Below are positions 1 to 64,000 of a DNA stretch of 64,000 nt, piece after piece. The stretch spans positions 434,001 through 498,000 of the forward strand of contig NZ_CP107811.1 in the NCBI RefSeq assembly GCF_036346105.1. Direction: 5' to 3'. The DNA comes from Streptomyces sp. NBC_00539 (GTDB lineage Bacteria > Actinomycetota > Actinomycetes > Streptomycetales > Streptomycetaceae). The notes beneath the pieces were generated by a model. That model was not told the origin of the DNA and did not search any database. It worked only from the letters and a program-made list of their open reading frames with translations. The translations under genes were made by a program, and so were the position numbers. Numbering within the stretch: the stretch's first letter is position 1; each line of letters starts with the position of its first letter.

Positions 1-110
1 AGAAGAAGGGCGGGCTCTTCAAGAAGCTCCTGATCGTCGTGGTCATCGTCGTCGTGCTGCTCGTCGTCCTGTACGGGGTCCGCCGGGCCCTGCGCCGCAG
101 GTCGGCCTAG
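1..110 (+). CDS. C-terminal end of a membrane-anchored protein (partial)
   Basis: An open frame enters from the left edge (codons start at position 3) and ends at a TAG at 108-110. The visible 35 residues are a lysine/glycine stretch, one very hydrophobic helix of about 17 residues rich in valine and leucine, then a short tail with seven arginines. This is the shape of a single C-terminal transmembrane anchor with a positively charged cytoplasmic end. The rest of the gene lies outside the window, so family and function cannot be assigned. A strong hairpin follows 7 nt after the stop, consistent with the end of a transcription unit. Confidence 0.6.
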   Translation, partial: KKGGLFKKLLIVVVIVVVLLVVLYGVRRALRRRSA

Positions 111-116
111 GGCGCC

Positions 117-142
117 TGTCCGGGCGATCCATCGCCCGGACA
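117..142 (+). terminator. Rho-independent-like hairpin
   Basis: A perfect 12-bp stem (117-128 pairs with 131-142; arm TGTCCGGGCGAT) with a tiny loop sits 7 nt after the stop of the truncated left-edge gene. There is no T-tract, which is usual for Streptomyces terminators. Confidence 0.6.
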
Positions 143-201
143 TCGCCCGGGAGCGTTCGTCAGCGCCCGGCCGCGCCCTCGTGCCGGTCTCCGCCGGCCG
201 T

Positions 202-1599
202 TCAGCTTCCCGACAAGGTGTGCTGGAGCCAGTCGAAGACGACTTCGCAGTGCAGTTGCGGAGCCATCGGGGAGCAGTGGAGCTGTGCGCCCTCGGCCGC
301 CGTCAGCTTCACGTAGTCCTTGGGCCCGGTGAGCATGTCGTACAGCCGGCGCGGCTGGCCGGGGTAGAACTGCTCGTCGTCGTAGTCCAGTACGAGGGTG
401 GGTGCCTTGATGCGGCCGACGACATCGGTGATCGCCAGGGCACGGATGCGGGTGGCCGGGGTGTAGAAGTCCGTGAACAGCTTGCCCTGACGGGCTTCCA
501 GCATGGCCGGCACGGAGAAGGGTTCGAAGCGCTTCTTCATGACCGCGGCCGCGGCCGGAGGCAGTTCGGGCACGACCTCCTTGTTCCAGATGTCGTTCGT
601 CTGCTCCTTGCCCGGAGTGAGGATCTTGCGGATCTCGGCAGGGAAGCCGAGCCAGGGCTCGATGCAGCCCGGCATGGCCACCAGCGCCGCGATCCGCTCC
701 TCGAAGGCCGCCGCGCGAGGGGCCAGATCACCCGCCATGCTCAGACCGGTCAGGGCGATCTTGCGGGGGTCCACGTCCGGGCGGGCCGACAACCAGTCGA
801 CGAGGGGGCTGACGACCTTCTCCCAGGTGGGGGTGAACACCACGCGGTCGACGAAGAGCAACTGCCCCTGGCCCGGACCGTCGTAGACGAGCGCGTTCCA
901 GCCGCGTGCGAGCGCCGCCGGCACGCCGTAGGTCCACATGTCCACGTTCTGGCCGTCGCTGCCGTTCGTCAGGATGACGGTGGGACGGGGGGTCTTCGCC
1001 TCGTCGGGCCGGAAGAACCACACCGGCAGCGGCGTGCTGCCGTAGGGGACGGTCGCCTTGACCGCGGCCGGCTCACACAGGTCGCAGAAGGTGTCCCAGG
1101 CGTCGCGCCCGGACTTGTAGAGCTGTTCCTCGCTGCCCGGGGCGTCGGAGCCGAGGACGAAGAACAGCGCCTGGCCGTAGTACTGGGCGGCACGCAGTGC
1201 CCTGAACCGTTTGGTCTGACCGTCGGCCGGTGCTCCCGGGGGCGCCTTGAGGAGCTGGTCGCCGAGCTTGCGGAAGGTGTCGACGTACGTCTGCGCGGAC
1301 AGGCCGGCCCCGTTGATCGCGTTCACGGCGGTGAGCACCTCGCCCACCTCGCTGCTGCCGGCGCCGGCACCACCGAGGGCCAAGAGGCCGTTGAAGTTGT
1401 ACGCCGGGTCCTGGAAGAGCGTCATCACGCCGGGGGTGGGGCCGCCGGTTGGCCGGCCGGGTGACGCCGGGCCGCTGGGGCTGGGGCCCGGCGCGGCGGG
1501 TGCGCCGGCGGGGGCGCATCCCGCGGCCAGCACCGCCCCGGTTCCGACGGTGAGCAGGGCGCGCCGCGTGGGCCCGGGGTCGTTCGGTACGCGCTTCAT
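202..1599 (-). CDS. secreted/lipoprotein alpha/beta-hydrolase
   Basis: 465 aa. The N-terminus has a twin-arginine pair (Arg12-Arg13), a hydrophobic stretch and a lipobox (LAAGC, Cys28), so it is probably exported and lipid-anchored, then followed by a Pro/Ser/Gly-rich linker. The body is an alpha/beta-hydrolase of the acyl-peptidase/FrsA-like type: an oxyanion-side NGSDG motif near 212, then the nucleophile elbow GLSMAG with Ser287, an Asp in the LDYDDE stretch near 408, and a His near the C-terminus (QLHC). Substrate is unknown; esterase or amide hydrolase activity is inferred from fold only. Its 3' end faces the truncated left-edge gene. No strong ribosome site is visible before the ATG, but an export signal starting at this Met supports the start. 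Confidence 0.75.
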   Translation of the reverse strand: MKRVPNDPGPTRRALLTVGTGAVLAAGCAPAGAPAAPGPSPSGPASPGRPTGGPTPGVMTLFQDPAYNFNGLLALGGAGAGSSEVGEVLTAVNAINGAGLSAQTYVDTFRKLGDQLLKAPPGAPADGQTKRFRALRAAQYYGQALFFVLGSDAPGSEEQLYKSGRDAWDTFCDLCEPAAVKATVPYGSTPLPVWFFRPDEAKTPRPTVILTNGSDGQNVDMWTYGVPAALARGWNALVYDGPGQGQLLFVDRVVFTPTWEKVVSPLVDWLSARPDVDPRKIALTGLSMAGDLAPRAAAFEERIAALVAMPGCIEPWLGFPAEIRKILTPGKEQTNDIWNKEVVPELPPAAAAVMKKRFEPFSVPAMLEARQGKLFTDFYTPATRIRALAITDVVGRIKAPTLVLDYDDEQFYPGQPRRLYDMLTGPKDYVKLTAAEGAQLHCSPMAPQLHCEVVFDWLQHTLSGS

Positions 1600-1775
1600 A
1601 CCGTCCGAACCTAGCGACGATCCGCAGCGCCGACCTCCCGCCTGGTCCGAACGGCGGATGCGCCGCCCGCGGTGGGGGTGCGCGCCGGCGGCCGGGGGGT
1701 GCCGCCGGGACGCGCATGTCCGTCCCCCGTCGGGGCACCCGCTCGACAGGCTCTTCGACGCTGGAGGTGCTGGAC

Positions 1776-1958
1776 ATGACGAGCGCTAGGGTGGTCGACC
1801 ATTTCCCCGCAGGCGGGCCGCGGGGCAGCTGGCCCGCCGAGGAGGCCGCTGCCGAGCGGTGCGCGCGGGGTGAGCCGGCGCGGGTGGTGATGGACCTGGA
1901 ACGGGACGCGTTCCTCGTCGTCATCGGCGAGCAGCCCGGAGCCTCCTCCGGGCTCTGA
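1776..1958 (+). CDS. small hypothetical protein (60 aa)
   Basis: A 60-aa frame starts with ATG at 1776, preceded by GGAGGTG at a workable distance (1763-1769). An in-frame GTG at 1716 would lengthen it, but the extra residues look random and lack a ribosome site. The peptide has an acidic middle and a hydrophobic patch (VVMDLERDAFLVVI), like the small stand-alone conserved proteins common in Streptomyces. I do not recognise the family. It stands alone between two leftward genes, so its neighbours say nothing about its job. Confidence 0.45.
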   Translation: MTSARVVDHFPAGGPRGSWPAEEAAAERCARGEPARVVMDLERDAFLVVIGEQPGASSGL

Positions 1959-2007
1959 TACGACACCACGCGAGCCGGACCGGCCGGAACGCGGCCCCGT
2001 CAGGGCT

Positions 2008-2598
2008 CTACGGGGTCTGCGTCGGAGCGAACCGCATGAGGACGAGCAGGGTGTCGACGAGGTCCTCGGCCGGGGCGCCGGTGGCCAGGCGGCGCAGCTG
2101 CTGCCCGAAGACCAGGGCGACGGCCACGCCGGCCAGGCGCTGGGGGTCCGGCACGCCGAGTTGGGTCAGGATCCGGGCGGCCAGCAGGTCGTAGGCGGCG
2201 AAGCACTCGGCCGCGGCGGCACGGAGCCGTTCGTCGCGGCCGGCCTGGACGTACAGCTCGAAGGGCGCGATGTGGCGGCTGTCGAAGGCGTTCCCGCCCG
2301 CGACTTGGGCGACCACCCCGGCCGCCTGCCCGATGTCGAAGCGCTCGTCGGTGCACTCGTCGGCGAGGGTCGTGAAGTGCCGGGTCTCCTCGGCCACGAA
2401 GTGCAGCAGGCTCTCGCGCAACAGCTCGTGCTGGGTGGCGAAGTGATAGGTGACGGAACCGAGGGAGACTCCGGCTTCCTTCGCGATCCGACGGTTGGTG
2501 ACGGCGGCGATGCCGTCCTGCCCGATGATCCGTAGTACGGCGTCGATGATGCGCTGGCGTGTGTCGGAGGCATGGGGCATGACGGCATTCTGCCCCAT
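2008..2598 (-). CDS. TetR/AcrR-family transcriptional regulator
   Basis: 196 aa. Residues about 12-60 form the TetR N-terminal DNA-binding domain, with the typical helix-turn-helix run (AAVTNRRIAKEAGVSLGSVTYHF split around the turn); the rest is an all-helical ligand-binding domain. It is divergent from the SDR gene at 2721, and the only perfect palindrome in the shared region (2673-2698) covers the SDR -10 box, so it most likely represses that gene and perhaps itself. Two in-frame ATGs (2598 and 2580) are possible and neither has a clear ribosome site; the shorter form also keeps the whole DNA-binding domain. Ligand unknown, possibly a substrate of the neighbouring dehydrogenase. Confidence 0.85.
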   Translation of the reverse strand: MGQNAVMPHASDTRQRIIDAVLRIIGQDGIAAVTNRRIAKEAGVSLGSVTYHFATQHELLRESLLHFVAEETRHFTTLADECTDERFDIGQAAGVVAQVAGGNAFDSRHIAPFELYVQAGRDERLRAAAAECFAAYDLLAARILTQLGVPDPQRLAGVAVALVFGQQLRRLATGAPAEDLVDTLLVLMRFAPTQTP

Positions 2599-2650
2599 CG
2601 GCTGAAACCGGCGCCCGGGCGGAGCGGGGAAGTCGGGGCCGTCCGGGGTG

Positions 2651-2679
2651 TGGACAGCGGACGGGGCAGTCCCTACTGT
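2651..2679 (+). promoter_or_regulatory. promoter of the SDR gene
   Basis: TGGACA (2651-2656) and TACTGT (2674-2679) are separated by exactly 17 bp, a good sigma-70/HrdB-type pair. The -10 box lies inside the left arm of the 26-bp palindrome, so a bound TetR protein would block the polymerase. Confidence 0.6.
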
Positions 2680-2698
2680 TCGTTCGAACGAACAGTAG
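2673..2698. promoter_or_regulatory. 26-bp perfect palindromic TetR operator
   Basis: Positions 2673-2685 (CTACTGTTCGTTC) are the exact reverse complement of 2686-2698, with no spacer. It sits between a tetR gene and the divergent SDR gene and overlaps the SDR -10 box. TetR-family operators are typically palindromes in exactly this position; binding by the adjacent regulator is inference. Confidence 0.8.
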
Positions 2699-2720
2699 AG
2701 GCCGCCGCACAGGAGTGATC

Positions 2721-3512
2721 GTGGACATATCCGGGTCGAACGTTCTGCTCACGGGGGCCACCGGAGGTATCGGTTCCGCCCTGGCCGCGCGCCTGACGGC
2801 GCAGGGCGCCCGACTCACCGTCAGCGGGCGTCGCCGGGAGGCCCTCAAGACCGCCGCGGATGCCTGGGGGGCCGGCACCGCGGTCGCCGACCTGGCCGTC
2901 CGGTCCGACGTGGTCCGCCTCGCCGAGACCTGCGCCGGGACGGACGTCCTCGTCGCGAACGCCGCCCTGCCCGCCAGCGGCGACCTCGCGGACTACACCG
3001 AGGAACAGCTCGACCGCGCACTCGACGTCAACCTGCGCGCACCCGTCCTGCTGTCCCGGCTGCTCTCGGCGCACATGGTGGCACGCGGCCGCGGCCACAT
3101 CGTGCTGGTCGGTTCCATGTCCGGCAAGGCGGCGACCAAATCGACCTCCCTGTACAACGCGACGAAATTCGGGCTGCGCGGATTCGCCCTCGCCCTGCGC
3201 CAGGAACTCCGGGGCACCGGTGTGGGCGTGTCGCTGGTACAGCCCGGATTCGTCCGCGACGCCGGGATGTTCGCGGCCACCGGCGCCGCTCCGCCCAAGG
3301 GCCTCAGGACCGTCACGCCGGGCCAGGTCGCCGACGGCGTCGTACGGGCCGTCCACCGCGACCGGTGCGAGGTCAACGTGGCCCCGCTGGAGCTGCGGCT
3401 GCTGAGCGCCATCGCCGGGCAGTTCCCCGGTTTCGCCGAACGGGTCCAGGCCCGGGTGGACTTCGACGGCTCCGTGCGACAGATCGTCGAAGCCCAGCGC
3501 TCACACCGTTGA
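2721..3512 (+). CDS. SDR-family NAD(P)-dependent oxidoreductase
   Basis: 263 aa from the GTG at 2721. AGGAG at 2711-2715 sits 5 nt before it; the alternative GTG at 2715 overlaps the ribosome site and is less likely. Classic short-chain dehydrogenase: TGATGGIG nucleotide-binding motif at the N-terminus, NAA motif (VANAA) near residue 82, catalytic Ser in VGSMSG and YNATK (Tyr/Lys) about 13 residues later. The C-terminal half ends with the helix-rich substrate lid. Substrate is not predictable. It is the single visible target of the divergent TetR regulator through the palindrome over its promoter, so it is probably induced by a small molecule. A hairpin follows directly after the stop. Confidence 0.88.
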   Translation: MDISGSNVLLTGATGGIGSALAARLTAQGARLTVSGRRREALKTAADAWGAGTAVADLAVRSDVVRLAETCAGTDVLVANAALPASGDLADYTEEQLDRALDVNLRAPVLLSRLLSAHMVARGRGHIVLVGSMSGKAATKSTSLYNATKFGLRGFALALRQELRGTGVGVSLVQPGFVRDAGMFAATGAAPPKGLRTVTPGQVADGVVRAVHRDRCEVNVAPLELRLLSAIAGQFPGFAERVQARVDFDGSVRQIVEAQRSHR

Positions 3513-3514
3513 AG

Positions 3515-3551
3515 GCCGGCGGTCACGGCCCCGCACGGCGGGACCGCCGGC
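3515..3551 (+). terminator. hairpin after SDR gene
   Basis: A 10-bp perfect stem (GCCGGCGGTC at 3515-3524 with 3542-3551) starts 3 nt after the SDR stop codon. There is no U-tract; terminator assignment rests on position and stem strength. Confidence 0.5.
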
Positions 3552-3650
3552 TCGTCCCCCCTCCCCCACCCCTGCCCGGCTCCGGCCGGGCCCGCACCCG
3601 TACACCCGCACGCCTTCCCTTTCCGCCTCGTGTGAACGGAGAGCACCGCC

Positions 3651-6110
3651 GTGTCGAGTGAACACCTCCCCCCTGCCGGCACCGGCCCCGGCCCGGTCAT
3701 CGAGCGCCGGTCCCTGCTGCGATTGGGGGCGCTGCTGGCCGCGGGCGGGGCCGCCGCGCTGGTCCCCGCACAGATCGCGCACGCCTCGACCAGGGGCGGG
3801 GGGACCGACACCGTGACCACGACCTACCAGGGCCGTTCCCCCAAGGGCAACGACCAGTGGGCGTACGTCGCCTTCGACGTCCCCGCGGGGGTGCAGCGGA
3901 TCTCCGTCGACACCTCCCACGACGCCGCCGCCGGCATCCTGGACCTCGGCATCTTCGGCCCGTCCCGCTTCCGCGGCTGGTCCGGAGGGGAGCGGGCCGG
4001 CTTCACCCTCTCCGCGGCGGACGCCACCCCCGGCTACCTGCCCGGACCGGTCGAGCCCGGCAGCTGGTCGGTCATCCTGGGGCCGATGGTCGGCGCCGAC
4101 GGCGGCATGACCTGGCAGGTCGACGTCACCCTGCACTTCGGGGACCCGCTGCCCCAGGCCCCGTACGACATCCTGCCCGCCTCGCTGGCAGGGCGCGGGC
4201 CGGGCTGGTACCGGGGCGACCTGCACCTGCACAGTGTGCACTCCGACGGGAAGCGCACGGTGGACGAGATAGTCGTGGCCGCCCGCCGGGAGGGGCTGCA
4301 CTTCATCGCCACCTCCGACCACAACACCAGTTCCACCGGCATGAGTTGGCACGGCAACGTCCCGACGGACCTGCTGGTCGTCAACGCCGAGGAGGTCACC
4401 ACCCGCCACGGGCACTGGCTGGCCGTCGGCCTGCCCCAGGGAGAATGGGTCGACTGGCGCTACGGCCCGGCGGACCAAGGGGCGTTCGAGAGCCACGCCC
4501 GGCGCGTGCACAGCCTCGGCGGACTCACGATCGCCGCCCACCCGCTCACTCCGGCAGCAGGCTCCTTCTGGGAATTCGGGCTCGACCGCGTGGACGCGCT
4601 GGAGGTGTGGAACGGGCCGTGGACGCTGGACGATGCGGCCAACATCGCGGCCTGGCACGTCATGCTCTGCCTCGGCAAACGCGTCGCGGCCGTGGGCAAC
4701 AGCGACGCCCACAGCCCCGCGGACGCCGTCGGCCGGCCGCACAACGTGGTGTACGCGAGCAGCCTTTCCACGCCCGCCGTGCTGGACGCGTTGCGGCAGG
4801 GCAGGTCGTACGCCGTCGAATCCGCCGCCGTCACCGTGGACTTCACCGCCCGCACCGGCTCGGCGGTGGCGGGACCCGGCGAGGAACTGCCCCTGTCGTT
4901 CTTCGACACCGTCGACGTGACCCTGGACGTGACGGGCGCCCCGGACAGCATCGCCACCCTGTACACCGAGTGGGGCATCATGGCCGCCACCTGTATCGAC
5001 TCCAGTGGCACGGGTCGGTTGCGCTGGCGCGGCTGGGGCAAGGCCTCCCTGTTCGCCCGGGCCGAGGTGCGCCGGCCCAAGCCCGCCTCCACCACGCTGG
5101 ACCAACTGGTGGCCCTCACCAACCCCGTCTGGTTCTACTCGGCGCAGCTGCCCCCGTACGACGTCGAACAGCGCGCGCTGTTCCACACCGAGCGCCGCCC
5201 CGACGGATCGTGGAGCGGCATGCGCCCGCTGCCGGGGGCCGGCGCCGGCGCCGCGTCCTTCGCGGCGGTGCAGAGCGCCGTGGCCGGCATGGCGGACGGC
5301 TCCGTCGTGGTGCTCGGCATCGCGCCCGACAACGGCCTGTGGCTGACCGTCGTACGGGGTTCGGCCACGCTCCGGTCCTGGCAGCGCGTCGCGGGGCCGG
5401 ACGGCGCGAGCGGTTTCACCGTCCGGGAGGCGGACATCGCCGCGTTCCCCGACGGGACCTGCCAGATCGTGGCGACGGCCCTGGACGGCACCACCTTCCA
5501 CCAGCAGCGGCGCGCCGACGGCGCCCTGACCGGCTTCCGGGCCGTGCCCGGGTTCACCGCGGGGAGCCGGTGGGGGGCGACGAGGGTGTCGATCACCGCC
5601 ATGCCCGACGGGTCCGCGCAGTTGCTCAGCTACGGCACCGACGGCGCCATGTACCACTGCGTCCGCGGGCGGGACGGCACGTGGACGGCCTGGGGCCGTC
5701 TGGCCGGCTACAACGGGGCCGCGACGTTCTCGGGTCCCGCCCTGGCGATCGCGGGGATGCCCGACGGGTCCTCCCAGGTCCTCGCGATCGGGCTCGACGG
5801 GATCGTGTACCACCAGCAGCGGCGGCCCGACGGCTCCTGGACCGGATTCCGGCCGCCGCGGGGCGTCACCACGCCCACCATGGGAGCCAGCGCCCTCGCG
5901 ATCGCGGGGACCCCGGACGGCTGCGCCCAGGTCGTTGCGGTGGGGCTCGACGGGCGGATCTGGCACGACGTGAGGAGGCCGGACGGCTCCTGGACGCCGT
6001 TCGCGCAGGTCCCCGGTCCGAACGGCCGTGACTCCTTCCCCGCGGGGCAGGTCCGCATCGCTTCGCTCCGCGACGGTACGACCCACGTGACGGCGGTCAG
6101 CGCCGGTTGA
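3651..6110 (+). CDS. Tat-exported CehA/McbA-family PHP metallohydrolase with C-terminal repeat domain
   Basis: 819 aa. The signal region carries ERRSLLRLG (twin arginine near 19-20), a hydrophobic core and a QIAHA-type cleavage site near residue 45. Residues about 185-410 are a PHP (polymerase/histidinol phosphatase-like) hydrolase of the CehA/McbA subfamily: HLH at 192-194, TSDHN near 221-225, an NAEE metal glutamate near 245, AAHP, and GNSDAH. These residues bind the metals of a phosphoesterase or carboxylesterase site. From about 500 on there are about six units of roughly 50 aa sharing a PDGS...LDG...H...RRPDGSW pattern, resembling a propeller of the fucose-lectin/tachylectin kind. Start GTG with GGAGAG 7 nt upstream. 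Likely an exported hydrolase with a carbohydrate-binding or scaffold domain; substrate unknown. Confidence 0.8.
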   Translation: MSSEHLPPAGTGPGPVIERRSLLRLGALLAAGGAAALVPAQIAHASTRGGGTDTVTTTYQGRSPKGNDQWAYVAFDVPAGVQRISVDTSHDAAAGILDLGIFGPSRFRGWSGGERAGFTLSAADATPGYLPGPVEPGSWSVILGPMVGADGGMTWQVDVTLHFGDPLPQAPYDILPASLAGRGPGWYRGDLHLHSVHSDGKRTVDEIVVAARREGLHFIATSDHNTSSTGMSWHGNVPTDLLVVNAEEVTTRHGHWLAVGLPQGEWVDWRYGPADQGAFESHARRVHSLGGLTIAAHPLTPAAGSFWEFGLDRVDALEVWNGPWTLDDAANIAAWHVMLCLGKRVAAVGNSDAHSPADAVGRPHNVVYASSLSTPAVLDALRQGRSYAVESAAVTVDFTARTGSAVAGPGEELPLSFFDTVDVTLDVTGAPDSIATLYTEWGIMAATCIDSSGTGRLRWRGWGKASLFARAEVRRPKPASTTLDQLVALTNPVWFYSAQLPPYDVEQRALFHTERRPDGSWSGMRPLPGAGAGAASFAAVQSAVAGMADGSVVVLGIAPDNGLWLTVVRGSATLRSWQRVAGPDGASGFTVREADIAAFPDGTCQIVATALDGTTFHQQRRADGALTGFRAVPGFTAGSRWGATRVSITAMPDGSAQLLSYGTDGAMYHCVRGRDGTWTAWGRLAGYNGAATFSGPALAIAGMPDGSSQVLAIGLDGIVYHQQRRPDGSWTGFRPPRGVTTPTMGASALAIAGTPDGCAQVVAVGLDGRIWHDVRRPDGSWTPFAQVPGPNGRDSFPAGQVRIASLRDGTTHVTAVSAG

Positions 6111-6213
6111 GGGCTGTCCCGGAGCCGCGGCGGGTCAGCCGGGGAGCGCGGGACTGCCCTCGAGCCCGGTAAATGGTTTGCCGCCGGCCCGTCCGGCCCG
6201 ATAGGAAGCCCGC

Positions 6214-6768
6214 ATGTTGAGAGGCGGCAAGGTCGGGCTCAGGGCCCGGCACGAGGAAGACCTGCCGGTCCTGCGGACCGAGCTCTACAACGACGTGGTC
6301 AACTCCTCCCGGTCCGAGCACGGGCCGTGGCGGCCGATCACGCCGGGCTCGAAGGATCCGCGGCTCGTCGTGGACGACGAGGAGCAGGGGCACGTCCGGT
6401 TCTCCGTAGTGGAGCGGGAAACCGGGACGCTGGTCGGGTCCGCGGTGCTGTGGGGCATCGACAACCACAACCGGTCCGCGCACATCGGGCTGGGGCTGCT
6501 GCCGTCCTGCCGCGGCAAGGGCTACGGCACCGACGTGGTGGCGGTGCTGTGCCACTACGGATTCGTGGTGCGCGGCCTGCAGCGGCTGCAGATCGAGACG
6601 CTGGCGGACAACACCGCGATGCTGCGCTCCGCCGAGCGCAACGGTTTCGTCCGGGAGGGCGTGCTGCGCTCATCGGCCTGGGTGATGGGCGAGTTCCTGG
6701 ACGAGGTGCTGCTCGGGCTCCTCGCCCACGACTGGAATCCGGGCGCGAAGCCGGGGGCCGCGGCCTGA
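6214..6768 (+). CDS. GNAT-family N-acetyltransferase (RimJ/RimL type)
   Basis: 184 aa, one GNAT domain across the whole length. The acetyl-CoA loop is visible as RGKGYGT near residue 92, followed by the long helix ending in the N..A..LY-like segment DNTAMLRSAERNGF, typical of RimL-like enzymes that acetylate protein N-termini or small amines. AGGA lies 7 nt before the ATG. It stands alone and ends 4 nt before a pair of strong hairpins separating it from the leftward RHS locus. Substrate cannot be read from sequence. Confidence 0.85.
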   Translation: MLRGGKVGLRARHEEDLPVLRTELYNDVVNSSRSEHGPWRPITPGSKDPRLVVDDEEQGHVRFSVVERETGTLVGSAVLWGIDNHNRSAHIGLGLLPSCRGKGYGTDVVAVLCHYGFVVRGLQRLQIETLADNTAMLRSAERNGFVREGVLRSSAWVMGEFLDEVLLGLLAHDWNPGAKPGAAA

Positions 6769-6772
6769 GACC

Positions 6773-6809
6773 GTTGCCGGCCGCGCGGGGCAGTGGGGCG
6801 GCCGGCAAC
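6773..6809. terminator. hairpin 1 of a double terminator
   Basis: 12-bp perfect stem (GTTGCCGGCCGC at 6773-6784 with 6798-6809). It begins 4 nt after the stop of the acetyltransferase gene. Confidence 0.65.
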
Positions 6810-6851
6810 GAGAGCCGCCCCCGGCCGGGGATCCGGCCGGGGGCGGCTCTC
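6810..6851. terminator. hairpin 2: perfect 19-bp stem, 4-nt loop
   Basis: 6810-6828 pairs perfectly with 6833-6851 around the loop GGAT. It lies between two convergent genes and abuts the previous hairpin, so it probably ends transcripts from both directions: the acetyltransferase from the left and the RHS/immunity operon from the right. Confidence 0.75.
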
Positions 6852-6868
6852 GTGGTCAGGCGGCCGGC

Positions 6869-7336
6869 TCACAGGCCTCCCACCGTGTACGTGTCGTAGA
6901 TGTCCAGCAGGTCCTCCTCGGCACCGAGCCAGACCTCCGGCGGCATCCGGCACACCAGCGCCGTCAGCCGTAGCAGGGCGTCCAGGCCCGGCAGCCGGTC
7001 CTGGTCCGCGACCGGCTCGGCCCCGGGCCACTCGTCGGCGAACGCCCGCAGGCAGTCCCGCCGGGCGCGGCCCGGGCCGGTGCCGGGCCGGTCGTCCGTG
7101 ACGTGCCACAGGCGGGCGGCCGGTACCGGCCGGCACGCGGCGACCACGCTCCGGCGCAGCCCCGGTTCCGCGTCCTGCCACGAGGCGGGGAGGTGCAGGC
7201 CGGCCAGGGCCGTCCCCGCCGCCTCCTCCGCCTCGTGCAGGCGGTCCGCGGGCACGCCCAGCACGGTCAGCCCGTAGGGGGGCTCACCGTGCCAGTGCAG
7301 CAGGCACACGGTCCGCGGGAGGTCCGTCACACGCAC
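6869..7336 (-). CDS. acidic protein overlapping the RHS gene; candidate immunity protein
   Basis: 155 aa from the GTG at 7336 (a second GTG at 7330 is possible). Its start lies inside the last codons of the RHS gene (10-nt overlap), so translation is probably coupled. The protein has no signal peptide, no transmembrane segment and no lysine; I count about 23 Asp/Glu against about 16 Arg, so it is clearly acidic. The C-terminal half is helix-forming (LLRLTALVCR, EEDLLDIYD). I do not recognise the family. Known polymorphic-toxin loci place a small acidic cytoplasmic immunity gene immediately after the toxin gene, which is exactly this arrangement. The assignment is contextual only. Confidence 0.65.
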   Translation of the reverse strand: MRVTDLPRTVCLLHWHGEPPYGLTVLGVPADRLHEAEEAAGTALAGLHLPASWQDAEPGLRRSVVAACRPVPAARLWHVTDDRPGTGPGRARRDCLRAFADEWPGAEPVADQDRLPGLDALLRLTALVCRMPPEVWLGAEEDLLDIYDTYTVGGL

Positions 7337-10300
7337 ATCTCGCTCTTGCCCTGCAGGTAGTGCTTGTCGTAGTTGTAGACGGTGCCGTAGATCCGGTGCC
7401 CCGAGCCGTGCGGGCCGCTCGCGATCATGAAATCGCCCACTCCCTTGTAGTAGTAGCAGTGTCCGTGCGGCGCCCAGTTGGCCACCGCGCGGGCCTTGTA
7501 CTTGTTGCTGCCGGACTCGTAGCCGGTGTCCATCTTCTCCCAGCCGTACCAGCGGGACCGGTAGAGCGTGATGTGGATGGAGAAGCTGGGCACCTTCTTC
7601 TTGCACTTGAGGTCGGCGTGCACGTTGATGCGGCCGTGGACGGTGTGCGAGGGGTGCGGGTAGTCCACGAAGGCGCCGCAGCCCCACCTGTTGGCCCCGT
7701 ACTGACCGGTCAGGTCGGTGCAGTTGACACCGTCACCCGAGCAGTACTCGTACGGGTTGGCGTTGCCGCCGTACACCGGGTCCACCGACAGGAAACGGCC
7801 GGTGGAGGGGTCGTACTGGCGTACGCCCATCAGGACGACCCCCGCCGGGGTGCCCGAGTCCCGCTGCTGCGCCGCGAGCCAGTTGTAGCGCGCCGACGCG
7901 CTTCCCTCGCGGACGTTGCCGTACTCGTCCGTGTCGGCCACCGACAGCGGCTTCTGCGGGTCGAGCGGCAGCGCGACGCCCGCGTCGCCGTGCAGGTCGG
8001 TGAACTGGAGCACGGTGTCGCCCGCGGTTCCGGTGACGGCGGCCAGCTCTCCGGAGAGGCTGGTGACGTTGCGGCTGCGCAGGTTCGCGGTGACGTCCTC
8101 CACGGTCCAGGTCGGGTTGTCCGACGCGTCCCGGTAGTGGTTGACGGAGTTCACCGACGCCGTGACGGCGCCCTGGGCGTCGAGGGTCTCGGCGGTCCAG
8201 GAGCCCAGGCGGCCCTGTGCGTCGAGGTTCCACGTCTGGCGGTGACCGCCCGACGTCTGCTGGCGGACCAGGTCGTTGGCGTAGTACGCGAAGACCGTGC
8301 CCGGCTTGGTGAGGGTGCGCCCGAAGGCGTCGTACGAGATGCCCGTGCCGGTCAGCCGGTCCGAGGCGTCGTACGTGTAGTCGGTCGTCGTGGACACCGG
8401 CGCGCCGTCCTGGTCCCGGGTCGAGACCAGACGCGTGCGGTTGGAGTCGGCGTCGAAGCCGTACGTCCGGTGCTGCTGCCCGTACGCGTCGGACTCGTCG
8501 ACGTCGGTGAGCCGGCCGCTGCGGTCGTAGCGGAAGCTCTGGCCGGTGCTGGCGCCCGCGCTGCGGGCACCGGAGCCGGTCTGGCCGTGGACCGTCGGTA
8601 CGGCCACGTCGGTGAGCAGCGCCGCACCGTCCGTGTCGCGGGTGTAGGCGCGGGACGTGGTGAATCCGGTCTCGTCGGTGACCGTGCTCAGGGTGTAGCC
8701 GCCGGGCAGGGTCTCGTTCGCGACCTCACCGGAGGCGTCGTAGGTGGCGCCGAAGGTGCCGGCCACCGAGTCGGTGAGGGAGGTGGGCAGTCCGCGCGGC
8801 TCCTTGGCCGTGTCGTAGGCGTACGTGACCGTCGAGGGCGCGGAGTCGGCGACCTTCACCATCCGTCCCAGCGGGTCGTACTCGGTGGTCGTGACGTTGC
8901 CGGCGCCGTCGTCGTAGGAGACCTGGCGGCCGAGGGCGTCGTAGCCGTACACGGCCGTCTTGCCGCCCGCGGTGACGCTGGTCAGCTTGCCGTTCACCGG
9001 GTCGTACGCACGGACCGTCTCGGGCACGGCGGTGCCGGGGCCGCCGGCGACGGCGGTCCGGGTGACGCGTCCGGCGTCGTCGCGGGTGACCTGCGTGGTA
9101 CGGACCTCCGAGCCGGCCTTCTCGGTCGTCTTGGAGATCTCGCCGTGGGCGTCGTACTCGTACACCGAGGTGGTGCCGGCGGCCGGGTCGGCCGGGCCCT
9201 CGGAGCAGACCTTGTCCGCCCACTCGGGGCGGCCCCCGCAACTGCCGGTACCGGCGGCCGTGTAGTACGAGGTCACCCGGGTGGCCGCGGCGCCGCCCTT
9301 GGGCAGCGTCGTGGAGACCACACGGCCCTGGGCGTCGTACGCGGTGGTGGTGACGAGGTTCAGACCCGCCGGGTCCTCGGCCGCCTTGAGGGGCAGGCCC
9401 TTGGCCCAGTCGTACGTCGTGGTACTGGTGCGGGTGTCGAGGTCACCGCCCGCGCGGCCGGGCACGAAGGCACCGGTCGTCACGGTCGTGGGCTGGCCGC
9501 TGACGGGGGCGTCGGCGGGCCGGCCCTCGTCGTAGGCGGTGGCGGTGTGCAGGCGGGCCGGGACCTCGCTGCCTGCGGGCAGGTCGGCGGCGCCCTGTTC
9601 GAGTTCCACCTGGTGCAGCGGACCGTAGGAGTGCAGCAGTCGGAGCCCGTCCGCGCTGTACTCCTTGGTCTCGGCGAGCAGCGCGGCACGCTCGGCGGTG
9701 CCGGCGGCGGCGATGCCGAGGTCCGCGAGCCGGTCGAGGGCCGGGCCGGAGGTGGCGAGGGCCAGTTCCCGGTTGGCGGACGACAGCGTGTACACGACGG
9801 CGCCGTCGGCGTTGTAGCCGGTGGTGGAGATGTGGCCGCCGGGCTGGGCCGTGTTGACCTCGCGTCCGGAGGCGTTGACGTAGGTGACCGCGGCACGCTT
9901 GTAGGCGGCGGCCGTCAGTGCCGAGCCGTCGTTCCCGGCGGGCACGGCGTCGGGCGGGAACACCGCGGTGGCGTCGGTGGGGGCGTCGGTCTGCCCCCAG
10001 GCGGCGACGTCGGCGGCGCCCAGCTTGTAGGGAGCGTTCGCACCCGTCAGCGGCACGTTGTAGACGACGGAGTTGGTGAGGGAACCGCCGTCGGTCACCG
10101 TCTTCGAGCCCTGCGCCAGCGACGGGCGGGACGCCTTGAGGAGCATGCCGTCACCTGCGGCCGCCGAGGTACCGGCCTTTCCGTAGGTGAAGGTCCACGG
10201 GAGCTCGGTGCCCGGCATCATCCAGTAGACCCGGTTGCCCGTGTCGTAGGAGTACTGCACCTGCGTGGCCTGCGACAGGCGCGGGTCCCACTGCTGGCGC

Positions 10301-13300
10301 AGCCGGCCGTCCTTGTCGTAGCGGTACGTCGAGACGGCCTGGCTGGTGGCCGCGGTGGCACCGGGGGCCGTGGACCACCGGCGGATCTCCTTGACCTGGC
10401 CGGTGAAGTCGCCGAAGTCGGCGGCGGTGGTGTAGCCGGTCGCCGTGGTGGCCGTGGCGTACACGAACTCCAGGCTCTCGCAGCCCGCGGTGGCGGGCGC
10501 CGCCGCGCAGGCGTCCGAGGTCGCGGCGGTGCTGGGAGCGATGAGGTACTTGGGCCGGGCGAGCACCTTGATGCCCGCCGGGACCTTTTCGGAGACCACG
10601 CGGGTGGTGGTGTTGTCGGTGGGCAGCTTCGTGGAGTCGACCTGCCAGGTGTCGGCGGCCGGGTCCACCTTCTTGAAGACCGTGGTGGCGCCGTCGTCGT
10701 CCGTCAGGGTGAAGGTCCCGGTCAGCTGTCCGGTCAGGGTGAGCTGTTCGGCGCCCTCCTCGGGCTTCCAGCCGCCGCCGGAGGTGGCGGTGAAGCCGAT
10801 CGCACCCTCCTCCATCAGGACTTCGACGGAGGTTCCGGAGGTCTTGCGCAGGCCGGTGTAGGAGGAGTCGGTGATCTCGGCGTAGACGCCGGACACCCAC
10901 TCGGGTCCGAAGATCTGCACCTGGCCGTCGTCCTCGGCGTGGCCGTCGCGCGAGTAGGCGGTTCGCGTCACCGCCGTGCCCGCGCCGTCCGCGTCCGTGG
11001 CCTGGAGGGTGAAGTCACCGGTCAGGCTGTTGACGTAGCCGGGGCCCACGGGGAGCGAGGGCGCGGCGCCGGCCGCGCGGTCGACGGTGACGGACACCTG
11101 CGGGGAGGCCTCGGTGGTGGTGGCACCGCTGAACACGGCGCGTACGTCCACCGGCCCGTCCTCGGGCAGGGTGGTGGTGATCTCCCAGGTCAGCGGGGCG
11201 GGCTTGCCGCCGCTGACCACGACCGGCCAGGCGGAGAGCGCGGCGCCGGTGGAGTTGACCCGCACGTGGGCGGGGGGCACGTCCAGCCACTGGTCGGTCT
11301 CACCGCGGCGGAACTGGTAGCGGACCCCCGTGTAGGACGTGTCGCCCTGGGCCATCAGGCCGGTGCGGCGGGCCGGGCGCTCGCCGTCGCCGGGGGTGGT
11401 CAGGGCCGCGCCCTTGCCGGCGTTGAAGGCGTAGGCCGTGTCCGCGGAGACGTTGCCGGCCGCGTCACGCGTGTGGGCGGTCACGGTGTGCGCCCCGGCC
11501 TTGAAGGTGAGGGACTTGGTGACGGCCGTGCCGGTGGTGGCGGCCGTGGTCCAGGCGCCCGAGTCGAGCTTGTACTGCACGTCCTTCACGTCGCCGGTGG
11601 GCGGTGTGAAGGTGAACGAGCCGGTGAAGTCGCCGCCCGCGTCCGGGGTGCCCGACCACTGGCCGGCCGGGAAGGCCGTGGAGGACACGGTGGTGCCGGC
11701 GGGCTTGGTGGTGTCGACCGTGAAGGACTGCCAGGCGGACCACGTGCCGTTGGCGGTGGTGCCGTCGGACACGGTGGCGCGCCACTTGTAGCTGCCCGGA
11801 GCCAGCGCGGTGGCCGGCGTCCAGGGCGCGTTGGTACCGGAGGCGGTGAAGGCCGACTTGCCGCTCTGCAGGGCGGTGGTGCCGGTGGACGTCCAGATCT
11901 CGTACGAGAGCTGGACGGTGTTGCCGTCGGCGTCGGTGGCCTTGGCGGTCAGCGTGGGGGTGGTGTCGTTGGTCGACGTACCCGACAGCGGTGCGACCGG
12001 CACGGCCGCGCCCGGCTTGGTGTTGTAGTTGACCGTGAGCGAGGGCTCGTAGGCGGCGTTGTGCGCGCCGTCGGTCTGGTTGGCCGAGTAGTAGCGGCGC
12101 CAGGTCAGCGCGTCGCTCTCGTCCACGGCGGCGATCCGCACACCGTAGTTGGGCTGGCCGTCGGCCCAGGCCTGGACGATCGCGTCGACGTCCCAGGAGA
12201 CCAGGCCGGCGGGGCAGGAGGAGTTGTAGCCCTTGGCCGCGGTGGAGGTAACGGCTCCGGTGGCCGTGGTGGCCGGCTGGTTCGCCCAGGTGATGGCCGA
12301 GGGGTCCCAGTCGGCGGTGATCCGTCGGACCTGGTTGCCGGAGTTCGCCGTCGAGCAGGTCGAGGAGTAGGTGGAGTAGAGCCGCAGGTCCGTGTCCAGG
12401 ATCTGCTTGCCCTTGTACTTGTCGACGTTGAACTTCAAGAACGAGCGGGCCTTCTCGGCGCCGTTGTACGTGCCCGACTTCAGCTCGGTCGAACCGCGCT
12501 GGGAGGTGAGGTAGTCGTCGTACTGGATCCAGGTGTCGGTGACCGGTCCCATGAGGGAGTCGGTGGGGTCGATCGTCACCGGGTAGGTGAGCTTGGGGTC
12601 GTTGAGGAACGCCTGGCTCGGCTTGAGGACCATGACCTGGCCCCTGCCGTCCTTGGCCTGTTCGACGTCCACCTCGACGGGAGCGATGTGCTCCGCGTCG
12701 CCCGAGGCCCGGTCGTAGGAGGAGTCCCACATCACCGGCGCGGGGGCGGTGGCCTTCGCCTGGCTCTTGTCGTCCTCCCAGCGCAGGCGCTTGTCGTCGG
12801 TCTCCGTGAGCCGCAGGCCGCTCGCCTGGACGGGTATGCGGTACTCGACGGGGCCCTTGGGGCGCTCGTGAAGGACGACCGAGTGGGAGAAACCTTCCTT
12901 CAATGCGGTGACCACCAGGTCGCCGCCACCCGCGACCGCGTTCTTGTACGTCGCGGTGGAACCCTTGAGCTCCGGCTTGGGCAAAGTGCCCGTCCAGCCG
13001 ATGCCGAGCGAGTGCTGTCCCCGCCCGACTTCGACGAGCGGCTCGCCGGAGCCGCCGTCGGACAGGGCGACGTCCGCCGCGGCGGCCTTGGGCTTGATGA
13101 CGCCGCCCGACTGGACGAGGTGCGTGTCGATCGACTGCCAGGCGCCCTTGGCGTCCTTCACGCGCACCGGGCCCGAGAAGCTCTCCACCGAGGTGGTGCC
13201 GTTCGGCTGGGCGTACGTGGTGGTCGAGTCGGTCCGCTCACCGGTGATCTCGATGCGGCGGTGCTGGAGCCGGGCCATCAGGAACGCGGAGGGCGCGTCG

Positions 13301-13494
13301 GGGGCTTCCGCGGCGGCGGGGCCGCTGCGGGGCGCGGGGGCGGGGGCGGCGGTGCGGGCGGCCGGTACGGCGACGGCCGGGCCGTCCAGCACCGCCACTG
13401 TGCTGAGGATGGAGACCACGATCGCGGCCCGGCGTATCCATGGCGACGAGGCCCTGGAGCGTCGGCCTGCGGTGGCAGGGGGGCGTGCACTCAT
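7327..13494 (-). CDS. secreted RHS/YD-repeat protein with DNRLRE domain and variable C-terminal tail
   Basis: About 2055 aa. The chosen ATG (13494) has AGAGGAG upstream; a TTG at 13518 would overlap that site. An arginine-rich N-terminus, hydrophobic core and AVA cleavage site mark a secreted protein. Order: N-terminal beta-rich region; DNRLRE-type domain (about 315-480, with SFLKFNVD and ITWANQPA); Ig/fibronectin-like segments to about 750; then dozens of YD/RHS repeats (YDALGRQVSYDDGAGN and similar) forming the predicted shell; the RHS core motif GVRQYDPSTGRFLSVDPV near 1900. The last ~120 aa are unlike the repeats: basic, aromatic, with four cysteines (GCGAF, LKCKKK, GHCYYY, EMCV), suggesting two disulfides. 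This is WapA-like polymorphic-toxin architecture; the toxic activity, if any, is unknown. Confidence 0.85.
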   Translation of the reverse strand: MSARPPATAGRRSRASSPWIRRAAIVVSILSTVAVLDGPAVAVPAARTAAPAPAPRSGPAAAEAPDAPSAFLMARLQHRRIEITGERTDSTTTYAQPNGTTSVESFSGPVRVKDAKGAWQSIDTHLVQSGGVIKPKAAAADVALSDGGSGEPLVEVGRGQHSLGIGWTGTLPKPELKGSTATYKNAVAGGGDLVVTALKEGFSHSVVLHERPKGPVEYRIPVQASGLRLTETDDKRLRWEDDKSQAKATAPAPVMWDSSYDRASGDAEHIAPVEVDVEQAKDGRGQVMVLKPSQAFLNDPKLTYPVTIDPTDSLMGPVTDTWIQYDDYLTSQRGSTELKSGTYNGAEKARSFLKFNVDKYKGKQILDTDLRLYSTYSSTCSTANSGNQVRRITADWDPSAITWANQPATTATGAVTSTAAKGYNSSCPAGLVSWDVDAIVQAWADGQPNYGVRIAAVDESDALTWRRYYSANQTDGAHNAAYEPSLTVNYNTKPGAAVPVAPLSGTSTNDTTPTLTAKATDADGNTVQLSYEIWTSTGTTALQSGKSAFTASGTNAPWTPATALAPGSYKWRATVSDGTTANGTWSAWQSFTVDTTKPAGTTVSSTAFPAGQWSGTPDAGGDFTGSFTFTPPTGDVKDVQYKLDSGAWTTAATTGTAVTKSLTFKAGAHTVTAHTRDAAGNVSADTAYAFNAGKGAALTTPGDGERPARRTGLMAQGDTSYTGVRYQFRRGETDQWLDVPPAHVRVNSTGAALSAWPVVVSGGKPAPLTWEITTTLPEDGPVDVRAVFSGATTTEASPQVSVTVDRAAGAAPSLPVGPGYVNSLTGDFTLQATDADGAGTAVTRTAYSRDGHAEDDGQVQIFGPEWVSGVYAEITDSSYTGLRKTSGTSVEVLMEEGAIGFTATSGGGWKPEEGAEQLTLTGQLTGTFTLTDDDGATTVFKKVDPAADTWQVDSTKLPTDNTTTRVVSEKVPAGIKVLARPKYLIAPSTAATSDACAAAPATAGCESLEFVYATATTATGYTTAADFGDFTGQVKEIRRWSTAPGATAATSQAVSTYRYDKDGRLRQQWDPRLSQATQVQYSYDTGNRVYWMMPGTELPWTFTYGKAGTSAAAGDGMLLKASRPSLAQGSKTVTDGGSLTNSVVYNVPLTGANAPYKLGAADVAAWGQTDAPTDATAVFPPDAVPAGNDGSALTAAAYKRAAVTYVNASGREVNTAQPGGHISTTGYNADGAVVYTLSSANRELALATSGPALDRLADLGIAAAGTAERAALLAETKEYSADGLRLLHSYGPLHQVELEQGAADLPAGSEVPARLHTATAYDEGRPADAPVSGQPTTVTTGAFVPGRAGGDLDTRTSTTTYDWAKGLPLKAAEDPAGLNLVTTTAYDAQGRVVSTTLPKGGAAATRVTSYYTAAGTGSCGGRPEWADKVCSEGPADPAAGTTSVYEYDAHGEISKTTEKAGSEVRTTQVTRDDAGRVTRTAVAGGPGTAVPETVRAYDPVNGKLTSVTAGGKTAVYGYDALGRQVSYDDGAGNVTTTEYDPLGRMVKVADSAPSTVTYAYDTAKEPRGLPTSLTDSVAGTFGATYDASGEVANETLPGGYTLSTVTDETGFTTSRAYTRDTDGAALLTDVAVPTVHGQTGSGARSAGASTGQSFRYDRSGRLTDVDESDAYGQQHRTYGFDADSNRTRLVSTRDQDGAPVSTTTDYTYDASDRLTGTGISYDAFGRTLTKPGTVFAYYANDLVRQQTSGGHRQTWNLDAQGRLGSWTAETLDAQGAVTASVNSVNHYRDASDNPTWTVEDVTANLRSRNVTSLSGELAAVTGTAGDTVLQFTDLHGDAGVALPLDPQKPLSVADTDEYGNVREGSASARYNWLAAQQRDSGTPAGVVLMGVRQYDPSTGRFLSVDPVYGGNANPYEYCSGDGVNCTDLTGQYGANRWGCGAFVDYPHPSHTVHGRINVHADLKCKKKVPSFSIHITLYRSRWYGWEKMDTGYESGSNKYKARAVANWAPHGHCYYYKGVGDFMIASGPHGSGHRIYGTVYNYDKHYLQGKSEMCV

Positions 13495-13707
13495 CTGGCT
13501 GGTAGCTCCTCTGGTCAAGGGTGGAACCAGGGGAAACTAATGCCTTCACGCGCCGCGCGATCGCGATCAATCGGACAGAGGGGACAGCGGCCCCACGCTG
13601 TGATCAAACTGTGTTGGAACCAGAGCGAATTTCTGGATTCCTGTTCTTAGTTCCCCCTTCCCCCACGCTGGCGACGGAGCACCGGGAGCCGGACGCCGTG
13701 CGGGCGT

Positions 13708-16305
13708 TCAGGACAGGATCTCCACGTACCCGTCCCCTCCGTGCACGCGGATCCGCTGGCCGTCCCGGATCAGCCGGGTGGCGCCTTCCACACCCACGAC
13801 GGCCGGCAAGCCGTACTCCCGGGCGATCACGGCGCCGTGCGTCATCAGGCCGCCGACCTCCGTCACCAGTCCCGCGATCCCGACGAAGACCGGCGTCCAA
13901 CTGGGGTCCGTGAACGTGGTGACCAGGATGTCGCCCGCTTCGAGATCGGCTCGTGCCATGTCGAGGACGACGCGGGCCCGGCCTTCGACGGTCCCGGCCG
14001 AGACCGGCAGGCCGGCCAGGGCGCCGGTCGGCACGTCGTCGCGCCGGTAGGCCCCGTTGAAGGTCTCGCCGTCCGATGTGAGCACCCGCGGCGGTGTGAG
14101 CGCGTGGTAGGAGCGGAACGCTTCTTTGCGCTGCCGGATGAGCCGGCCATCGACCCGGTGTGAGCGTACGACCTCGTGGAACTCCTGGAACGTGAGGTAG
14201 AAGACGTCTTCCTCCTGCGCGAGCACGCCGGCCCGCGCGAGGCGCCCGGCCTCTTCCATCAGCGCCTGCTTGTAGACGAAGTAGCGGCTGACGATGCCGT
14301 ACTTCGGGTACTCCCGGTACCCGATGAAAGTCCGGACCCGGTCGATCATCCGCTTCGCCTCACGGGCTTTGCGGTCCCCGTCCGGCAGGGCCCGCAACCG
14401 CGACAGCACCTCTTCCGCCTTCTTCTGCGCCTTCTCCCGTCCCTCCTCGAAGCGCCGCTCGGCGGCGCCCGGCGTGAAGTTCCTGACGTTGTCGAGGATC
14501 GCCGGCACGAGGGTGGTCGGGCGCTCGCGCCAGCGGGGCCTCGTGATGTCGATCTCGCCTGCACAGCGCATGCCGTACCGGACGAGGTAGGCCTCGATCG
14601 CCTCGCACGCTTGCGGCCCGCCCGGGAGCTTCGCCAACTCGTCGAGGAAGCCCTCGTCCTCGACGCCCTGCAGGAACGCCACCACTTCCGGGTACGGGCG
14701 GATCACGTCCGCCACATCGAGCAGCGCGAGTCCCATCTCCGACGTGACGTTGTCAGGGGCGGACAGCGTGAGGGTGTCGGCCGCGTTCTGCTCGCCGAGC
14801 CACTCGTACAGCTTGTCGTTGAGCCACCAGGTGGCTTCCATCCCCGCCATGATCACCTGGAGGCTCGGCGGATCACTGAGGATCCGCTTGTGCTCTTCGA
14901 ATGCCTCCAGCAGGAAGTCGAACAGCGCCGGTCCGGTCTTCGTCCGGATGTCACTGCGCAGGGCGGCGAGGGACGTCTCGCTGCGCTCGATCAGTTCGGT
15001 GACGATCGCCCGGTCGGTCTCGATCGGCGCGGCCGCACTGCCGGCCGGCGGGCCGCCGGGACCCGCGTCGGGGAGCGAGGGGACGAAGTCGTCACGGTCG
15101 AGGACGGTCTCCAGCGCGTCCCTGACCAGAGGGTCGCCCCTCCCCACGAGGTCGAGCAGGCCGGTGCGGCTCGTCGGCGAGCCCAGGCGCCGGGTGACGT
15201 CGACGAACAGCCTTCCGCCGGCCTCGTGCATGGGCACCATGGCCGTCAGTTGCCAAAGGGACAGGCCCAGCGGCTTCATCGGGTCGGTCATCATCTGCTG
15301 GTGACCGACGGAGACGTAGACGCGGTTCTCCTCGTCGCCGGTTTCGGGGACGGGGAACAGCGTCGTGATGGGCCGGCTCTGAACGATGCGGAAGCCGTCG
15401 TCCACCAGGCACCATTCGATGTCCTGCGGGCGGCCGAAGTGCGCTTCGATCCGCCGCCCGAGCCGCACCAGTTCCACGACCTGCGCATCCGTCAGCGCCG
15501 GCTGCTCCTGCCGCTGCGGGTCGATCGCCACCTCGTGCGTGCCGCCGGCCGACAGGGCGTGCACCGCCCGCTGCTTGGCGGCGATCGTCCTGGCGACGAC
15601 CTCGCCGTCCCGCACCGAGAAGACGTCCGGGTTCACCAGGCCGGAGACCAGGGCCTCGCCGAGGCCGAAGCCGGCGTCCACCGTGGCGACCTTGCGGTTG
15701 CCGGTGACGGGGTCGGCCGTGAACAGGATGCCGGCGGCATGCGGGAAGACCATCTGCTGCACGACCACGGCCATGTGGACCGTACGGTGGTCGATCCCTT
15801 GCCGTTGCCGGTAGGTCACGGCCCGCTCGGTGAACAGCGAGGCCCAGCACCGGCGGACGTGCTCGAGGACCGCCGTCGGCCCGACGACGTTCAGGTACGT
15901 GTCCTGCTGCCCGGCGAAGGAGGCTGTCGGCAGGTCCTCCGCCGTCGCGCTGGAACGGACGGCGTACGCGCCCTGCTCGCCGAGCCGGGTGAGTGCCCGG
16001 CTGACCGCGGCCGCGAGTTCGGCCGGGATGGTGATCGCCTCGATGGTCCGGCGGATCCGCGCGCTGAGCGTGCGGATGGCCTGCCTGTCGTCCGGGTCGA
16101 CGCGCGACAGCTGATCCAGCTGCTCCTCGATCGACGGAGTCAGCGCCATCATGCGCCGGAAGGCGTCCGTCGTCACGCAGAAGCCACCGGGCACGCGGAT
16201 GCCTTCGATCCGCAGCAGCGCGCCCAGGTTCGCGCCCTTGCCGCCGGCGACCCCGGCCTGCGACTCGTCGACCTCTTCCAGATCCCGCACATACTGCTCG
16301 TTCAC
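13708..16305 (-). CDS. rph: rifamycin phosphotransferase
   Basis: 865 aa, the usual RPH length. Residues about 1-320 are the ATP-grasp (PPDK/PEP-synthase N-terminal) domain, with GGKGANLG near the start and the RSSATAEDLPTASFAGQQDT stretch; the middle binds rifamycin; the C-terminal swivelling domain carries the phosphohistidine in GGLMTHGAVIA (about His823). The enzyme phosphorylates the rifamycin C21 hydroxyl using ATP and water, inactivating the drug in the cytoplasm. Start GTG at 16305 matches where the family begins (E-Y-V-x-D-L-x-E-V-D); the frame stays open to 16608 but that extension is unlike the family. A complete rifamycin-associated element lies 62 nt upstream, so the gene is probably rifamycin-inducible. 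Confidence 0.95.
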   Translation of the reverse strand: MNEQYVRDLEEVDESQAGVAGGKGANLGALLRIEGIRVPGGFCVTTDAFRRMMALTPSIEEQLDQLSRVDPDDRQAIRTLSARIRRTIEAITIPAELAAAVSRALTRLGEQGAYAVRSSATAEDLPTASFAGQQDTYLNVVGPTAVLEHVRRCWASLFTERAVTYRQRQGIDHRTVHMAVVVQQMVFPHAAGILFTADPVTGNRKVATVDAGFGLGEALVSGLVNPDVFSVRDGEVVARTIAAKQRAVHALSAGGTHEVAIDPQRQEQPALTDAQVVELVRLGRRIEAHFGRPQDIEWCLVDDGFRIVQSRPITTLFPVPETGDEENRVYVSVGHQQMMTDPMKPLGLSLWQLTAMVPMHEAGGRLFVDVTRRLGSPTSRTGLLDLVGRGDPLVRDALETVLDRDDFVPSLPDAGPGGPPAGSAAAPIETDRAIVTELIERSETSLAALRSDIRTKTGPALFDFLLEAFEEHKRILSDPPSLQVIMAGMEATWWLNDKLYEWLGEQNAADTLTLSAPDNVTSEMGLALLDVADVIRPYPEVVAFLQGVEDEGFLDELAKLPGGPQACEAIEAYLVRYGMRCAGEIDITRPRWRERPTTLVPAILDNVRNFTPGAAERRFEEGREKAQKKAEEVLSRLRALPDGDRKAREAKRMIDRVRTFIGYREYPKYGIVSRYFVYKQALMEEAGRLARAGVLAQEEDVFYLTFQEFHEVVRSHRVDGRLIRQRKEAFRSYHALTPPRVLTSDGETFNGAYRRDDVPTGALAGLPVSAGTVEGRARVVLDMARADLEAGDILVTTFTDPSWTPVFVGIAGLVTEVGGLMTHGAVIAREYGLPAVVGVEGATRLIRDGQRIRVHGGDGYVEILS

Positions 16306-16366
16306 TGCTGTCGTGCCCCCATTTTCCGCAGGTTGTGGCTCAGGCCGATGATTCTGCGCCGTGACG

Positions 16367-16386
16367 GGGGCCTTGCCGCAAGCCCC
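16367..16386 (-). promoter_or_regulatory. rifamycin-associated element (RAE)
   Basis: On the minus strand this reads GGGGCTTGCGGCAAGGCCCC, an imperfect inverted repeat that matches the published RAE found before inducible rifamycin-inactivation genes such as rph, arr and helR in actinomycetes. A TATAGC -10-like box lies just upstream on the same strand (16394-16399). Here it precedes rph by 62 nt. Confidence 0.88.
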
Positions 16387-16585
16387 CCAGTGCGCTATAC
16401 CTTGGGTATGGCGAGGAGAGCGATCTCCGCGCCTTTTCTTTTTGCCGGTCGCGTTCTTCTCGCCCGGCCGCGTTCTTCTTGCCCGGCCGCGCCGCCGTCC
16501 ACTGCGGGGACCGACGGGCGGGCCGGGGGGGATCGGGCAGTTTTCGAGAAGCGTCCGCCGCTGCCCCGCACCTAGCGTGAGGGAC

Positions 16586-17212
16586 ATGGCGAACATCGAA
16601 CGCATCACCCTCGACGTGGCCGACCCCGCGGCCGCCCACGACTTCTACCGCACCGCCTTCGGGCTGGACGCGCAGCTGCACGTGCGGGCCTCGCAGGCGC
16701 CCACGACCGGCTTCCGCGGATTCACGCTGTCGCTCACCGTCGCCCAGCCGGCCGACGTCAAGGCCCTCGTCGGTGCCGCGCTCGACGCCGGCGCCACCGC
16801 GCTCAAGCCCGTGACGAAGTCCCTCTGGGGCTACGGCGGGGTCGTACGGGCCCCGGACGGCACGATCTGGAAGGTGGCGACCTCGGCGAAGAAGGACAGC
16901 GGCCCGGCCACCCGCCGCTTCGACGACATGGTGCTCCTGCTGGGCGTCGCGGACGTGGCGGCGAGCAAGAGGTTCTACCGCGACCAGGGTTTCGCCGTGG
17001 CGAAGAGCTTCGGCGGCACGTACGTGGAGTTCGAGTCCGGTCCCGGCCCGATGAAGCTCGCCCTGTACCGGCGCCGGGCCCTCGCCAAGGACGCCGGCGT
17101 CTCTCCCGACGGCACCGGCTCGCACCGGATCGCGATCGGCGCCGACCTCGGCCCCTTCACGGACCCGGACGGGTTCGCCTGGGAAGCGGCCTCACCGGCG
17201 CTCGCGCCCTGA
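16586..17212 (+). CDS. VOC-superfamily (glyoxalase/dioxygenase-fold) protein
   Basis: 208 aa in two betaalphabetabetabeta halves: residues about 3-105 (ITLDVADPAAAHDFY ... APDGTIWKVA) and 110-205 (LLLGVADVAASKRFY ... DPDGFAWE), the tandem arrangement of type I VOC proteins. Canonical metal residues are not all evident, so it may bind rather than transform its ligand. The ATG at 16586 begins the first strand of the fold; the longer open frame upstream reads through rph promoter DNA. Its last 21 nt overlap the convergent regulator gene. Confidence 0.8.
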   Translation: MANIERITLDVADPAAAHDFYRTAFGLDAQLHVRASQAPTTGFRGFTLSLTVAQPADVKALVGAALDAGATALKPVTKSLWGYGGVVRAPDGTIWKVATSAKKDSGPATRRFDDMVLLLGVADVAASKRFYRDQGFAVAKSFGGTYVEFESGPGPMKLALYRRRALAKDAGVSPDGTGSHRIAIGADLGPFTDPDGFAWEAASPALAP

Positions 17213-18214
17213 CGCGGCCATCGCGCGGGCCGCGGCGAGCAGCGACTCGGCGGCCGAGGTCCGGGCGTACAGCACGCAACGGCCCGCCCGGTGGGCGCTG
17301 ACCAGCCCGGCGTCGCGCAGGGCGGTCAGGTACTGGGACACCCCCGCTGCCGAGAGCCCCGAGCGGCGGGCGAGCTCGGTCGTGGAAGCGGGCTGGTCCA
17401 GTTCGGTCAGCAGCAGGGTGCGGGACCGGCCGAGTACGGCGGCCAGGGCTCCCGTCCCGGCAGCCGGGCGGGGCTCCCACAGGGAGCCGGTACCGCGGGC
17501 CGGGTAGGCCAGCTGCGGGGGTTCCGGCGGCGTCAGCCGGGTGAAGGGGACCGGTCCCGTGAAGACCGAGGGGATCAGCAGCAGCCCGGCGCCCGCCTCC
17601 GTACGGGACAGGGGGCGGCCGCGCCGGTCCAGGCGGAGCGCACGGTCATCCCAACTGACGGCAGGGTGCAGATCGTTGAGGAGCCGGCCCGCGCCGTGCT
17701 CGGCGGCCTGCCGGGCCCGGTGGCGGACGTCGGCGTCGAGCACGGCCCGAAGTCGTGCCCAGTACGGTGCCAGGGCCAGCTCCCAATAGGCCTCGATCTC
17801 GTCCGTGACCCGGCCGATCAGGCCTTCCGGGTCCGCGTACAGGGCCTCTGCCCGGGGGCCCGGCCGGACCTGCTCGCGGCGCAGCCGGTCGAGGTCCCGG
17901 CGTATGCGCGCGGCCGGAACGGACCGGATCCCGGCGAGCTCCTGCGCGAGGGTGGGGGCGGCGGAGGGGGGCGCCGGGTTGAGGAAGTCGGGGACGTAGC
18001 CGGCGGGGGGTACCAGTTCGGCGAGCCAGCCCCGGTCGAGCCGGGCGGCGACCAGCCGGGGCCCCACCTCCTCGGCCCACCGCCGGTGCACGGCGTGGGC
18101 GCGGGCCCGGCCGGAGCACAGCAGCCGCAGGCTGGGCCCCACTTCCCACATCGGGGAGACGGCGAAGCGCACCCGGGCCAGATCGCCCACCGAGAAGGCC
18201 AGTTCCGCCGACAC
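17192..18214 (-). CDS. ArsR-like winged-helix regulator with N-terminal DUF5937-type region
   Basis: 340 aa from GTG at 18214 (GGAG 8 nt upstream). Residues about 1-180 match the DUF5937 pattern of Streptomyces regulators (FSVGDLARVRFAVSPMWE at the start). The C-terminal about 75 residues are a winged HTH: LGRSRTLLLTELDQPASTTE, SGLSAAGVSQYLTALRDAGL, ending in a wing with YARTS. Such proteins are ArsR/SmtB-like but without visible metal ligands. A longer frame reaches 18334, but the extra codons lie over three 12-bp direct repeats that look like operator sites. Probably a local or self regulator; target unknown. Confidence 0.75.
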   Translation of the reverse strand: MSAELAFSVGDLARVRFAVSPMWEVGPSLRLLCSGRARAHAVHRRWAEEVGPRLVAARLDRGWLAELVPPAGYVPDFLNPAPPSAAPTLAQELAGIRSVPAARIRRDLDRLRREQVRPGPRAEALYADPEGLIGRVTDEIEAYWELALAPYWARLRAVLDADVRHRARQAAEHGAGRLLNDLHPAVSWDDRALRLDRRGRPLSRTEAGAGLLLIPSVFTGPVPFTRLTPPEPPQLAYPARGTGSLWEPRPAAGTGALAAVLGRSRTLLLTELDQPASTTELARRSGLSAAGVSQYLTALRDAGLVSAHRAGRCVLYARTSAAESLLAAARAMAASGRERR

Positions 18215-18238
18215 GACCGCCGCTCCGTGGATTCCCGC

Positions 18239-18272
18239 ATGCCCGGACGTATGCCCGGACCAATGTCCGGAC
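18239..18272. repeat. three 12-bp-period direct repeats upstream of the DUF5937 regulator
   Basis: ATGCCCGGAC at 18239-18248 and 18251-18260 and ATGTCCGGAC at 18263-18272 recur with an exact 12-bp period, 25-58 bp upstream of the preferred start codon of the regulator. They are candidate operator half-sites. If the longer start at 18334 were used they would instead encode repeated SGHx tetrapeptides. Confidence 0.5.
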
Positions 18273-18470
18273 AGCCTATCCGGCGGTTCCGTCGCGGTCG
18301 TGACCGCTCGGCCCGCGGCGCTTGCCGCCGTCACTCAGAGTCACGACCTGGAGCGCCGTCGTCACACGACGGCGGAAAAAGATGGGGACGGTGGTGTCGA
18401 GAACCCGTGGCCGGCTCCGTCCCCGCTGTGAACGCGACCACAATGGGTCGCACCAGCGAGGAGGAACACG

Positions 18471-18878
18471 ATGGCCAAGTACCTGCTGCTCAAGCACTAC
18501 CGCGGCGCCCCGGCCCCGGCCAACGACGTGCCGATGGAGAAGTGGACGCCGGAGGAGATCTCGGCCCACGTGCAGTACATGAACGACTTCGCGGCCCGCC
18601 TCGAACAGACCGGCGAATTCGTCGACGGCCAGGCGCTCTCCCCTGAGGGAACGTTCGTCCGGTACGACGGCGAGGGACGCCCGCCGGTCACCGACGGCCC
18701 GTTCGCCGAGACCAAGGACCTGATCGCCGGCTGGATGGTGATCGACGTCGACAGCTACGAGCGCGCCGTCGAGCTGGCCGGGGAGCTGTCGGCCGCCCCG
18801 GGGGCGGGCGGCGAACCGATCCACGAGTGGCTGGAGCTGCGCCCGTTCCTGGGCTCGCACTGCACCATCACGGAGTGA
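18471..18878 (+). CDS. YCII-domain (DGPF) protein, partner of an ECF42 sigma factor
   Basis: 135 aa, one YCII-related ferredoxin-like domain: MAKYLLLKHYR strand, a helix around WTPEEISAHVQYMNDF, and the diagnostic DGPFAETKDLIAGW near residue 76. The start has a near-perfect AGGAGG 6 nt upstream. The next gene, 7 nt downstream, is an ECF42-type sigma factor; DGPF proteins are the hallmark neighbours of that sigma group. The biochemical role is unknown; a sensing role or an anti-sigma-like link is suggested in the literature only by co-occurrence. Confidence 0.88.
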   Translation: MAKYLLLKHYRGAPAPANDVPMEKWTPEEISAHVQYMNDFAARLEQTGEFVDGQALSPEGTFVRYDGEGRPPVTDGPFAETKDLIAGWMVIDVDSYERAVELAGELSAAPGAGGEPIHEWLELRPFLGSHCTITE

Positions 18879-18885
18879 CTCATCG

Positions 18886-20031
18886 ATGCACGAGGCACTG
18901 ATCCGGAGCCTCACGCCGGGCGTGCTCGCCGTCCTCGTCCGCCGCGGAGCCGACTTCGCTGCGGCCGAGGACGCCGTACAGGAGGCGCTGCTCGAAGCGG
19001 TCCGCGTCTGGCCGGCCGACCCTCCGCGGGATGCGAAGGGCTGGCTGGTCACCGTGGCCTGGCGCAAGTTCCTCGACGCCACCCGCTCGGATGCCGCCCG
19101 CCGCCGGCGTGAGGACCTCGTCGGCGAGGAGCCGGCCCCCGGGCCCGCGCCGGCAGTGGACGACACGCTCCGGCTGTACTTCCTGTGCGCCCACCCCTCG
19201 CTGACGCCGTCGTCCGCCGTCGCGCTCACCCTGCGCGCCGTCGGCGGCCTCACCACCCGCCAGATCGCCCGGGCCTACCTGGTGCCCGAGGCGACCATGG
19301 CGCAACGCATCAGCCGCGCCAAGCGCACCGTCTCCGGCGTGCGGTTCGACCAGCCGGGCGACGTGGCCACCGTCCTGCGCGTCCTCTACCTGGTCTTCAA
19401 CGAGGGCTACTCCGGCGACGTGGACCTCGCCGCCGAGGCCATCCGGCTCACCCGGCAGCTGACGGCCTCGATCGACCACCCGGAGGGAGCCGGACTGCTC
19501 GCCCTCATGCTGCTCCACCACGCCCGGCGTGCCGCCCGGACCGCGCCGGACGGCAGCCTGGTGCCGCTCGCCGAGCAGGATCGCGGCCGGTGGGACACCG
19601 CACTGATCGCCGAGGGCGTCGGGATCCTCCAGGCGGCCCTGGCCCGCGACCGGCTGGGCGAGTTCCAGGCCCAGGCCGCCATCGCCGCACTCCACGCCGA
19701 CGCGCCCACGGCCGGGGAGACGGACTGGGTACAGATCGTCGAGTGGTACGACGAGCTCACGCGCCTGACCGACAGCCCGGTCGTCCGGCTCAACCGCGCG
19801 GTCGCCGTCGGGGAGGCCGACGGACCGCGCGCCGGCCTGGCGGCGCTCGCGGAGCTGGACGCCTCCCTGCCCCGCCACACCGCGGTGGCGGCGTACCTCC
19901 ACGAGCGCGACGGCGACCTGGCGACAGCGGCGCGGCTGTACGCCGAGGCGGCCCACAAGGCACCCGACCTCGCCGAGCGCGACCACCTGACGCGCCAGGC
20001 CGCCCGGCTCAACGCCCGCCGCTCCCCCTGA
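18886..20031 (+). CDS. ECF42-type RNA polymerase sigma factor (DUF6596)
   Basis: 381 aa, much longer than a plain ECF factor. Residues about 10-75 are sigma region 2 (DFAAAEDAVQEALLEAVRVWP), about 105-165 region 4 (TLRAVGGLTTRQIARAYLVPEATMAQRISRAKR), and about 175-375 the C-terminal TPR-like helical domain that characterises ECF42 (FNEGYSG, LLHHARRAAR, LNRAVAVGEADGP). The C-terminal extension is needed for activity in studied members and replaces an anti-sigma factor. Seven nucleotides separate it from the YCII gene, so the two form one operon. The inducing signal is unknown. Confidence 0.9.
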   Translation: MHEALIRSLTPGVLAVLVRRGADFAAAEDAVQEALLEAVRVWPADPPRDAKGWLVTVAWRKFLDATRSDAARRRREDLVGEEPAPGPAPAVDDTLRLYFLCAHPSLTPSSAVALTLRAVGGLTTRQIARAYLVPEATMAQRISRAKRTVSGVRFDQPGDVATVLRVLYLVFNEGYSGDVDLAAEAIRLTRQLTASIDHPEGAGLLALMLLHHARRAARTAPDGSLVPLAEQDRGRWDTALIAEGVGILQAALARDRLGEFQAQAAIAALHADAPTAGETDWVQIVEWYDELTRLTDSPVVRLNRAVAVGEADGPRAGLAALAELDASLPRHTAVAAYLHERDGDLATAARLYAEAAHKAPDLAERDHLTRQAARLNARRSP

Positions 20032-20067
20032 CGGGGCACGCCCGCCCTTTCCCCGGACCGGGGGCCC

Positions 20068-20529
20068 TCACGATCGGACCGTACGTGCCCGGCCGGTGGA
20101 TTCCACTACCGTGGTCAGGAAGCGGCGCACCGTCTCCAACTCGTCCGTGCCGAAGCCCTCCGCGGCCGCCACCACCTCGCCGATCACCGGGCCGAAGAAG
20201 GCCCACCCGAGCTCCGTGGCCTTCTCCTCCACCTCCAGGAGAACCCGCCGCCGGTCGGCCGTGTCCCTGCTGCGCCGCACCAGGCCGAGCCGCTCCAGCC
20301 GGTCCACCAGTGCGGTGGTTCCGGCGGAGTTCAGGGAGAGTTGCCCGCCGAGCCATCCCGGTGTGGCGCGAGTACCGGCCCGTGCCGCGTCCAGCAGGTG
20401 GATCAGCGCGCGCACATCGGTGGGGTGCAGCCCGTGGCGCACGGCGAAGTCGGCGCCGAGCAGGTCGAACTCCACGGTGACCGCGCGCAGCAGGTGAACC
20501 AACCGCATCGCCGGGCTCTGATCGTCCAT
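20068..20529 (-). CDS. MarR-family transcriptional regulator
   Basis: 153 aa. Winged helix-turn-helix: HPTDVRALIHLLDA, GQLSLNSAGTTALVDRLERLGLV (recognition helix) and the wing RSRDTADRRRVLLEV (DxRxR motif near residue 95). Start ATG at 20529 has GAGGGAG 5 nt upstream; the longer frame crosses the operator region. It is divergent from an alpha/beta-hydrolase gene, and two overlapping inverted repeats fill the 62-bp gap, so it likely represses both. The effector may be a substrate of that hydrolase. Confidence 0.88.
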   Translation of the reverse strand: MDDQSPAMRLVHLLRAVTVEFDLLGADFAVRHGLHPTDVRALIHLLDAARAGTRATPGWLGGQLSLNSAGTTALVDRLERLGLVRRSRDTADRRRVLLEVEEKATELGWAFFGPVIGEVVAAAEGFGTDELETVRRFLTTVVESTGRARTVRS

Positions 20530-20553
20530 GCACGCTCCCTCGAACCCTTGCAT

Positions 20554-20588
20554 AATATCTCGCTGATCGAGATTATTGCTCAGCGAGA
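20554..20588. promoter_or_regulatory. overlapping inverted repeats, putative MarR operator
   Basis: ATCTCG (20557-20562) is inverted at CGAGAT (20568-20573) with a 5-nt spacer, within AT-rich flanks. A second perfect 9-bp pair, TCTCGCTGA (20558-20566) and TCAGCGAGA (20580-20588), overlaps it. Both lie in the short gap between divergent marR and hydrolase starts; the right arm ends 3 nt before the hydrolase ATG. Confidence 0.65.
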
Positions 20589-20591
20589 GGA

Positions 20592-21425
20592 ATGGCCGTG
20601 TCCCCGTCCGCTTTCGACCTCGCCTACGACGAGCTCCGCGCCCGCTGGCCCGAGTCCACCGAGGAGCGTGACGTCGCCACACCGTACGGGCGCACCCGCG
20701 TCCACGTGTACGGCCCTGCGGACGCGAGCCCGTTGGTGCTGCTGCCCGGCGGCTCCGCCACCGGCCTGGTCTGGTTCGCCAACGCACCGGCGCTCGGGGA
20801 GCGGTACCGCGTCCATGCGGTTGACCTCCTCGGCGACGCCGGCCGCACCGAACGCCGGGGCACACCGCTGAGGAGCGCCGACGACCTCGTGGCCTGGCTG
20901 GATGCGCTGCTGGACGGGCTCGGGCTCGCCCGCGTGCACCTGTGCGGCCACTCGTACGGTGCCTGGCTGGCCGTCAGGTACGCACTCCGCGCACCGCAGC
21001 GGGTGGAGCGCCTCGCCCTGGTCGACCCCACCCAGGTCTTCGCCGGGTTCCGCCCCGGCTACCTGCTGCGCGCGCTGCCCTCCCTGCTCCGCCCGAGCCG
21101 GACGCGCGCCCGCGCCTTCCTGGCCTGGGAGACGGGAGGCAGCCGCCCGGACGAGGCCTGGCAGCGCCTGTACGCGCTCGCGACCACCGTCCCCGGTCGC
21201 AAGCTCGTCGTCGGCGGCCGCGCCCGGCCCACGGACCTCCGCATGCCGGTCCTGGTGCTGCTCGCGGAGCACAGCCGGGCCCACCACGCCGAACGGATCG
21301 CCGGCAGGGCCCGCCGGGCGCTCGCGCGGGGCGAGGTGGCAGTGCTCCCCGGGGCCACCCACCACTCCCTGCCACTCACCGCGCCCGAGCAGCTGAACGG
21401 TCAGCTGCTGGACTTCCTGCGCTGA
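20592..21425 (+). CDS. alpha/beta-hydrolase
   Basis: 277 aa, full-length alpha/beta-hydrolase: oxyanion region LLPGGSATG near residue 53, nucleophile elbow CGHSYGAW with Ser near 120, an acid-bearing strand (VLLAEHS) near 222, and catalytic His in GATHHSLP near 256. It fits esterases and lipases of the Abhydrolase_1 group; the substrate is unknown. The gene is divergent from marR with an operator just before its start, so expression is probably ligand-induced. Its last 25 nt overlap the convergent GlxA-type regulator. Confidence 0.85.
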   Translation: MAVSPSAFDLAYDELRARWPESTEERDVATPYGRTRVHVYGPADASPLVLLPGGSATGLVWFANAPALGERYRVHAVDLLGDAGRTERRGTPLRSADDLVAWLDALLDGLGLARVHLCGHSYGAWLAVRYALRAPQRVERLALVDPTQVFAGFRPGYLLRALPSLLRPSRTRARAFLAWETGGSRPDEAWQRLYALATTVPGRKLVVGGRARPTDLRMPVLVLLAEHSRAHHAERIAGRARRALARGEVAVLPGATHHSLPLTAPEQLNGQLLDFLR

Positions 21426-22495
21426 CGGTGCGAAGCCCTACGGCTGCTTTCGTCGCCGGGGGGCCACGCGGTAGGCGGGCCAGGGGCGGCCGGCCGGCCG
21501 GGCGACGCGGAGCCCGTGCGGCGGAAGGCGGCCCGGTATGCGCTGGGGCGATGGCCCGTGTGGCGGGCGAAGAGGGCGGCGAAGGTGCCGGGGTCCTGGT
21601 AGCCGACGGCCGCGGCGACGGCGGCGACGGTGCGGTCGGTGGTTTCCAGGAGGTGGCGGGCGCGGCGGACGCGGGATGCCTGCAAGTGACCCAGCGGGCT
21701 GCGTCCGGTCTCTTGGGCGAAGCGGCGCAGCAGCGTACGCGTGCTGACCCGGAAGGCGTCCGCGAGCGCGGCGAGGTCGTACCGTTCGGCGAGGTTCTGG
21801 TCGAGCCGGCGCATGACCCGCTGGGAGAACTCCCGGCCGGGCTGCGGGAGGAGCCGCGGGTCGACGTACGGCATCTGGGAGGTCCGCGCGTCGTCGACGA
21901 GCGCGATCCGGGCGGTGGTCCGGGCCACCCGGGCGCCGTGGTGCCGGCGGATCAGCTCCAGCGCGAAGTCGTACATGGCGCTGAAGGCGGCCGTGGTCGT
22001 CACCCCCGTATCGGTGACGACCAGTTGCTCGGGCCGCACGTCGGCGTCCGGGCAGCGCCTGGCCAGTTCGCCGGCGTACAGCCACGACGTGGTGGCCCGG
22101 CGCCGGTCGAGGAGCCCTGCCTCGGCGAGCAGGAACGCGCCGACACAGAGGGAGACGACGGCGGTTCCGGCGGCGGCCTGCGCGCGGATCGCCGCGATTT
22201 CGGGGGCGAGCCGGGCGAGCCGGGCATCGAGGTCCGTGTCCGGGTGCAGTTCGAAACCGGGGACCACGAGGACGTCGACCTCGCGCACCGGACGTACGTC
22301 CAGGCTCGCGCCTCCCGAGGCGGTGACCCGGCGGCGGGGCGAGACGACGTACACCTGGCAGCCGGGTGCTTCCGGTCCGGCGACGTGCCCGGCCATCGTC
22401 AACAAGTCGGGCACGCCGAACACTTCGGAGGCGAAGCAGCCCGGGTACGCCAGGACCCCGACCCGCAGCGCGCCCGGACCGGCGCCCGTACCCAC
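21401..22495 (-). CDS. GlxA-family AraC-type regulator with DJ-1/PfpI domain
   Basis: About 364 aa from the GTG at 22495. Residues about 10-190 are a DJ-1/PfpI-like domain (LRVGVLAYPGCFASEVFG; elbow SLCVGAFLLAEAGLL with a Cys in the usual position), which in this family senses rather than cleaves. Residues about 225-320 are two AraC helix-turn-helices (LAALADAFRVSTRTLLRRFAQ and VAAAVGYQDPGTFAALFARHTG). The open frame extends to 22636, but the added residues are low-complexity Gly/Pro/Arg and would leave only 32 nt to the divergent dienelactone-hydrolase-like gene. Probably controls that neighbour. Confidence 0.82.
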   Translation of the reverse strand: MGTGAGPGALRVGVLAYPGCFASEVFGVPDLLTMAGHVAGPEAPGCQVYVVSPRRRVTASGGASLDVRPVREVDVLVVPGFELHPDTDLDARLARLAPEIAAIRAQAAAGTAVVSLCVGAFLLAEAGLLDRRRATTSWLYAGELARRCPDADVRPEQLVVTDTGVTTTAAFSAMYDFALELIRRHHGARVARTTARIALVDDARTSQMPYVDPRLLPQPGREFSQRVMRRLDQNLAERYDLAALADAFRVSTRTLLRRFAQETGRSPLGHLQASRVRRARHLLETTDRTVAAVAAAVGYQDPGTFAALFARHTGHRPSAYRAAFRRTGSASPGRPAAPGPPTAWPPGDESSRRASHRQRRKSSS

Positions 22496-22668
22496 GTCGT
22501 CCCGCGCCTGCCGCGCCACCCGCGCCACCGCTCCCGTACCCCCTGGTGTCCCCGGCCCCGAACTCCCCGACCGAATGCCGCTCGCCGCACCGCGCGTGGC
22601 GAGATTACCCCTGTGCTCGGCGATCCCGCCCCTCACCCGCGGCTGGTGACGGGACCAGGCTGGTACCC

Positions 22669-23493
22669 ATGAGCGACGATGATCCGATCACCGACTTCAC
22701 CCGCCGGACCGTGGCCGTGGAGGGGGTGGAGAAGACGGTGTACGTGGCCGGGGCCGGTCCCGCGGTCGTGGTGCTGCCCGAGATGCCGGGAATCAGTCCC
22801 GACGTCCTGCGGCTCGCGCGCTGGGTGCGCGACTGCGGCTTCACCGTCCATGTGCCCTCGCTGTTCGGGACGGACGGCGCCTTCCCCACGGTCGACGGCG
22901 GTAGGGAGGTCGTCCGCCGCGCCTGTGTCAGCGCCGAGTTCCGCGCCTTCGCCGGGGGCGGCACCAGCCCGGTGACGCTCTGGCTGCGCGGCCTGGCGCG
23001 CCGGGCCCACGCCGAGTGCGGTGGGCCCGGAGTGGGCGCGATCGGGCTGTGCTTCACCGGCAACTTCGCCCTCACCATGGCCCTGGAACCGGCTGTGATC
23101 GCCCCGGTGGTCAACCACCCGTCCCTGCCGCTCGACGACCCCGGCGCAATCGAACTCGGTGCGGCGGACGCGCGTGCGGTACGCGACCGGCTCGACCGCG
23201 ACGGACTCACCGTCCTCGCCTACCGCTTCGAGGGCGACCGCTGGTGCACGGGGCAGCGCTTCGCCGCCTACCGCGCGCTGCTCGGCGACGCCTTCGACGG
23301 GAGGGTCCTGCCCGACAGCGCCGCCCACCCGGCCCCGCCGCCCTTCTTCGCCGAGCTGGTCGGCACGCCGCACAGCGTCGTCACGGCCCACCTCGTCGAC
23401 GAGGCAGGTCACCCCACGATCCGGGCCCGCGACGAGATCCTCGCGTTCCTCACCGACCGCCTGCACCCGCACGGGAGCGGAGCGCCGGCCTGA
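22669..23493 (+). CDS. dienelactone hydrolase-family protein
   Basis: 274 aa. Alpha/beta-hydrolase of the dienelactone hydrolase type: VVVLPEMPGISPDVLRLA strand-loop near residue 34, nucleophile elbow IGLCFTGNFAL with Cys (not Ser) near 126, and a His in DEAGHPT near 246. Cys-type members hydrolyse lactones and esters in aromatic or chlorinated-compound breakdown, but no such pathway is visible here. The gene is divergent from the GlxA-like regulator, its probable controller. A 12-bp hairpin separates its end from the convergent acylase gene. Confidence 0.82.
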   Translation: MSDDDPITDFTRRTVAVEGVEKTVYVAGAGPAVVVLPEMPGISPDVLRLARWVRDCGFTVHVPSLFGTDGAFPTVDGGREVVRRACVSAEFRAFAGGGTSPVTLWLRGLARRAHAECGGPGVGAIGLCFTGNFALTMALEPAVIAPVVNHPSLPLDDPGAIELGAADARAVRDRLDRDGLTVLAYRFEGDRWCTGQRFAAYRALLGDAFDGRVLPDSAAHPAPPPFFAELVGTPHSVVTAHLVDEAGHPTIRARDEILAFLTDRLHPHGSGAPA

Positions 23494-23511
23494 TCGTCCG
23501 GGCGCGCAGCG

Positions 23512-23547
23512 GTGCGGGCCGCCGTCCGGTGAGGTGGCGGCCCGCAC
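23512..23547. terminator. bidirectional hairpin between convergent genes
   Basis: GTGCGGGCCGCC (23512-23523) pairs perfectly with 23536-23547 across a 12-nt loop. It marks the left boundary of the biosynthetic operon as well as the end of the dienelactone-hydrolase-like gene. Confidence 0.6.
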
Positions 23548-23561
23548 GGGTGGCGTCGTGG

Positions 23562-25955
23562 TCAGCGCCGCGGTCGCAGGACGAGCCCCGGACCGGTTCG
23601 GGGGGCGGCGCCCTGGAGGTCCACGGGGTAGAGCCCGCCGGCGGAATGGGTGTCCGTCTGGTCCTCGTAGTGGGGGGAAAGGGGGTGTCCGGAACTGCCG
23701 TGCCGGAGGACGTCCCTCAGGTGGGGGCCGGGTCCGGCCAGTTCGGCCACGAAGCGCCAAGGGGCGCCCTCCACGACGGCGCCTTCCCGGTCGGGGGTCA
23801 TCAGACAGACCGAATGCCCGCTTCCGCCCACGGGCGTGGTCCTGCCGCCGAAGAGGCCGGCCAGTGCCGGTACCGCCTTCGCCAGAGGATGCCGGTCCGC
23901 CAGCACGTGGACGTGCTCGTACCGCCAGAGCGCGGGCCGTGTGCCGTGCGCCCGTGAGATCCGGCCGGCTGCCTCGGTCAGCGCGCGGGACACGACGGCC
24001 GCAAGGGGTTCCAGGTCTCCGAGCCGCTCCCTGGCCTCACCGTCCAGCAGGATGTGGTCGACCTGGAGGGAGATGTCCGGCATCTTGCCGGCCAGATCGG
24101 CGCCGAGCCTGCTGGTCACCCAGTGTTCCGCCAGGACCTGCATCAGGCGGAAGAACACCAGGGGTGCCGCCTGGTCGGCCGCGTCACGGCCGTCCCAGTC
24201 CTTGAGCAGTTCGTGGCAGGCCCTGGCGAGCCGGTCCTCGGGAGGCTGCTGGTCCAGCGCTTCCAGCAGGGCCGGCAGGACACGGCGCGCGCGACCGTTG
24301 GCGGTGTCGCCCTGCCATCGAGCGCAGTCGTCGGCGGTCACCGGCCCCGCACCCAGTATCAGTTCCTCGATGCGCTCCGCCCGGTAGGGAGCCACCCAGT
24401 CGATACCTACCTGGACGGGAGCGTCGTCGGGGACGAGCTTGTGGTTGGCCGAGACGATGTACCCCTCCTCCGGGTTGACCGTTTCCGGCAGTTCATCGAA
24501 TTCCAGGAACCGCTCCCAGGACCGGGCGACTTCGCTGTATGCGCCCGGTGCGAGGCCGCTGGCCGGCCTGCGTGCGGGGACCAGTCCCGCGGTCTTGAGA
24601 GCGATGTCGCCGTCGCGGCAGGCCACCATGACGTTGAGCACCGGGACTCCGAAGCCGCGCAGCGCATCGCGGAACTCCTCGTAACCGCGCGCGCGCCACA
24701 TCAGCTGGCAGCCTTCTATCTCCGTGGACGGGGTGAGGCCGCTCCAGAAGAGCCCGTACCTGCCCGCGTCGTCATCCGCGGCCGGCGGGTCCATCTCCAC
24801 GTGCCGGACACCGCCCGCCGCCCTCACGACCACGTCGTCTCCCCCGCGTACGGAGATGGTGCTCTCGATCTCCCAGGTGCGTTCGGCGCCGCTCAGGGAG
24901 TCGAGGGTGCACAGGTCCTGGGTGTCCACCGTGGAATTGGTGATGCCCCAGGCGAGGTGCCGGTTGGCGCCCGCGATCAGGCCCGGGAGGCCCGGGACGG
25001 TCACGCCGTATCCGTCTGCGGCGTCTTCCCCGTCGGCGGTGACCTTCAGCCCCATCTGGTACCACAGGCTGGGCTGGGTGAACAGGATGTGCGGGTCGTT
25101 GGCCAGGAGCGGATGACCGGTGGCGGAGCGTTCCCCCGACACCGCCCAGGCGTTGGACCCGATGGGGTGTTCTCCGCGCAGGAGCCCCTGGAGCCAGTCA
25201 CGGGACCCGAGGGGGAGGGCGTCGACGTGTTCCGAGCGCAGGACCGCCTCGTCGGTGCTCCCCGCACGGTCCGCCGAGCCCGGCCCGGCGGGTTTCCTGA
25301 TGGTCACGGCCCCGCCGTCCGGGTACTTCGGGTGCAGGAAGGACGCGGCGCACGAGGGATGTTCGCGGGTCAGCCGGGCTCTGAACGTCTCGTTCTTGAT
25401 GTTCACCCCGAGGTCGAAGCCCAGGTGTTTGACGATCACGAGGGAATCGACCGGTGTCCAGGGCTCGGGACGGTAACGCAGCAGCATGAACTCCGGCGGA
25501 AGGCCTGCGCGCCGGCGCATCCGTCGTAGGGCGGTGTTCACGCCGCGGCTGAAGGCTTCGAGGGCGGCCCTGCGTTCCGGGCCCAGAAGTTCCTCCGAAG
25601 CCCGCGCCACCCGTTCGAGCGCCAGCTTCCTGGCCCGTACGTCATCGGGCAGTGCCACGGCGCCGAAGATCTCGGACAGCGTCCCCTTGGCCCTCCTGCG
25701 CAGTACGTCCATCTGCCACAGGCGGTCGGTGGCCTGCGCGAAGCCCGCGGCGAAATAGAGGTCCCCGTCGTTGTCCGCCTCGACCCAGGGGATGCCCCGG
25801 TGGTCCCGGCGGATGGTCGCGCCCGACACGATGCCCTCGTGCCGCTGAGTGCCGGGGCGGGGCCGGGCCCATCGGCTCGGTGCCGCGAGGATGCCGAGTG
25901 CCCGGTCGCGCAGGGAGCCGCGGAGGGAGTCGCGGAAGGATTCACGCCTGCTCAT
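23562..25955 (-). CDS. penicillin acylase-family (Ntn) amidohydrolase, last gene of the NRPS operon
   Basis: 797 aa. Ntn-hydrolase precursor of the penicillin/AHL/cephalosporin acylase type: alpha-subunit with IRRDHRGIPWVEADNDGDLYF at 48-68 and AAGFAQATDRLWQMDVLRRR; linker; then the self-cleavage site HPIG|SNAWAVSG with Ser267 as expected new N-terminal nucleophile; AWGITNSTVD for the oxyanion Asn; and SANHKLVP. Family members cleave fatty-acyl or aryl amides (penicillin acylase, AHL acylase, PvdQ). No clear signal peptide is visible, unlike PvdQ, so it may act in the cytoplasm or leave by another route. The start overlaps the exporter gene by 14 nt. Inferred role: deacylation of the lipidated peptide made by the operon, or self-protection by hydrolysis of the product. 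Confidence 0.85.
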   Translation of the reverse strand: MSRRESFRDSLRGSLRDRALGILAAPSRWARPRPGTQRHEGIVSGATIRRDHRGIPWVEADNDGDLYFAAGFAQATDRLWQMDVLRRRAKGTLSEIFGAVALPDDVRARKLALERVARASEELLGPERRAALEAFSRGVNTALRRMRRRAGLPPEFMLLRYRPEPWTPVDSLVIVKHLGFDLGVNIKNETFRARLTREHPSCAASFLHPKYPDGGAVTIRKPAGPGSADRAGSTDEAVLRSEHVDALPLGSRDWLQGLLRGEHPIGSNAWAVSGERSATGHPLLANDPHILFTQPSLWYQMGLKVTADGEDAADGYGVTVPGLPGLIAGANRHLAWGITNSTVDTQDLCTLDSLSGAERTWEIESTISVRGGDDVVVRAAGGVRHVEMDPPAADDDAGRYGLFWSGLTPSTEIEGCQLMWRARGYEEFRDALRGFGVPVLNVMVACRDGDIALKTAGLVPARRPASGLAPGAYSEVARSWERFLEFDELPETVNPEEGYIVSANHKLVPDDAPVQVGIDWVAPYRAERIEELILGAGPVTADDCARWQGDTANGRARRVLPALLEALDQQPPEDRLARACHELLKDWDGRDAADQAAPLVFFRLMQVLAEHWVTSRLGADLAGKMPDISLQVDHILLDGEARERLGDLEPLAAVVSRALTEAAGRISRAHGTRPALWRYEHVHVLADRHPLAKAVPALAGLFGGRTTPVGGSGHSVCLMTPDREGAVVEGAPWRFVAELAGPGPHLRDVLRHGSSGHPLSPHYEDQTDTHSAGGLYPVDLQGAAPRTGPGLVLRPRR

Positions 25956-27216
25956 GGGAGACCGTCTCCTTCCTTGCAGTGTGCTCTTCCCGACGGGTCA
26001 GGCCGGGGATGCGCCGGCCCACCACCAGGTAGATGAGCACGCTGAACAGGGCGAAGCTGCCGAGGACGAAGAACATGGCCGTCCCGCCGTACCAGGCGAG
26101 GATGAGGCCCCCGGCGAACGGGCCGACGAAGCCGCCGAGCTGGGCGATGGTCTGGGCACCGAAGTAGCTGCCGCGCCGGTCCTCGGGAGCGATACGGTCG
26201 ATGATCGCGAACTCGGCGGGAATGATGAAGGTCTCTCCGATGGAGAAGACGACCATCGCCACGATGAACTGCCATGCCTGGCCCGACAGCCCGAACCCCG
26301 CCATGCCGCCGAACATCAGCAGGCCGCCCAGCACGATGGAGCGCACCGGTTCGAGCCTCTGGGAGATGCGCGAGGCCAGCAGCTGGAAGAGCACGACCGT
26401 CACGGCGTTCGTGGTCAGCAGGTAGCTGAGGATCTTGACCCCGTCCTCGAACCCGAGCGAGAGGTGCTGGGCCAGGACCCCGGAGATCTTGCTGTGCACC
26501 GCCTCCAGCAGCAGGCCGGCGATGATGAGGCAGAGCAGCGTCCGGTCCGTCGCGAGGGCCCGGAAACTTCCCCTCAGCCCTTCGAGGACCTGTCCGAAGA
26601 GCTTGCTCTCCTCGGTCGTCCGGCGGGTGGGGCCGGCCGCTCCGGAGGGCCTCAACAGGATCGCGGAGCCCAGCAGGACGAAGTAGCCCACGTACACGGC
26701 GGCCGCGATGAGGAACGTCTCGCGGCCACCGGACAGGCCCGTGAAGGCGCCGATCATCGGGCCGGCCGAGAAGCCGATGTTGACGGCCAGGTACTGGTAC
26801 GAGAACCACTTCACGCGCCGTTCCTGCGGCAGCAGATCGCTCAGCAACGCCTTGGCCACGGGCCCGAACGAACTGCTGCTCAAGGAGAGCGTCGCGTTGA
26901 AGACGAACACGCTCACGAGGCTGTGGCTGAGGTAGAAGCCGATGAAGGACACGACGACACCGAGCAGCGACAACAGGAGCAGCGGTGTGCGTCCGAGGAC
27001 GTCGGAGACGGAGCCCCCGACGAGCCCCGCGAAGATCGCGAAGAACACCGACGAGCCGACGATGAAGCCGATGGTGCCCGGCTCCAGGCCGAGTTCCCGG
27101 CGCAGGAACACCGCGAGGAAGGGAATGCTGATCGAGTTGGCGAGCATCATGATGCCGGAACCGGCGACCAGGAGCCTGGCCAGTGGGGGTGCGGCGGTGG
27201 TGGTGCGCGTCGTCAT
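25942..27216 (-). CDS. MFS transporter (probable exporter of the peptide)
   Basis: 424 aa with about 12 hydrophobic helices and the MFS loop signature between helices 2 and 3 (GGSVSDVLGRTPLLL). A hydrophilic loop near residue 200 separates the two six-helix halves. The ATG at 27216 overlaps the stop of the thioesterase-bearing NRPS gene (ATGA), and its own 3' end overlaps the acylase gene, so it is translated as part of the biosynthetic operon. Inferred role: export of, or resistance to, the nonribosomal product. The extended open frame upstream of 27216 is only the antisense shadow of the NRPS thioesterase region. Confidence 0.88.
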   Translation of the reverse strand: MTTRTTTAAPPLARLLVAGSGIMMLANSISIPFLAVFLRRELGLEPGTIGFIVGSSVFFAIFAGLVGGSVSDVLGRTPLLLLSLLGVVVSFIGFYLSHSLVSVFVFNATLSLSSSSFGPVAKALLSDLLPQERRVKWFSYQYLAVNIGFSAGPMIGAFTGLSGGRETFLIAAAVYVGYFVLLGSAILLRPSGAAGPTRRTTEESKLFGQVLEGLRGSFRALATDRTLLCLIIAGLLLEAVHSKISGVLAQHLSLGFEDGVKILSYLLTTNAVTVVLFQLLASRISQRLEPVRSIVLGGLLMFGGMAGFGLSGQAWQFIVAMVVFSIGETFIIPAEFAIIDRIAPEDRRGSYFGAQTIAQLGGFVGPFAGGLILAWYGGTAMFFVLGSFALFSVLIYLVVGRRIPGLTRREEHTARKETVSHEQA

Positions 27217-30200
27217 CGTGCGGTCCCCTGCCCGGCTTCGCTGAGGCGGGCGTCGTGCCGGTGGAAGAACCGCTGCATGAGCAGGGCGGTGTCGCGGGCG
27301 CCCGGATGGCGCAGCATGCTCTCGTGGCCCGCATCGACGCTCGCGCAGGACAGTCCGCCGGCCGTGATCCGCTCCCAGCCCTCGCGCGGGCTCTCGGCGG
27401 TGCGGCCACTGTCCTGGGCAGCCTCGATCAGGAGGACGGGCGGTACGTCGGACGGTACCGCCGGCCACGTGAGGCAGGACATGCGGACGAACATCTCCAG
27501 GGCTTCGTGGAGCCCCCCGCCCAGCAGTTCGAGGGCGTCCGGGCCGAGGAGCTCCTCCACCTTGTCCAGCAGGGCGTCCTCCGGCATGGTCCACAGCGCG
27601 GCCGGATCGGCCTGCGAGGCGGACGCGCTCAGGCCGGGGAACAGGTCGGCCAGTGTGCCGAGGAACGCCTGGAGGCGTTCGGTGCGTGAGGTGGCGAGTT
27701 GACGCTGGACCGCCGCCGGGGTGAGGGCGTCCAGCACCACCAGGCTCTCCACTCGGACGCCGCGGGAGCGCAGGGCGTCGGCGACGTAGGGGCTCAGGGC
27801 GCCGCCGTAGGAGTGGCCGACGAGGTGGATCCTGCGTCCGGCCGCCGCTTCGTCGATGATGCGGGCGCATTCGCCCGCCAGGGAGTCGATGGACAGGGCG
27901 GCGCCCTGGGCCTGCGCGATGGCCCTCGTCGACAGTGCGTAGAAGGACCGGTCGCCGAAGTGCGCGGACAGCTGGACGTAGGACGCCCCGAGTCCGAGTA
28001 CGCCGGGCAGCGCGAACACCGCCGTCTCGCCCTCGGGGTTCTGCCTCAGGGGGAAGAGGCCGTGTACCGTGCCCGTGCCCGTGCCCGTGTCGCCGGCCGC
28101 GCCGCGCGGTGCGGCGGTCAGGGTGGAGACCGGGGCGTCCGGGTCGTCCAGGACGGTTCGCAGCAGCCGGCCGAAGTCCCCGGCCATCTCCCGGACGGTG
28201 CCGCTGTGGAAGAGGTCCGTGTTGTAGCGCCAGCGCAGGGTGAGGCCGCCTCCGGCTTCGAGCACGTCGAGGACCAGGTCGGTCTGTACGTCCTGCTCCG
28301 GTGAGTGGACCAGGGTGACCTCCAGTCCTTCCAGGTCCAGCCGGGCGGCTTCGTTGTTCTGGTAGGCGAACATGATCTGGAAGAGGGGCGAGTGCGCGGC
28401 GCTGTGCTCGGGCTTGAGCCGCTTGACCAGGTGGTCGAAGGGCACGTGCTGGTGCTCCAAGTCGTGCAGGGTCCGTTCCCTGACCTGCCCGAGCAGCTCG
28501 CGGAAGGTGAGATCACCGTCCACGTGGGTGCGCAGCACGACCGAATTCACGAACATGCCGATCACCCCCTCCAGCTCGGCGTGCCGCCGGTTCGCCACGG
28601 GGCTCCCCACCACGATGTCGCGGTCGCCCGAGCGGCGGGCCAGGAGCACGGCGAACAGGGCCTGCAGCAGCGTGAAAGGAGTGGCGTTCTCGCCGTGGCC
28701 CAGCGCCCGCAGTTCCTCGGTGAGCGGCGTCGCCAGTGACTCCTCGTGGATGCCGCCCGCGTAGGTCATGTTGCGGGGGCGCGGCTTGTCGAGCGGCAGC
28801 CCGTGCACGACGGGCAGTCCTTCGAGCCGCTTCTGCCAGTAGTCGATGTCCTGCTCGGCGGCGCCGCTGTCGGCCCAGCGGTCCATGCTGTAGGCGTAGT
28901 CGCCGTATTCGACGCTCAGCGGGGCGAGCGGGAGGTCCGTCGCGGCCGCGTCCTGCTTGAAGTGCGCGTAGAAGTCCACCAGTTCACGGCTGAGCACGGA
29001 GTTGGACCAACCGTCCGAGGCCACGTGGTGGGCGGTGATCAGGAGGGCGTGCAGTCCCTCGGAGATCCGGACCAGGCGGACCCTGAGCGGGTCGTCCTGC
29101 TCCAGGTCGAAGGGGCGTGCCAGTTCCTGCGCCGACAGCCGCCGTACCGCGCTCATCGGGTCCTCGCCGGGGTCCGTCCCGAGGGCTTCCGTCCGCAGGG
29201 TGAACCGGCCGGGCGTCCGTACGACCTGAACCAGCTGTGTGCCTTCCAGCCGCAGGACCGTGCGCAGCGGTGCGTGGCGGTCCACGATGGCCCCGAAGGC
29301 CCTGCCCAGCGCTGCGGCGTCCAGGTCCCCGCGCATCAGGACGGTCTGGTGCAGGTTGTAGGCGGCGCTCTCGGGTTCGAGGGCCGCGAGGAAGTAGAGC
29401 CGCCTCTGGGGATCGGTGGCCGGCGGGTGGGCGCCCGCCGGCGCCTTGACCAGCGCCACTCCGCCTGCACCGTGCTGTCCCTCGGAGGTCGCGTTGCGAA
29501 CGGCCTCGGCCAGGGCGGCGGCGGTCGGTTCCCGGAGGAAGTCGCGCAACGGCACGTCGACGCCGAACTCGCGCCGGACCCGCGCCAGCAGCGTGATCGC
29601 GACGAGCGAGTGACCGCCGAGCTGGAAGAAACCGGTCGTCGGGTTGGCCCGCTCCAGGTTCAGGAGCTCGGCGATCATCCCTGCGATCCGCACCGCCGTG
29701 GTGTCGGAGGCGGACTCCTGCGGCTCCGCCTCCTGCGCCTCGCCCAGGACGGTGGCCCGGTCGGGGTCCGGGAGGGCGCGGCGGTCGAGCTTGCCGTTCT
29801 GGGTCATGGGCAGCGAGTCGAGCGGGATGAACACGCTGGGGAGCATGTACGGGGGCAGCGCTGCCGAGAGCTGCTCCCGCAGCGACACCGCGGTCACGCC
29901 GGGCGCGCGGGGGACCACGTAGGCGATCAGGCTCGTGCCCAGCCCGGGGAGGTCCCGCGTGGTGACGGCGGCCTCGCCGAGCGAGTCGAGCGCGCGCAGG
30001 GCGCCCTCCACCTCGCCCGGCTCCACCCGGTACCCGCGGATCTTGACTTGGTCGTCCTTGCGGCCGAGGTAGGCGTAGTCGCCCGCCCCGGCCGACTGGA
30101 CGAGGTCACCCGTGCGGTACCCGCGCCCGGCTCCGCCGGGCAGCTCCACGAACCGTTCCCGGTTCAGCTCCGGACTCGCCAGGTAGCCCTGGGTGACGCC

Positions 30201-31346
30201 GGGCCCGGTCACCACGAGTTCGCCGGTCTCACCCGGCGGGACCTCACGCATCTCCTCGTCGACCAGCAGGAAGGCCAGGTCCGGAAGGGGGCCTCCGATC
30301 AGCGACCGGGACTGTGCGAGGTCCGCCTCGCGCACCCGGCGGTACGACGCGTACACCGTCGTCTCCGTGGGCCCGTACTGGTTGATCAGCTGGGGTTGGG
30401 CGTCGCCGTACTTGGCGACCCACGGCCGCAGGTCGGAGAAGTGCAGGGCCTCGCCGGCAAGCACGACCCGGCGCAGCGGCAGCCGCTCCGCGCGCCCGGC
30501 GTCCTCGGCGATCAGCTGGTTGAAGGCGGTGGGAGTCTGGCTCATCATCGTGACCCGCTCCCGCTTGAGCAGTTCCCACAGCGCCCGCGGGTCCTTGGCC
30601 ACCTCTTGCTCCACCACGACGACGCAGCCGCCGTACAGCAGCGCCCCCCACATCTCCCAGACGGACACGTCGAAGGCGAAGGTGTGGAACAGCGACCAGA
30701 CGTCGTCGGCGGTGAAGTCGTAGAGCGCTTCCGAGACGTGGAACAGCCGCAGGACGTTGCCGTGTGACACCTGGACGCCCTTGGGACGGCCGGTCGTACC
30801 CGAGGTGAAGATGATGTAGGCCCGGGTGTCGCGTCCGATGCCGGTGGTTTCCGGGAGGTGCCCGGGCGCGGGCAGCTCGCCGTCCGCGTACACGACGGGG
30901 ATGCCGGCGGGTACGGACCGGGCCAGCTCCCGCGAGGTGATCACCACGGACGGAGCGGCGTCCTCCAGGATCAGCGCGAGACGCGCCGGTGGTGTCGCCG
31001 GGTCGAGCGGCACGTAGGAGGAGCCGGTGCGCAGCACCGCCACCGCGGCGGCCACCATGTCCGCCGAACGCTCGAGCAGCACACCCACGGGGCGGGAGGC
31101 GTCGCCGCCCCGCGCCAGCACCGCGGAGGCGAGCACGTTGACCCGGTCGTTCAGCTGCCGGTACGTCAGCGACCGGCCGCCGCACCGCACCGCGTCACGC
31201 TCGGGGAAGGCCGTCACCGTCTCGGCGAAGGCCTCTACCAGGCTCTTCGCACCGGCGAGGGAGCGCGCCGGCACCGGGTTCACCCGACCGGAGCTGCCGC
31301 GGAGAGCCACTCGGCGGCGGAGAAGGTCTGCACGATCTGAGGTCAT
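27213..31346 (-). CDS. NRPS, A-PCP-C-TE (termination module)
   Basis: 1377 aa. Adenylation domain about 30-535 (YIIFTSGTTGRPKG; A10 NGKLDRR); carrier protein with GGHSL, Ser580; condensation domain about 640-1080 with a canonical HHVASDG (His773-774); type I thioesterase about 1095-1375 with GHSYGG (Ser1179), Asp1206 and a C-terminal DAGHES His. The ten binding-pocket residues I read in GrsA numbering are D-V-W-S-V-A-Q-V-Y-K; I know no confident match. The order C-TE with no A or PCP after the last C is unusual: the final C must either use a free amine or nucleophile, act in cyclisation, or be silent. AGGAAGGA lies 8 nt before the ATG; ATGA overlap with the exporter. Confidence 0.92.
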   Translation of the reverse strand: MTSDRADLLRRRVALRGSSGRVNPVPARSLAGAKSLVEAFAETVTAFPERDAVRCGGRSLTYRQLNDRVNVLASAVLARGGDASRPVGVLLERSADMVAAAVAVLRTGSSYVPLDPATPPARLALILEDAAPSVVITSRELARSVPAGIPVVYADGELPAPGHLPETTGIGRDTRAYIIFTSGTTGRPKGVQVSHGNVLRLFHVSEALYDFTADDVWSLFHTFAFDVSVWEMWGALLYGGCVVVVEQEVAKDPRALWELLKRERVTMMSQTPTAFNQLIAEDAGRAERLPLRRVVLAGEALHFSDLRPWVAKYGDAQPQLINQYGPTETTVYASYRRVREADLAQSRSLIGGPLPDLAFLLVDEEMREVPPGETGELVVTGPGVTQGYLASPELNRERFVELPGGAGRGYRTGDLVQSAGAGDYAYLGRKDDQVKIRGYRVEPGEVEGALRALDSLGEAAVTTRDLPGLGTSLIAYVVPRAPGVTAVSLREQLSAALPPYMLPSVFIPLDSLPMTQNGKLDRRALPDPDRATVLGEAQEAEPQESASDTTAVRIAGMIAELLNLERANPTTGFFQLGGHSLVAITLLARVRREFGVDVPLRDFLREPTAAALAEAVRNATSEGQHGAGGVALVKAPAGAHPPATDPQRRLYFLAALEPESAAYNLHQTVLMRGDLDAAALGRAFGAIVDRHAPLRTVLRLEGTQLVQVVRTPGRFTLRTEALGTDPGEDPMSAVRRLSAQELARPFDLEQDDPLRVRLVRISEGLHALLITAHHVASDGWSNSVLSRELVDFYAHFKQDAAATDLPLAPLSVEYGDYAYSMDRWADSGAAEQDIDYWQKRLEGLPVVHGLPLDKPRPRNMTYAGGIHEESLATPLTEELRALGHGENATPFTLLQALFAVLLARRSGDRDIVVGSPVANRRHAELEGVIGMFVNSVVLRTHVDGDLTFRELLGQVRERTLHDLEHQHVPFDHLVKRLKPEHSAAHSPLFQIMFAYQNNEAARLDLEGLEVTLVHSPEQDVQTDLVLDVLEAGGGLTLRWRYNTDLFHSGTVREMAGDFGRLLRTVLDDPDAPVSTLTAAPRGAAGDTGTGTGTVHGLFPLRQNPEGETAVFALPGVLGLGASYVQLSAHFGDRSFYALSTRAIAQAQGAALSIDSLAGECARIIDEAAAGRRIHLVGHSYGGALSPYVADALRSRGVRVESLVVLDALTPAAVQRQLATSRTERLQAFLGTLADLFPGLSASASQADPAALWTMPEDALLDKVEELLGPDALELLGGGLHEALEMFVRMSCLTWPAVPSDVPPVLLIEAAQDSGRTAESPREGWERITAGGLSCASVDAGHESMLRHPGARDTALLMQRFFHRHDARLSEAGQGTAR

Positions 31347-31385
31347 GGTTGGTTTCCTTCTTGGACCAGCGGATTCGCTGCCATG

Positions 31386-34300
31386 TCAGAGGGCCAGGAG
31401 CAGGGCTGAGAGGAGGCCCTCCGCCTCCACCCGGGCGAGGAAGTCCGGCCATTGCGGGGACTCGACGGCACGCGCCGCCTGGTGCGCGAAGTCCACTTCC
31501 TCGCGGCTGACCGCCTGCCAGGCCGCCTGGAGGGCGGCGAGGTCTTCCGCACCGGTCAGGACGATGTCGCCGAGCTCGGTGTCCGGCTGCTCCAGCAGGG
31601 CTTCCAGGACCCTGTCGACGGCGTCGACGAGACGCTCGACGGTGGCGGGGGTGAACAGGGTCGCGTCGTACTGGACCGTGAGGTGCAGCCCGGAGGGGTC
31701 CTCGACGAACCGGAACAGCAGATCGAAGAGGGCCGTTGCGGGCGGAACCTGCTCCAGGGCGGCCGAGATCCCGGGAAGGGCGTCCAGGTCGAGGGGGAAG
31801 TTGTCCACGGTGACGAGCACCTGCACCAGGGGGGAGACCCCGGGCGTCCGTTCGCCGCCCGCTTCCCGGACGATCTCCTGGAAGGGCATCTGCTGGTGTT
31901 CCAGGGCGGACAGCGCGCTGGAGGCGACCGAGTCGAGCAGCCGCGCGCCCGTCGTCTGCGGTTCGACGTGGTAGCGGAACGGCAGGGTGTCGGCGAAGTA
32001 GCCGATCAGGTTCGCCGTTTCCGGGAGCCCGCGTCCGGCCACGGCGGACCCGATCACCAGGTCCGACTGCTGGGCGAAGCGCGACAGCACGGCCGCGGTG
32101 GCCGCGTGGAACACCATGAACGGGGTGACCCCGCGCGCTCGGGCGAGCTCGCCGACGCGCCGCGTCATCCGGGGCTCCCAGTCCTTGACCTGGTGGCCCG
32201 AGGTCCGGCTGCGGTCTTCGGTGCGCTCCTGGTCGGTCACCAGGGCGAGTTCGCCCTGGTAGCCGTCCAGGTAGGTGCGCCAGAAGGCGGCCTCCGCGGA
32301 GCCCGCGCCGGACGGCTGCTCCTGCTGCCACAGCGCGTAGTCCCCGTACTGGACGGGAAGTTCGGGCAGCCGTGGGATGCGGCCCTCGCGGTGCGCCAGG
32401 TAGGCCTCGGTGATCTCGCGGATGGCGACGTCGGTCGACCAGCCGTCCGACACCACGTGGTGGCTGCTCCACTGCAGGACGTGCTGCGTGGGCGTGAACC
32501 GGTACAGACGCGCCACCACGAGTGGCCCGCGCTCGAGGTCGAAGCGGAGAGCGCCGGTCTGCCGGCGGACGTACTCCTTCATCGCTTCGGCGTCGGCCGC
32601 CTCTTCATGCGACGCGTCGACGACTTCGAGCCGGACGGCCGCCCCGGCCCGCGGGGTCTGGTACGGAACGCCTTCCCGGTTGCCGAAGCGCATCGAGAGG
32701 ATCTCGTGGCGGCCCGCCAGGGTGTCGACAGCGCTGCGCAGCGCTTCGACGTCGAGGTCGCCCCGCAGGTGCAGCAGCGTGGTGTTCTCGTAGGAACGGT
32801 CCTGCGGGTCGACCTGGTTCAGGAACCACAGGCTGGCCTGGTTGCGGGCGAGCGGGAACTCCCGCGGCCGTCGTTCGAGGGGGGTGATGCGCGAGGGGGG
32901 CGTGGCGCCGGCCGCCGGGGACCCGACGAGTTCCTCGACCTGGTGGGCCAGTGCCCTCGGGGTCGGGTTCTCGAAGAGCAGGCGCAGCGGAAGGTCCACG
33001 CCGAACCGGTCCCTGAGGCGGGCCATGACCTGGGCGGCGTGCAGCGAGTGTCCGCCCAGGGCGAAGAAGTTGGACAGGGCCGCCGGCGGACGGGCGGTGC
33101 GGAGCACACCGGCCCAGACCTCGATGACCGCGGCTTCGGTCGGTGTGGGCGGAAGACTGTCGTCCTGCACGGTGGTGTCCAGGTCCGTGAGGTCCCACGC
33201 CGCGAGAGCCTTGGTGTCGACCTTTCCGTGCGGGGTACGGGGCAGCTCGCCCAAGGCGATCAGGTAGTCGGGCACGGCGTAGCGCGGCAGGAGCGAGCCC
33301 AGCCGGTCACGCAGTTCGACGGGCGAGACCTCCAGCCTCAGCAGCGTGTCACCGGCGGCCGCGGCGGAGTTCTGCACGGCCTTGGGGACGTAGAAACCGA
33401 CGAGCTGCTTGCCGTGTTCGCCGTCGGCCCGCACCGTGACGGCGCTCTCCTGCAACGTCTCCACGGTGGCCAGGGCCCGTTCCACCTCGCCCAGTTCGAT
33501 GCGGTGGCCGCGTATCTTGAGCTGGGTGTCGATCCGGCCGAGGAACTCGAAGCCGCCGTCCGCCAGTTGCCGGCCCCGGTCGCCGGTGCGGTAGGCGAGG
33601 ACCTCGGGTGATTCCCCGAACGGGTCCGGCACGAAGGCGGCGGCGGTGCGCTCCGGGTTGTTGACGTAGCCGCCGCCGACGCACAGGCCGCCGACGTAGA
33701 GCTCGCCGGGGGTGCCGACCGGCACCGGCTCGCGGTTGTCGTCCAGGACGTAGACCTTGGCGTTCCTGATCGGCCGGCCGACCTGCACGGAGGCGGCCCG
33801 CTCGTCGGCCACTGCGACCACTTCGTAATGCGTGCAGTCGTCGGAGACCTCGGTGGCGCCCCACATGTTGAGCAGCCGCACGTCGGGAAGCTGCGCACGG
33901 AAGGCGTTGGCGCACTTGGGGGTGAGGGTCTCCCCGCTGGAGACCACCCAGCGCAGGGCGAAGGCACCGAACGCGTCGTTGCCGTAGTGCGCCAGTTCCG
34001 CGGCGAACACGCTCAGCACGGTGGGGGAAACCTCCAGCACCGTGATGCCGTCCTCGGCGACGGCCCGCAGCAGCCGCGAGGGGTCCTGGCTGACGGCGTC
34101 CGGGTAGATCACCGCGGTCGCGCCGGCGGCGAGCGGTGCGAGCATCTGCCACACGGAGATGTCGAAGGTCGCCGCGGCGTCCTGCGACACCCGGTCCCCG
34201 GGACGGATCTCCAGCGCGTCCAGCTTCGCCTGGATGTGGTTGAGCATGCCGTCGTGGCGCAGCAGTGCTCCCTTGGGCTCGCCGGTGGAGCCCGAGGTGA

Positions 34301-37300
34301 AGATGATGTACGCGTCGTCCCTGCCGCCCGGCAGCCGGCCCCGGTACGGTGCGCTGCCCTCGGCGGAGGCCAGCAGGGGCCCCAGTTCCGCCACGCGCAC
34401 CGAACCGCCGGTGGCCTCTTCGGCCGCGGTCCGCGTCTGCCCGTCGCACAGGACGAGGTCCGCGCCGCTGGTCCGCAGCATGGCGGCGACGCGTTGTACG
34501 GGTCCCGCGGGGAGGGGCAGGTAGATCGCGCCGGTCCGCATGACGGCCAGCGTCGCCACGAGGTAGTCGATGTTCCGCTCGGCGACCACGCCGACGACCG
34601 TCCCGGGTCCCGCACCGAGCTCGTGCAGCACGGTCGCGGCGGAGCCGGCCCGCTCGGCGAGCCGCTCGTAGGTGATGGTCTCGGTTCCGCACAGGGCCGC
34701 GATGCGGTCGGCGTGGGTGGCGGCCCTCTCCTCGAACACCGGGAAGAAGCCGTCCGCGCGGAGCGCCTCGGCCGGCTCGCCGTACCCGTCGAGCAGCCGG
34801 TGCCACCGCTCCTCGCCGAGCAGGGTGCGCTGGCTCGGCACCGAGCGGGGGTCGGCGGCCAGGTCGTCGAGTGCGTTGCGGTAGACCTCGCCGACGAGGC
34901 GCAGCTGGTCCTCGGTCATCCGCCGCATGTTGGCTTCGAGGTCGAGGGACAGCAGTTTGGTGAAGGGGTCCTTGTTGAACTCCGTGCGCAGCGTGAAGTG
35001 CGTCTGGATGTAGGCCTTGGCGTCGAGCACTTCGAGCGCGGTGGCCGAGGCGAGCTGCTCGTAGCTGTGGAAGTGGGTGTAGTTGAAGCTGATGTCGGTG
35101 AGTTCCCGCACGTCGATGAGCCGCTGCAGACGCGCGTAGGGGAACCGGCGGACGGGAAGGAGCTGCTGCTCCTTGGCGAAGGCTGCGGCGATCAGGTCGT
35201 TCCAGGCGCCCTGCCGGCTGTTGAGCTTGTACGGCACGACGTTCAGGTGGACCCCCATCACGTCGGCGCCGCCCTCCTCTTCGGAGCGGCCGTTGGACTC
35301 GACGCCGAGCACGACCTCGCTGCTGCCGGTGAGGCAGGACAGCACCCTGGCGTGCACGGCGAGCAGCACGTGCTTGAGCGACACGTTGTGCTCGCGGGCG
35401 ATGTCGTCCAGCGCGTGCGACAGTTGGGGGTCGATGTCGACGCTGAGGAAGCCCATCGTCCCCTCGTGCCGGTCTTCGGGCCCCTCCACGAGGCGCGGAA
35501 GCATCGTCGGAGTGGTGTCTTCGAGTTCTTGTCGCCAGAAGTCCTCGATGGCGGGGTCGGCAAGTGCTCCCTGCTCCAGGGCGATGTAGTCGGCGTAGCG
35601 CCGGACGGGACGGGCGGCCGCTTCCTTCTGCGCTCCGTCGCGCAGGGCCCAGTAGTCGGCCAGGATCTCGGTGATCAGGGACGACTCGCTCCAGCCGTCG
35701 AGCAGTGCGTCGTGGAAGCTCATGGAGAACATGAACTCGTCGTCGGCGAGCTCGTGGACCGTGAACCGCATGAGCGGCGGATTCGTCCAGTCGTAACCGA
35801 CCCCGCGCTCCGCCAGCTGCCACGAGTCGAGTGCGGCCTCCTGCTCCGAGGGGGACAGGTGGCGCAGGTCCTCGGCCGTGACGTGGGTGGCGGCGTGGGC
35901 GTGGACCAGCTGGAGGGGCTCCGAGTAGCCGTTGAAGTCGAACGACGTGCGCAGGATCTCGTGCCGGTCCACGGCCCGTGCCACTGCGCGCTCCATGGCC
36001 TGGTGGTCGTAGGCGGCCTTGAGCCGGAACATGAAGATGTCGCAGTACATGTTGACGTCGGCTTCGTAGGCGCTGTGGAACAGCAGGCCCGCCTGGAGGG
36101 TGCCCACGGGGTAGGCGTCGACGACGTCCCCGTCGGGGATCAGGCCGCGGTCCTCGTCGCTGATCAGGCTGAACGGTGCCACGCTCGGCGACGCGGTCTC
36201 CGGGGCCTGTTCGCGCACCGCCACCTCGGCGAGGGCGAGCGGGGTCTGCAGGGCGTAGATGTCGCGCAGCTCCAGGGTGATGCCCTTCCCCAGGGCTTGG
36301 GCGCGCAGCTGCAGCGCCATGATCGAGTCACCGCCGATGCTGAAGAACGAGTCGGTCTCCGTCACGCCGGTGATGCCGATGACGTCCTCGAAGATCTCCA
36401 CGATGGCCCGGGCGTCCTCGGAACCCCCCGCGGGTGCTCCCGATGCCTCACCGGCGGGCTCGCGCAGGCAGTTCGCGGCCGAGGCGGCCGGCAGCTCCTT
36501 GCGGTCGACCTTGCCGTTGTGGTTCATGGGGATGCTGTCCACGGGCACGACGAAGGCCGGGATCATGTAGTGCGGAAGCCGCTCGCGCAAGCGGGAGAAG
36601 AGCTCGGCCGGGTCGAAGCCCTCGCCGCGCACGACGTAGGCCACGATCCGCGGTCCGGACTCCGCCGAGCGGTGGTCGCCGCGCGATCCCCCGCGAATGA
36701 GGTCGCGGACGTCGGTGATCCTGGCCGAGACCGAGCGTTCCTTGACGACGGGGTTCGAGGGGGCTTCGGGTGTGGTGACGACCACGGCGGCCTGGGTGAT
36801 ACCGGTGACCGCGCTCAGCACCGCCTGGATCTCGCCGAGTTCGATCCGGAAGCCGCGGATCTTGACCTGGTCGTCCGCGCGGCCCTGGTACTCGTACTCG
36901 CCCGTCCCGGTGATCCTCGCCAGGTCTCCGGAGCGGTATCCCAACCCGCTGTGGCCGGGGAGTTCGACGAAGCGCTCGCGGGTGAGATCGGGGCGCCCCA
37001 GGTAGCCGAGGGTCACTCCGGGACCGGTGACCACGATCTCGCCCACCTCGCCGGCGGGCACCTCCCGCAGCTCGTCGTCGACGAGCACGAAGCCGAGGTC
37101 GGGCAGGGGCAGGCCGATCAGGGATCCGGCCTGGGACAGGTCCTGCTCCAGCACCCGGCGGAAGGAGGCGTGCACCGTCGTCTCGGTGATGCCGTACATG
37201 TTGATGAGCTGCGGGGTGTCGTCCCCGTACTTGGCGACCCAGCGCCGCAGGTTGCCGAAGTGCAGTGCCTCGCCGCCGAAGACCACCCAACGAAGCGGCA

Positions 37301-38108
37301 GCCGGGCCGCGTGCGCGGCGTCCTCGACGGTCAGCTGGTTGAACGCCGTGGGGGTCTGGCTGAGCATGGTCACGCGTTCCCGCTGGAGCAGTTCCCAGAA
37401 GGTACGCGGGTCCTTCGCCACTTCCTGTTCCACGACGACCACGCAGCCGCCGTACAGCAACGCGCCCCACATCTCCCAGACCGAGAAGTCGAAGGCGAAG
37501 GAGTGGAACAGCGACCAGACGTCCTCGCAGCCGAACCCGAAGAGTGCCTCCGTACCCGAGAAGAGCCGCAGCACGTTGCCGTGGGACACCTGCACGCCCT
37601 TGGGGCGGCCGGTCGTACCCGAGGTGAAGATGATGTACGCGCGGCTGTCGGCTGCGATGCCGGGGTGCGGCAGTTCCTGCGCCGGGACGGGCAGCTCGTC
37701 ATCGACGCACACCACCTGGAGTCCGGCGGCGAGCGAGCCGGCCAGCTCCCGCGTGGTGACCACCACGGAGGGGTCGGCGTCGTCGAGGATCAGTTCGAGC
37801 CGCGCCGTGGGCGTCGCCGGGTCCATGGGCACGTACGAAGATCCGGTGCGCAGCGCCGCGAGGGCCGCCGCGATCATGTCCACCGAGCGCTCCAGCAGGA
37901 TGCCCACGGGGCGACTCGGGTCGTCCGAGGCCCTGATCAGTGCGGCCGCCAGGGCGTTCACCCGGTCGTCGAGTTCCCGGTACGTCACGGCCCGGGCGCC
38001 GCAGCGGACGGCGTCGCGCGTGGGGAAGGCACGCACCGAGTTCGCGAAGCCCTCCACCAGGTTTCCCACGCCCGCCAGGGTTCCGGTCGGAAAATCGTGT
38101 TCCTGCAT
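31386..38108 (-). CDS. NRPS, A-PCP-C-A-PCP-C (two modules)
   Basis: 2240 aa. A1 about 20-545; PCP1 with GGDSI (Ser595); C2 about 665-1090; A2 about 1120-1640; PCP2 GGHSL (Ser1688); C3 about 1745-2190 with HHVVSDG (His1883-1884); then about 50 aa that may dock to the next protein. A1 pocket residues read D-F-W-S-V-G-M-V-H-K, two changes from the threonine code DFWNIGMVHK, so Thr or a beta-hydroxy analogue. A2 reads D-I-W-E-V-S-M-D-D-K; acidic residues at 278, 330 and 331 argue for a basic substrate such as diaminobutyrate. C2 looks DCL-like (YPVGTLQAGLLFHS) but has H799-D800 in place of the HH pair. A1 is a close copy of the A domain in the next NRPS. GGAG is 8 nt before the start. Confidence 0.93.
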   Translation of the reverse strand: MQEHDFPTGTLAGVGNLVEGFANSVRAFPTRDAVRCGARAVTYRELDDRVNALAAALIRASDDPSRPVGILLERSVDMIAAALAALRTGSSYVPMDPATPTARLELILDDADPSVVVTTRELAGSLAAGLQVVCVDDELPVPAQELPHPGIAADSRAYIIFTSGTTGRPKGVQVSHGNVLRLFSGTEALFGFGCEDVWSLFHSFAFDFSVWEMWGALLYGGCVVVVEQEVAKDPRTFWELLQRERVTMLSQTPTAFNQLTVEDAAHAARLPLRWVVFGGEALHFGNLRRWVAKYGDDTPQLINMYGITETTVHASFRRVLEQDLSQAGSLIGLPLPDLGFVLVDDELREVPAGEVGEIVVTGPGVTLGYLGRPDLTRERFVELPGHSGLGYRSGDLARITGTGEYEYQGRADDQVKIRGFRIELGEIQAVLSAVTGITQAAVVVTTPEAPSNPVVKERSVSARITDVRDLIRGGSRGDHRSAESGPRIVAYVVRGEGFDPAELFSRLRERLPHYMIPAFVVPVDSIPMNHNGKVDRKELPAASAANCLREPAGEASGAPAGGSEDARAIVEIFEDVIGITGVTETDSFFSIGGDSIMALQLRAQALGKGITLELRDIYALQTPLALAEVAVREQAPETASPSVAPFSLISDEDRGLIPDGDVVDAYPVGTLQAGLLFHSAYEADVNMYCDIFMFRLKAAYDHQAMERAVARAVDRHEILRTSFDFNGYSEPLQLVHAHAATHVTAEDLRHLSPSEQEAALDSWQLAERGVGYDWTNPPLMRFTVHELADDEFMFSMSFHDALLDGWSESSLITEILADYWALRDGAQKEAAARPVRRYADYIALEQGALADPAIEDFWRQELEDTTPTMLPRLVEGPEDRHEGTMGFLSVDIDPQLSHALDDIAREHNVSLKHVLLAVHARVLSCLTGSSEVVLGVESNGRSEEEGGADVMGVHLNVVPYKLNSRQGAWNDLIAAAFAKEQQLLPVRRFPYARLQRLIDVRELTDISFNYTHFHSYEQLASATALEVLDAKAYIQTHFTLRTEFNKDPFTKLLSLDLEANMRRMTEDQLRLVGEVYRNALDDLAADPRSVPSQRTLLGEERWHRLLDGYGEPAEALRADGFFPVFEERAATHADRIAALCGTETITYERLAERAGSAATVLHELGAGPGTVVGVVAERNIDYLVATLAVMRTGAIYLPLPAGPVQRVAAMLRTSGADLVLCDGQTRTAAEEATGGSVRVAELGPLLASAEGSAPYRGRLPGGRDDAYIIFTSGSTGEPKGALLRHDGMLNHIQAKLDALEIRPGDRVSQDAAATFDISVWQMLAPLAAGATAVIYPDAVSQDPSRLLRAVAEDGITVLEVSPTVLSVFAAELAHYGNDAFGAFALRWVVSSGETLTPKCANAFRAQLPDVRLLNMWGATEVSDDCTHYEVVAVADERAASVQVGRPIRNAKVYVLDDNREPVPVGTPGELYVGGLCVGGGYVNNPERTAAAFVPDPFGESPEVLAYRTGDRGRQLADGGFEFLGRIDTQLKIRGHRIELGEVERALATVETLQESAVTVRADGEHGKQLVGFYVPKAVQNSAAAAGDTLLRLEVSPVELRDRLGSLLPRYAVPDYLIALGELPRTPHGKVDTKALAAWDLTDLDTTVQDDSLPPTPTEAAVIEVWAGVLRTARPPAALSNFFALGGHSLHAAQVMARLRDRFGVDLPLRLLFENPTPRALAHQVEELVGSPAAGATPPSRITPLERRPREFPLARNQASLWFLNQVDPQDRSYENTTLLHLRGDLDVEALRSAVDTLAGRHEILSMRFGNREGVPYQTPRAGAAVRLEVVDASHEEAADAEAMKEYVRRQTGALRFDLERGPLVVARLYRFTPTQHVLQWSSHHVVSDGWSTDVAIREITEAYLAHREGRIPRLPELPVQYGDYALWQQEQPSGAGSAEAAFWRTYLDGYQGELALVTDQERTEDRSRTSGHQVKDWEPRMTRRVGELARARGVTPFMVFHAATAAVLSRFAQQSDLVIGSAVAGRGLPETANLIGYFADTLPFRYHVEPQTTGARLLDSVASSALSALEHQQMPFQEIVREAGGERTPGVSPLVQVLVTVDNFPLDLDALPGISAALEQVPPATALFDLLFRFVEDPSGLHLTVQYDATLFTPATVERLVDAVDRVLEALLEQPDTELGDIVLTGAEDLAALQAAWQAVSREEVDFAHQAARAVESPQWPDFLARVEAEGLLSALLLAL

Positions 38109-38135
38109 CGTTCCAACTCCAGATCTTCTGCTTCT

Positions 38136-41100
38136 TCAGCGGGAATGGGCGTTGAGCTCGCGCAGAGCGGTCCGGAACCCCTCGGCGACGGCTTCGGCCA
38201 CGGACGCGTCGACCACGTTCTTCTGGTGGACCAGCCGGAACACCAGCCGGTCGTCGTGCCGGGTGCCGTAGAGGCTCAGGGCGAAGGCCACGTCACGGGG
38301 CCGCACGTCGACCGCCCGGACCTCCACGTCGCCGAGCATCTGGCGGCAGCCGCTCGACGGGAGGGAGAAGCCCTCCGCCAGGCGCGTGTCGGCGGTCTGC
38401 TGGAACGTCAGCGTCGCCTGGAAGAGCGGGTTCTGTCCGTGCCGTTCCGGCTTCAGCTCCTTGACGAGCCGGGCGAAGGGCAGGTCGGCGAAGTCCAGTG
38501 CGTCCCGCAGCTCCTGCCAGGTGCGGTCCTCAAGGCTGTCGAGGCCCTCGCCGTCCCGGAAGTCCCCTTGCAGGGGCATCATGTTGACCAGGTAGCCCAC
38601 GGTTTCCGCGAACCGCCAGTCGGTCCTGCCGTGGTGGGGGCTTCCGATGACGATCTGCTTCTCGCCGACGGTCAGGTACAGGGCGTGCAGGTAGGCGGAG
38701 GCGAGCGTGACGAACGGCGTACGTCCGTGGGCCTGGCTGCGGGTGTAGATCCGGCGGGTCGTCTCCGCGTCGATCTCGAAGTCCACGGTGCCGGCCGGAT
38801 TGCGGTCGGCCGGGGCGGCCGCCCTCGGCTTGAACAGCAGCTGGTTGCGCAGGGGCCGCCACCGGTCGGCCCAGGTCTGCAGCCGCTCGTCGGCGGCGGC
38901 GTCCGGTGCACGACGGGCGCGGGCCCATTCCAAGGCCGTCGCCGGTGACCCGCCGGTGGGCGCGGGGGACTTCTCCAGCCGGATTCCGGGCAGCTCCTGG
39001 AGGATTTCGGTGAGGACCGTACGCAGCGACCAGTGGTCGACGACGGCGTGGTGGCAGACGAGCATGAGCACCGTCGCGTCCGAGGTGAGTGCGGCGGCGG
39101 CACGGACGAGCGGCCCCTCGGTCAGCGAGAAGGGCCGGTGGGCCACCTCGTCGAGGTAGGCGTCGACGGCCGGGTCATCGTCGTCCGCGAACCGCTGTTC
39201 CTGCCAGTCGACGTCGCGGCTGTCACGCACCAGCTGGGTACCCGTCCCCAGGGGGCCGAGGACGGTGCGCAGGGCCGGGTGGCGTTCGACGGCCCCGGCC
39301 ACGGCGGACCGCAGGAGGTGCGGCTCGTAGGCCCTCGACAACCGCACCGCGATGGGCAGGTTGTTGGCGGTGTCCTCGGGGAGCAGCTCGGAGTAGAACT
39401 GCATCTGGATCTGGCCATCGGCCGCAGGGCCCTCGGCCGGCGACCGGTCCGGCGCCGGCTCCTGCGCCTCGGCGCGGGCCGGCGGTTCGGCGGTCAAGGC
39501 CGTGATGGCCTGCGCCACCTCGTCGAGCGAGCGGTCGCCGTAGAAGAGCCGGCTGTCGATACTCCGCTGGAAGAGCTGCTCCAGGGCGGCCTTGAACGCG
39601 GTGAGCTTCAGGGAGTCCAGGCCCAGTGAGGCGAGCGGCTGTGCGAGGTCTTCCCCGCTCGGCGCGCCTCCCCAGCGCCCGGCCAACTGGGCCACGAGTG
39701 CGTCCCGCACGGCCTCGTGGCGCCGGACGTCGTCCAGCAGGTGCAGCGAGGAGGTGTCGGACGCAGGTACGTCGGCCGCCTGCCCGTGTTCGTCCCCCCG
39801 TGTCGCGCTCACCACCCGCAGGCCGCCGGCGAGGTACCGCGTCCGCGTCTCGGCCCTGCGGATCTTTCCGCTGGAGGTCTTGGGGATCGAGCCGGGGTAG
39901 ACGAAGACGACCTCGGCCAGGTGGAGGTCGCACTCGGTGCCGACCGTACGGAGCACCTCCCTGCTGACGGCGGCGAGGGTGTCCGGGTCGTCGCGAAGGA
40001 GCGTCACGGAGGAGCGTTTCACCTCGGCCACCAGCACGACCTCAGGTGCGTCCGGGGCCGGCTGGAACGCCGCGGCGCACCCCTTGCGCAGGTGGGCGGA
40101 GGCGAGCGATCCCACGGTTTCGATGTCGTGCGGGTAGAAGTTGCGACCGGCCACGATGAGCAGGTCCTTCATGCGTCCTACGGGGTACAGCTCGCCCTCG
40201 TGGAAGGCTCCGAGGTCACCGGTGCGGAGGAAGAGGCCGGGGTGTCCCTCGATCCGCGCGCGGAACGTTTCCTCCGTGGGGCCTTCGGCGCCCCAGTAGC
40301 CCTGGGCCACTCCCCTGCTGCGCACGCAGATCTCGCCGACGCAGCCGTCCTGTACGGCGCGCCCGTTCGCGTCGCGGATCACGATCTCGGTGTGCAGGGC
40401 GGGGCGCCCCGCCGACACGATGCCGACTCCGTCCTCCGCCTGCGACCCCAGAGCCGGGGCGAGCCGGCCCTGCTCCACCGTACGGCGGTCGAAGACGTGG
40501 GCACGGTACCCGGCCGTCGGCTCGGCGCCCGAGACGAACAGGGTGGCTTCCGCCAGGCCGTAGCAGGGGTAGACGGCGCCGGGGTCGAAGCCGTGTGCGC
40601 CGTAGACGGTGGAGAAGTCCCGCAGGGTCCTTTCCACCACGGGTTCGGCGCCGTTGAACGCGATGCGCCAGCCGCTGAGGTCGACTCCGGCGAGGCGGTC
40701 GGCGTCGTACCGGTCGACCAGGAGCTGGTACGCGAAGTTGGGGCCGCCGGAGCAGGTGGCGCCGAACCGGGCGATCGCCAGCGGCCAGATCATCGGATCG
40801 TAGACGAAGGCGAAGGTGTTGAGGAGGACCGACCTCAGCCCCATGTAGAGCGGCAGGAGCGCCGCCCCGATCAGACCCATGTCGTGGTAGAGCGGAAGCC
40901 AGCTGAGGATCACGTCGCCGGACCGGACGCCGAAGCCGTCGGCGATGGCCTCCTCGTTCTCCGCCAGGTTGCGGTGGCTGACCATCACCCCCTTCGGAGC
41001 GCCGGTGGAACCGGAGGTGTACTGCAGGAAGGCCAGTTCCTCACCGTCGGTGCCCACGGGCCGGTACGTTGCCCGGTCGGTGGCCGCCAGGGTCTCGATG

Positions 41101-41546
41101 AGGTGGGTCCGCAGGTCCTCCGAGCCCTCCGGCTTCGGCAGGTCGGCGAGGTGTTCGGCGAGTGCCGCGGTGGTCAGGGCGTGGGTGGGACGGCAGCTCT
41201 GGATGACGGCCTCGATGCGGTCGAGCTTCGCGCCGGGGCGCGGCAGGTAGAGCGGAACCGCCACGACCCCCGCGTACAGGCAGCCGAGGAAGGCGACCAG
41301 GTAGTCGAGACCCGGTGGGAAGAGCAGCAGGATCCGGTCTCCGCGTCGCGCGGTGGACTGCAGGGCCGCGGCTATCCTCAGGGACGAGTCCTCCAGCTCC
41401 CGGAAGGTGACGTGCTGCTCGACCTCCAGGCCGGTTCCCACGAAGGTGTAGGCCACGTCATCGGGGCGCTCCCCGGCCCAGTGGGAGAGTGCCGCGGGGA
41501 TCGACGGGAACCTCGGTTCGGTGTGGACTCCGGTGCTTGCCCGCAT
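38136..41546 (-). CDS. lipoinitiation protein: fatty acyl-AMP ligase - ACP - condensation domain
   Basis: 1136 aa. Residues about 15-585 are an acyl-adenylate ligase of the FAAL group (LQYTSGSTGAPKGVMVSH; LPLYHDMGLIG; PCYGLAEATLFVSG; A10 Lys561). It activates a fatty acid as acyl-AMP and hands it to the fused ACP (about 610-680; LGLDSLKL, Ser645). The C domain (about 715-1136) then joins the acyl group to the first amino acid on the next NRPS; its motif reads HHAVVDH (832-838), with His replacing the usual final Gly. This gives an N-acylated peptide. Its start is one base from the stop of the threonine aldolase gene (TGA-C-ATG) and its stop 27 nt before the next NRPS, so the genes are tightly coupled. 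Acyl chain length cannot be predicted. Confidence 0.92.
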   Translation of the reverse strand: MRASTGVHTEPRFPSIPAALSHWAGERPDDVAYTFVGTGLEVEQHVTFRELEDSSLRIAAALQSTARRGDRILLLFPPGLDYLVAFLGCLYAGVVAVPLYLPRPGAKLDRIEAVIQSCRPTHALTTAALAEHLADLPKPEGSEDLRTHLIETLAATDRATYRPVGTDGEELAFLQYTSGSTGAPKGVMVSHRNLAENEEAIADGFGVRSGDVILSWLPLYHDMGLIGAALLPLYMGLRSVLLNTFAFVYDPMIWPLAIARFGATCSGGPNFAYQLLVDRYDADRLAGVDLSGWRIAFNGAEPVVERTLRDFSTVYGAHGFDPGAVYPCYGLAEATLFVSGAEPTAGYRAHVFDRRTVEQGRLAPALGSQAEDGVGIVSAGRPALHTEIVIRDANGRAVQDGCVGEICVRSRGVAQGYWGAEGPTEETFRARIEGHPGLFLRTGDLGAFHEGELYPVGRMKDLLIVAGRNFYPHDIETVGSLASAHLRKGCAAAFQPAPDAPEVVLVAEVKRSSVTLLRDDPDTLAAVSREVLRTVGTECDLHLAEVVFVYPGSIPKTSSGKIRRAETRTRYLAGGLRVVSATRGDEHGQAADVPASDTSSLHLLDDVRRHEAVRDALVAQLAGRWGGAPSGEDLAQPLASLGLDSLKLTAFKAALEQLFQRSIDSRLFYGDRSLDEVAQAITALTAEPPARAEAQEPAPDRSPAEGPAADGQIQMQFYSELLPEDTANNLPIAVRLSRAYEPHLLRSAVAGAVERHPALRTVLGPLGTGTQLVRDSRDVDWQEQRFADDDDPAVDAYLDEVAHRPFSLTEGPLVRAAAALTSDATVLMLVCHHAVVDHWSLRTVLTEILQELPGIRLEKSPAPTGGSPATALEWARARRAPDAAADERLQTWADRWRPLRNQLLFKPRAAAPADRNPAGTVDFEIDAETTRRIYTRSQAHGRTPFVTLASAYLHALYLTVGEKQIVIGSPHHGRTDWRFAETVGYLVNMMPLQGDFRDGEGLDSLEDRTWQELRDALDFADLPFARLVKELKPERHGQNPLFQATLTFQQTADTRLAEGFSLPSSGCRQMLGDVEVRAVDVRPRDVAFALSLYGTRHDDRLVFRLVHQKNVVDASVAEAVAEGFRTALRELNAHSR

Positions 41547-41547
41547 G

Positions 41548-42618
41548 TCAGACCTCCGTGGTGTGGCCGGCGAGGGGGCGCGCGCCGTTCTTCATGACGC
41601 GCCCGATGATGGAAACCGCTTCGTTGACGTCGCTGTCGTCCAGTCCGCGGTGCAGCACCGCGCGGAGCCGCCCGTGACCCAGCTCGGCGATGGCCAGGCC
41701 CTCCTCGCGGGCGGCCGCGGCGACGGTCTGCCAGGTGTGCCGCTCGTCCGTGACACGGAACATCACGATGTTCGTCCGCACGTCCTGGGGGACCACCTCG
41801 ATGCCGTCCAGTTCCGCCAGGCCCTCGGCGAGCAGGGCGGCTCGACGGTGGTCCTCGGCGAGCGCGGCCGCGTTCTCGATGGCGAGGATCCCGGCTGCGG
41901 CGACCGTTCCGACCTGCCGCATTCCGCCGCCGAGCATCTTGCGCAGGCGGCGTACCTTGCCGATGAACCGGGCGCTCCCCACGACCATGGAGCCGATGGG
42001 GGCGGAGAGTCCCTTGGAGAGACAGAACTGGACGGAGTCCGCGAACTGCGCGATCTCGGCCACCGGAACCCCCGCACCTACGGCGGCGTTGAATATCCGG
42101 GCGCCGTCCATGTGTACGGGGACCCCGCGCTCGGCGGCGAAACGGCGTACGTCGCGCAAGTAGTCCAGGGGGAGGATCGCGCCGCCGCAGCGGTTGTGCG
42201 TGTTCTCCAGGCAGATCAGTGCGGGGAGGGCGAACTGGGGGTCCTCCGGGTCGTCCGGAAACGCGGCCTCCAGGTCGCGCAGGAGCAGGCGGCCGTCAGG
42301 CTGGGTGGGGACCGGCTCGTAGACGATCCCGCCGCACACGGAGGCGCCGCCGGCCTCGTAGATGTAGATGTCGCTCTCGTCTCCGACCAGCACCTTGGAG
42401 CCCCGGGGCGCGTGCGCCATGAGGCTTGCCAGGTTCGCCATGGTGCCGCTCGGCATGAAGCAGGCGGCTTCCTTGCCGAGTGTGGCGGCGGCGAGCGCTT
42501 CGAGCCGGTTGGCCGTGGGGTCCTCGCCGTAGACGTCGTCACCGAGGGCGGCTTCGCTCATGGCGCGGATCATGTCCGGAGTGGGCAGCGTGAAGGTGTC
42601 GCTGCGTAGCTCGATCAC
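41548..42618 (-). CDS. low-specificity threonine aldolase-family enzyme, first gene of the NRPS operon
   Basis: 356 aa from GTG at 42618 (AAAGG 8 nt upstream). Fold-type I PLP enzyme: IELRSDTFTLPTPDMIRAM start, GDDVYGEDPTANRLE, SGTMANLASLMAH cofactor-phosphate loop, HMDGARIFNAAVG (Asp to the pyridine nitrogen) and SKGLSAPIG with the Schiff-base Lys. Family members interconvert L-threonine (or other beta-hydroxy amino acids) with glycine plus an aldehyde. As the first gene of the operon, coupled by one base to the FAAL gene and upstream of a threonine-type A domain, it probably makes a beta-hydroxy amino acid building block or adjusts the threonine/glycine supply. The open frame beyond 42618 runs through repeats and has no family similarity. 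Confidence 0.9.
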   Translation of the reverse strand: MIELRSDTFTLPTPDMIRAMSEAALGDDVYGEDPTANRLEALAAATLGKEAACFMPSGTMANLASLMAHAPRGSKVLVGDESDIYIYEAGGASVCGGIVYEPVPTQPDGRLLLRDLEAAFPDDPEDPQFALPALICLENTHNRCGGAILPLDYLRDVRRFAAERGVPVHMDGARIFNAAVGAGVPVAEIAQFADSVQFCLSKGLSAPIGSMVVGSARFIGKVRRLRKMLGGGMRQVGTVAAAGILAIENAAALAEDHRRAALLAEGLAELDGIEVVPQDVRTNIVMFRVTDERHTWQTVAAAAREEGLAIAELGHGRLRAVLHRGLDDSDVNEAVSIIGRVMKNGARPLAGHTTEV

Positions 42619-43552
42619 TGATGGGGCCTTTCGGGAACTCGGGAACCGCGCCGGGGACGGCGTCGATCTGGTGGGGGCTCGGTGCGCGCTTTCGTGACCT
42701 GTGCGTGTGGGTGTGCCTGTGCTCGTGCGTGTGCCGGTGCCCGGGCGTGTGCCGGTGCCCGGGCGTGGGCCGGTGCCCGGGCGTGGGACTCGTGGGGCGA
42801 TGACGAAGGGCGGTCGGTCGGTCGGTCGGGCGGCGCTGCCGTACGGCTCGTCCGGACCCGCGGCCCGTAACACCGTGCACACGCGGGACTTCGGGATTGC
42901 CGTGCGTGGGCTCCGTCCACACGGACGCCCGCCCCTCGTACCCGGCCCGGCAGGGGGGACGCCGGGGTATCGCGCACTGCCGGGGCGGGCGGCCTGGGCG
43001 GCGCCTCCCTGCGGGCGCAGGCGGCGGTCCGGGAGGCTGGTGCCGTGGGCCGCCGGACGTGGGCTCGTCACCGGCCGGCCGGGAGTCGATCCCGGTGCTC
43101 CCGGAGCCGGAACCGGTCAGCCGTAGTTCGGTCTGTGTACGGCCGAGCCGCAAGCCGACGGCCTCGGCCGTTCGGCGGGCCGCACTCTCGCAGGCAGTCT
43201 CCTCACGCCACGAGGGCTCCGCATGGAAGACGGGCGAGCCGATGAGGACAGCGGGCGTGCGCGCGCGTAGCGGGGCCGGGACCCGAGGGCCTCTTGGCCG
43301 GGCAGCCGGCCAGGGCCCTGTTCGACCCGCCCTCCGACCCCTGTACGCGCGACCTGTCGATCAGTCATCTTCCGTCTCCCCCCACAGGTGTCGCCAGGCC
43401 GTGGCGGGGTCGGTCTCGCGGTCCAGGCAGTGGAACGTCCCCTTGGCCCGACCGGGGCCGGCCGACTGAGTCCACGTGGTCCCTCTCCCCCTCGTTTCGG
43501 CAGGTGCGCATCGGGCCGACCCACGGTGAGGCCGGCGCTCCCTCTCACGAAG
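42619..43552 (-). other. long 5' leader / intergenic region of the NRPS operon, no convincing gene
   Basis: This 0.93-kb stretch lies between a consensus-like minus-strand promoter and the first gene of the operon. Several open frames exist on both strands, but all are Arg/Pro/Gly-rich, switch frames, and lack a good ribosome site or known domain. Visible structure: an 18-bp tandem repeat (42713-42784), a (GGTC)n-like run near 42811-42828, and short coding-like scraps in different frames near 43380-43470 and 43110-43260 that could be remnants of a decayed gene. It may hold a regulatory leader, a small peptide gene or a second promoter near the repeats. Confidence 0.5.
42713..42784. repeat. 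18-bp tandem repeat (about 4 copies)
   Basis: GTGCCGGTGCCCGGGCGT occurs at 42731-42748 and 42749-42766, with a one-base variant at 42767-42784 and a more degenerate copy at 42713-42730. It lies 95-166 bp upstream of the threonine aldolase start, inside the NRPS leader. In-frame codons are not disturbed because no gene is assigned here; copy-number variation between strains would be expected. Confidence 0.75.
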
Positions 43553-43582
43553 AAATTACAAACCAGATAGGCGGTTTGTCAA
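43553..43582 (-). promoter_or_regulatory. strong promoter reading toward the NRPS operon
   Basis: On the minus strand TTGACA (43582-43577, a perfect -35) and TAATTT (43558-43553) are 18 bp apart in an AT-rich island within very GC-rich DNA. The first confident gene in its direction is the threonine aldolase, 935 bp away, with nothing but leader in between. This is the best promoter candidate for the biosynthetic operon. Confidence 0.6.
43558..43579. promoter_or_regulatory. inverted-repeat operator inside the promoter core
   Basis: ACAAACC (43558-43564) and GGTTTGT (43573-43579) form a perfect 7-bp inverted repeat with an 8-nt spacer, placed exactly between and overlapping the -35 and -10 boxes of the promoter. 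The layout fits a dimeric repressor of the TetR or similar type. No regulator gene is adjacent, so the protein must be encoded elsewhere. Confidence 0.6.
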
Positions 43583-43888
43583 CGCCCCGGTAGGCTTCCC
43601 GCCAGGCCCCTCGGAGGGGTCACGTCGGCGCTACGACCGCCGAGCCCACGCGGCCTCCCGCCTGAAATGCCATGTCAACGGCCTGGTTTGCTGCGCAATC
43701 GCGCGGGTGGACCCTTACGGCAGACACCCGTACGCTGAGCGAGCGGGGGCGGCGTCACGCGGGAACGGGCTGCCCGATACGTGAGCGATGGCCCCCGTTA
43801 AGAAACGTGTTGGTCGGTTTTATCTGCAAAATCGAGAGTGCAGGAGCGCGTGCGGCAAGCGCACGTCCGTTCTCAAGGGGAGTCACCG

Positions 43889-44236
43889 ATGGCCGTTCGC
43901 CGTGTCGTGCCCAACATCAAGTCGGCGTCCGCGGAGGAAAGCCGGGGGTTCTACGGCCTGCTCGGCTTCGAAGAGGTGATGAACCACGGCTGGATCATGA
44001 CGCTCGCTTCCCCGTCCCGTCCGGCGGCACAAGTCAGCTTCATGGCGCACGACAAGACCGCGCCGGTCGTCCCCGATCTGAGTGTCGAAGTGGACGACGT
44101 GGACGCGGTCTATGCCGTCGTCAGGGACAGCGGCGCGGAGATCGTTCACCCCCTGCAGGACGAGGAGTGGGGCGTGCGGCGCTTCTTCGTCCGCGACCCC
44201 GACGGTCGGGTGGTCAACGTCCTGAGCCATCGCTGA
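43889..44236 (+). CDS. VOC-family / bleomycin-resistance-like protein
   Basis: 115 aa, a single betaalphabetabetabeta VOC repeat pair: VRRVVPNIKSASAEESRGFY, FEEVMNHGWIMTLAS, then LSVEVDDVDAVYAVVRDSGAE and FFVRDPDGRVVNVLSH. The second half carries the His/Glu-rich end typical of the superfamily. The start is set by AAGGGGAG 7 nt before ATG 43889; the frame extends upstream but without a ribosome site. It diverges from the NRPS promoter region and could be a binding-type resistance protein, but proximity is the only hint. Confidence 0.82.
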   Translation: MAVRRVVPNIKSASAEESRGFYGLLGFEEVMNHGWIMTLASPSRPAAQVSFMAHDKTAPVVPDLSVEVDDVDAVYAVVRDSGAEIVHPLQDEEWGVRRFFVRDPDGRVVNVLSHR

Positions 44237-44297
44237 CGCCCACCTGGCCGCGGGGACGTGAACGGCGCCGGCCGGGGCAGGGGCGGGGGCCCGGCCC

Positions 44298-45323
44298 TCA
44301 GTACGGCCGGGCCAGCTTCGCGAAGGCCGGTGACAGCTCGTTCCGTGCGGCGCTCGGGAAGGCGACGCTGTTCGGGTCCCCGTCCGAGACGTACAGGTCC
44401 TTCCCGGCGGCGAGCTTGTCCAGCCAGCGCGACGACCCGAACTCCGCGTCCTCGTCCTTGGGCCCCGCCGAGCGGATCCGGGGAATCGCGCCGGGGGTGA
44501 ACGCCTTGGCGAACGGCGAGAACGAGGGGTTGGCGCCCACGAGGTACACCCCGTCGTAGCGGTAGCCCGTTCCCCGCGAAGCGACCTCGGCCGGCTGGGG
44601 CATGGCACCGAAGGGCAGGGCGAGCGAGGTGACCCGCGTTCCGGGCGCCGCCTTCTCGATCGCCTGCTGTCCGGCGGTGATCGCCCGCCGGGCGCCCGTC
44701 TCGTCGAGGGAGCGTAGGTTCTCGTGGCGGTCGGTGTGGTTCGCGACCTCGTACCCGTGCTCCTTCAACCAGGTCAGGGCCTTGTTGGAACCCGTCGCCG
44801 AGAAGGCGTCCGCGTTGACGAAGAAGGTCGCCGCCGGCTTGAAGGAGGGGTACTTCCTCGCCGTCTCCGTCAAGATGGCGACGGCGGTGTCCCGCGCCGG
44901 GGTGCCGTCCGGGTTCAGGCGTACCTGGCTGTTGGTGGAGTCGTCGAACGTGAGGACCACCGGGTGCGTGCCGGCCGGGATGTCGATGCGGCCGGTCTGG
45001 AAGTCCCTGGCGGTCACCGGTACGTACTTCTCCCGCGCGAGGCGCTCCAGCTCCGACCGGAAATCGGCGGGGGTGCGGTCGTAGACGCTGGCCGGCTTCT
45101 CGGTGAGCTGGTGGTACATGAGCACCGGCACCCGGCCGAGTTCGTTGGCGCCGACCTCCGCGGGGGCCTTCGCGGCGACGGGAGTGACGGCCGCCGGTGA
45201 GGCGGCCGCACGGCGTTCCCCGGCGGCCGGTGACGGCCCCTCGGAGCATCCGCAGACGAGCAGGGCGGCGCCCGCCAGGGCGGCGAGCGGGAGGAGTGGA
45301 TGGCGCATGGGGGTGCCCTTCAT
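44298..45323 (-). CDS. polysaccharide deacetylase (NodB-type) lipoprotein
   Basis: 341 aa. Signal peptide with lipobox LVCGC near residue 24-26, then an Ala/Pro linker, then a NodB homology domain: VPVLMYHQL, LTFDDSTNSQ (motif 1; both Asp present), NHTDRHENL (motif 2; metal His pair), and a later LPFGAMPQ in place of the usual R-x-P-Y/F-G motif. Such enzymes remove N- or O-acetyl groups from cell-wall or extracellular glycans using a divalent metal. Two in-frame ATGs five codons apart are possible. It is divergent from the DUF4015 protein, also an envelope glycan-type protein, and the two share the 189-bp gap. Confidence 0.85.
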   Translation of the reverse strand: MKGTPMRHPLLPLAALAGAALLVCGCSEGPSPAAGERRAAASPAAVTPVAAKAPAEVGANELGRVPVLMYHQLTEKPASVYDRTPADFRSELERLAREKYVPVTARDFQTGRIDIPAGTHPVVLTFDDSTNSQVRLNPDGTPARDTAVAILTETARKYPSFKPAATFFVNADAFSATGSNKALTWLKEHGYEVANHTDRHENLRSLDETGARRAITAGQQAIEKAAPGTRVTSLALPFGAMPQPAEVASRGTGYRYDGVYLVGANPSFSPFAKAFTPGAIPRIRSAGPKDEDAEFGSSRWLDKLAAGKDLYVSDGDPNSVAFPSAARNELSPAFAKLARPY

Positions 45324-45512
45324 GGCGAGTGTGTCGTGCCATACCTACCGACGACGGGGGGCCGCATACCGCACTGTCCCCTGCATGGCCCAGCCGCCAC
45401 GCCGGGACACGATGCGGCCGTTCGCGTGAAATACGGTCAGAAGGAGGCGACCGGGGCACCGCGCGGCAATGAATGGAGGCAGCATCCGGCCCACGGCACG
45501 AAGGACGTCACG

Positions 45513-47138
45513 ATGCCCCCCACACGCATATCCCGGTCCCTTCCCTCCCTCCGCCTCCGCCGTCCGGCCCGTCGGGGCGCCCTGATAGCGACGACCGGTG
45601 CGCTCGCGCTGGCCGGAGCGGGCGTCGGAGCCTGGACGTTCCTCGCACCGGCTCCGGCCCTCCAAGGCCTGAGCGACGGCGCCGTCCTCGACGGGCGCAA
45701 GGCCGCGCAGGTCGGCGCCTACCTCGCCGCGGATGAGGCCGGCGGCAGGGACGGGCTGCGCGCCACCCTCGACGGCACGGCAGTCCCCGTCAAAGCCGAG
45801 GGCACCCGCCTCAGGCTCGTCCTCCCCCACCTCACCGAGGGCCGGCACACCCTGGTGGTGGCGGGCGACAGCAGCCTTCCCTTCGCCTCGTACCGCAAGG
45901 TCGTGGGGTTCAGCGTGGACGCCACCGCTCCCGAGCTCAAGGTGGCCGACCCCGAGGTCAAGAACGTCGCCGCGCCGGTCACCATCACGGGCCACGCCTC
46001 GACCGACGCCGAGGTGACGGTCAACGGCAAGAAGGTCCCCGTCGACAAGACGGGGGCGTTCAAGATCACGGTGCCGAAGGGCACACCCGCAGTGAAGGTC
46101 AGCGCGGTGGACCGTGCCGGAAACACGACCACCAAGGACGTGTCCGCCCGGGGGCGCCGCCCCATGATCCGCGCCGCCCACATCACCGCCATCGGCTGGG
46201 GCGACAACACGCTGCGCACCAACATCCTCGCCCTCGTCCGCAGCGGCAAACTCAATGCCCTGGAGCTGGACGTCAAGGACGAGGACGGTGAAGTCGGGTA
46301 CGCGTCCCAGGTACCGCTGGCCCGTCAGATCGGCGCGGCCAAGGGCTACTACGACGCCCGCAAGGCGATCGCCGAGATCCACGCCGCCGGCGCCCAGGTC
46401 ATCGGCCGCATCGTGGCCTTCCGCGACCCGAAGCTCGCCTCGGCCTCCTGGAAGGCGGGCAAGAGCGACCAGCTCGTGCTGACCCCGGGCGGACAGCCCT
46501 ACGACGGCGGCCACTACGGGGCCCTGTCCTTCACCAACTTCGCCAACCCCACGGTCCGCAAGTACAACCGGGACCTCGCCGTCGAAGCGGCTCGGCTCGG
46601 CTTCGACGACATCCTCTACGACTACGTGCGCCGCCCGGACGGCCCGCTCTCGCACATGCGCTTCCCGGGAATCGGGACCGCCACGCCCGAGCAGTCCATC
46701 ACCTCGTTCGTCGCCGACACGCGGACCGCGCTGCGCCCGCACGCCAAGTACCTCGGTGTCTCGGTCTTCGGCATCGCGGCCACCCGGCCCACCGAGATCG
46801 CCCAGGACATCGGGGCCCTGGTCAAGGTCACCGACTACATCGCGCCGATGGTCTACCCGTCCCACTGGGGGCCGGGAGAGTACGGCGTCGCGCAGCCCGA
46901 CACCGCCCCGTACGCGATCGTGCAGCGTTCGCTCGCCGACTTCGCCCGGCAGGCGAAGGGCACCCAGACCGAGATCATCCCGTGGCTCCAGGACTTCTCG
47001 ATGGGCAGCACGTACGGACCGGCCGAGGTGGCCGAGCAGATCAAGGCCGCGGCCGACAACAAGATGAACTCCTTCATCCTGTGGAACGCCGGTGCCCGCT
47101 ACCAGGGCGCGGCGCTGCAGCAGATCGCCGCGCACTGA
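45513..47138 (+). CDS. putative glycoside hydrolase (DUF4015-type), secreted
   Basis: 541 aa. N-terminal signal-anchor (basic RRPARRGALIATTG, then hydrophobic segment to about 45); an Ig-like domain about 120-210 (DATAPELKVADPEVKNV ... VKVSAVDRAGNTTTKDV); then a TIM-barrel-like DUF4015 domain about 215-541 with LNALELDVKDEDGEVGY, GRIVAFRDPKLA, GFDDILYDYVRRPDG and YIAPMVYPSHWGPGEYG. The Asp/Glu-rich strand ends are consistent with a glycosidase, though activity of this family is little tested. AAGGA lies 7 nt before ATG 45513. It ends in a strong hairpin and is divergent from a NodB-type lipoprotein, pointing to cell-envelope glycan work. Confidence 0.82.
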   Translation: MPPTRISRSLPSLRLRRPARRGALIATTGALALAGAGVGAWTFLAPAPALQGLSDGAVLDGRKAAQVGAYLAADEAGGRDGLRATLDGTAVPVKAEGTRLRLVLPHLTEGRHTLVVAGDSSLPFASYRKVVGFSVDATAPELKVADPEVKNVAAPVTITGHASTDAEVTVNGKKVPVDKTGAFKITVPKGTPAVKVSAVDRAGNTTTKDVSARGRRPMIRAAHITAIGWGDNTLRTNILALVRSGKLNALELDVKDEDGEVGYASQVPLARQIGAAKGYYDARKAIAEIHAAGAQVIGRIVAFRDPKLASASWKAGKSDQLVLTPGGQPYDGGHYGALSFTNFANPTVRKYNRDLAVEAARLGFDDILYDYVRRPDGPLSHMRFPGIGTATPEQSITSFVADTRTALRPHAKYLGVSVFGIAATRPTEIAQDIGALVKVTDYIAPMVYPSHWGPGEYGVAQPDTAPYAIVQRSLADFARQAKGTQTEIIPWLQDFSMGSTYGPAEVAEQIKAAADNKMNSFILWNAGARYQGAALQQIAAH

Positions 47139-47175
47139 CGGGACGGCTCGTGCGGGTCCGAGTGGCCGGCGGGCG

Positions 47176-47211
47176 CCGTGGGAGGTGGGGATCCGTCCCC
47201 GCCTCCCACGG
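47176..47211 (+). terminator. 16-bp hairpin after the DUF4015 gene
   Basis: 47176-47191 pairs with 47196-47211 (15 Watson-Crick pairs and one G-T) around a TCCG loop. It lies 38 nt after the stop codon. Confidence 0.7.
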
Positions 47212-47265
47212 GGGTCGCCCCGGACGGCCCGGGGCGAGCCACCCGAGCTGGGCAGGATGACGGTC

Positions 47266-47661
47266 ATGGCCAGAACGACCGCGGAAAAGCTGGGTGTCAA
47301 GGAGGGCGCGACCCTCCTGGTGCTGCAGGCGCCGGCGGGCTGGTCGCCCGGGCCCCTCCCCTCCTCCGCCACCGTGACGCCGGTTTCGGCGCGTGCCGAC
47401 CTCGTCCTGCTGTTCACCCCCGACGCGGCGAGCCTCGACGCCACGATCGGCAAGGCGCTCGATGCGGTTCCCTTCGACGGTCTGGTCTGGGTCGCCTACC
47501 GCAAGGGCGGTGTGAAGGCCGGCACCGACCTCAACCGCGACATCCTGCAAGAACGCCTCTTCGGTTACGGCCTCGTGGGCGTGACGCTGATCGCCCTCGA
47601 CACCACGTGGTCCGCCGTGCGCGTACGCCCGCTGGACCGCCCGGGACGGCGCCTGCGCTGA
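47266..47661 (+). CDS. DUF3052-like small cytoplasmic protein
   Basis: 131 aa from ATG 47266 (AGGA 8 nt upstream; another ATG at 47257 lacks spacing). The sequence runs TTAEKLGVKEGATLLVLQAPAGW, then RADLVLLFTPDAASLDATIGKAL, LVWVAYRKGG and TLIALDTTWSAVRVRPL, which resembles the DUF3052 pattern of actinomycete proteins ending in a 'W-S-x-x-R' strand. Function is unknown; no catalytic residues are evident. It stands alone downstream of a terminator. Confidence 0.65.
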   Translation: MARTTAEKLGVKEGATLLVLQAPAGWSPGPLPSSATVTPVSARADLVLLFTPDAASLDATIGKALDAVPFDGLVWVAYRKGGVKAGTDLNRDILQERLFGYGLVGVTLIALDTTWSAVRVRPLDRPGRRLR

Positions 47662-47771
47662 ACTGCCGCCCCGGCTCCGCGTACCCCGGCCACTCGCCGG
47701 GAGGCTCCGGTGCCGGCTCAGCCCGCGCCCCTCGGGCCGGGTGCTGCGGCGGGGATTCCCGCGGCACGGTG

Positions 47772-48791
47772 TCAGCCCGTGTGGTCGCGGATCACCTGGC
47801 GTGCCACCGTCGCCCGGTGCCGGTCGAGTTCGGCCGCCACGGCGGCGGCGCGCTCCTCGTCGTGGTCGACCAGGGCCGGCCGGGGCGCCCCCAGCGCCAG
47901 GCACTGGCGTCGCAGGTGCGTCGGCGGGTGGGTACTGTCCACGCTGTGCCCGCGCCGCGCGGCGATCCGGAGCAGCCGGTCGTGCTCGTGGCCGGGGATG
48001 GTCGAGGCGTGCGCCGCGATCCGCTCCCACAGTTCCCGCTCGGCGGCCTCCTGCGCGGCCCGCCCGGCCTTGCCGCCCGTCATCCGCGCGGCCACCGCCT
48101 CGCGGCGGAGCTGGTCCTGCACCGAGGGCGCGACGAGCAGTCGGTCCATGAGTCCCACGGCTCCGGCGGTCGAACCGGCCCGCGCCGCGTCGAGGTCGGC
48201 CTGGTACTCGGCGCGCTGCGCGGCACGCAGCGTCAGACGGTCGAGGAGGAGCAGCAGGCCGTACGCCGCGCAGCGCGGCAGGTACGTCACGACGTTGAAC
48301 AGCGAGTCCCACACCGTGTGCGCCCGGCTCGGGGCCAGCGCGTGCACCCACAGCCACAGCGAACGCAGTGCCCCGTGGAGGACCGGCCCGTGCCGCAAGT
48401 CGCCGTTGGCGAAGTGTCCGAGTTCGTGGCCCAGGAGCGCGATGCGTTCGCGCGGCCCGAGGATCTCCCACAGGCCGAGACCCAGGACCAGCACGCGGCG
48501 CCGGCGCCGTCCGTAGATCGTCACTGCCGCGTTGACGTCGCCGGTCACGACCACGGCGTCTACGCCGACGGTGCCGGTGACGGCGGCGACCTCGTCGATG
48601 AGCGCGAACAGCCGGGGTGCGTCGGCCCGGTGGAGCACGGGCCCGCCGTGCGGCAGCCGGCCCGGCCGCGGCCGAAGGACGGCGGCCACCACCAGCAGGA
48701 CGACGCCCTCGACCGGCTCGATCCCGGTCTCCCAGCCGAGCACGATCAACAGCAGCCCGGCCACGGCCAGCGCCAGGGTGACGCCGTGCAC
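47772..48791 (-). CDS. M48-family membrane metalloprotease
   Basis: 339 aa from GTG 48791. Two N-terminal hydrophobic segments, then the zinc-protease core: LLGHELGHFANGD (HExxH near residue 120) followed by an AEYQADLDAAR stretch supplying the third ligand (Glu/Asp region near 203). The Asp-rich helix and hydrophobic segment between them fit HtpX-like enzymes. The coding-like hydrophobic reading (ALLALGLALLV) continues in frame upstream of 48791 without an ATG/GTG, so the true start may be a rare codon or slightly different. Likely a membrane protein quality-control or peptide protease. Confidence 0.78.
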   Translation of the reverse strand: MHGVTLALAVAGLLLIVLGWETGIEPVEGVVLLVVAAVLRPRPGRLPHGGPVLHRADAPRLFALIDEVAAVTGTVGVDAVVVTGDVNAAVTIYGRRRRRVLVLGLGLWEILGPRERIALLGHELGHFANGDLRHGPVLHGALRSLWLWVHALAPSRAHTVWDSLFNVVTYLPRCAAYGLLLLLDRLTLRAAQRAEYQADLDAARAGSTAGAVGLMDRLLVAPSVQDQLRREAVAARMTGGKAGRAAQEAAERELWERIAAHASTIPGHEHDRLLRIAARRGHSVDSTHPPTHLRRQCLALGAPRPALVDHDEERAAAVAAELDRHRATVARQVIRDHTG

Positions 48792-48912
48792 CAGAAGGGC
48801 GAGTCCCAGGGCGAGCAGCGCCGCCGCGTCACGGCGCGGTCCGCCGGCCAGGGGAGCGTAGTCGACCGGTACGGCGGGACGGGAGGCGGGGAGGGCCTGC
48901 CGGGCAGGACTG

Positions 48913-49788
48913 CTACGGCGTCAGGAACGAGGTGAGGGCGGCGGCCACCGCGGTGGGATCCTCGACCTGGGGGTAGTGGCCCACCGGGGGCGGCCCGGTG
49001 AGTTCGACCACGGCGGCCGCGGGGACGCGCGCGCGGACGCGGTCCAGTACGTGGGCGCCGCTGATCGGGTCGGCCGGGCCCCAGACGAAGAGGGTGGGGC
49101 CGGGGTGGTCCTCCAGGGCCCGCGTCCAGCGCTCGGCGTGCATACGGCGTTCGTCGATGTAGCGCAGCAGGCGGGGGGCCAGGCGGTGTCCGTCGGCGCG
49201 TGCGACCGCCGACCACATGTCGTCCAGGTCGGCCGCGGGCAGTGGCCGCCCCAGCACCCCGCGCAGGGCGGAGGCGAACCGCCCCCGGGTCGTCAGGGGC
49301 GCGAGCAGCGGTCCCAGCGGCCCGTGCAGCAGCCGCTGCATCAGCACCGGGCGGTGGAGATCGGCGTAGAGCCCGCCGTTCAGCCACGCCATGTGCGTGA
49401 TGCGGGACGGATCACGGGCCAGCAGTTCCTGACCGACGCTCACTCCGTAGTCGTGCGCCACCAGGGCGGTGCGCCCGATCCCGTGGTGCCGCCAGACGGC
49501 CTCGACCAGTGAGGCCTGTTCGAGGAGGGAGTACGAGTGGTGGCGCGGCTTGTCGCTCTCCCCGAATCCGAGGAGGTCCAGGGTCGTGACGCGCAGGCCC
49601 GCCGCGGCCAGGGCGGGCACCACCGCCGCCCAGTCGTGGGAGGACGTGGGGAAGCCGTGGATCAGGGTGACGGGGGCGCCGTCGGCCGGCCCGTCCTGCC
49701 GGACGAACACCTCGTGCCCCTCGACCCGTACGGTCGCCCCGCCGGCGGTCCACTGGTGCAGCGGGGGCAGTATCCGCTCTGTCGTCAT
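48913..49788 (-). CDS. alpha/beta-hydrolase with Asp nucleophile (epoxide hydrolase / haloalkane dehalogenase-like)
   Basis: 291 aa. HGFPTSSHDW oxyanion loop near residue 45, nucleophile elbow LVAHDYGVSVG in which Asp replaces Ser (about residue 115), an acid in VWGPADPISG, and a C-terminal His in VGHYPQVED. The Asp elbow is characteristic of epoxide hydrolases and haloalkane dehalogenases. The start overlaps the stop of the upstream tetR gene by 4 nt (ATGA), so both are read from one mRNA starting at the aldolase gene; the regulator probably controls this operon. Confidence 0.85.
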   Translation of the reverse strand: MTTERILPPLHQWTAGGATVRVEGHEVFVRQDGPADGAPVTLIHGFPTSSHDWAAVVPALAAAGLRVTTLDLLGFGESDKPRHHSYSLLEQASLVEAVWRHHGIGRTALVAHDYGVSVGQELLARDPSRITHMAWLNGGLYADLHRPVLMQRLLHGPLGPLLAPLTTRGRFASALRGVLGRPLPAADLDDMWSAVARADGHRLAPRLLRYIDERRMHAERWTRALEDHPGPTLFVWGPADPISGAHVLDRVRARVPAAAVVELTGPPPVGHYPQVEDPTAVAAALTSFLTP

Positions 49789-50534
49789 GTGCGCGCCTCC
49801 TCGGCGTACAGCAGGCTCAGGCCGTGGATCAGGGTGCGCAGCCCGAACTCGAACTCCTCGTCGCTGTCGAGCGAGTTGAGCAGTTCGGCGTTCCCGTGGA
49901 CGACCGGGTGGGTGTGGGGCGGGAGGGAGGTGAAGAGGTCGGTCATCGCGGCGCGCTGGTCCGGCGTGCGCGCCGCGCCGCCGGCGTCGAGGGCCGCGGC
50001 GCCGATCACGAAGTGGGTGACGGTGAGGTAGACGTGGACGGCGGTCCGCGCTCGCCAGCCCTGGGCGAGGAGCCGGCCGAGGGCGTGCTCACGGGCGCGC
50101 AGGGCGTTGGGGCCGAGCAACTGGCCGGCGGTGAGCAGCGGCACGATCGCGGGGTGCCGGGCCAGGACGCGACGGAACTCGCGGGCGCCGTGCTCCACCG
50201 TGGTGCGCCAGTCGCCGTCCAGGGCGGGCAGCCGGATCTCACCCAGGACGTGGTCGACGGTCTCGATCAGCAACTCCTCCCTGCTGGCGACGTGGCGGTA
50301 CAGGGAGGTGTGACGGACCTGGAGGTGGTCGCCGAGGTGGCGCATGGTGAGGGCGTCCGTTCCGTCGCGGTCGACGATCTCCAGGGCGGCGGCGGTGATG
50401 CGGGCCAGGGTCAGCCCTCCTTCGCGCGGCCTGCGCCGCGCGCGCTCCGCGTACCGCGCTTGCCACCAGGCGGGGGATCCGGGGGGTGTGGGCCCGCTGC
50501 CGTGCTGCTGCGCCGGGTCGGAGGTGGAGGTCAT
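49785..50534 (-). CDS. TetR/AcrR-family regulator of the aldolase/hydrolase operon
   Basis: 249 aa. N-terminal HTH at about 43-88 (GLTLARITAAALEIVDRDGTD; MRHLGDHLQVRHTSLYRHV) preceded by a 40-residue Pro/Arg-rich extension; the rest is a TetR_C-type ligand domain. The gene is 17 nt downstream of the class II aldolase gene and overlaps the hydrolase gene, so it is autoregulated with both if it binds the repeated TGGACGCATA element before the operon. Effector unknown. Confidence 0.85.
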   Translation of the reverse strand: MTSTSDPAQQHGSGPTPPGSPAWWQARYAERARRRPREGGLTLARITAAALEIVDRDGTDALTMRHLGDHLQVRHTSLYRHVASREELLIETVDHVLGEIRLPALDGDWRTTVEHGAREFRRVLARHPAIVPLLTAGQLLGPNALRAREHALGRLLAQGWRARTAVHVYLTVTHFVIGAAALDAGGAARTPDQRAAMTDLFTSLPPHTHPVVHGNAELLNSLDSDEEFEFGLRTLIHGLSLLYAEEART

Positions 50535-50551
50535 CGGTGGGTGTGGCCTGT

Positions 50552-51409
50552 CTACTCGAAGAGGTCGGGGTCCGTCCGCACGATCTCATCCCACAGGGGC
50601 TGGAAGGAGAACCACCCCGCGAGGGGGAAGCCGGTCTGGTCACGGGTGGCCCGGGCGGCTTCGGGGCTGATGAGGTGCGGCGTACCGGCGGCCTCGGCCA
50701 GCAGCTGGGCCTGGGCGCTGCGTTCCATGGAGAGGAACCACCAGGCCGCCTCGTCGACCGACTCGCCGACGGTGAAGATGCCGTGGTTCTGGTGGATGAC
50801 CGCCTTGTGCGGGCCCAGGCCGGCGGCCAGCCGCCGGCCGGCTTCCTCCTCCACGACGACGGCTCCGGCGCCGTCGCTGTGCAGGGTGTGCTGTTCGTAC
50901 AGGGCGCAGGCGTCCTGGGTGATCGGGGCGAGGAGCCGGCCCAGGCTGGAGAAGGCCTTGCCGTGGACGGCGTGGGCGTGGCAGGCCGCGACGACGTCGG
51001 GGCGGGCGGCGTGGATGGCGGAGTGGATGACGAATCCGGCCCGGTTCACCGGGTGCCTGCCGTGGCGGACGCGGCCCTCGTGGTCGACGAGGATCAGGTC
51101 GCGGACCCGGACGTGCCGGAAGGACATGCCTAAGGGGTTGACCCAGAACATGTCGGTGTACTCGGGGTCGCGCACGGTGATGTGGCCGGCGACCCCCTCG
51201 GAGAACCCGAGCCGCCCGAAGACGCGGCAGGCGCCGGCGAGTCGCTGTTTGCGGTGCTCGCGCTCGGCGTCGGGGCCGTCGTGCACCGGGGGCAGCCGGA
51301 GCTCCAGGCCCTCTTGCCGCGGGACGAAGGCACTGCCGCGGGTGCCCGTGCCGTTGATGTCCGTGCCGTTGGTGTCCGTGCCCTTGGTGTCCGTGCCCTT
51401 GGTGTCCAT
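50552..51409 (-). CDS. class II aldolase/adducin-family protein
   Basis: 285 aa. After a repetitive N-terminus (five copies of a G-T-D-T/I-K/N pentapeptide) comes the class II aldolase fold: GHITVRDPEYTDMFWVNPLG, ACHAHAVHGKAFS (zinc His residues), HQNHGIFTVG with the third His, and a C-terminal helix. Relatives are fuculose-phosphate aldolases and decarboxylases; here no sugar-phosphate signature is clear, so the reaction is open. It leads an operon with a TetR regulator and an Asp-type hydrolase. The ribosome site GGAG is only 4 nt from the ATG, so expression may be modest. Confidence 0.82.
   Translation of the reverse strand: MDTKGTDTKGTDTNGTDINGTGTRGSAFVPRQEGLELRLPPVHDGPDAEREHRKQRLAGACRVFGRLGFSEGVAGHITVRDPEYTDMFWVNPLGMSFRHVRVRDLILVDHEGRVRHGRHPVNRAGFVIHSAIHAARPDVVAACHAHAVHGKAFSSLGRLLAPITQDACALYEQHTLHSDGAGAVVVEEEAGRRLAAGLGPHKAVIHQNHGIFTVGESVDEAAWWFLSMERSAQAQLLAEAAGTPHLISPEAARATRDQTGFPLAGWFSFQPLWDEIVRTDPDLFE
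51341..51409 (-). repeat. 15-bp in-frame tandem repeat at the start of the aldolase gene
   Basis: The first 23 codons are built from near-identical 15-bp units (minus strand GGCACGGACACCAAG), encoding repeated GTDTK-type pentapeptides. Unit length is a multiple of three, so copy-number change would not break the frame. Confidence 0.75.
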
Positions 51410-51449
51410 GTCTCTCCGTCACCCTTGCCGCTCTGCGGACCGCCCGTAC

Positions 51450-51489
51450 GCGTCCACTGGACGCATACAATGCAGCCAGTGGACGCATA
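51450..51489. promoter_or_regulatory. operator-like element: palindrome plus 22-bp-spaced direct repeat
   Basis: GCGTCCACTGGACGC (51450-51464) is an inverted repeat around one central base. TGGACGCATA occurs at 51458-51467 and again at 51480-51489, exactly two helical turns apart. The element sits 41-80 bp upstream of the aldolase start, in the promoter region of the operon that encodes a TetR regulator. Confidence 0.6.
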
Positions 51490-51683
51490 AGGCAAGGGGT
51501 GGCGTGCCGGCCGGGGTGACGCCGGAGCAGAACGGAGGCCATCGGGGGGCCTGGATTTCGCCGGAACAGGTGTGTCCGAACCCCGGAGGGGCATCGTGGT
51601 ACGGGACTTGTGGCCGGGGCCTGTCGCACGGATCGAACACGGAGGTCTCGGCGCCGTGGACGCGCGTTGACGATCCGCTGGAT

Positions 51684-51702
51684 TTAGGTAACCCTAACCT
51701 TG
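51684..51702 (+). promoter_or_regulatory. DtxR/IdeR-type iron box
   Basis: TTAGGTAACCCTAACCTTG matches the 19-bp consensus TTAGGTTAGGCTAACCTAA at 14 positions, including the conserved TTAGGT and CTAACCT arms. It lies 45 bp before the start of the membrane-protein gene, where iron-bound DmdR1/IdeR would repress transcription. Confidence 0.7.
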
Positions 51703-51746
51703 CTTTGGCCGCCTCGGCGTCCGCCCGTGTCCCCCGGAGTCCTCTT

Positions 51747-52310
51747 ATGCTGTCCGCAGCCCCCGCCGTCGTCCCGCCTTCCCGCCCCGTCCGCCTCTAC
51801 GAGTCGTGGTGGACGGTGGCGGCCGCAGCGCTGGGGGCGCTGCTGGCACTGACGCTCGGGCTGTGGATGTCGCTCCACGTGCGCACGGACGCCACCCTTC
51901 ACACCGCTGCTCTCTTCGTCCACCTCGCCTCGCTCGTACTGGGCTTCGGTGCGGTGCTTTCCGCCGATTACCACGGCCTGCTGTGGGCCGTCGGCCGCTG
52001 CACGCTCGCCGATGTGCTCACAGCCACTTCCCGGCTGCACGTGCCGATCTGGGCCGGACTCGGCGGACTCGTGGCGAGCGGGATGATGCTCCACCCCGAC
52101 CTCGGCTCCCCGCTGACGCTCACCAAACTCGCCCTGGTGTCCGTACTCACCGTCAACGGCCTCCAGGCCGGTCTGCTCGGCCACCGCCTGAGGACCGCCA
52201 CCAAGGTCGGCCGCCGTCTGCTGGTCTGGGGCGGCGCCACCGCCCTGCTCTCCCAGGTCTGCTGGTGGGGCGCCGTCGCGATCGGCTTCCTCAACACCAA
52301 CGGGTCTTGA
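51747..52310 (+). CDS. iron-box-controlled integral membrane protein
   Basis: 187 aa with about five hydrophobic helices (WWTVAAAALGALLALTLGLW; FVHLASLVLGFGAVL; HVPIWAGLGGLVASGMML; LTLTKLALVSVLTVNGLQAGLL; LLVWGGATALLSQVCWWGAVAIGF) and several His residues near helix ends, which could bind metal or heme. I do not recognise the family. GGAG is 7 nt before ATG 51747. The iron box just upstream suggests a role in iron limitation, for instance an iron or heme-related membrane step; no siderophore genes are adjacent. Confidence 0.75.
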   Translation: MLSAAPAVVPPSRPVRLYESWWTVAAAALGALLALTLGLWMSLHVRTDATLHTAALFVHLASLVLGFGAVLSADYHGLLWAVGRCTLADVLTATSRLHVPIWAGLGGLVASGMMLHPDLGSPLTLTKLALVSVLTVNGLQAGLLGHRLRTATKVGRRLLVWGGATALLSQVCWWGAVAIGFLNTNGS

Positions 52311-52426
52311 CCCCGGTGCCGTCCGGGCAGCGGCCGCGCGGTACGCGGGGCCGCCGCTGAGGCAGTCGGTGGACGCCCGCGCGTCTTCGGCGGCGGCGCC
52401 CTCCGGGGCGGTTAGGTTCCCGGGGC

Positions 52427-53275
52427 ATGAGCCCTCCTCGACGTTCCGGCCCGGGCCGGAGTGCCCGTACGGTGCTCCTGCCCGTCCTGGCTGCGGGTCT
52501 CCTCGCGGTCGCGACGACCGCTGCCTCCCCCGCCACCCTCACCGCCGTCACCGGCGCCGGACACGCGCCTCACGTTCCGCCGGCCGGTCCGCAGCCGGTG
52601 GAGCGGCTGTACGGGGCGCCGCTCCGTACGGTTCCCACCACCGGGAAGGTGGTCGCCCTGACGTTCAACGCCGCCTGGGGCACGGACGGTCTGGACACGG
52701 TGTTGAAGGTACTGCGGCAGCAGAGGGCTCCAGCCACCTTCTTCGTGACCGGCCACTTCGCCGAGCGGCATCCGCAGGGGGTACGGGCGATCGCGGCGGC
52801 GGGTCACGGAATCGGCAACCACTCCCACACCCATGCGCCCTTCGGCGCACTCACCGTCGCCGAACGGGCCGAGGAGATCACCCTGGCCCAGGCGGCGATC
52901 CGGCGGGCGGGAAACGGAACCCCGAGCGGCGCCTTCGAACCCCTGCCCTTCTTCCGCTTTCCCTACGGGGACGCACCCGCGCCGCACGTCGCCGAGGTCA
53001 ATGCCCTGGGGTACGCCGACATCGAGTGGACCACCGACACCAACGGCTACAAGGGAACCACAGGCCAGATGACCGTACAGAAGGCCGTCGCGCGAGCACT
53101 TGGGGCCCTGACACCCGGCGAGATCATCCAGATGCACGTCGGCTCCCTCGACGGGCAGGGCGAGGTCCTGGACGCCCGGGCCCTGCCGCAGATCATCGAC
53201 GCCGTCCGCACACGCGGCTACCGGATCACCGACCTGCGCGGCCTCCTGACGGAGCCCGGCCGGCGCCGGCCGTAG
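52427..53275 (+). CDS. secreted polysaccharide deacetylase-like protein
   Basis: 282 aa. Signal peptide (SARTVLLPVLAAGLLAVATTAAS, Ala-x-Ala cleavage near 36). NodB-type domain about 80-275: first motif reads LTFNAAWGTDG instead of TFDD, keeping the strand but lacking the metal/base aspartates; second motif NHSHTHAPFG has the His pair; FFRFPYGD is the third; and the C-terminal LTPGEIIQMHVGS ends the fold. The N-AAW form is a known actinobacterial subtype whose activity is uncertain. Gene stands alone rightward; convergent with the kinase gene. Confidence 0.8.
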   Translation: MSPPRRSGPGRSARTVLLPVLAAGLLAVATTAASPATLTAVTGAGHAPHVPPAGPQPVERLYGAPLRTVPTTGKVVALTFNAAWGTDGLDTVLKVLRQQRAPATFFVTGHFAERHPQGVRAIAAAGHGIGNHSHTHAPFGALTVAERAEEITLAQAAIRRAGNGTPSGAFEPLPFFRFPYGDAPAPHVAEVNALGYADIEWTTDTNGYKGTTGQMTVQKAVARALGALTPGEIIQMHVGSLDGQGEVLDARALPQIIDAVRTRGYRITDLRGLLTEPGRRRP

Positions 53276-53314
53276 CCGGGGTGCCGTGCGCCCGCCGGGG
53301 ATGACGGGAAGCCC

Positions 53315-55153
53315 TCAGCCCTGCACCGTCCAGCGCTGCGATGCCTCGCCGGCGCAGGAGGACGTCACCAGGCCGCTGCTCATGGCCAGGTCGAGGCAAC
53401 CGCCGCCGTAGTCGCTGCGGAGGCTGCCTCCGGGACCGGTGCGCCACAGCCGGGTGGTGTCCTGGGCGCAGTCGCCCACGAAGACGGCCTGGCCGAGCCC
53501 GTTCGAGTAGAGGCACCCGCCGGTCTGCTGGTTGACGAGCTTGAAGCTGCCGTCCGACCTGCTCTTCACGGTCCAGCGGGCCGTCGGGTCGGAGCAGTCG
53601 CCGCTGTCCGAGGAACCGTAGACCTGGGTGATGCACCGGCCGTTGTCGCCGTTGCGGTAGCGGTGGGTGCCGGAGGCCGGGGCGGGCTGCGGGGCTGCCG
53701 GGGACGTCGTGCCGCTGGAGCCGCCCGGGGTGCCGGAGCCGCCGCCCGGGGTGCCCGAGCCGTTCTGCCGGCCGGTGCCGGTGCCCGGTCCGGGGCCGGA
53801 CCCGGGTACGGGGCCTGAGCCGGCGCCCGGGGCGGTGCCCCCTGCTGCACCGGTCTGAATTCCGCCCGCCCCGCCCTGCCCGTTGGCCTGCCCGTTGCCC
53901 TGGGCGGGGGGCGGCGCTGGTGACGCCTGCCCCGACGGACCGCCGGCCGGCGCCGCCGGGGGCGGCTGCGAGGCGGCCGGCCCTGATGCCGACGCCGGGT
54001 TCGAGGTGGCCGGATCCGCCTTCGCCTCGGCTTGGGGCGAGGTGGTGTACGGCAGGTGCTGGATGGCGAGCGTCGTACCGCCCGCCACCACGATGACCGG
54101 GACCACGGCGAGGAGGACGCGGGTACGGCGGCGCCGCTCGGGCCGCTCGGGCCCGGACGCGGGGGTCGGTTCGGGGTCCTTCGCCGGTTCCGGCTCCGAG
54201 GCACCCGCGAGCGGAACCGTCGGTACGTCGATCTTCTGCACGTCCGCGGCGAACGCGGCCCGCTCCGACAGGCGCTCGGTGATGGCGGCGGGCCACAGCG
54301 GGGCTGCGAACGGCCCGCGACTCGCGGCCTGTTCGAGGAGTTCCGCGGCGGTGGGGCGGCCCTCCGGGTCCTTGTCGAGACAGGCCGCGACCACCTCGGC
54401 GAGGTCCGGCTCCAGTTCCCGCAATGACTCCAGGTCGGGTTCTTCGTGGACGATGCGGTACAGCACGCCGTGCCCCGACTCGTCGCCGAAGGGAGGGCGG
54501 CCGCACGCCGCGTAGGCCAGTACCGAGCCGAGTGCGAACACGTCGGTGGCGCCGCTCAAGCCCTTCTTGCCCGAGGCCTGTTCGGGAGCCATGTAGGCGG
54601 GCGTGCCCACGACCATGCCCGTCCTGGTCAGCTGGCTCTGTTCGGCGGCCCGGGCGACGCCGAAGTCGATGAGGGTGAGGCCGTCGAGGGTCAGCATCAC
54701 GTTGGACGGCTTGATGTCGCGGTGCACCATGTCCAGCGCGTGCACCGACGCCAGGCCGGACGCCGCCTCCCGCAGCAGCAGCCACAGGGCGTGCGCGGGC
54801 AGGGGGCCGCCGTGCAGTTCGAGGGCCTCCCTCAGGGTGAGGCCGGGGATGTAGGCGGTGGCGAACCACGGGGGCCGCGCGGTGCGGTCGCTGGCGATCA
54901 GCGGCGCGGTGGCCTCGGCGGGCAGCCGGGAGAGGTTGTCGAGCTCGTGCCCGAACCGGCGTACGAAGTCCTCGTCCTCGCCGACGACCGACGACAGCAG
55001 TTGTTTGACGGCGACGTAGCGGCCCTCCTGGACCCCTAGGTACACCCGCCCCATACCGCCGGCTCCGAGCCGTCCCGCCAGCACGATCGCCCCTATCCGC
55101 CGCGGATCCTCCGCCTCCAGCGGCTCGGCCCCGCTCCCCCTCAGCTCCAACAC
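53315..55153 (-). CDS. transmembrane Ser/Thr protein kinase with extracytoplasmic ricin-type lectin domain
   Basis: About 612 aa from GTG 55153; the frame is open to 55252 but those codons lie in an AT-rich, promoter-like stretch. PknB-type kinase about 15-275: RLGAGGMGRVY loop, VAVKQLL Lys, MVHRDIKPSN catalytic loop, IDFG metal motif, APEQASG. A juxtamembrane TPTPE-rich segment leads to one TM helix (RVLLAVVPVIVVAGGTTLAI, about 345). Outside the membrane is a long Pro/Gly/Ser/Ala linker followed by about 125 residues with repeated QxW-like elements (ARWTVKS, RLWRTGP, QRWTVQG) and paired cysteines: a ricin-B-type lectin. It probably senses cell-wall sugars and signals by phosphorylation. Confidence 0.86.
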   Translation of the reverse strand: MLELRGSGAEPLEAEDPRRIGAIVLAGRLGAGGMGRVYLGVQEGRYVAVKQLLSSVVGEDEDFVRRFGHELDNLSRLPAEATAPLIASDRTARPPWFATAYIPGLTLREALELHGGPLPAHALWLLLREAASGLASVHALDMVHRDIKPSNVMLTLDGLTLIDFGVARAAEQSQLTRTGMVVGTPAYMAPEQASGKKGLSGATDVFALGSVLAYAACGRPPFGDESGHGVLYRIVHEEPDLESLRELEPDLAEVVAACLDKDPEGRPTAAELLEQAASRGPFAAPLWPAAITERLSERAAFAADVQKIDVPTVPLAGASEPEPAKDPEPTPASGPERPERRRRTRVLLAVVPVIVVAGGTTLAIQHLPYTTSPQAEAKADPATSNPASASGPAASQPPPAAPAGGPSGQASPAPPPAQGNGQANGQGGAGGIQTGAAGGTAPGAGSGPVPGSGPGPGTGTGRQNGSGTPGGGSGTPGGSSGTTSPAAPQPAPASGTHRYRNGDNGRCITQVYGSSDSGDCSDPTARWTVKSRSDGSFKLVNQQTGGCLYSNGLGQAVFVGDCAQDTTRLWRTGPGGSLRSDYGGGCLDLAMSSGLVTSSCAGEASQRWTVQG

Positions 55154-55313
55154 GTCGTCAGCCCCACCCGAATTGGAATCATTTTCCAGAAATCTACCCG
55201 ATGGGACTGACTGTGAGGCCACCCGGCGAGGTTCCGCCGGGGAGCGGGACACCGCTCAACACCCTAGCTGCAGAGCGGTGAGTTGAGTAGCGGGGACCGG
55301 TGACGCGAGGGCG

Positions 55314-55658
55314 TCAGATACCTGGTCCGTAACCGGGGTCCGGGTGCTGTCGAGGGGTCCACCACTCCAGGAGTCCCCAGACTCCGAGCGCGAACGCGGC
55401 CACCGCCGCGAGTACCGCGATCCAGGGCCGGCCGGTCCAGCGCCCGGTCAGCGACCAGGTCAGGAACGGCACCAGTGCGCCGCCGAGCACGATGAGCGGA
55501 AGGTCGACGAAGAGCACGCTCAGGTCACGGGCATGGGCCTCGAACCCACCGTCGATGCTGAACGCGGCCCGAGGCGCCCACACGAGCGCCGCGAGCACCG
55601 CGCCGATGCCGGCGAGGAGGCGTCCGGCGCGGCCGGTGGTGTCCGAAGTGGTGTTCAT
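55314..55658 (-). CDS. small integral membrane protein (3 TM)
   Basis: 114 aa with three hydrophobic segments (LLAGIGAVLAALVWA; LFVDLPLIVLGGALVPFLTWSL; WIAVLAAVAAFALGVWGLLEWW). No family recognised. It lies 161 bp beyond the preferred start of the kinase gene on the same strand and could share its transcript, though nothing proves a link. Confidence 0.65.
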   Translation of the reverse strand: MNTTSDTTGRAGRLLAGIGAVLAALVWAPRAAFSIDGGFEAHARDLSVLFVDLPLIVLGGALVPFLTWSLTGRWTGRPWIAVLAAVAAFALGVWGLLEWWTPRQHPDPGYGPGI

Positions 55659-55883
55659 GCCAGCGACAGACGCTCGTCGCCGGTCCGCGGTTCCGCCGGG
55701 GCGGTCACCCGAGGCGGACCGGCGCGGCGACGGGTCCGGCGCACCGGCCGTTGCGGTGAACTTGCGGGCGTCGGCGTGCCGACGGCGTGTCCCTACGGAA
55801 GGAATGACTCCGGGGTGCTAAGAGGCGCCCGTTCCATGCCTGCCGGCGCGTCCGTGCGGGAGCGCGCAGAGGGAGTTGCACCC

Positions 55884-56549
55884 ATGTCGAACCGGCTCGT
55901 GGCCACGGCCACCCTCATAGCCGCCGCGAGTGTCCTGTGGGCGCCCGGCGTCGCCTCCGCAGCCGAAGGGGACACCGCCTTCGTGCAGAGGGTGCACCAG
56001 GACAACGTGGCGGCGATCGCCGCCGGAGACGACGCGCAGCGGCACGCGGCCACGGCGTGCGTGAAGGACGTCGGCGCCCTGCTGGTCCGCGACCACGGCG
56101 CACTCGAGGCGGACCTCAGGATGCGGGCGGACGATCCGGACGTCGACCTCGCGTCCTCCCCCACCGCCGAGCAGCACAGGGGCCTCGCCGCCGTGCAGTC
56201 CGCGGCCGGCACGTCCGCCTATGACGCCCGATGGCTCGCCGACCAGGACGCGGCGCACACCAGGACGCTGGCGCTGATCGACAAGGTCCTCTCCTCCGGC
56301 GGCGACCCTGACGTGACGGCCGCCGCCCGGGCGGCCCGTCGCGTCGTGGCGGCGGACCTGGAACTGGTGCGCGGGGGCACTTGCCACCTCGGCAGCGAGG
56401 CCGGCATGGCCGGCGCCGGCAGCCGCGGGCTCGCCTCCCGCCGCAACGGCCTCAACGCGGTCGGCGCAGCCGGCCTCACCGGCGGGATCCTGGCGACGGC
56501 CGTCGTCACCCTGTGGCTGGCGCGCCGCCGCCCCACCGGTTTCCGCTGA
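55884..56549 (+). CDS. DUF4142-type secreted, membrane-anchored protein
   Basis: 221 aa. Signal peptide to about residue 26 (GVASAAEGD), then a four-helix DUF4142-like domain about 28-165 rich in Ala, Asp and His (FVQRVHQDNVAAIAAG; VGALLVRDHGALEADLR; DARWLADQDAAHTRTLALIDKVL), and a C-terminal TM helix with a RRR stop-transfer. DUF4142 resembles ferritin-like helical bundles and may bind metal, but the function is unknown. GAGGGAG is 8 nt before ATG 55884. Confidence 0.82.
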   Translation: MSNRLVATATLIAAASVLWAPGVASAAEGDTAFVQRVHQDNVAAIAAGDDAQRHAATACVKDVGALLVRDHGALEADLRMRADDPDVDLASSPTAEQHRGLAAVQSAAGTSAYDARWLADQDAAHTRTLALIDKVLSSGGDPDVTAAARAARRVVAADLELVRGGTCHLGSEAGMAGAGSRGLASRRNGLNAVGAAGLTGGILATAVVTLWLARRRPTGFR

Positions 56550-56590
56550 ATCCGTCGCACACCCGAGTCCGCGGGCCGGGGAGCCCCTCG

Positions 56591-58738
56591 TCATGACCGG
56601 GGCAGGGCGGCGCTGCCGAGGTGCTGCTCCAGCCAGTCCGCCGCCGCGCGCCGGTAGAGGCGGCGGTTGTCCGCCCGCAGGAACTCGTGCCCCTCGTTGC
56701 GCAGGGTCAGCAGCTCGGCCGGCACCCCGCGCTCGCGCGCCGCGCGGACGAACTGCTCCGACTCCGTCGGGGGCACGTTCGTGTCGTGCTCGCCGTGGAC
56801 GGCCAGCACGGGTGCGCGCAGCTGGTCGATGCGGCTCATCGGGGACAGGTCGCGCAGGAGGTCCCGGTCCCGCTCGGGATGGCCGTACTTCGCCGCGGCC
56901 GACTGGGCGATCCACGGCTCGGTGCCGGCGAAGAACGTGGCGAGGTCCGACATCCCGCAGACGGCGACGCCGGTGCGGAAGAGGTCGGGGTGCCAGACCA
57001 GCGAGGCCATGGTGAGGTAGCCGCCGTAGGAACGGCCCATCACCGCCAGCCGCAGCGGGTCTGCGTAGCCGTGGGTGACCACGTGGGCGGCGCAGTCCGC
57101 GACGTCGTCGATGGCCGCGAACCGGCCGGTGCCGAGGTCCGCGTCGACGAAGGACCGCCCCCAGCCCGAGGAGCCGCGCACGTCGGGGGCGAACACGTCC
57201 ATCCCCCGGGTGAGGAGCTCGTGGTAGAGCGGGTTGAACACGGGCCGCTCCTGCTCTTCGGGGCCGCCGTGGAGGTGGATCACGCACGGCGCCGGGCGCC
57301 CCGGATCGCGTTCCGGCGCCCGGTAGTACCAGCCGCCGAGCATCAGCCCGTCCCGGGCCCGGCACCGCAGGGGCACGGGGCTGACCGGGGGCCGCCCGGG
57401 CGGCGCCGCGTCCTCGTCACGGGCCGACCAGCCGGTCCGGACGGGTGCGAAGTCGCTGGTCAGGTCCCAGATGCCGGGCCTGCGCCGGGAGCCGGACAGG
57501 GCGGCGAACAGTCCGCCGCGCCCTACTGGTGCCATGCGGGTCACCACCTCGTGCGGCAGGACCGACCGGTGGTGCGGTCCGAGGCCGTCGTCCGGGTCGG
57601 CGGTGGGGAGCCCCACGGTCTCCAGCTCGCTCGCCCCGTGCACGTTCCAGGCGAGCAGGGCCCACCCGCCGTGCTCGGGAAGGCTCAGCAGGTCCAGGGC
57701 CGTCTCGTGCCGCTCGGCGGCCACCGACAGGTCCTGGAGCGCTCCGGCCCCGTCCAGCCGGGCCCGCAGCAGGGCGGCGAACTCGCGGTCGGCGTCGCTG
57801 CGCAGCCACAGGGTGCGCGAGTCGGCCGAGAGCCTGCCGATCCACGGGTCGCCGTCGGCGACCGGCAGCCGGAAGGTGGTGCGTCCCGAGGCCGCGTCCA
57901 GCAGGAGGGCTTCGCGGCGCCCGCGCGGCCCGCGGCGGAGCAGCACGAAGCGGCCTTCCGCGCCGACATCGCAGACGCGCAGCGAGGCGGCTCCGGCCTC
58001 GCTGAACAGCAGGACGGGTGCCCGGGTGCCGTCGGGGTCGAGCAGGTAGGCGGCCAGGCCCCCGCTCGCCGCCCCGTCGGCGGTGGCGGCCGGCGGCGCC
58101 GGTACCAGGTGCGGCAGGCCGTTTGCGTACGGGCCCGGTTCCGCCCGGTGCGGCGGGCCGAGCAGGGTGGCGTGGCCGTCGCGTTCCGTCCACGCCGCCC
58201 CGGTGGTCCCGTCGGCCGGGCCCGGGGACGCGTCCTCGGGGAGGTGGCCGGCTCCGCTGTGGGCGCCGGCGTCGGCGGAGGGCTGGGCGACGGTGACCGC
58301 CAGCGCCGCCCCGTCGCGGGTCCAGCAGCCCAAGTGGGCGGCGGCCCCGGGCTCGGCGCCGGCGAGTACGCGGCGGCCGGTCCCGTCCGGGCGCACCACC
58401 AGCACGCGCGTGTGTTCGCCGCCTCCGGGGGCGGAGGTGTACGCGATCCAGCGGCCGTCGGGCGACCAGGACACCTCGGTCACCGGGTCGGGGTCGGCGT
58501 CGAGGACGTGGGCCTCGCCGCCGCGGGCGGAGCCGCTCCACAGCTGGGGCACGCCGGCCCGGTCGCAGATGTACGCCACCTGGTCGCCGCCGGGGTCGAC
58601 CGAGGGGTACCAGCACCCGTGGGCGGTGAGCAGTGTCGGCGGGTCCGCCGCGAAGACGGGAGCCAGGTGTACCGGGACGGGGGCCTGCGCGGGGGCGGGC
58701 AGGGAACGGCGGCGGAGGGAGGAGCGGTCCAGGGGCAT
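56591..58738 (-). CDS. S9-family (prolyl oligopeptidase-like) serine peptidase
   Basis: 715 aa from ATG 58738 (GAAGAGG just upstream; a TTG at 58762 is possible but weaker). Residues about 30-420 form the WD-like beta-propeller that limits access (repeats with SPDGRWIAY, SADSRTLW). Residues about 455-715 are the hydrolase: IHLHGGPEEQE oxyanion, GRSYGGYLTMASL nucleophile Ser, VHGEHDTNVPP Asp, and NEGHEFLRADNR His. It lies 43 nt downstream of the AsnB-like amidotransferase gene, so it probably cleaves a dipeptide or peptide handled by that pathway. Cytoplasmic: no signal peptide. Confidence 0.88.
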   Translation of the reverse strand: MPLDRSSLRRRSLPAPAQAPVPVHLAPVFAADPPTLLTAHGCWYPSVDPGGDQVAYICDRAGVPQLWSGSARGGEAHVLDADPDPVTEVSWSPDGRWIAYTSAPGGGEHTRVLVVRPDGTGRRVLAGAEPGAAAHLGCWTRDGAALAVTVAQPSADAGAHSGAGHLPEDASPGPADGTTGAAWTERDGHATLLGPPHRAEPGPYANGLPHLVPAPPAATADGAASGGLAAYLLDPDGTRAPVLLFSEAGAASLRVCDVGAEGRFVLLRRGPRGRREALLLDAASGRTTFRLPVADGDPWIGRLSADSRTLWLRSDADREFAALLRARLDGAGALQDLSVAAERHETALDLLSLPEHGGWALLAWNVHGASELETVGLPTADPDDGLGPHHRSVLPHEVVTRMAPVGRGGLFAALSGSRRRPGIWDLTSDFAPVRTGWSARDEDAAPPGRPPVSPVPLRCRARDGLMLGGWYYRAPERDPGRPAPCVIHLHGGPEEQERPVFNPLYHELLTRGMDVFAPDVRGSSGWGRSFVDADLGTGRFAAIDDVADCAAHVVTHGYADPLRLAVMGRSYGGYLTMASLVWHPDLFRTGVAVCGMSDLATFFAGTEPWIAQSAAAKYGHPERDRDLLRDLSPMSRIDQLRAPVLAVHGEHDTNVPPTESEQFVRAARERGVPAELLTLRNEGHEFLRADNRRLYRRAAADWLEQHLGSAALPRS

Positions 58739-58781
58739 GAGGGCCTCTTCGAGGGCTGCCAAGGGCTGTCACCGTTCAGTG

Positions 58782-60563
58782 TCAGTTGATGCCGTGGGTC
58801 TGCAACCAGATCTCCAGCGAAGCCACCTGCCACAGGGTGCTGGCTCCGCGTTTCGTGCGGTGGCGGCCGGGTTCCGCGAGCAGCTCGGCCACCCGTCGCT
58901 GGTCGAAGAGGGCGCGCCGCCGCGCTTCCGGGGCGGTCAGCGCCTCGCGCACGCGGCTGAGCACCGGCTCGGCCATGTGCCGCACCGCGGGAACGGGGAA
59001 GTACCCCTTGGGGCGGTCCACCACCTCTCGGGGCAGGATCTGCCGGCCGAGGTCCTTGAGCACGCCCTTGCCGTCCTGCGCCAGCTTGAGTTCGGGAGGG
59101 CAGGCCGCGGCGAGTTCGACCAGCTCGTGGTCGAGGAAGGGCACGCGCGCCTCCAGGCCCCAGGCCATCGTCATGTTGTCGACCCGTTTGACCGGATCGT
59201 CGGGCATCAGCGCGTGGACGTCCAGGCGCAAGGTGGCGTCCAGCGTGCTCTGGGCGCCGGGGGCCGCCATGTGGGCGTGGACGAATTCGCGCGAGGCATC
59301 GTGTCCGGCGGTCACGTCCGGGTGCAGGACGGCGGCGACGTCGTCGTGCGGGCGGTCGAAGTAGACGTCGGCGTACGCGTCCGGCGCGTCGGGGCGGGCG
59401 GCCCCGGCGATCGGCGGGTACCAGTGGTAGCCCGCGAACACCTCGTCGGCGCCCTGCCCGCACAGGACCACCTTCACCTCCTTGGCGACCTGCTCCGACA
59501 GCAGGTGGAAGGCCACGGCGTCATGGCTGACCATGGGCTCGCTCATGGCTGCGATCGCGGTTTCCAGCGCGGCCGGGAGCCGGTCGGAGGGGATCATGTA
59601 CTGGTGGTGGTCCGTGGAGAACCGCCGTGCGACCAGGTCCGAGTACCGGAACTCGTCGCCCTCCTGTCCGCGCTCGGACTCGAAGCCCATCGCGAAGGTC
59701 GCCAGGTCGCTGTGGCCCTCCTCTGCCAGCAGGGCCACGATGAGGCTGGAGTCCAGCCCGCCGGAGAGCAGGACGCCCACCGGCACGTCGGCCACCATGC
59801 GGCGGCGCACCGCCGTGCGCAGGGCGTCGTGGACGGCCTCCTGCCAGCGTGCCGGGTCGTTGCCGAGGTCCGCGCGGCGGGTGTAGGACGGCTGCCAGTA
59901 GAGGTGGTCGCGGTGGGTGCCGTCCGGCTCGACCACGCGGACGGTCGCGGGCGGCAGTTTGCGCACGCCGGCCAGCACGGTGCGCGGTGCGGGGACCGTG
60001 CCGTGCCAGGTCAGGTACTGGTGGAGCGCCACCGGGTCGAACGAGGTGTCCACGCCGCCGCCCGCGAGGAGGGCGGGCAGGGACGAGGCGAAGCGGAGCC
60101 GGTCCGCGTCCTGGGTGAGGTAGAGCGGCTTGATCCCGAGCCGGTCACGGCCCAGTACCACGCGGCCGGTGTGGTGCTCGGCCACGGCGAAGGCGAACAT
60201 GCCGACCAGGTGCTCGACGCATTCGTGCCGCCACTGGGCGTAGGCCTTGAGGAGCACTTCCGTGTCGGAGTCGGAGAAGAAGCGGTGGCCCAGGCCTTCG
60301 AGCCGTCCGCGCAGCTCACGGTAGTTGTAGAGGCACCCGTTGAAGACGGCCGTGATCCCCAGGTGGGGGTCGGTCATCGGCTGGGCGCCGCTCTCCGAGA
60401 GGTCGATGATCTTCAACCGGCGGTGGCCCAGGGCTACGGAGCCCTGTGACCAGGCGCCTCTGCCGTCCGGTCCGCGGTCCTCCATCTCGTCGGTCATGCG
60501 TTCGACCGCGGCGAGGTCCGGTCGCCTGCCGTCGAAGCGCACTTCCCCGCTCAGGCCACACAT
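58782..60563 (-). CDS. asparagine synthetase-like amidotransferase, N-acetylglutaminylglutamine amide (NAGGN) type
   Basis: 593 aa. The start is set by Met-Cys: Cys2 is the N-terminal nucleophile after Met removal. Class II glutaminase domain about 2-210 (GPDGRGAWS, FNGCLYNYREL), then the synthetase domain with the ATP PP-loop LLSGGLDSSLIVALLAEEG and the VDNMTMAWGLEARVPFLDHELVE stretch. The protein resembles the AsnB-type enzymes that amidate N-acetylglutaminylglutamine, an osmoprotectant dipeptide, using glutamine and ATP. In described loci it is paired with a Ngg synthetase and a peptidase; here the S9 peptidase follows by 43 nt but no Ngg gene is in the window. A general AsnB role cannot be excluded. 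Confidence 0.82.
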   Translation of the reverse strand: MCGLSGEVRFDGRRPDLAAVERMTDEMEDRGPDGRGAWSQGSVALGHRRLKIIDLSESGAQPMTDPHLGITAVFNGCLYNYRELRGRLEGLGHRFFSDSDTEVLLKAYAQWRHECVEHLVGMFAFAVAEHHTGRVVLGRDRLGIKPLYLTQDADRLRFASSLPALLAGGGVDTSFDPVALHQYLTWHGTVPAPRTVLAGVRKLPPATVRVVEPDGTHRDHLYWQPSYTRRADLGNDPARWQEAVHDALRTAVRRRMVADVPVGVLLSGGLDSSLIVALLAEEGHSDLATFAMGFESERGQEGDEFRYSDLVARRFSTDHHQYMIPSDRLPAALETAIAAMSEPMVSHDAVAFHLLSEQVAKEVKVVLCGQGADEVFAGYHWYPPIAGAARPDAPDAYADVYFDRPHDDVAAVLHPDVTAGHDASREFVHAHMAAPGAQSTLDATLRLDVHALMPDDPVKRVDNMTMAWGLEARVPFLDHELVELAAACPPELKLAQDGKGVLKDLGRQILPREVVDRPKGYFPVPAVRHMAEPVLSRVREALTAPEARRRALFDQRRVAELLAEPGRHRTKRGASTLWQVASLEIWLQTHGIN

Positions 60564-60760
60564 GTGACACCCCCCGCTCGACTCGCGCCTCGGGGCCGCC
60601 GCGTCGCCGCGCCCGCCCTTCCGCCCGGGGTCCAGGCCACCTCCACCATGAACGTTCACTCCCGTTGCCCACACGGCCCGTGCCACGCGACTCGGGCCGA
60701 ACAGGCGATCGACATATCGGGCGCATGCCCACCTGAGCGGCACTTATGCCCGGGTTTCGA

Positions 60761-61117
60761 TCAGGCGCGGGTGAGGCAGAAGGGATGCCCGGCCGGGTCC
60801 AGCGGGACCCGCCACCCCTCCCCGCCCGGTTGGTGCGCCGGCTTGACCGCGCCCCACTCCAGCAGCAGCGCCTCGGCTTCGTCGAGGTCTTCCACCTCGA
60901 AGTCGAGGTGGACCTGCTGAGGCACGGCCTGGCCGGGCCAGCGCGGAGCCACGTAGCCGTCGACCCGCTGGAAACCGAGGAAGAGCCCGTCCTCGCGGGT
61001 GAGGCCGGCGAAGTCCGCGTCGGACTCCTCGTGGAGTCCGAGGCCGGTGGCCCGCTGGTAGAACGCCGCCAGCGCCTCGGGATCCGCGCAGTCCAAGGTG
61101 ATCGCGGTCAGCTTCAT
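60761..61117 (-). CDS. VOC-family (glyoxalase-like) protein
   Basis: 118 aa from ATG 61117 (a second ATG at 61147 is also possible; neither has a strong ribosome site). Sequence KLTAITLDCADPEALAAFYQR, DGYVAPRWPGQAVPQQVHLDFEVEDLDEAEALLLEWGA, VPLDPAGHPFCLT: the common Streptomyces glyoxalase-6 type with 'D-x-x-G-H-P-F-C-L'. Ligand and activity unknown; it may bind an aromatic or act as a resistance-type binding protein. Confidence 0.78.
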   Translation of the reverse strand: MKLTAITLDCADPEALAAFYQRATGLGLHEESDADFAGLTREDGLFLGFQRVDGYVAPRWPGQAVPQQVHLDFEVEDLDEAEALLLEWGAVKPAHQPGGEGWRVPLDPAGHPFCLTRA

Positions 61118-61355
61118 CCGCGGGGTCGCTCCGGCAGGCTTGATCATCCCGGCAGCATAGGCGGCCGCCGGCGGCTCCGGGCGGCCGGGACGGCGGGCTA
61201 CGCACATCAGATGATGTGTGTGCCCAGTGGGCTGACGTGCGGCCCCTGAAGTGCCACGATGATCCATGCTTCAACAGTGTGGCGGTCGGGGCGCGGGAGG
61301 AGCGGCGGCAGCGTGCCCTGGAGACCGGCCCTACCCACGAAAGGGCGGACGTCCC

Positions 61356-62267
61356 ATGCGCGTTACCCCCCTCATAGCGTCCTTAGGCACCGGCCGCGGC
61401 GCGTCCGCGGACGAGCAGGTGCGGCTCTACTACAGCGGCAAGACCCACGACATCCTCCAGAAGTACGGACCCGGCCCGCGCGTCCACTTCCATGTGGGCC
61501 TTTTCCCCGACGGGTCGCCACCCACCACCGTCCCCCAGGGCGCGCTCAAGCAGCACCTCCTCGACGCGCAGGAGCGGATAGTCGAGTACGCGGCCCGCTC
61601 CTGGGGCGCGTACGAGGCTCCGCCGTCGCGGGTCCTCGACATCGGCTGCGGCCTCGGCGGCACCTCCCTCTACTGGGCGCAGGAGCACGGCGCTTCGGTC
61701 ACCGGCCTCACCGTCGCGGCGGAACACGTGCCGCTCATCCGGCACTTCGCCCGTCAGGCGGGCGTCGGGGGCCGGGTGGAACCCCGGGTGGCCGATGTGC
61801 ACGACCTGCACGACACCCGCGCGTACGACGCCGCATACGCCAACGAAAGCAGCGGGTACACCGACCGCAAGCGCCTCTTCGAGGTCGTCGCCAAAGCGCT
61901 CAGACCCGGAGGGTGGTTCGGCATCCAGGAGCACTTCGTACGCCGCTCCGAGTGGCTCGGATTCATCGACGGCTACTACCGGACCCGGCTGGGAACCCAC
62001 TCCGAATACCTGGAGGCGGCCGAGGCGGCCGGCTTCGAGGTGGTGCAGGACGAGGACGTGACCGACTCGGTGGTGGAGTTCTGGGTGCAGTCGATGGCGT
62101 GGAACACCGCCGAACTCGACCGGATCCGTGCGGGCGGTGAGCCCGCCGCATGGAGCGGCGTACGGCTGGAGCAGTCGACGATCGCGCACAGCAAGCTCTT
62201 CCGGCTCTGGCGTGACCATGCGATGGAGACGCGGTTGCTGCGCTTCCGGATCGGCGGCGGCCGATGA
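61356..62267 (+). CDS. SAM-dependent methyltransferase coupled to a terpene synthase
   Basis: 303 aa. Class I Rossmann methyltransferase: motif [20 protein letters not shown] near residue 92, motif [14 protein letters not shown], acidic [11 protein letters not shown], and [13 protein letters not shown]; the C-terminal half is lid-like and aromatic. GAAAGGGCGG lies before ATG 61356. Its last four bases (ATGA) are the start of the terpene synthase gene, so the two are translationally coupled. C-methylation of a prenyl diphosphate before cyclisation, as in 2-methylisoborneol or sodorifen pathways, is the natural hypothesis; alternatively it methylates the terpene afterwards. Confidence 0.85.
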
Positions 62268-63361
62268 CCGCCTCGCCCCGTCCCTCTCGTCTCGGTGACC
62301 GGCTACCGCCGTTCTACTGCCCGCTGGAGCGCGACCTCGTCCACCCCGAGGCCAAAGAGGTGGAGGCCCGTGCGGTCGAGTGGGTGGACGCCTTCGGCCT
62401 CTACCCCGACGCGGTCGAGCGTGCGTGGGGACTGGCCACGCACAGCGCCGACTTCACCTGCCGCATCATCCCCGAGGGGGACGTGGAGGCCCTGCTGCTG
62501 TTCGCCGAGTGGAACTACTGGGCCAATGCCGTCGACGACTGGCAGGACTCGGGCTCCGAGGAGGTGGGGACGGGCGCCGTCGTCGAACACGGTGTGCGGC
62601 TGCTGCGGACCATCGAGAACCCGGGCGCGTCCGTGCTGCCCGACGGCCCCATGACGCGCGCGCTGGTGGACCTGGTCAGACGCACCCACGCCATGCTCAG
62701 CCCGTTCGAGCTGCGCAGGTTCGTCGAGGGCACCCGGGACTGGCTGCTCGGGGCGGCCTGGCGGGCCGCGCAGGCCGAGGCGGGCAGTGTGCCGGGGCTG
62801 AACGACTTCGCCGCGATGGGACCGCTGGCGAACGGTACGCGGTTCTCGCTGACCTGGTCCGACGTCGCCCGCAGGGACCGGCTGCCGGCAGAGGTGCTGT
62901 GCTCCCCCGCCGTCACGGCGCTCACCGACGCGGCGGGTTTCATCGTCAGTGCCGACAACGACCTGTTCTCCTACGACAAGGACGACCACCTGGAGCCGCG
63001 GGAGGTGAACCTCGTCAACGTCCTCGCCGCCCAGGAGCACTGCTCCCCCGCCGAGGCGGTCCCGCTCGCGGTGGCCCTGCGTGACCGGGTGATGGTCCTG
63101 TTCACCACGCTGAGGGCGCAACTCTCGGAGGGGGCCGACCGGGAACTGCGCCGCCACCTGGCGGCGTTGGGCCACTACGTGGCCGGCTGCATCGCCTGGC
63201 AGAGCCGGGCGCCGCGGTACGCGAGTCCGCGCAACCGGTACGAACTGCCCCTCGCGGAGGCGGGTTTCGCGATCCGCTACGCCGATGCGCCCAGCGCTGC
63301 CGGGACCGAGCCGCCGGATCTGCCGGCGCTCGCCTCCTGGTGGCAGTGGGTGCGCGACTGA
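62264..63361 (+). CDS. class I terpene synthase
   Basis: 365 aa, usual length for a bacterial mono/sesquiterpene cyclase. Aspartate-rich motif DDWQD at 91-95; second metal motif NDLFSYDKD at 232-240 (the consensus final Glu is Asp here); an upstream Arg in TRFSLTW that fits the pyrophosphate sensor; and the C-terminal RY region ([11 protein letters not shown]). It ionises and cyclises a prenyl diphosphate with three Mg ions in the cytoplasm. The ATG overlaps the methyltransferase stop. Product class unknown; I see no pattern of geosmin, pentalenene or 2-MIB synthase beyond the common fold. Confidence 0.9.
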
Positions 63362-63366
63362 GCGGC

Positions 63367-63403
63367 ACCGAGGGCCCCCGCCGGTGCGGCGGGGGCCCTC
63401 GGT
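63367..63403. terminator. bidirectional 16-bp hairpin
   Basis: 63367-63382 pairs perfectly with 63388-63403 around GGTGC, between the convergent terpene synthase and P450 genes. Confidence 0.72.
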
Positions 63404-63454
63404 ACGGAGCGCCGGTACCGGACGCCGGTACGGAACGCGGGGACGGAACGCGGC

Positions 63455-64000
63455 TCAGCGGCGGCCGAACAGCCGGCGCCACCAGCTGACACCGCGCCGG
63501 TGCCCGGCGGCGGTGGGCGCCGCCGTCGGCTGCGGCGGGATCACGGCGACGTGCGGCGGGTGCTCGGAGGGCCGCTCGGTGTGCGGACCGGCGTTCTCGA
63601 CGGAACGCGGGGTGAACCGCACGGGCAGTGACAGCAGGTGGCGCGACATGAGGGTGCCGCGCCACTGGAGCTCGCTCGCGTCGACCGCCAGCTGCAGGTC
63701 GGGCAACCGGTCCAACAGCACTTCGATGCCGGTGTCCGCGATGGCGCGGCCGATGTCCTGGCCGGGGCACTCGTGCGGCCCGCTGCTGAACGCCAGGTGG
63801 GAGCGGTTGCCGTGGACGGAGACGCTCGGATCGGGACGGATCTGCGGGTCGGCGTTCCCCGCGGCCAGACCCAGCAGCAGCATGTCTCCGGCCTTCACCT
63901 GCCGGCCGCCGAGCAGGGTGTCCCCGGTGGCCCAGCGCCCGATGATCGTGTTGATCGGCGGGTCGTCCCAGAGGACCTGCTCCAGGGCGTCGGGCAGCGT
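63455..64000 (-). CDS. cytochrome P450, C-terminal part (runs off the right edge)
   Basis: 182 residues are visible from 64000 down to the stop at 63455. The K-helix side begins upstream of the window; seen here are PDALEQVLWDDPPINTIIGRW (meander-like), then the heme loop FSSGPHECPGQDIGR with the thiolate Cys in the FxxGxHxCxG pattern, then the L-helix and C-terminal strands. A C-terminal tail of about 50 aa (Pro-rich, ending RRLFGRR) is longer than usual. It is convergent with the terpene synthase; P450s commonly oxidise such products, so a role in the same pathway is possible but unproven. Confidence 0.9.
   Translation of the reverse strand, partial: TLPDALEQVLWDDPPINTIIGRWATGDTLLGGRQVKAGDMLLLGLAAGNADPQIRPDPSVSVHGNRSHLAFSSGPHECPGQDIGRAIADTGIEVLLDRLPDLQLAVDASELQWRGTLMSRHLLSLPVRFTPRSVENAGPHTERPSEHPPHVAVIPPQPTAAPTAAGHRRGVSWWRRLFGRR

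What the first reader, a model, noticed from the sequence alone, without database searches (positions are those of the whole stretch)
23562..42618. Compact lipopeptide operon that ends in an acylase: a possible lipidated-precursor ('prodrug') pathway
Six genes run leftward with overlaps or tiny gaps: threonine aldolase, FAAL-ACP-C, A-PCP-C-A-PCP-C, A-PCP-C-TE, MFS exporter, penicillin-acylase-family enzyme. The first NRPS protein attaches a fatty acid; the last gene encodes a class known to remove acyl groups (PvdQ in pyoverdine; peptidases in prodrug systems). The pair suggests the product is built as an acyl-peptide and deacylated during or after export, or that the acylase gives self-resistance. 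I know of no described cluster with this gene order.
Basis: partly seen in the sequence, partly recalled or inferred. Interest (0 to 1): 0.82.

Follow-up and report, generated by a model that had tools for sequence, protein, structure and literature searches.

The report
Lipid-capped dehydropeptide operon with in-house acylase
A rare six-gene Streptomyces operon appears to build a three-residue peptide under a temporary fatty-acid cap, probably turning the first residue into a reactive dehydro amino acid, and carries its own enzyme that could cut the cap off, apparently inside the cell; the product is unknown.

Summary
Six minus-strand genes (42618 to 23562) encode a GntG/L-allo-threonine-type aldolase, FAAL-ACP-C, A-PCP-C-A-PCP-C, A-PCP-C-TE, an MFS exporter and a penicillin-amidase-family acylase, with gaps of -14 to +39 bases. 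All six are conserved in Streptomyces cirratus, the only orthologous cluster found, with dN/dS of 0.13-0.25.

The reading changes in three ways. (1) FAAL plus acylase is not new: telomycin has an in-cluster acylase (Tem25), and at least 4 of 149 other genomes of the genus have a FAAL gene and an acylase within 12 kb. (2) This acylase has no hydrophobic N-terminus; three of those four do. Deacylation in the cytosol, before export, is the better prediction. Its donor carrier is GGDSI and the A domain before it has a Thr code, so residue 1 is probably acyl-dehydrobutyrine. Its second active-site His is Asp, so amide formation, conjugate addition and impairment are all open.

Best model: the lipid protects an N-terminal enamide, and the acylase unmasks it to a 2-oxobutanoyl or diaminobutyryl peptide. 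No chemistry was tested. New variant of a known kind.

The parts
41548..42618 (-). PLP-dependent aldolase, GntG / L-allo-threonine aldolase type; GTG start
   Evidence: NF041359 448.3 bits, cut-off 230; closest solved chains are L-allo-threonine aldolases, best E 1.2e-94; 93% identical in S. cirratus
39807..41516 (-). N1: fatty acyl-AMP ligase domain
   Evidence: AMP-binding; NCBIfam fatty-acid--AMP ligase models, below curated cut-offs
39477..39716 (-). N1: acyl carrier protein, LGLDSL
38136..39416 (-). N1: first condensation domain, HHAVVDH (joins acyl chain to residue 1, inferred)
   Evidence: same motif in S. cirratus
36474..38078 (-). N2: A1, ten-residue code DFWSVGMVHK read by eye from motif anchors, Thr type
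   Evidence: sequence; the code appears among Thr/Dhb-activating domains in PMC12283262 (passage)
36204..36428 (-). N2: PCP1 with GGDSI motif (donor type for epimerising, D-type or dehydrating C domains)
   Evidence: motif meaning from PMC10880069 (passages)
34821..36143 (-). N2: CmodAA-type (dehydrating) condensation domain; active site HDALLDG, second His replaced by Asp800
   Evidence: best solved relatives McyA 8jbr 314.6 bits and AmbE 7r9x 173 bits; KHVLLAVH and RR in C6; motif column
33204..34748 (-). N2: A2, code DIWEVSMDDK read by eye (acidic pocket; cationic residue inferred)
   Evidence: sequence; the code was found in no paper
32919..33143 (-). N2: PCP2, GGHSL
31539..32864 (-). N2: second condensation domain, HHVVSDG
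29757..31256 (-). N3: A3, code DVWSVAQVYK read by eye, substrate unknown; 76% DNA identity to A1
29487..29696 (-). N3: PCP3, GGHSL
28092..29426 (-). N3: terminal C domain with intact HHVASDG and no module after it; nearest solved relatives Txo2/Txo1
27213..28031 (-). N3: thioesterase; Ser1179 in GHSYGG, with Asp1206 and His1341 as the likely partners (by eye)
   Evidence: no solved relative by sequence
25942..27216 (-). MFS exporter; best-scoring curated model YdeE (120.3 bits, cut-off 582)
   Evidence: ATG overlaps N3 stop
23562..25955 (-). Penicillin-amidase-family acylase, nucleophile Ser267 (IGSNAW), no signal peptide seen
   Evidence: PF01804 557.9 bits; Ser267 invariant in the 21 rows of alignment A1; N-terminus

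Best explanation
The operon makes a small peptide under a temporary lipid cap. Steps supported by sequence: a fatty acid is activated by the FAAL and passed to the ACP; the first C domain joins it to a Thr-type residue on PCP1; a CmodAA-type C domain follows; two more residues are added; a TE releases the chain; an MFS pump and an acylase are encoded in the same operon. Inferred steps: the aldolase supplies or edits the beta-hydroxy amino acid (perhaps L-allo-Thr); the CmodAA domain dehydrates residue 1 to acyl-dehydrobutyrine; the acyl group holds this residue as a stable enamide; the acylase removes it in the cytosol after release; the freed N-terminal enamine hydrolyses to a 2-oxobutanoyl peptide (or, if the Asp-for-His domain does conjugate addition, a 2,3-diaminobutyryl product is freed); the pump exports it. 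The cap is thus mainly a protecting group rather than a prodrug mask removed outside.
For: Domain order and conserved synteny. CmodAA class: best solved matches McyA and AmbE. PCP1 is GGDSI while PCP2 and PCP3 are GGHSL, as PMC10880069 describes for donor carriers of dehydrating domains (passages). A1 has a Thr-family code. Of 29 relatives of this C domain from the genus, the upstream A domain was readable in 22: 15 Thr type, 6 Ser type, 1 other; the carrier motif was readable in 23: 20 GGDS, 3 GGNS, 0 GGHS. Free N-terminal dehydro amino acids hydrolyse to keto acids (PMC10880069, passage of section 5). No hydrophobic acylase N-terminus, unlike three of four other FAAL-linked acylases. Aldolase closest to L-allo-Thr aldolases; L-allo-Thr is the postulated source of E-Dhb.
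Against: No chemistry, expression or product data. The second His of the CmodAA domain is Asp in both species; changing that His to Ala in AmbE costs most or all of the product (PMC10880069), so this domain could be impaired or do something else. None of the 15 other Thr-type relatives lacks this His. The review also says AlbB-C3 makes E-Dhb from plain L-Thr, so the aldolase is not needed for that step. The acylase's true substrate is unknown; its best solved relatives are D-succinylase and glutaryl-7-ACA acylase. Lack of a signal peptide is from a hydropathy scan, not a dedicated predictor. A2 and A3 substrates and the role of the terminal C domain are unresolved.
Confidence: 0.42

Rival explanations
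1. One reading: an acyl-peptide prodrug is exported and deacylated outside the cell or during export, as with PvdQ acting on acylated ferribactin.
For: Acyl start, exporter and acylase in one operon. PvdQ acts in the periplasm (PMC6206403, passages). Three of four other FAAL-linked acylases of the genus carry an N-terminal hydrophobic segment.
Against: The window and S. cirratus acylases have none, also when 14 upstream codons are counted.
Confidence: 0.15
2. Self-protection or turnover: the product is the acyl-peptide itself and the acylase destroys stray product inside the cell, as proposed for GdnD and Tem25.
For: PMC10587159 (passages) reports deacylation as probable detoxification for glidonins and compares it with Tem25. 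A cytosolic acylase fits intracellular detoxification.
Against: The acylase is the last gene of one tightly packed operon, which would set it against the product from the start. No activity data.
Confidence: 0.18
3. The CmodAA domain, with Asp for the second His, dehydrates Thr and then adds the amine of residue 2 to the beta carbon (conjugate addition), giving a branched 2,3-diaminobutyrate unit; the acylase later frees its alpha amine.
For: CmodAA domains without the second His include the bleomycin-type conjugate-addition domains, and the authors link its absence to altered function (PMC11342130, section 8 read whole). Second-His loss falls in two separate clades of the tree.
Against: The bleomycin-type domains lack both His; here the first is kept. 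The carboxyl of residue 1 would be stranded on PCP1, and no enzyme for its release is in the operon. The degenerate or stand-alone relatives G018 and G336 have Glu, so the change may be drift.
Confidence: 0.18
4. Ordinary lipotripeptide cluster: the C domain merely condenses, residue 1 stays Thr, and the acylase is a bystander or acts on another substrate.
For: The His-to-Asp change may have removed special chemistry; genomes of the genus hold 1 to 7 acylase matches each, so an acylase as such is not special.
Against: Thr code, GGDSI carrier and CmodAA class agree with one another; the acylase is conserved in place.
Confidence: 0.15

Closest known systems
Telomycin cluster with in-cluster acylase Tem25 (seen through passages of PMC10587159; telomycin FAAL listed as a hypothesis in a table passage of PMC11837247)
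   Same: Lipid-initiated NRPS product with an acylase gene inside the cluster
   Different: Telomycin is a large cyclic peptide (recalled).
Pyoverdine / PvdQ
   Same: Acyl start; an Ntn hydrolase removes the acyl group
   Different: PvdQ is periplasmic; the window acylase shows no signal and fails the PvdQ equivalog cut-off
Legonmycin and corallorazine (acyl-Thr or acyl-Ser dehydrated by a CmodAA domain at residue 1)
   Same: Acyl cap on a residue that a CmodAA domain dehydrates; donor carrier GGDSx in legonmycin
   Different: No acylase step is described in the passages read; the term FAAL does not occur in the corallorazine text
Albopeptide, AmbE (AMB)
   Same: Characterised dehydrating CmodAA domains
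   Different: No fatty-acid cap and no acylase in the passages read; AMB's mask is an alanine
Glidonin / GdnD
   Same: PvdQ-like acylase strips the lipid from an NRPS lipopeptide
   Different: gdnD lies about 1 Mb from the cluster and is predicted periplasmic
Colibactin and naphthyridinomycin prodrug systems
   Same: In colibactin an N-acyl-D-Asn mask prevents formation of a reactive imine until it is cut off; naphthyridinomycin starts with a FAAL-loaded C14 acid (table passage)
   Different: The mask is cut by a periplasmic peptidase in colibactin; a membrane protease, NapG, acts in naphthyridinomycin (that it removes the acyl part is recalled). No Ntn acylase

Membership tests
Penicillin amidase / Ntn hydrolase family (PF01804) | Full-length family match | tested here: met
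   557.9 bits, residues 46-781, profile 2-669 of 675
Penicillin amidase / Ntn hydrolase family (PF01804) | Nucleophile Ser at the start of the beta chain | tested here: met
   Ser267 in IGSNAW; beta chains of solved relatives start at query residue 267; invariant in the 21 rows of A1, which left out G062
Penicillin amidase / Ntn hydrolase family (PF01804) | Self-cleavage into two chains | not testable with these tools
   Needs the expressed protein
PvdQ | Score above the NCBIfam equivalog cut-off | tested here: not met
   73.8 bits, best stretch 266-352, against a cut-off of 950
PvdQ | Export signal for periplasmic action | tested here: not met
   Best 15-residue hydropathy 0.43; hydropathy only
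CmodAA (dehydrating) C domain | Closest to characterised or founding members of the clade | tested here: met
   McyA 1.1e-92 and AmbE 9.9e-50 rank first and second of 38 solved sequences. That chain 8jbr is the dehydrating McyA domain is recalled
CmodAA (dehydrating) C domain | [K/R]SVLLAAH-type helix and Arg at C6 | tested here: met
   KHVLLAVH and VRRFP; motif from PMC11342130
CmodAA (dehydrating) C domain | HHxxxDG active site with both His | tested here: not met
   HDALLDG in both species. PMC11342130 reports that both His are not strictly conserved in the clade, so this does not exclude membership
CmodAA (dehydrating) C domain | Upstream Ser/Thr module with GGDSx carrier | tested here: met
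   Thr code and GGDSI; 21 of 22 readable of 29 relatives are Ser/Thr
CmodAA (dehydrating) C domain | Dehydration activity | not testable with these tools
   Biochemistry needed
FAAL | FAAL-model match in front of an ACP | tested here: inconclusive
   FAAL models rank next after one generic NRPS model but stay under their curated cut-offs; ACP follows
GntG / L-allo-threonine aldolase | Match above curated cut-off | tested here: met
   NF041359 448.3 bits, cut-off 230
Prodrug system with extracellular activation | Secreted or membrane-bound activating enzyme | tested here: not met
   No hydrophobic N-terminus in the acylase of either species; hydropathy only

The most novel reading that the evidence does not exclude
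A lipid as leader: the fatty acyl cap keeps an N-terminal dehydrobutyrine stable during nonribosomal assembly, and a dedicated cytosolic acylase removes it to expose an electrophilic 2-oxobutanoyl (or a 2,3-diaminobutyryl) peptide. This would parallel leader-peptide removal in some lanthipeptides (recalled), with the acyl group in place of the leader and an Ntn acylase in place of the protease.
Probability: 0.27. Interest if true: 0.8.

Novelty: new variant of a known kind. Interest (0 to 1): 0.55.

Why it matters
Why some nonribosomal peptides are made with a fatty acid that is later cut off is still open: PMC6206403 asks it outright for ferribactin (passage), and PMC10587159 says the natural function of GdnD and Tem25 is unresolved (passage). 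Here the cap sits next to a residue that should be chemically unstable without it, which gives a testable reason. The operon has only six genes, so it could be moved whole to a laboratory Streptomyces host. It would also test what a CmodAA domain with Asp for the catalytic His does.

Tried and rejected
PvdQ membership: rejected on the NCBIfam cut-off and lack of signal. FAAL-linked acylases as one clade: not supported. The tree needs 2 changes, though that is fewer than in any of 500 shuffles (mean 5.8), so they are clustered, and long branches and near-copies make the number of recruitments unsure. Wider spread of the cluster: the genome-contig scan, which needs exact short patterns, gave one ortholog, S. 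cirratus (the other hit, Nocardia, is a 37% NRPS). No ortholog in 149 other genomes of the genus by acylase or N1 (listings cut, best rows seen), in 295 other relatives by N3 DNA (best 69% over part of the A domain), in 392 others of the genus by the CmodAA domain (best 50%), or in 393 others of the class by CmodAA domain and acylase at E 1e-80; these draws overlap. A-domain codes: of six codes searched, only the A1 code was found in a paper. Product through S. cirratus: the listing gave nothing usable. Rfam in 17-48 kb: no match at gathering score. Thioesterase against solved sequences: no match. An automatic reading of A-domain code positions 278, 299 and 301 was unreliable, so codes are read by eye with position anchors after GrsA that I recalled.
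Full report
What is there. The window lies in a 7.5 Mb genome (G000, contig 1, 434001-498000). Six minus-strand genes run from 42618 to 23562 with gaps of 1, 27, 39, -4 and -14 bases. The acylase nucleophile Ser267, the TE Ser-Asp-His (by eye), the carrier serines and the HHxxxD motifs of three of the four C domains are in place; the first C domain reads HHAVVDH rather than HHxxxDG.

Conservation. A scan of one genome per species (genome contigs, exact short patterns from the C-TE part of N3) found one orthologous cluster, in Streptomyces cirratus JCM 4738 (89% identity). It holds all six genes in the same order. dN/dS is 0.235 for the acylase, 0.129 for MFS, 0.247 for N3, 0.239 for N2, 0.232 for N1 and 0.139 for the aldolase. 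In S. cirratus the acylase end abuts the segment that lies at 6.8-17.4 kb in the window; apart from a 66-base match, the stretch 17.4-23.5 kb of the window is missing at that place. On the other side homology is continuous to about 42.7 kb, patchy between, and continuous again from 44.3 kb. This fixes the unit as the six genes. No ortholog was seen in 149 other genomes of the genus with the acylase or N1 as query, in 295 other relatives with N3 DNA, in 392 others of the genus with the CmodAA domain, or in 393 others of the class with CmodAA domain or acylase at E 1e-80. The draws overlap.

How special is FAAL plus acylase? From the rows listed (both lists were cut, so this is a lower bound), an acylase hit and an N1/FAAL hit lie within 12 kb in 4 of 149 other genomes: G021, G041, G062, G124. 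In G124 and G021 the acylase directly follows the FAAL gene; in G041 it follows further NRPS genes; in G062 an opposite-strand frame lies between. I did not run a formal test of this count against chance. A tree of 44 acylases does not unite the FAAL-linked ones: 2 changes are needed, which is fewer than in any of 500 shuffles (mean 5.8), so they are clustered but not one group. The window pair stands with G062 on very long branches, G124 with G021, and G041 among the widespread type. How often acylases were recruited cannot be settled from this. In print, the in-cluster acylase Tem25 of telomycin and the out-of-cluster GdnD are precedents (PMC10587159, passages). The pairing is therefore a known kind; the compact three-module layout was found only here and in S. 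cirratus.

Where does deacylation take place? The window and S. cirratus acylases start with an arginine-rich stretch without a hydrophobic core: best 15-residue mean 0.43 and 0.58, 14 upstream codons included. The acylases of G041, G124 and G021 have 2.75, 3.11 and 2.97; G062 has 0.85. Two of the unlinked acylases looked at (L073, L075) also lack such a segment, so cytosolic members are not unique to this operon. This is a hydropathy scan, not a dedicated predictor. The closest solved relatives are D-succinylase and glutaryl-7-ACA acylase; PvdQ matches only locally.

The missed domain. The C domain between PCP1 and A2 matches McyA (314.6 bits) and AmbE (173 bits) ahead of the other 36 solved sequences listed. 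PMC10880069 places AmbE-C2 in the dehydrating CmodAA clade and names C domains of the microcystin and bleomycin clusters as its first, uncharacterised members (passages); that chain 8jbr is that McyA domain is recalled. The window domain has KHVLLAVH and RR at C6, matching motifs described for the clade (PMC11342130, section 8). PCP1 is GGDSI and PCP2 and PCP3 are GGHSL; the review ties GGDSx to donor carriers of dehydrating domains. The PCP1-to-C spacing is 69 residues against 62-63 for the two other pairs, by roughly placed anchors, in the direction PMC10212144 reports for modAA domains (passage). A1 reads DFWSVGMVHK, a Thr-family code. As a check I read the modules in front of 29 relatives of this C domain (the loci returned besides the window). 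The A domain was readable in 22 of 29: 15 Thr type, 6 Ser type, 1 other. The carrier was readable in 23 of 29: 20 GGDS, 3 GGNS, none GGHS. So by class and context residue 1 is probably a substrate for dehydration.

The oddity. The active site reads HDALLDG in both species: the second His is Asp. In 31 aligned rows it is not His in 10: the window pair (Asp), two degenerate or stand-alone relatives (Glu), and six Ser-type domains (Asp or Asn). All 15 other Thr-type relatives keep both His. The tree puts the losses in two separate clades, with long-branch warnings. PMC11342130 links loss of this His to conjugate addition in bleomycin-type domains, which however lack both His. In AmbE the change of this His to Ala costs most or all product. 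Whether this domain forms an amide, does conjugate addition, or is impaired cannot be told from sequence.

Why cap and uncap? [quoted passage not shown] An acyl group makes such a residue a stable enamide. Removing it would expose a 2-oxobutanoyl end. The aldolase could supply the monomer: it is nearest to L-allo-threonine aldolases, and L-allo-Thr is the postulated source of E-Dhb, although AlbB-C3 is reported to use L-Thr. This gives one reason for four otherwise loosely tied parts: aldolase, FAAL, CmodAA and acylase. Every chemical step is inference.

Open points. A2 (DIWEVSMDDK) has an acidic pocket and may take a cationic residue; A3 (DVWSVAQVYK) is unassigned; A1 and A3 are 76% identical in DNA against 93% between species, a duplication older than the split from S. 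cirratus. The terminal C domain of N3 is of ordinary type, intact, and has no module after it; it may use a free amine or be a remnant. MbtH genes exist elsewhere in the genome (4 matches).

Literature limits. Ten paper searches were made; six bear on novelty. I saw passages of PMC10587159, PMC11837247, PMC12283262, PMC10880069, PMC11342130 (and its section 8 whole), PMC10212144, PMC9854587 and PMC6206403; all other papers only as search listings. None of what I saw describes removal of an acyl cap from an N-terminal dehydro residue by an acylase. The telomycin paper itself was not read.

Noticed in passing
L134 11047-13485 (G018) and L136 8478-9950 (G336): Closest relatives (50%) of the window's CmodAA domain besides S. 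cirratus are an A-C protein with a degenerate A domain and no carrier found, and a stand-alone C domain (HEALLDS) beside a wax-ester-synthase-like gene: perhaps decayed or repurposed leftovers of a related cluster.
   Followed up: partly
window 17400-23500: Stretch with candidate sigma factor, MarR/AraC-type regulators and a hydrolase is absent at this place in S. cirratus but for a 66-base match, so the acylase end abuts the next flank there.
   Followed up: partly
L111, L115, L120, L122, L125, L128: The six Ser-preceded CmodAA domains among the relatives read lack the second active-site His (Asp or Asn), while the 15 Thr-preceded ones keep it.
   Followed up: partly
window 36474-38078 and 29757-31256: A1 and A3 are 76% identical in DNA but differ in code: a duplication within the operon with shifted specificity.
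   Followed up: partly
window 42711-42785: 18-base tandem repeat, 4.2 copies, about 90 bases upstream of the aldolase start.
   Followed up: no
window 7327-13518: 2063-residue protein with CBM96 and RHS repeat, next to a pyruvate phosphate dikinase-type gene.
   Followed up: no
window 58785-60743 and 62264-63361: Asparagine synthase-type gene and a terpene synthase; no link to the operon seen.
   Followed up: no
L063 1181-4954 (G041): FAAL-linked acylase whose open frame carries about 400 extra N-terminal residues with a hydrophobic segment; start site not resolved.
   Followed up: no
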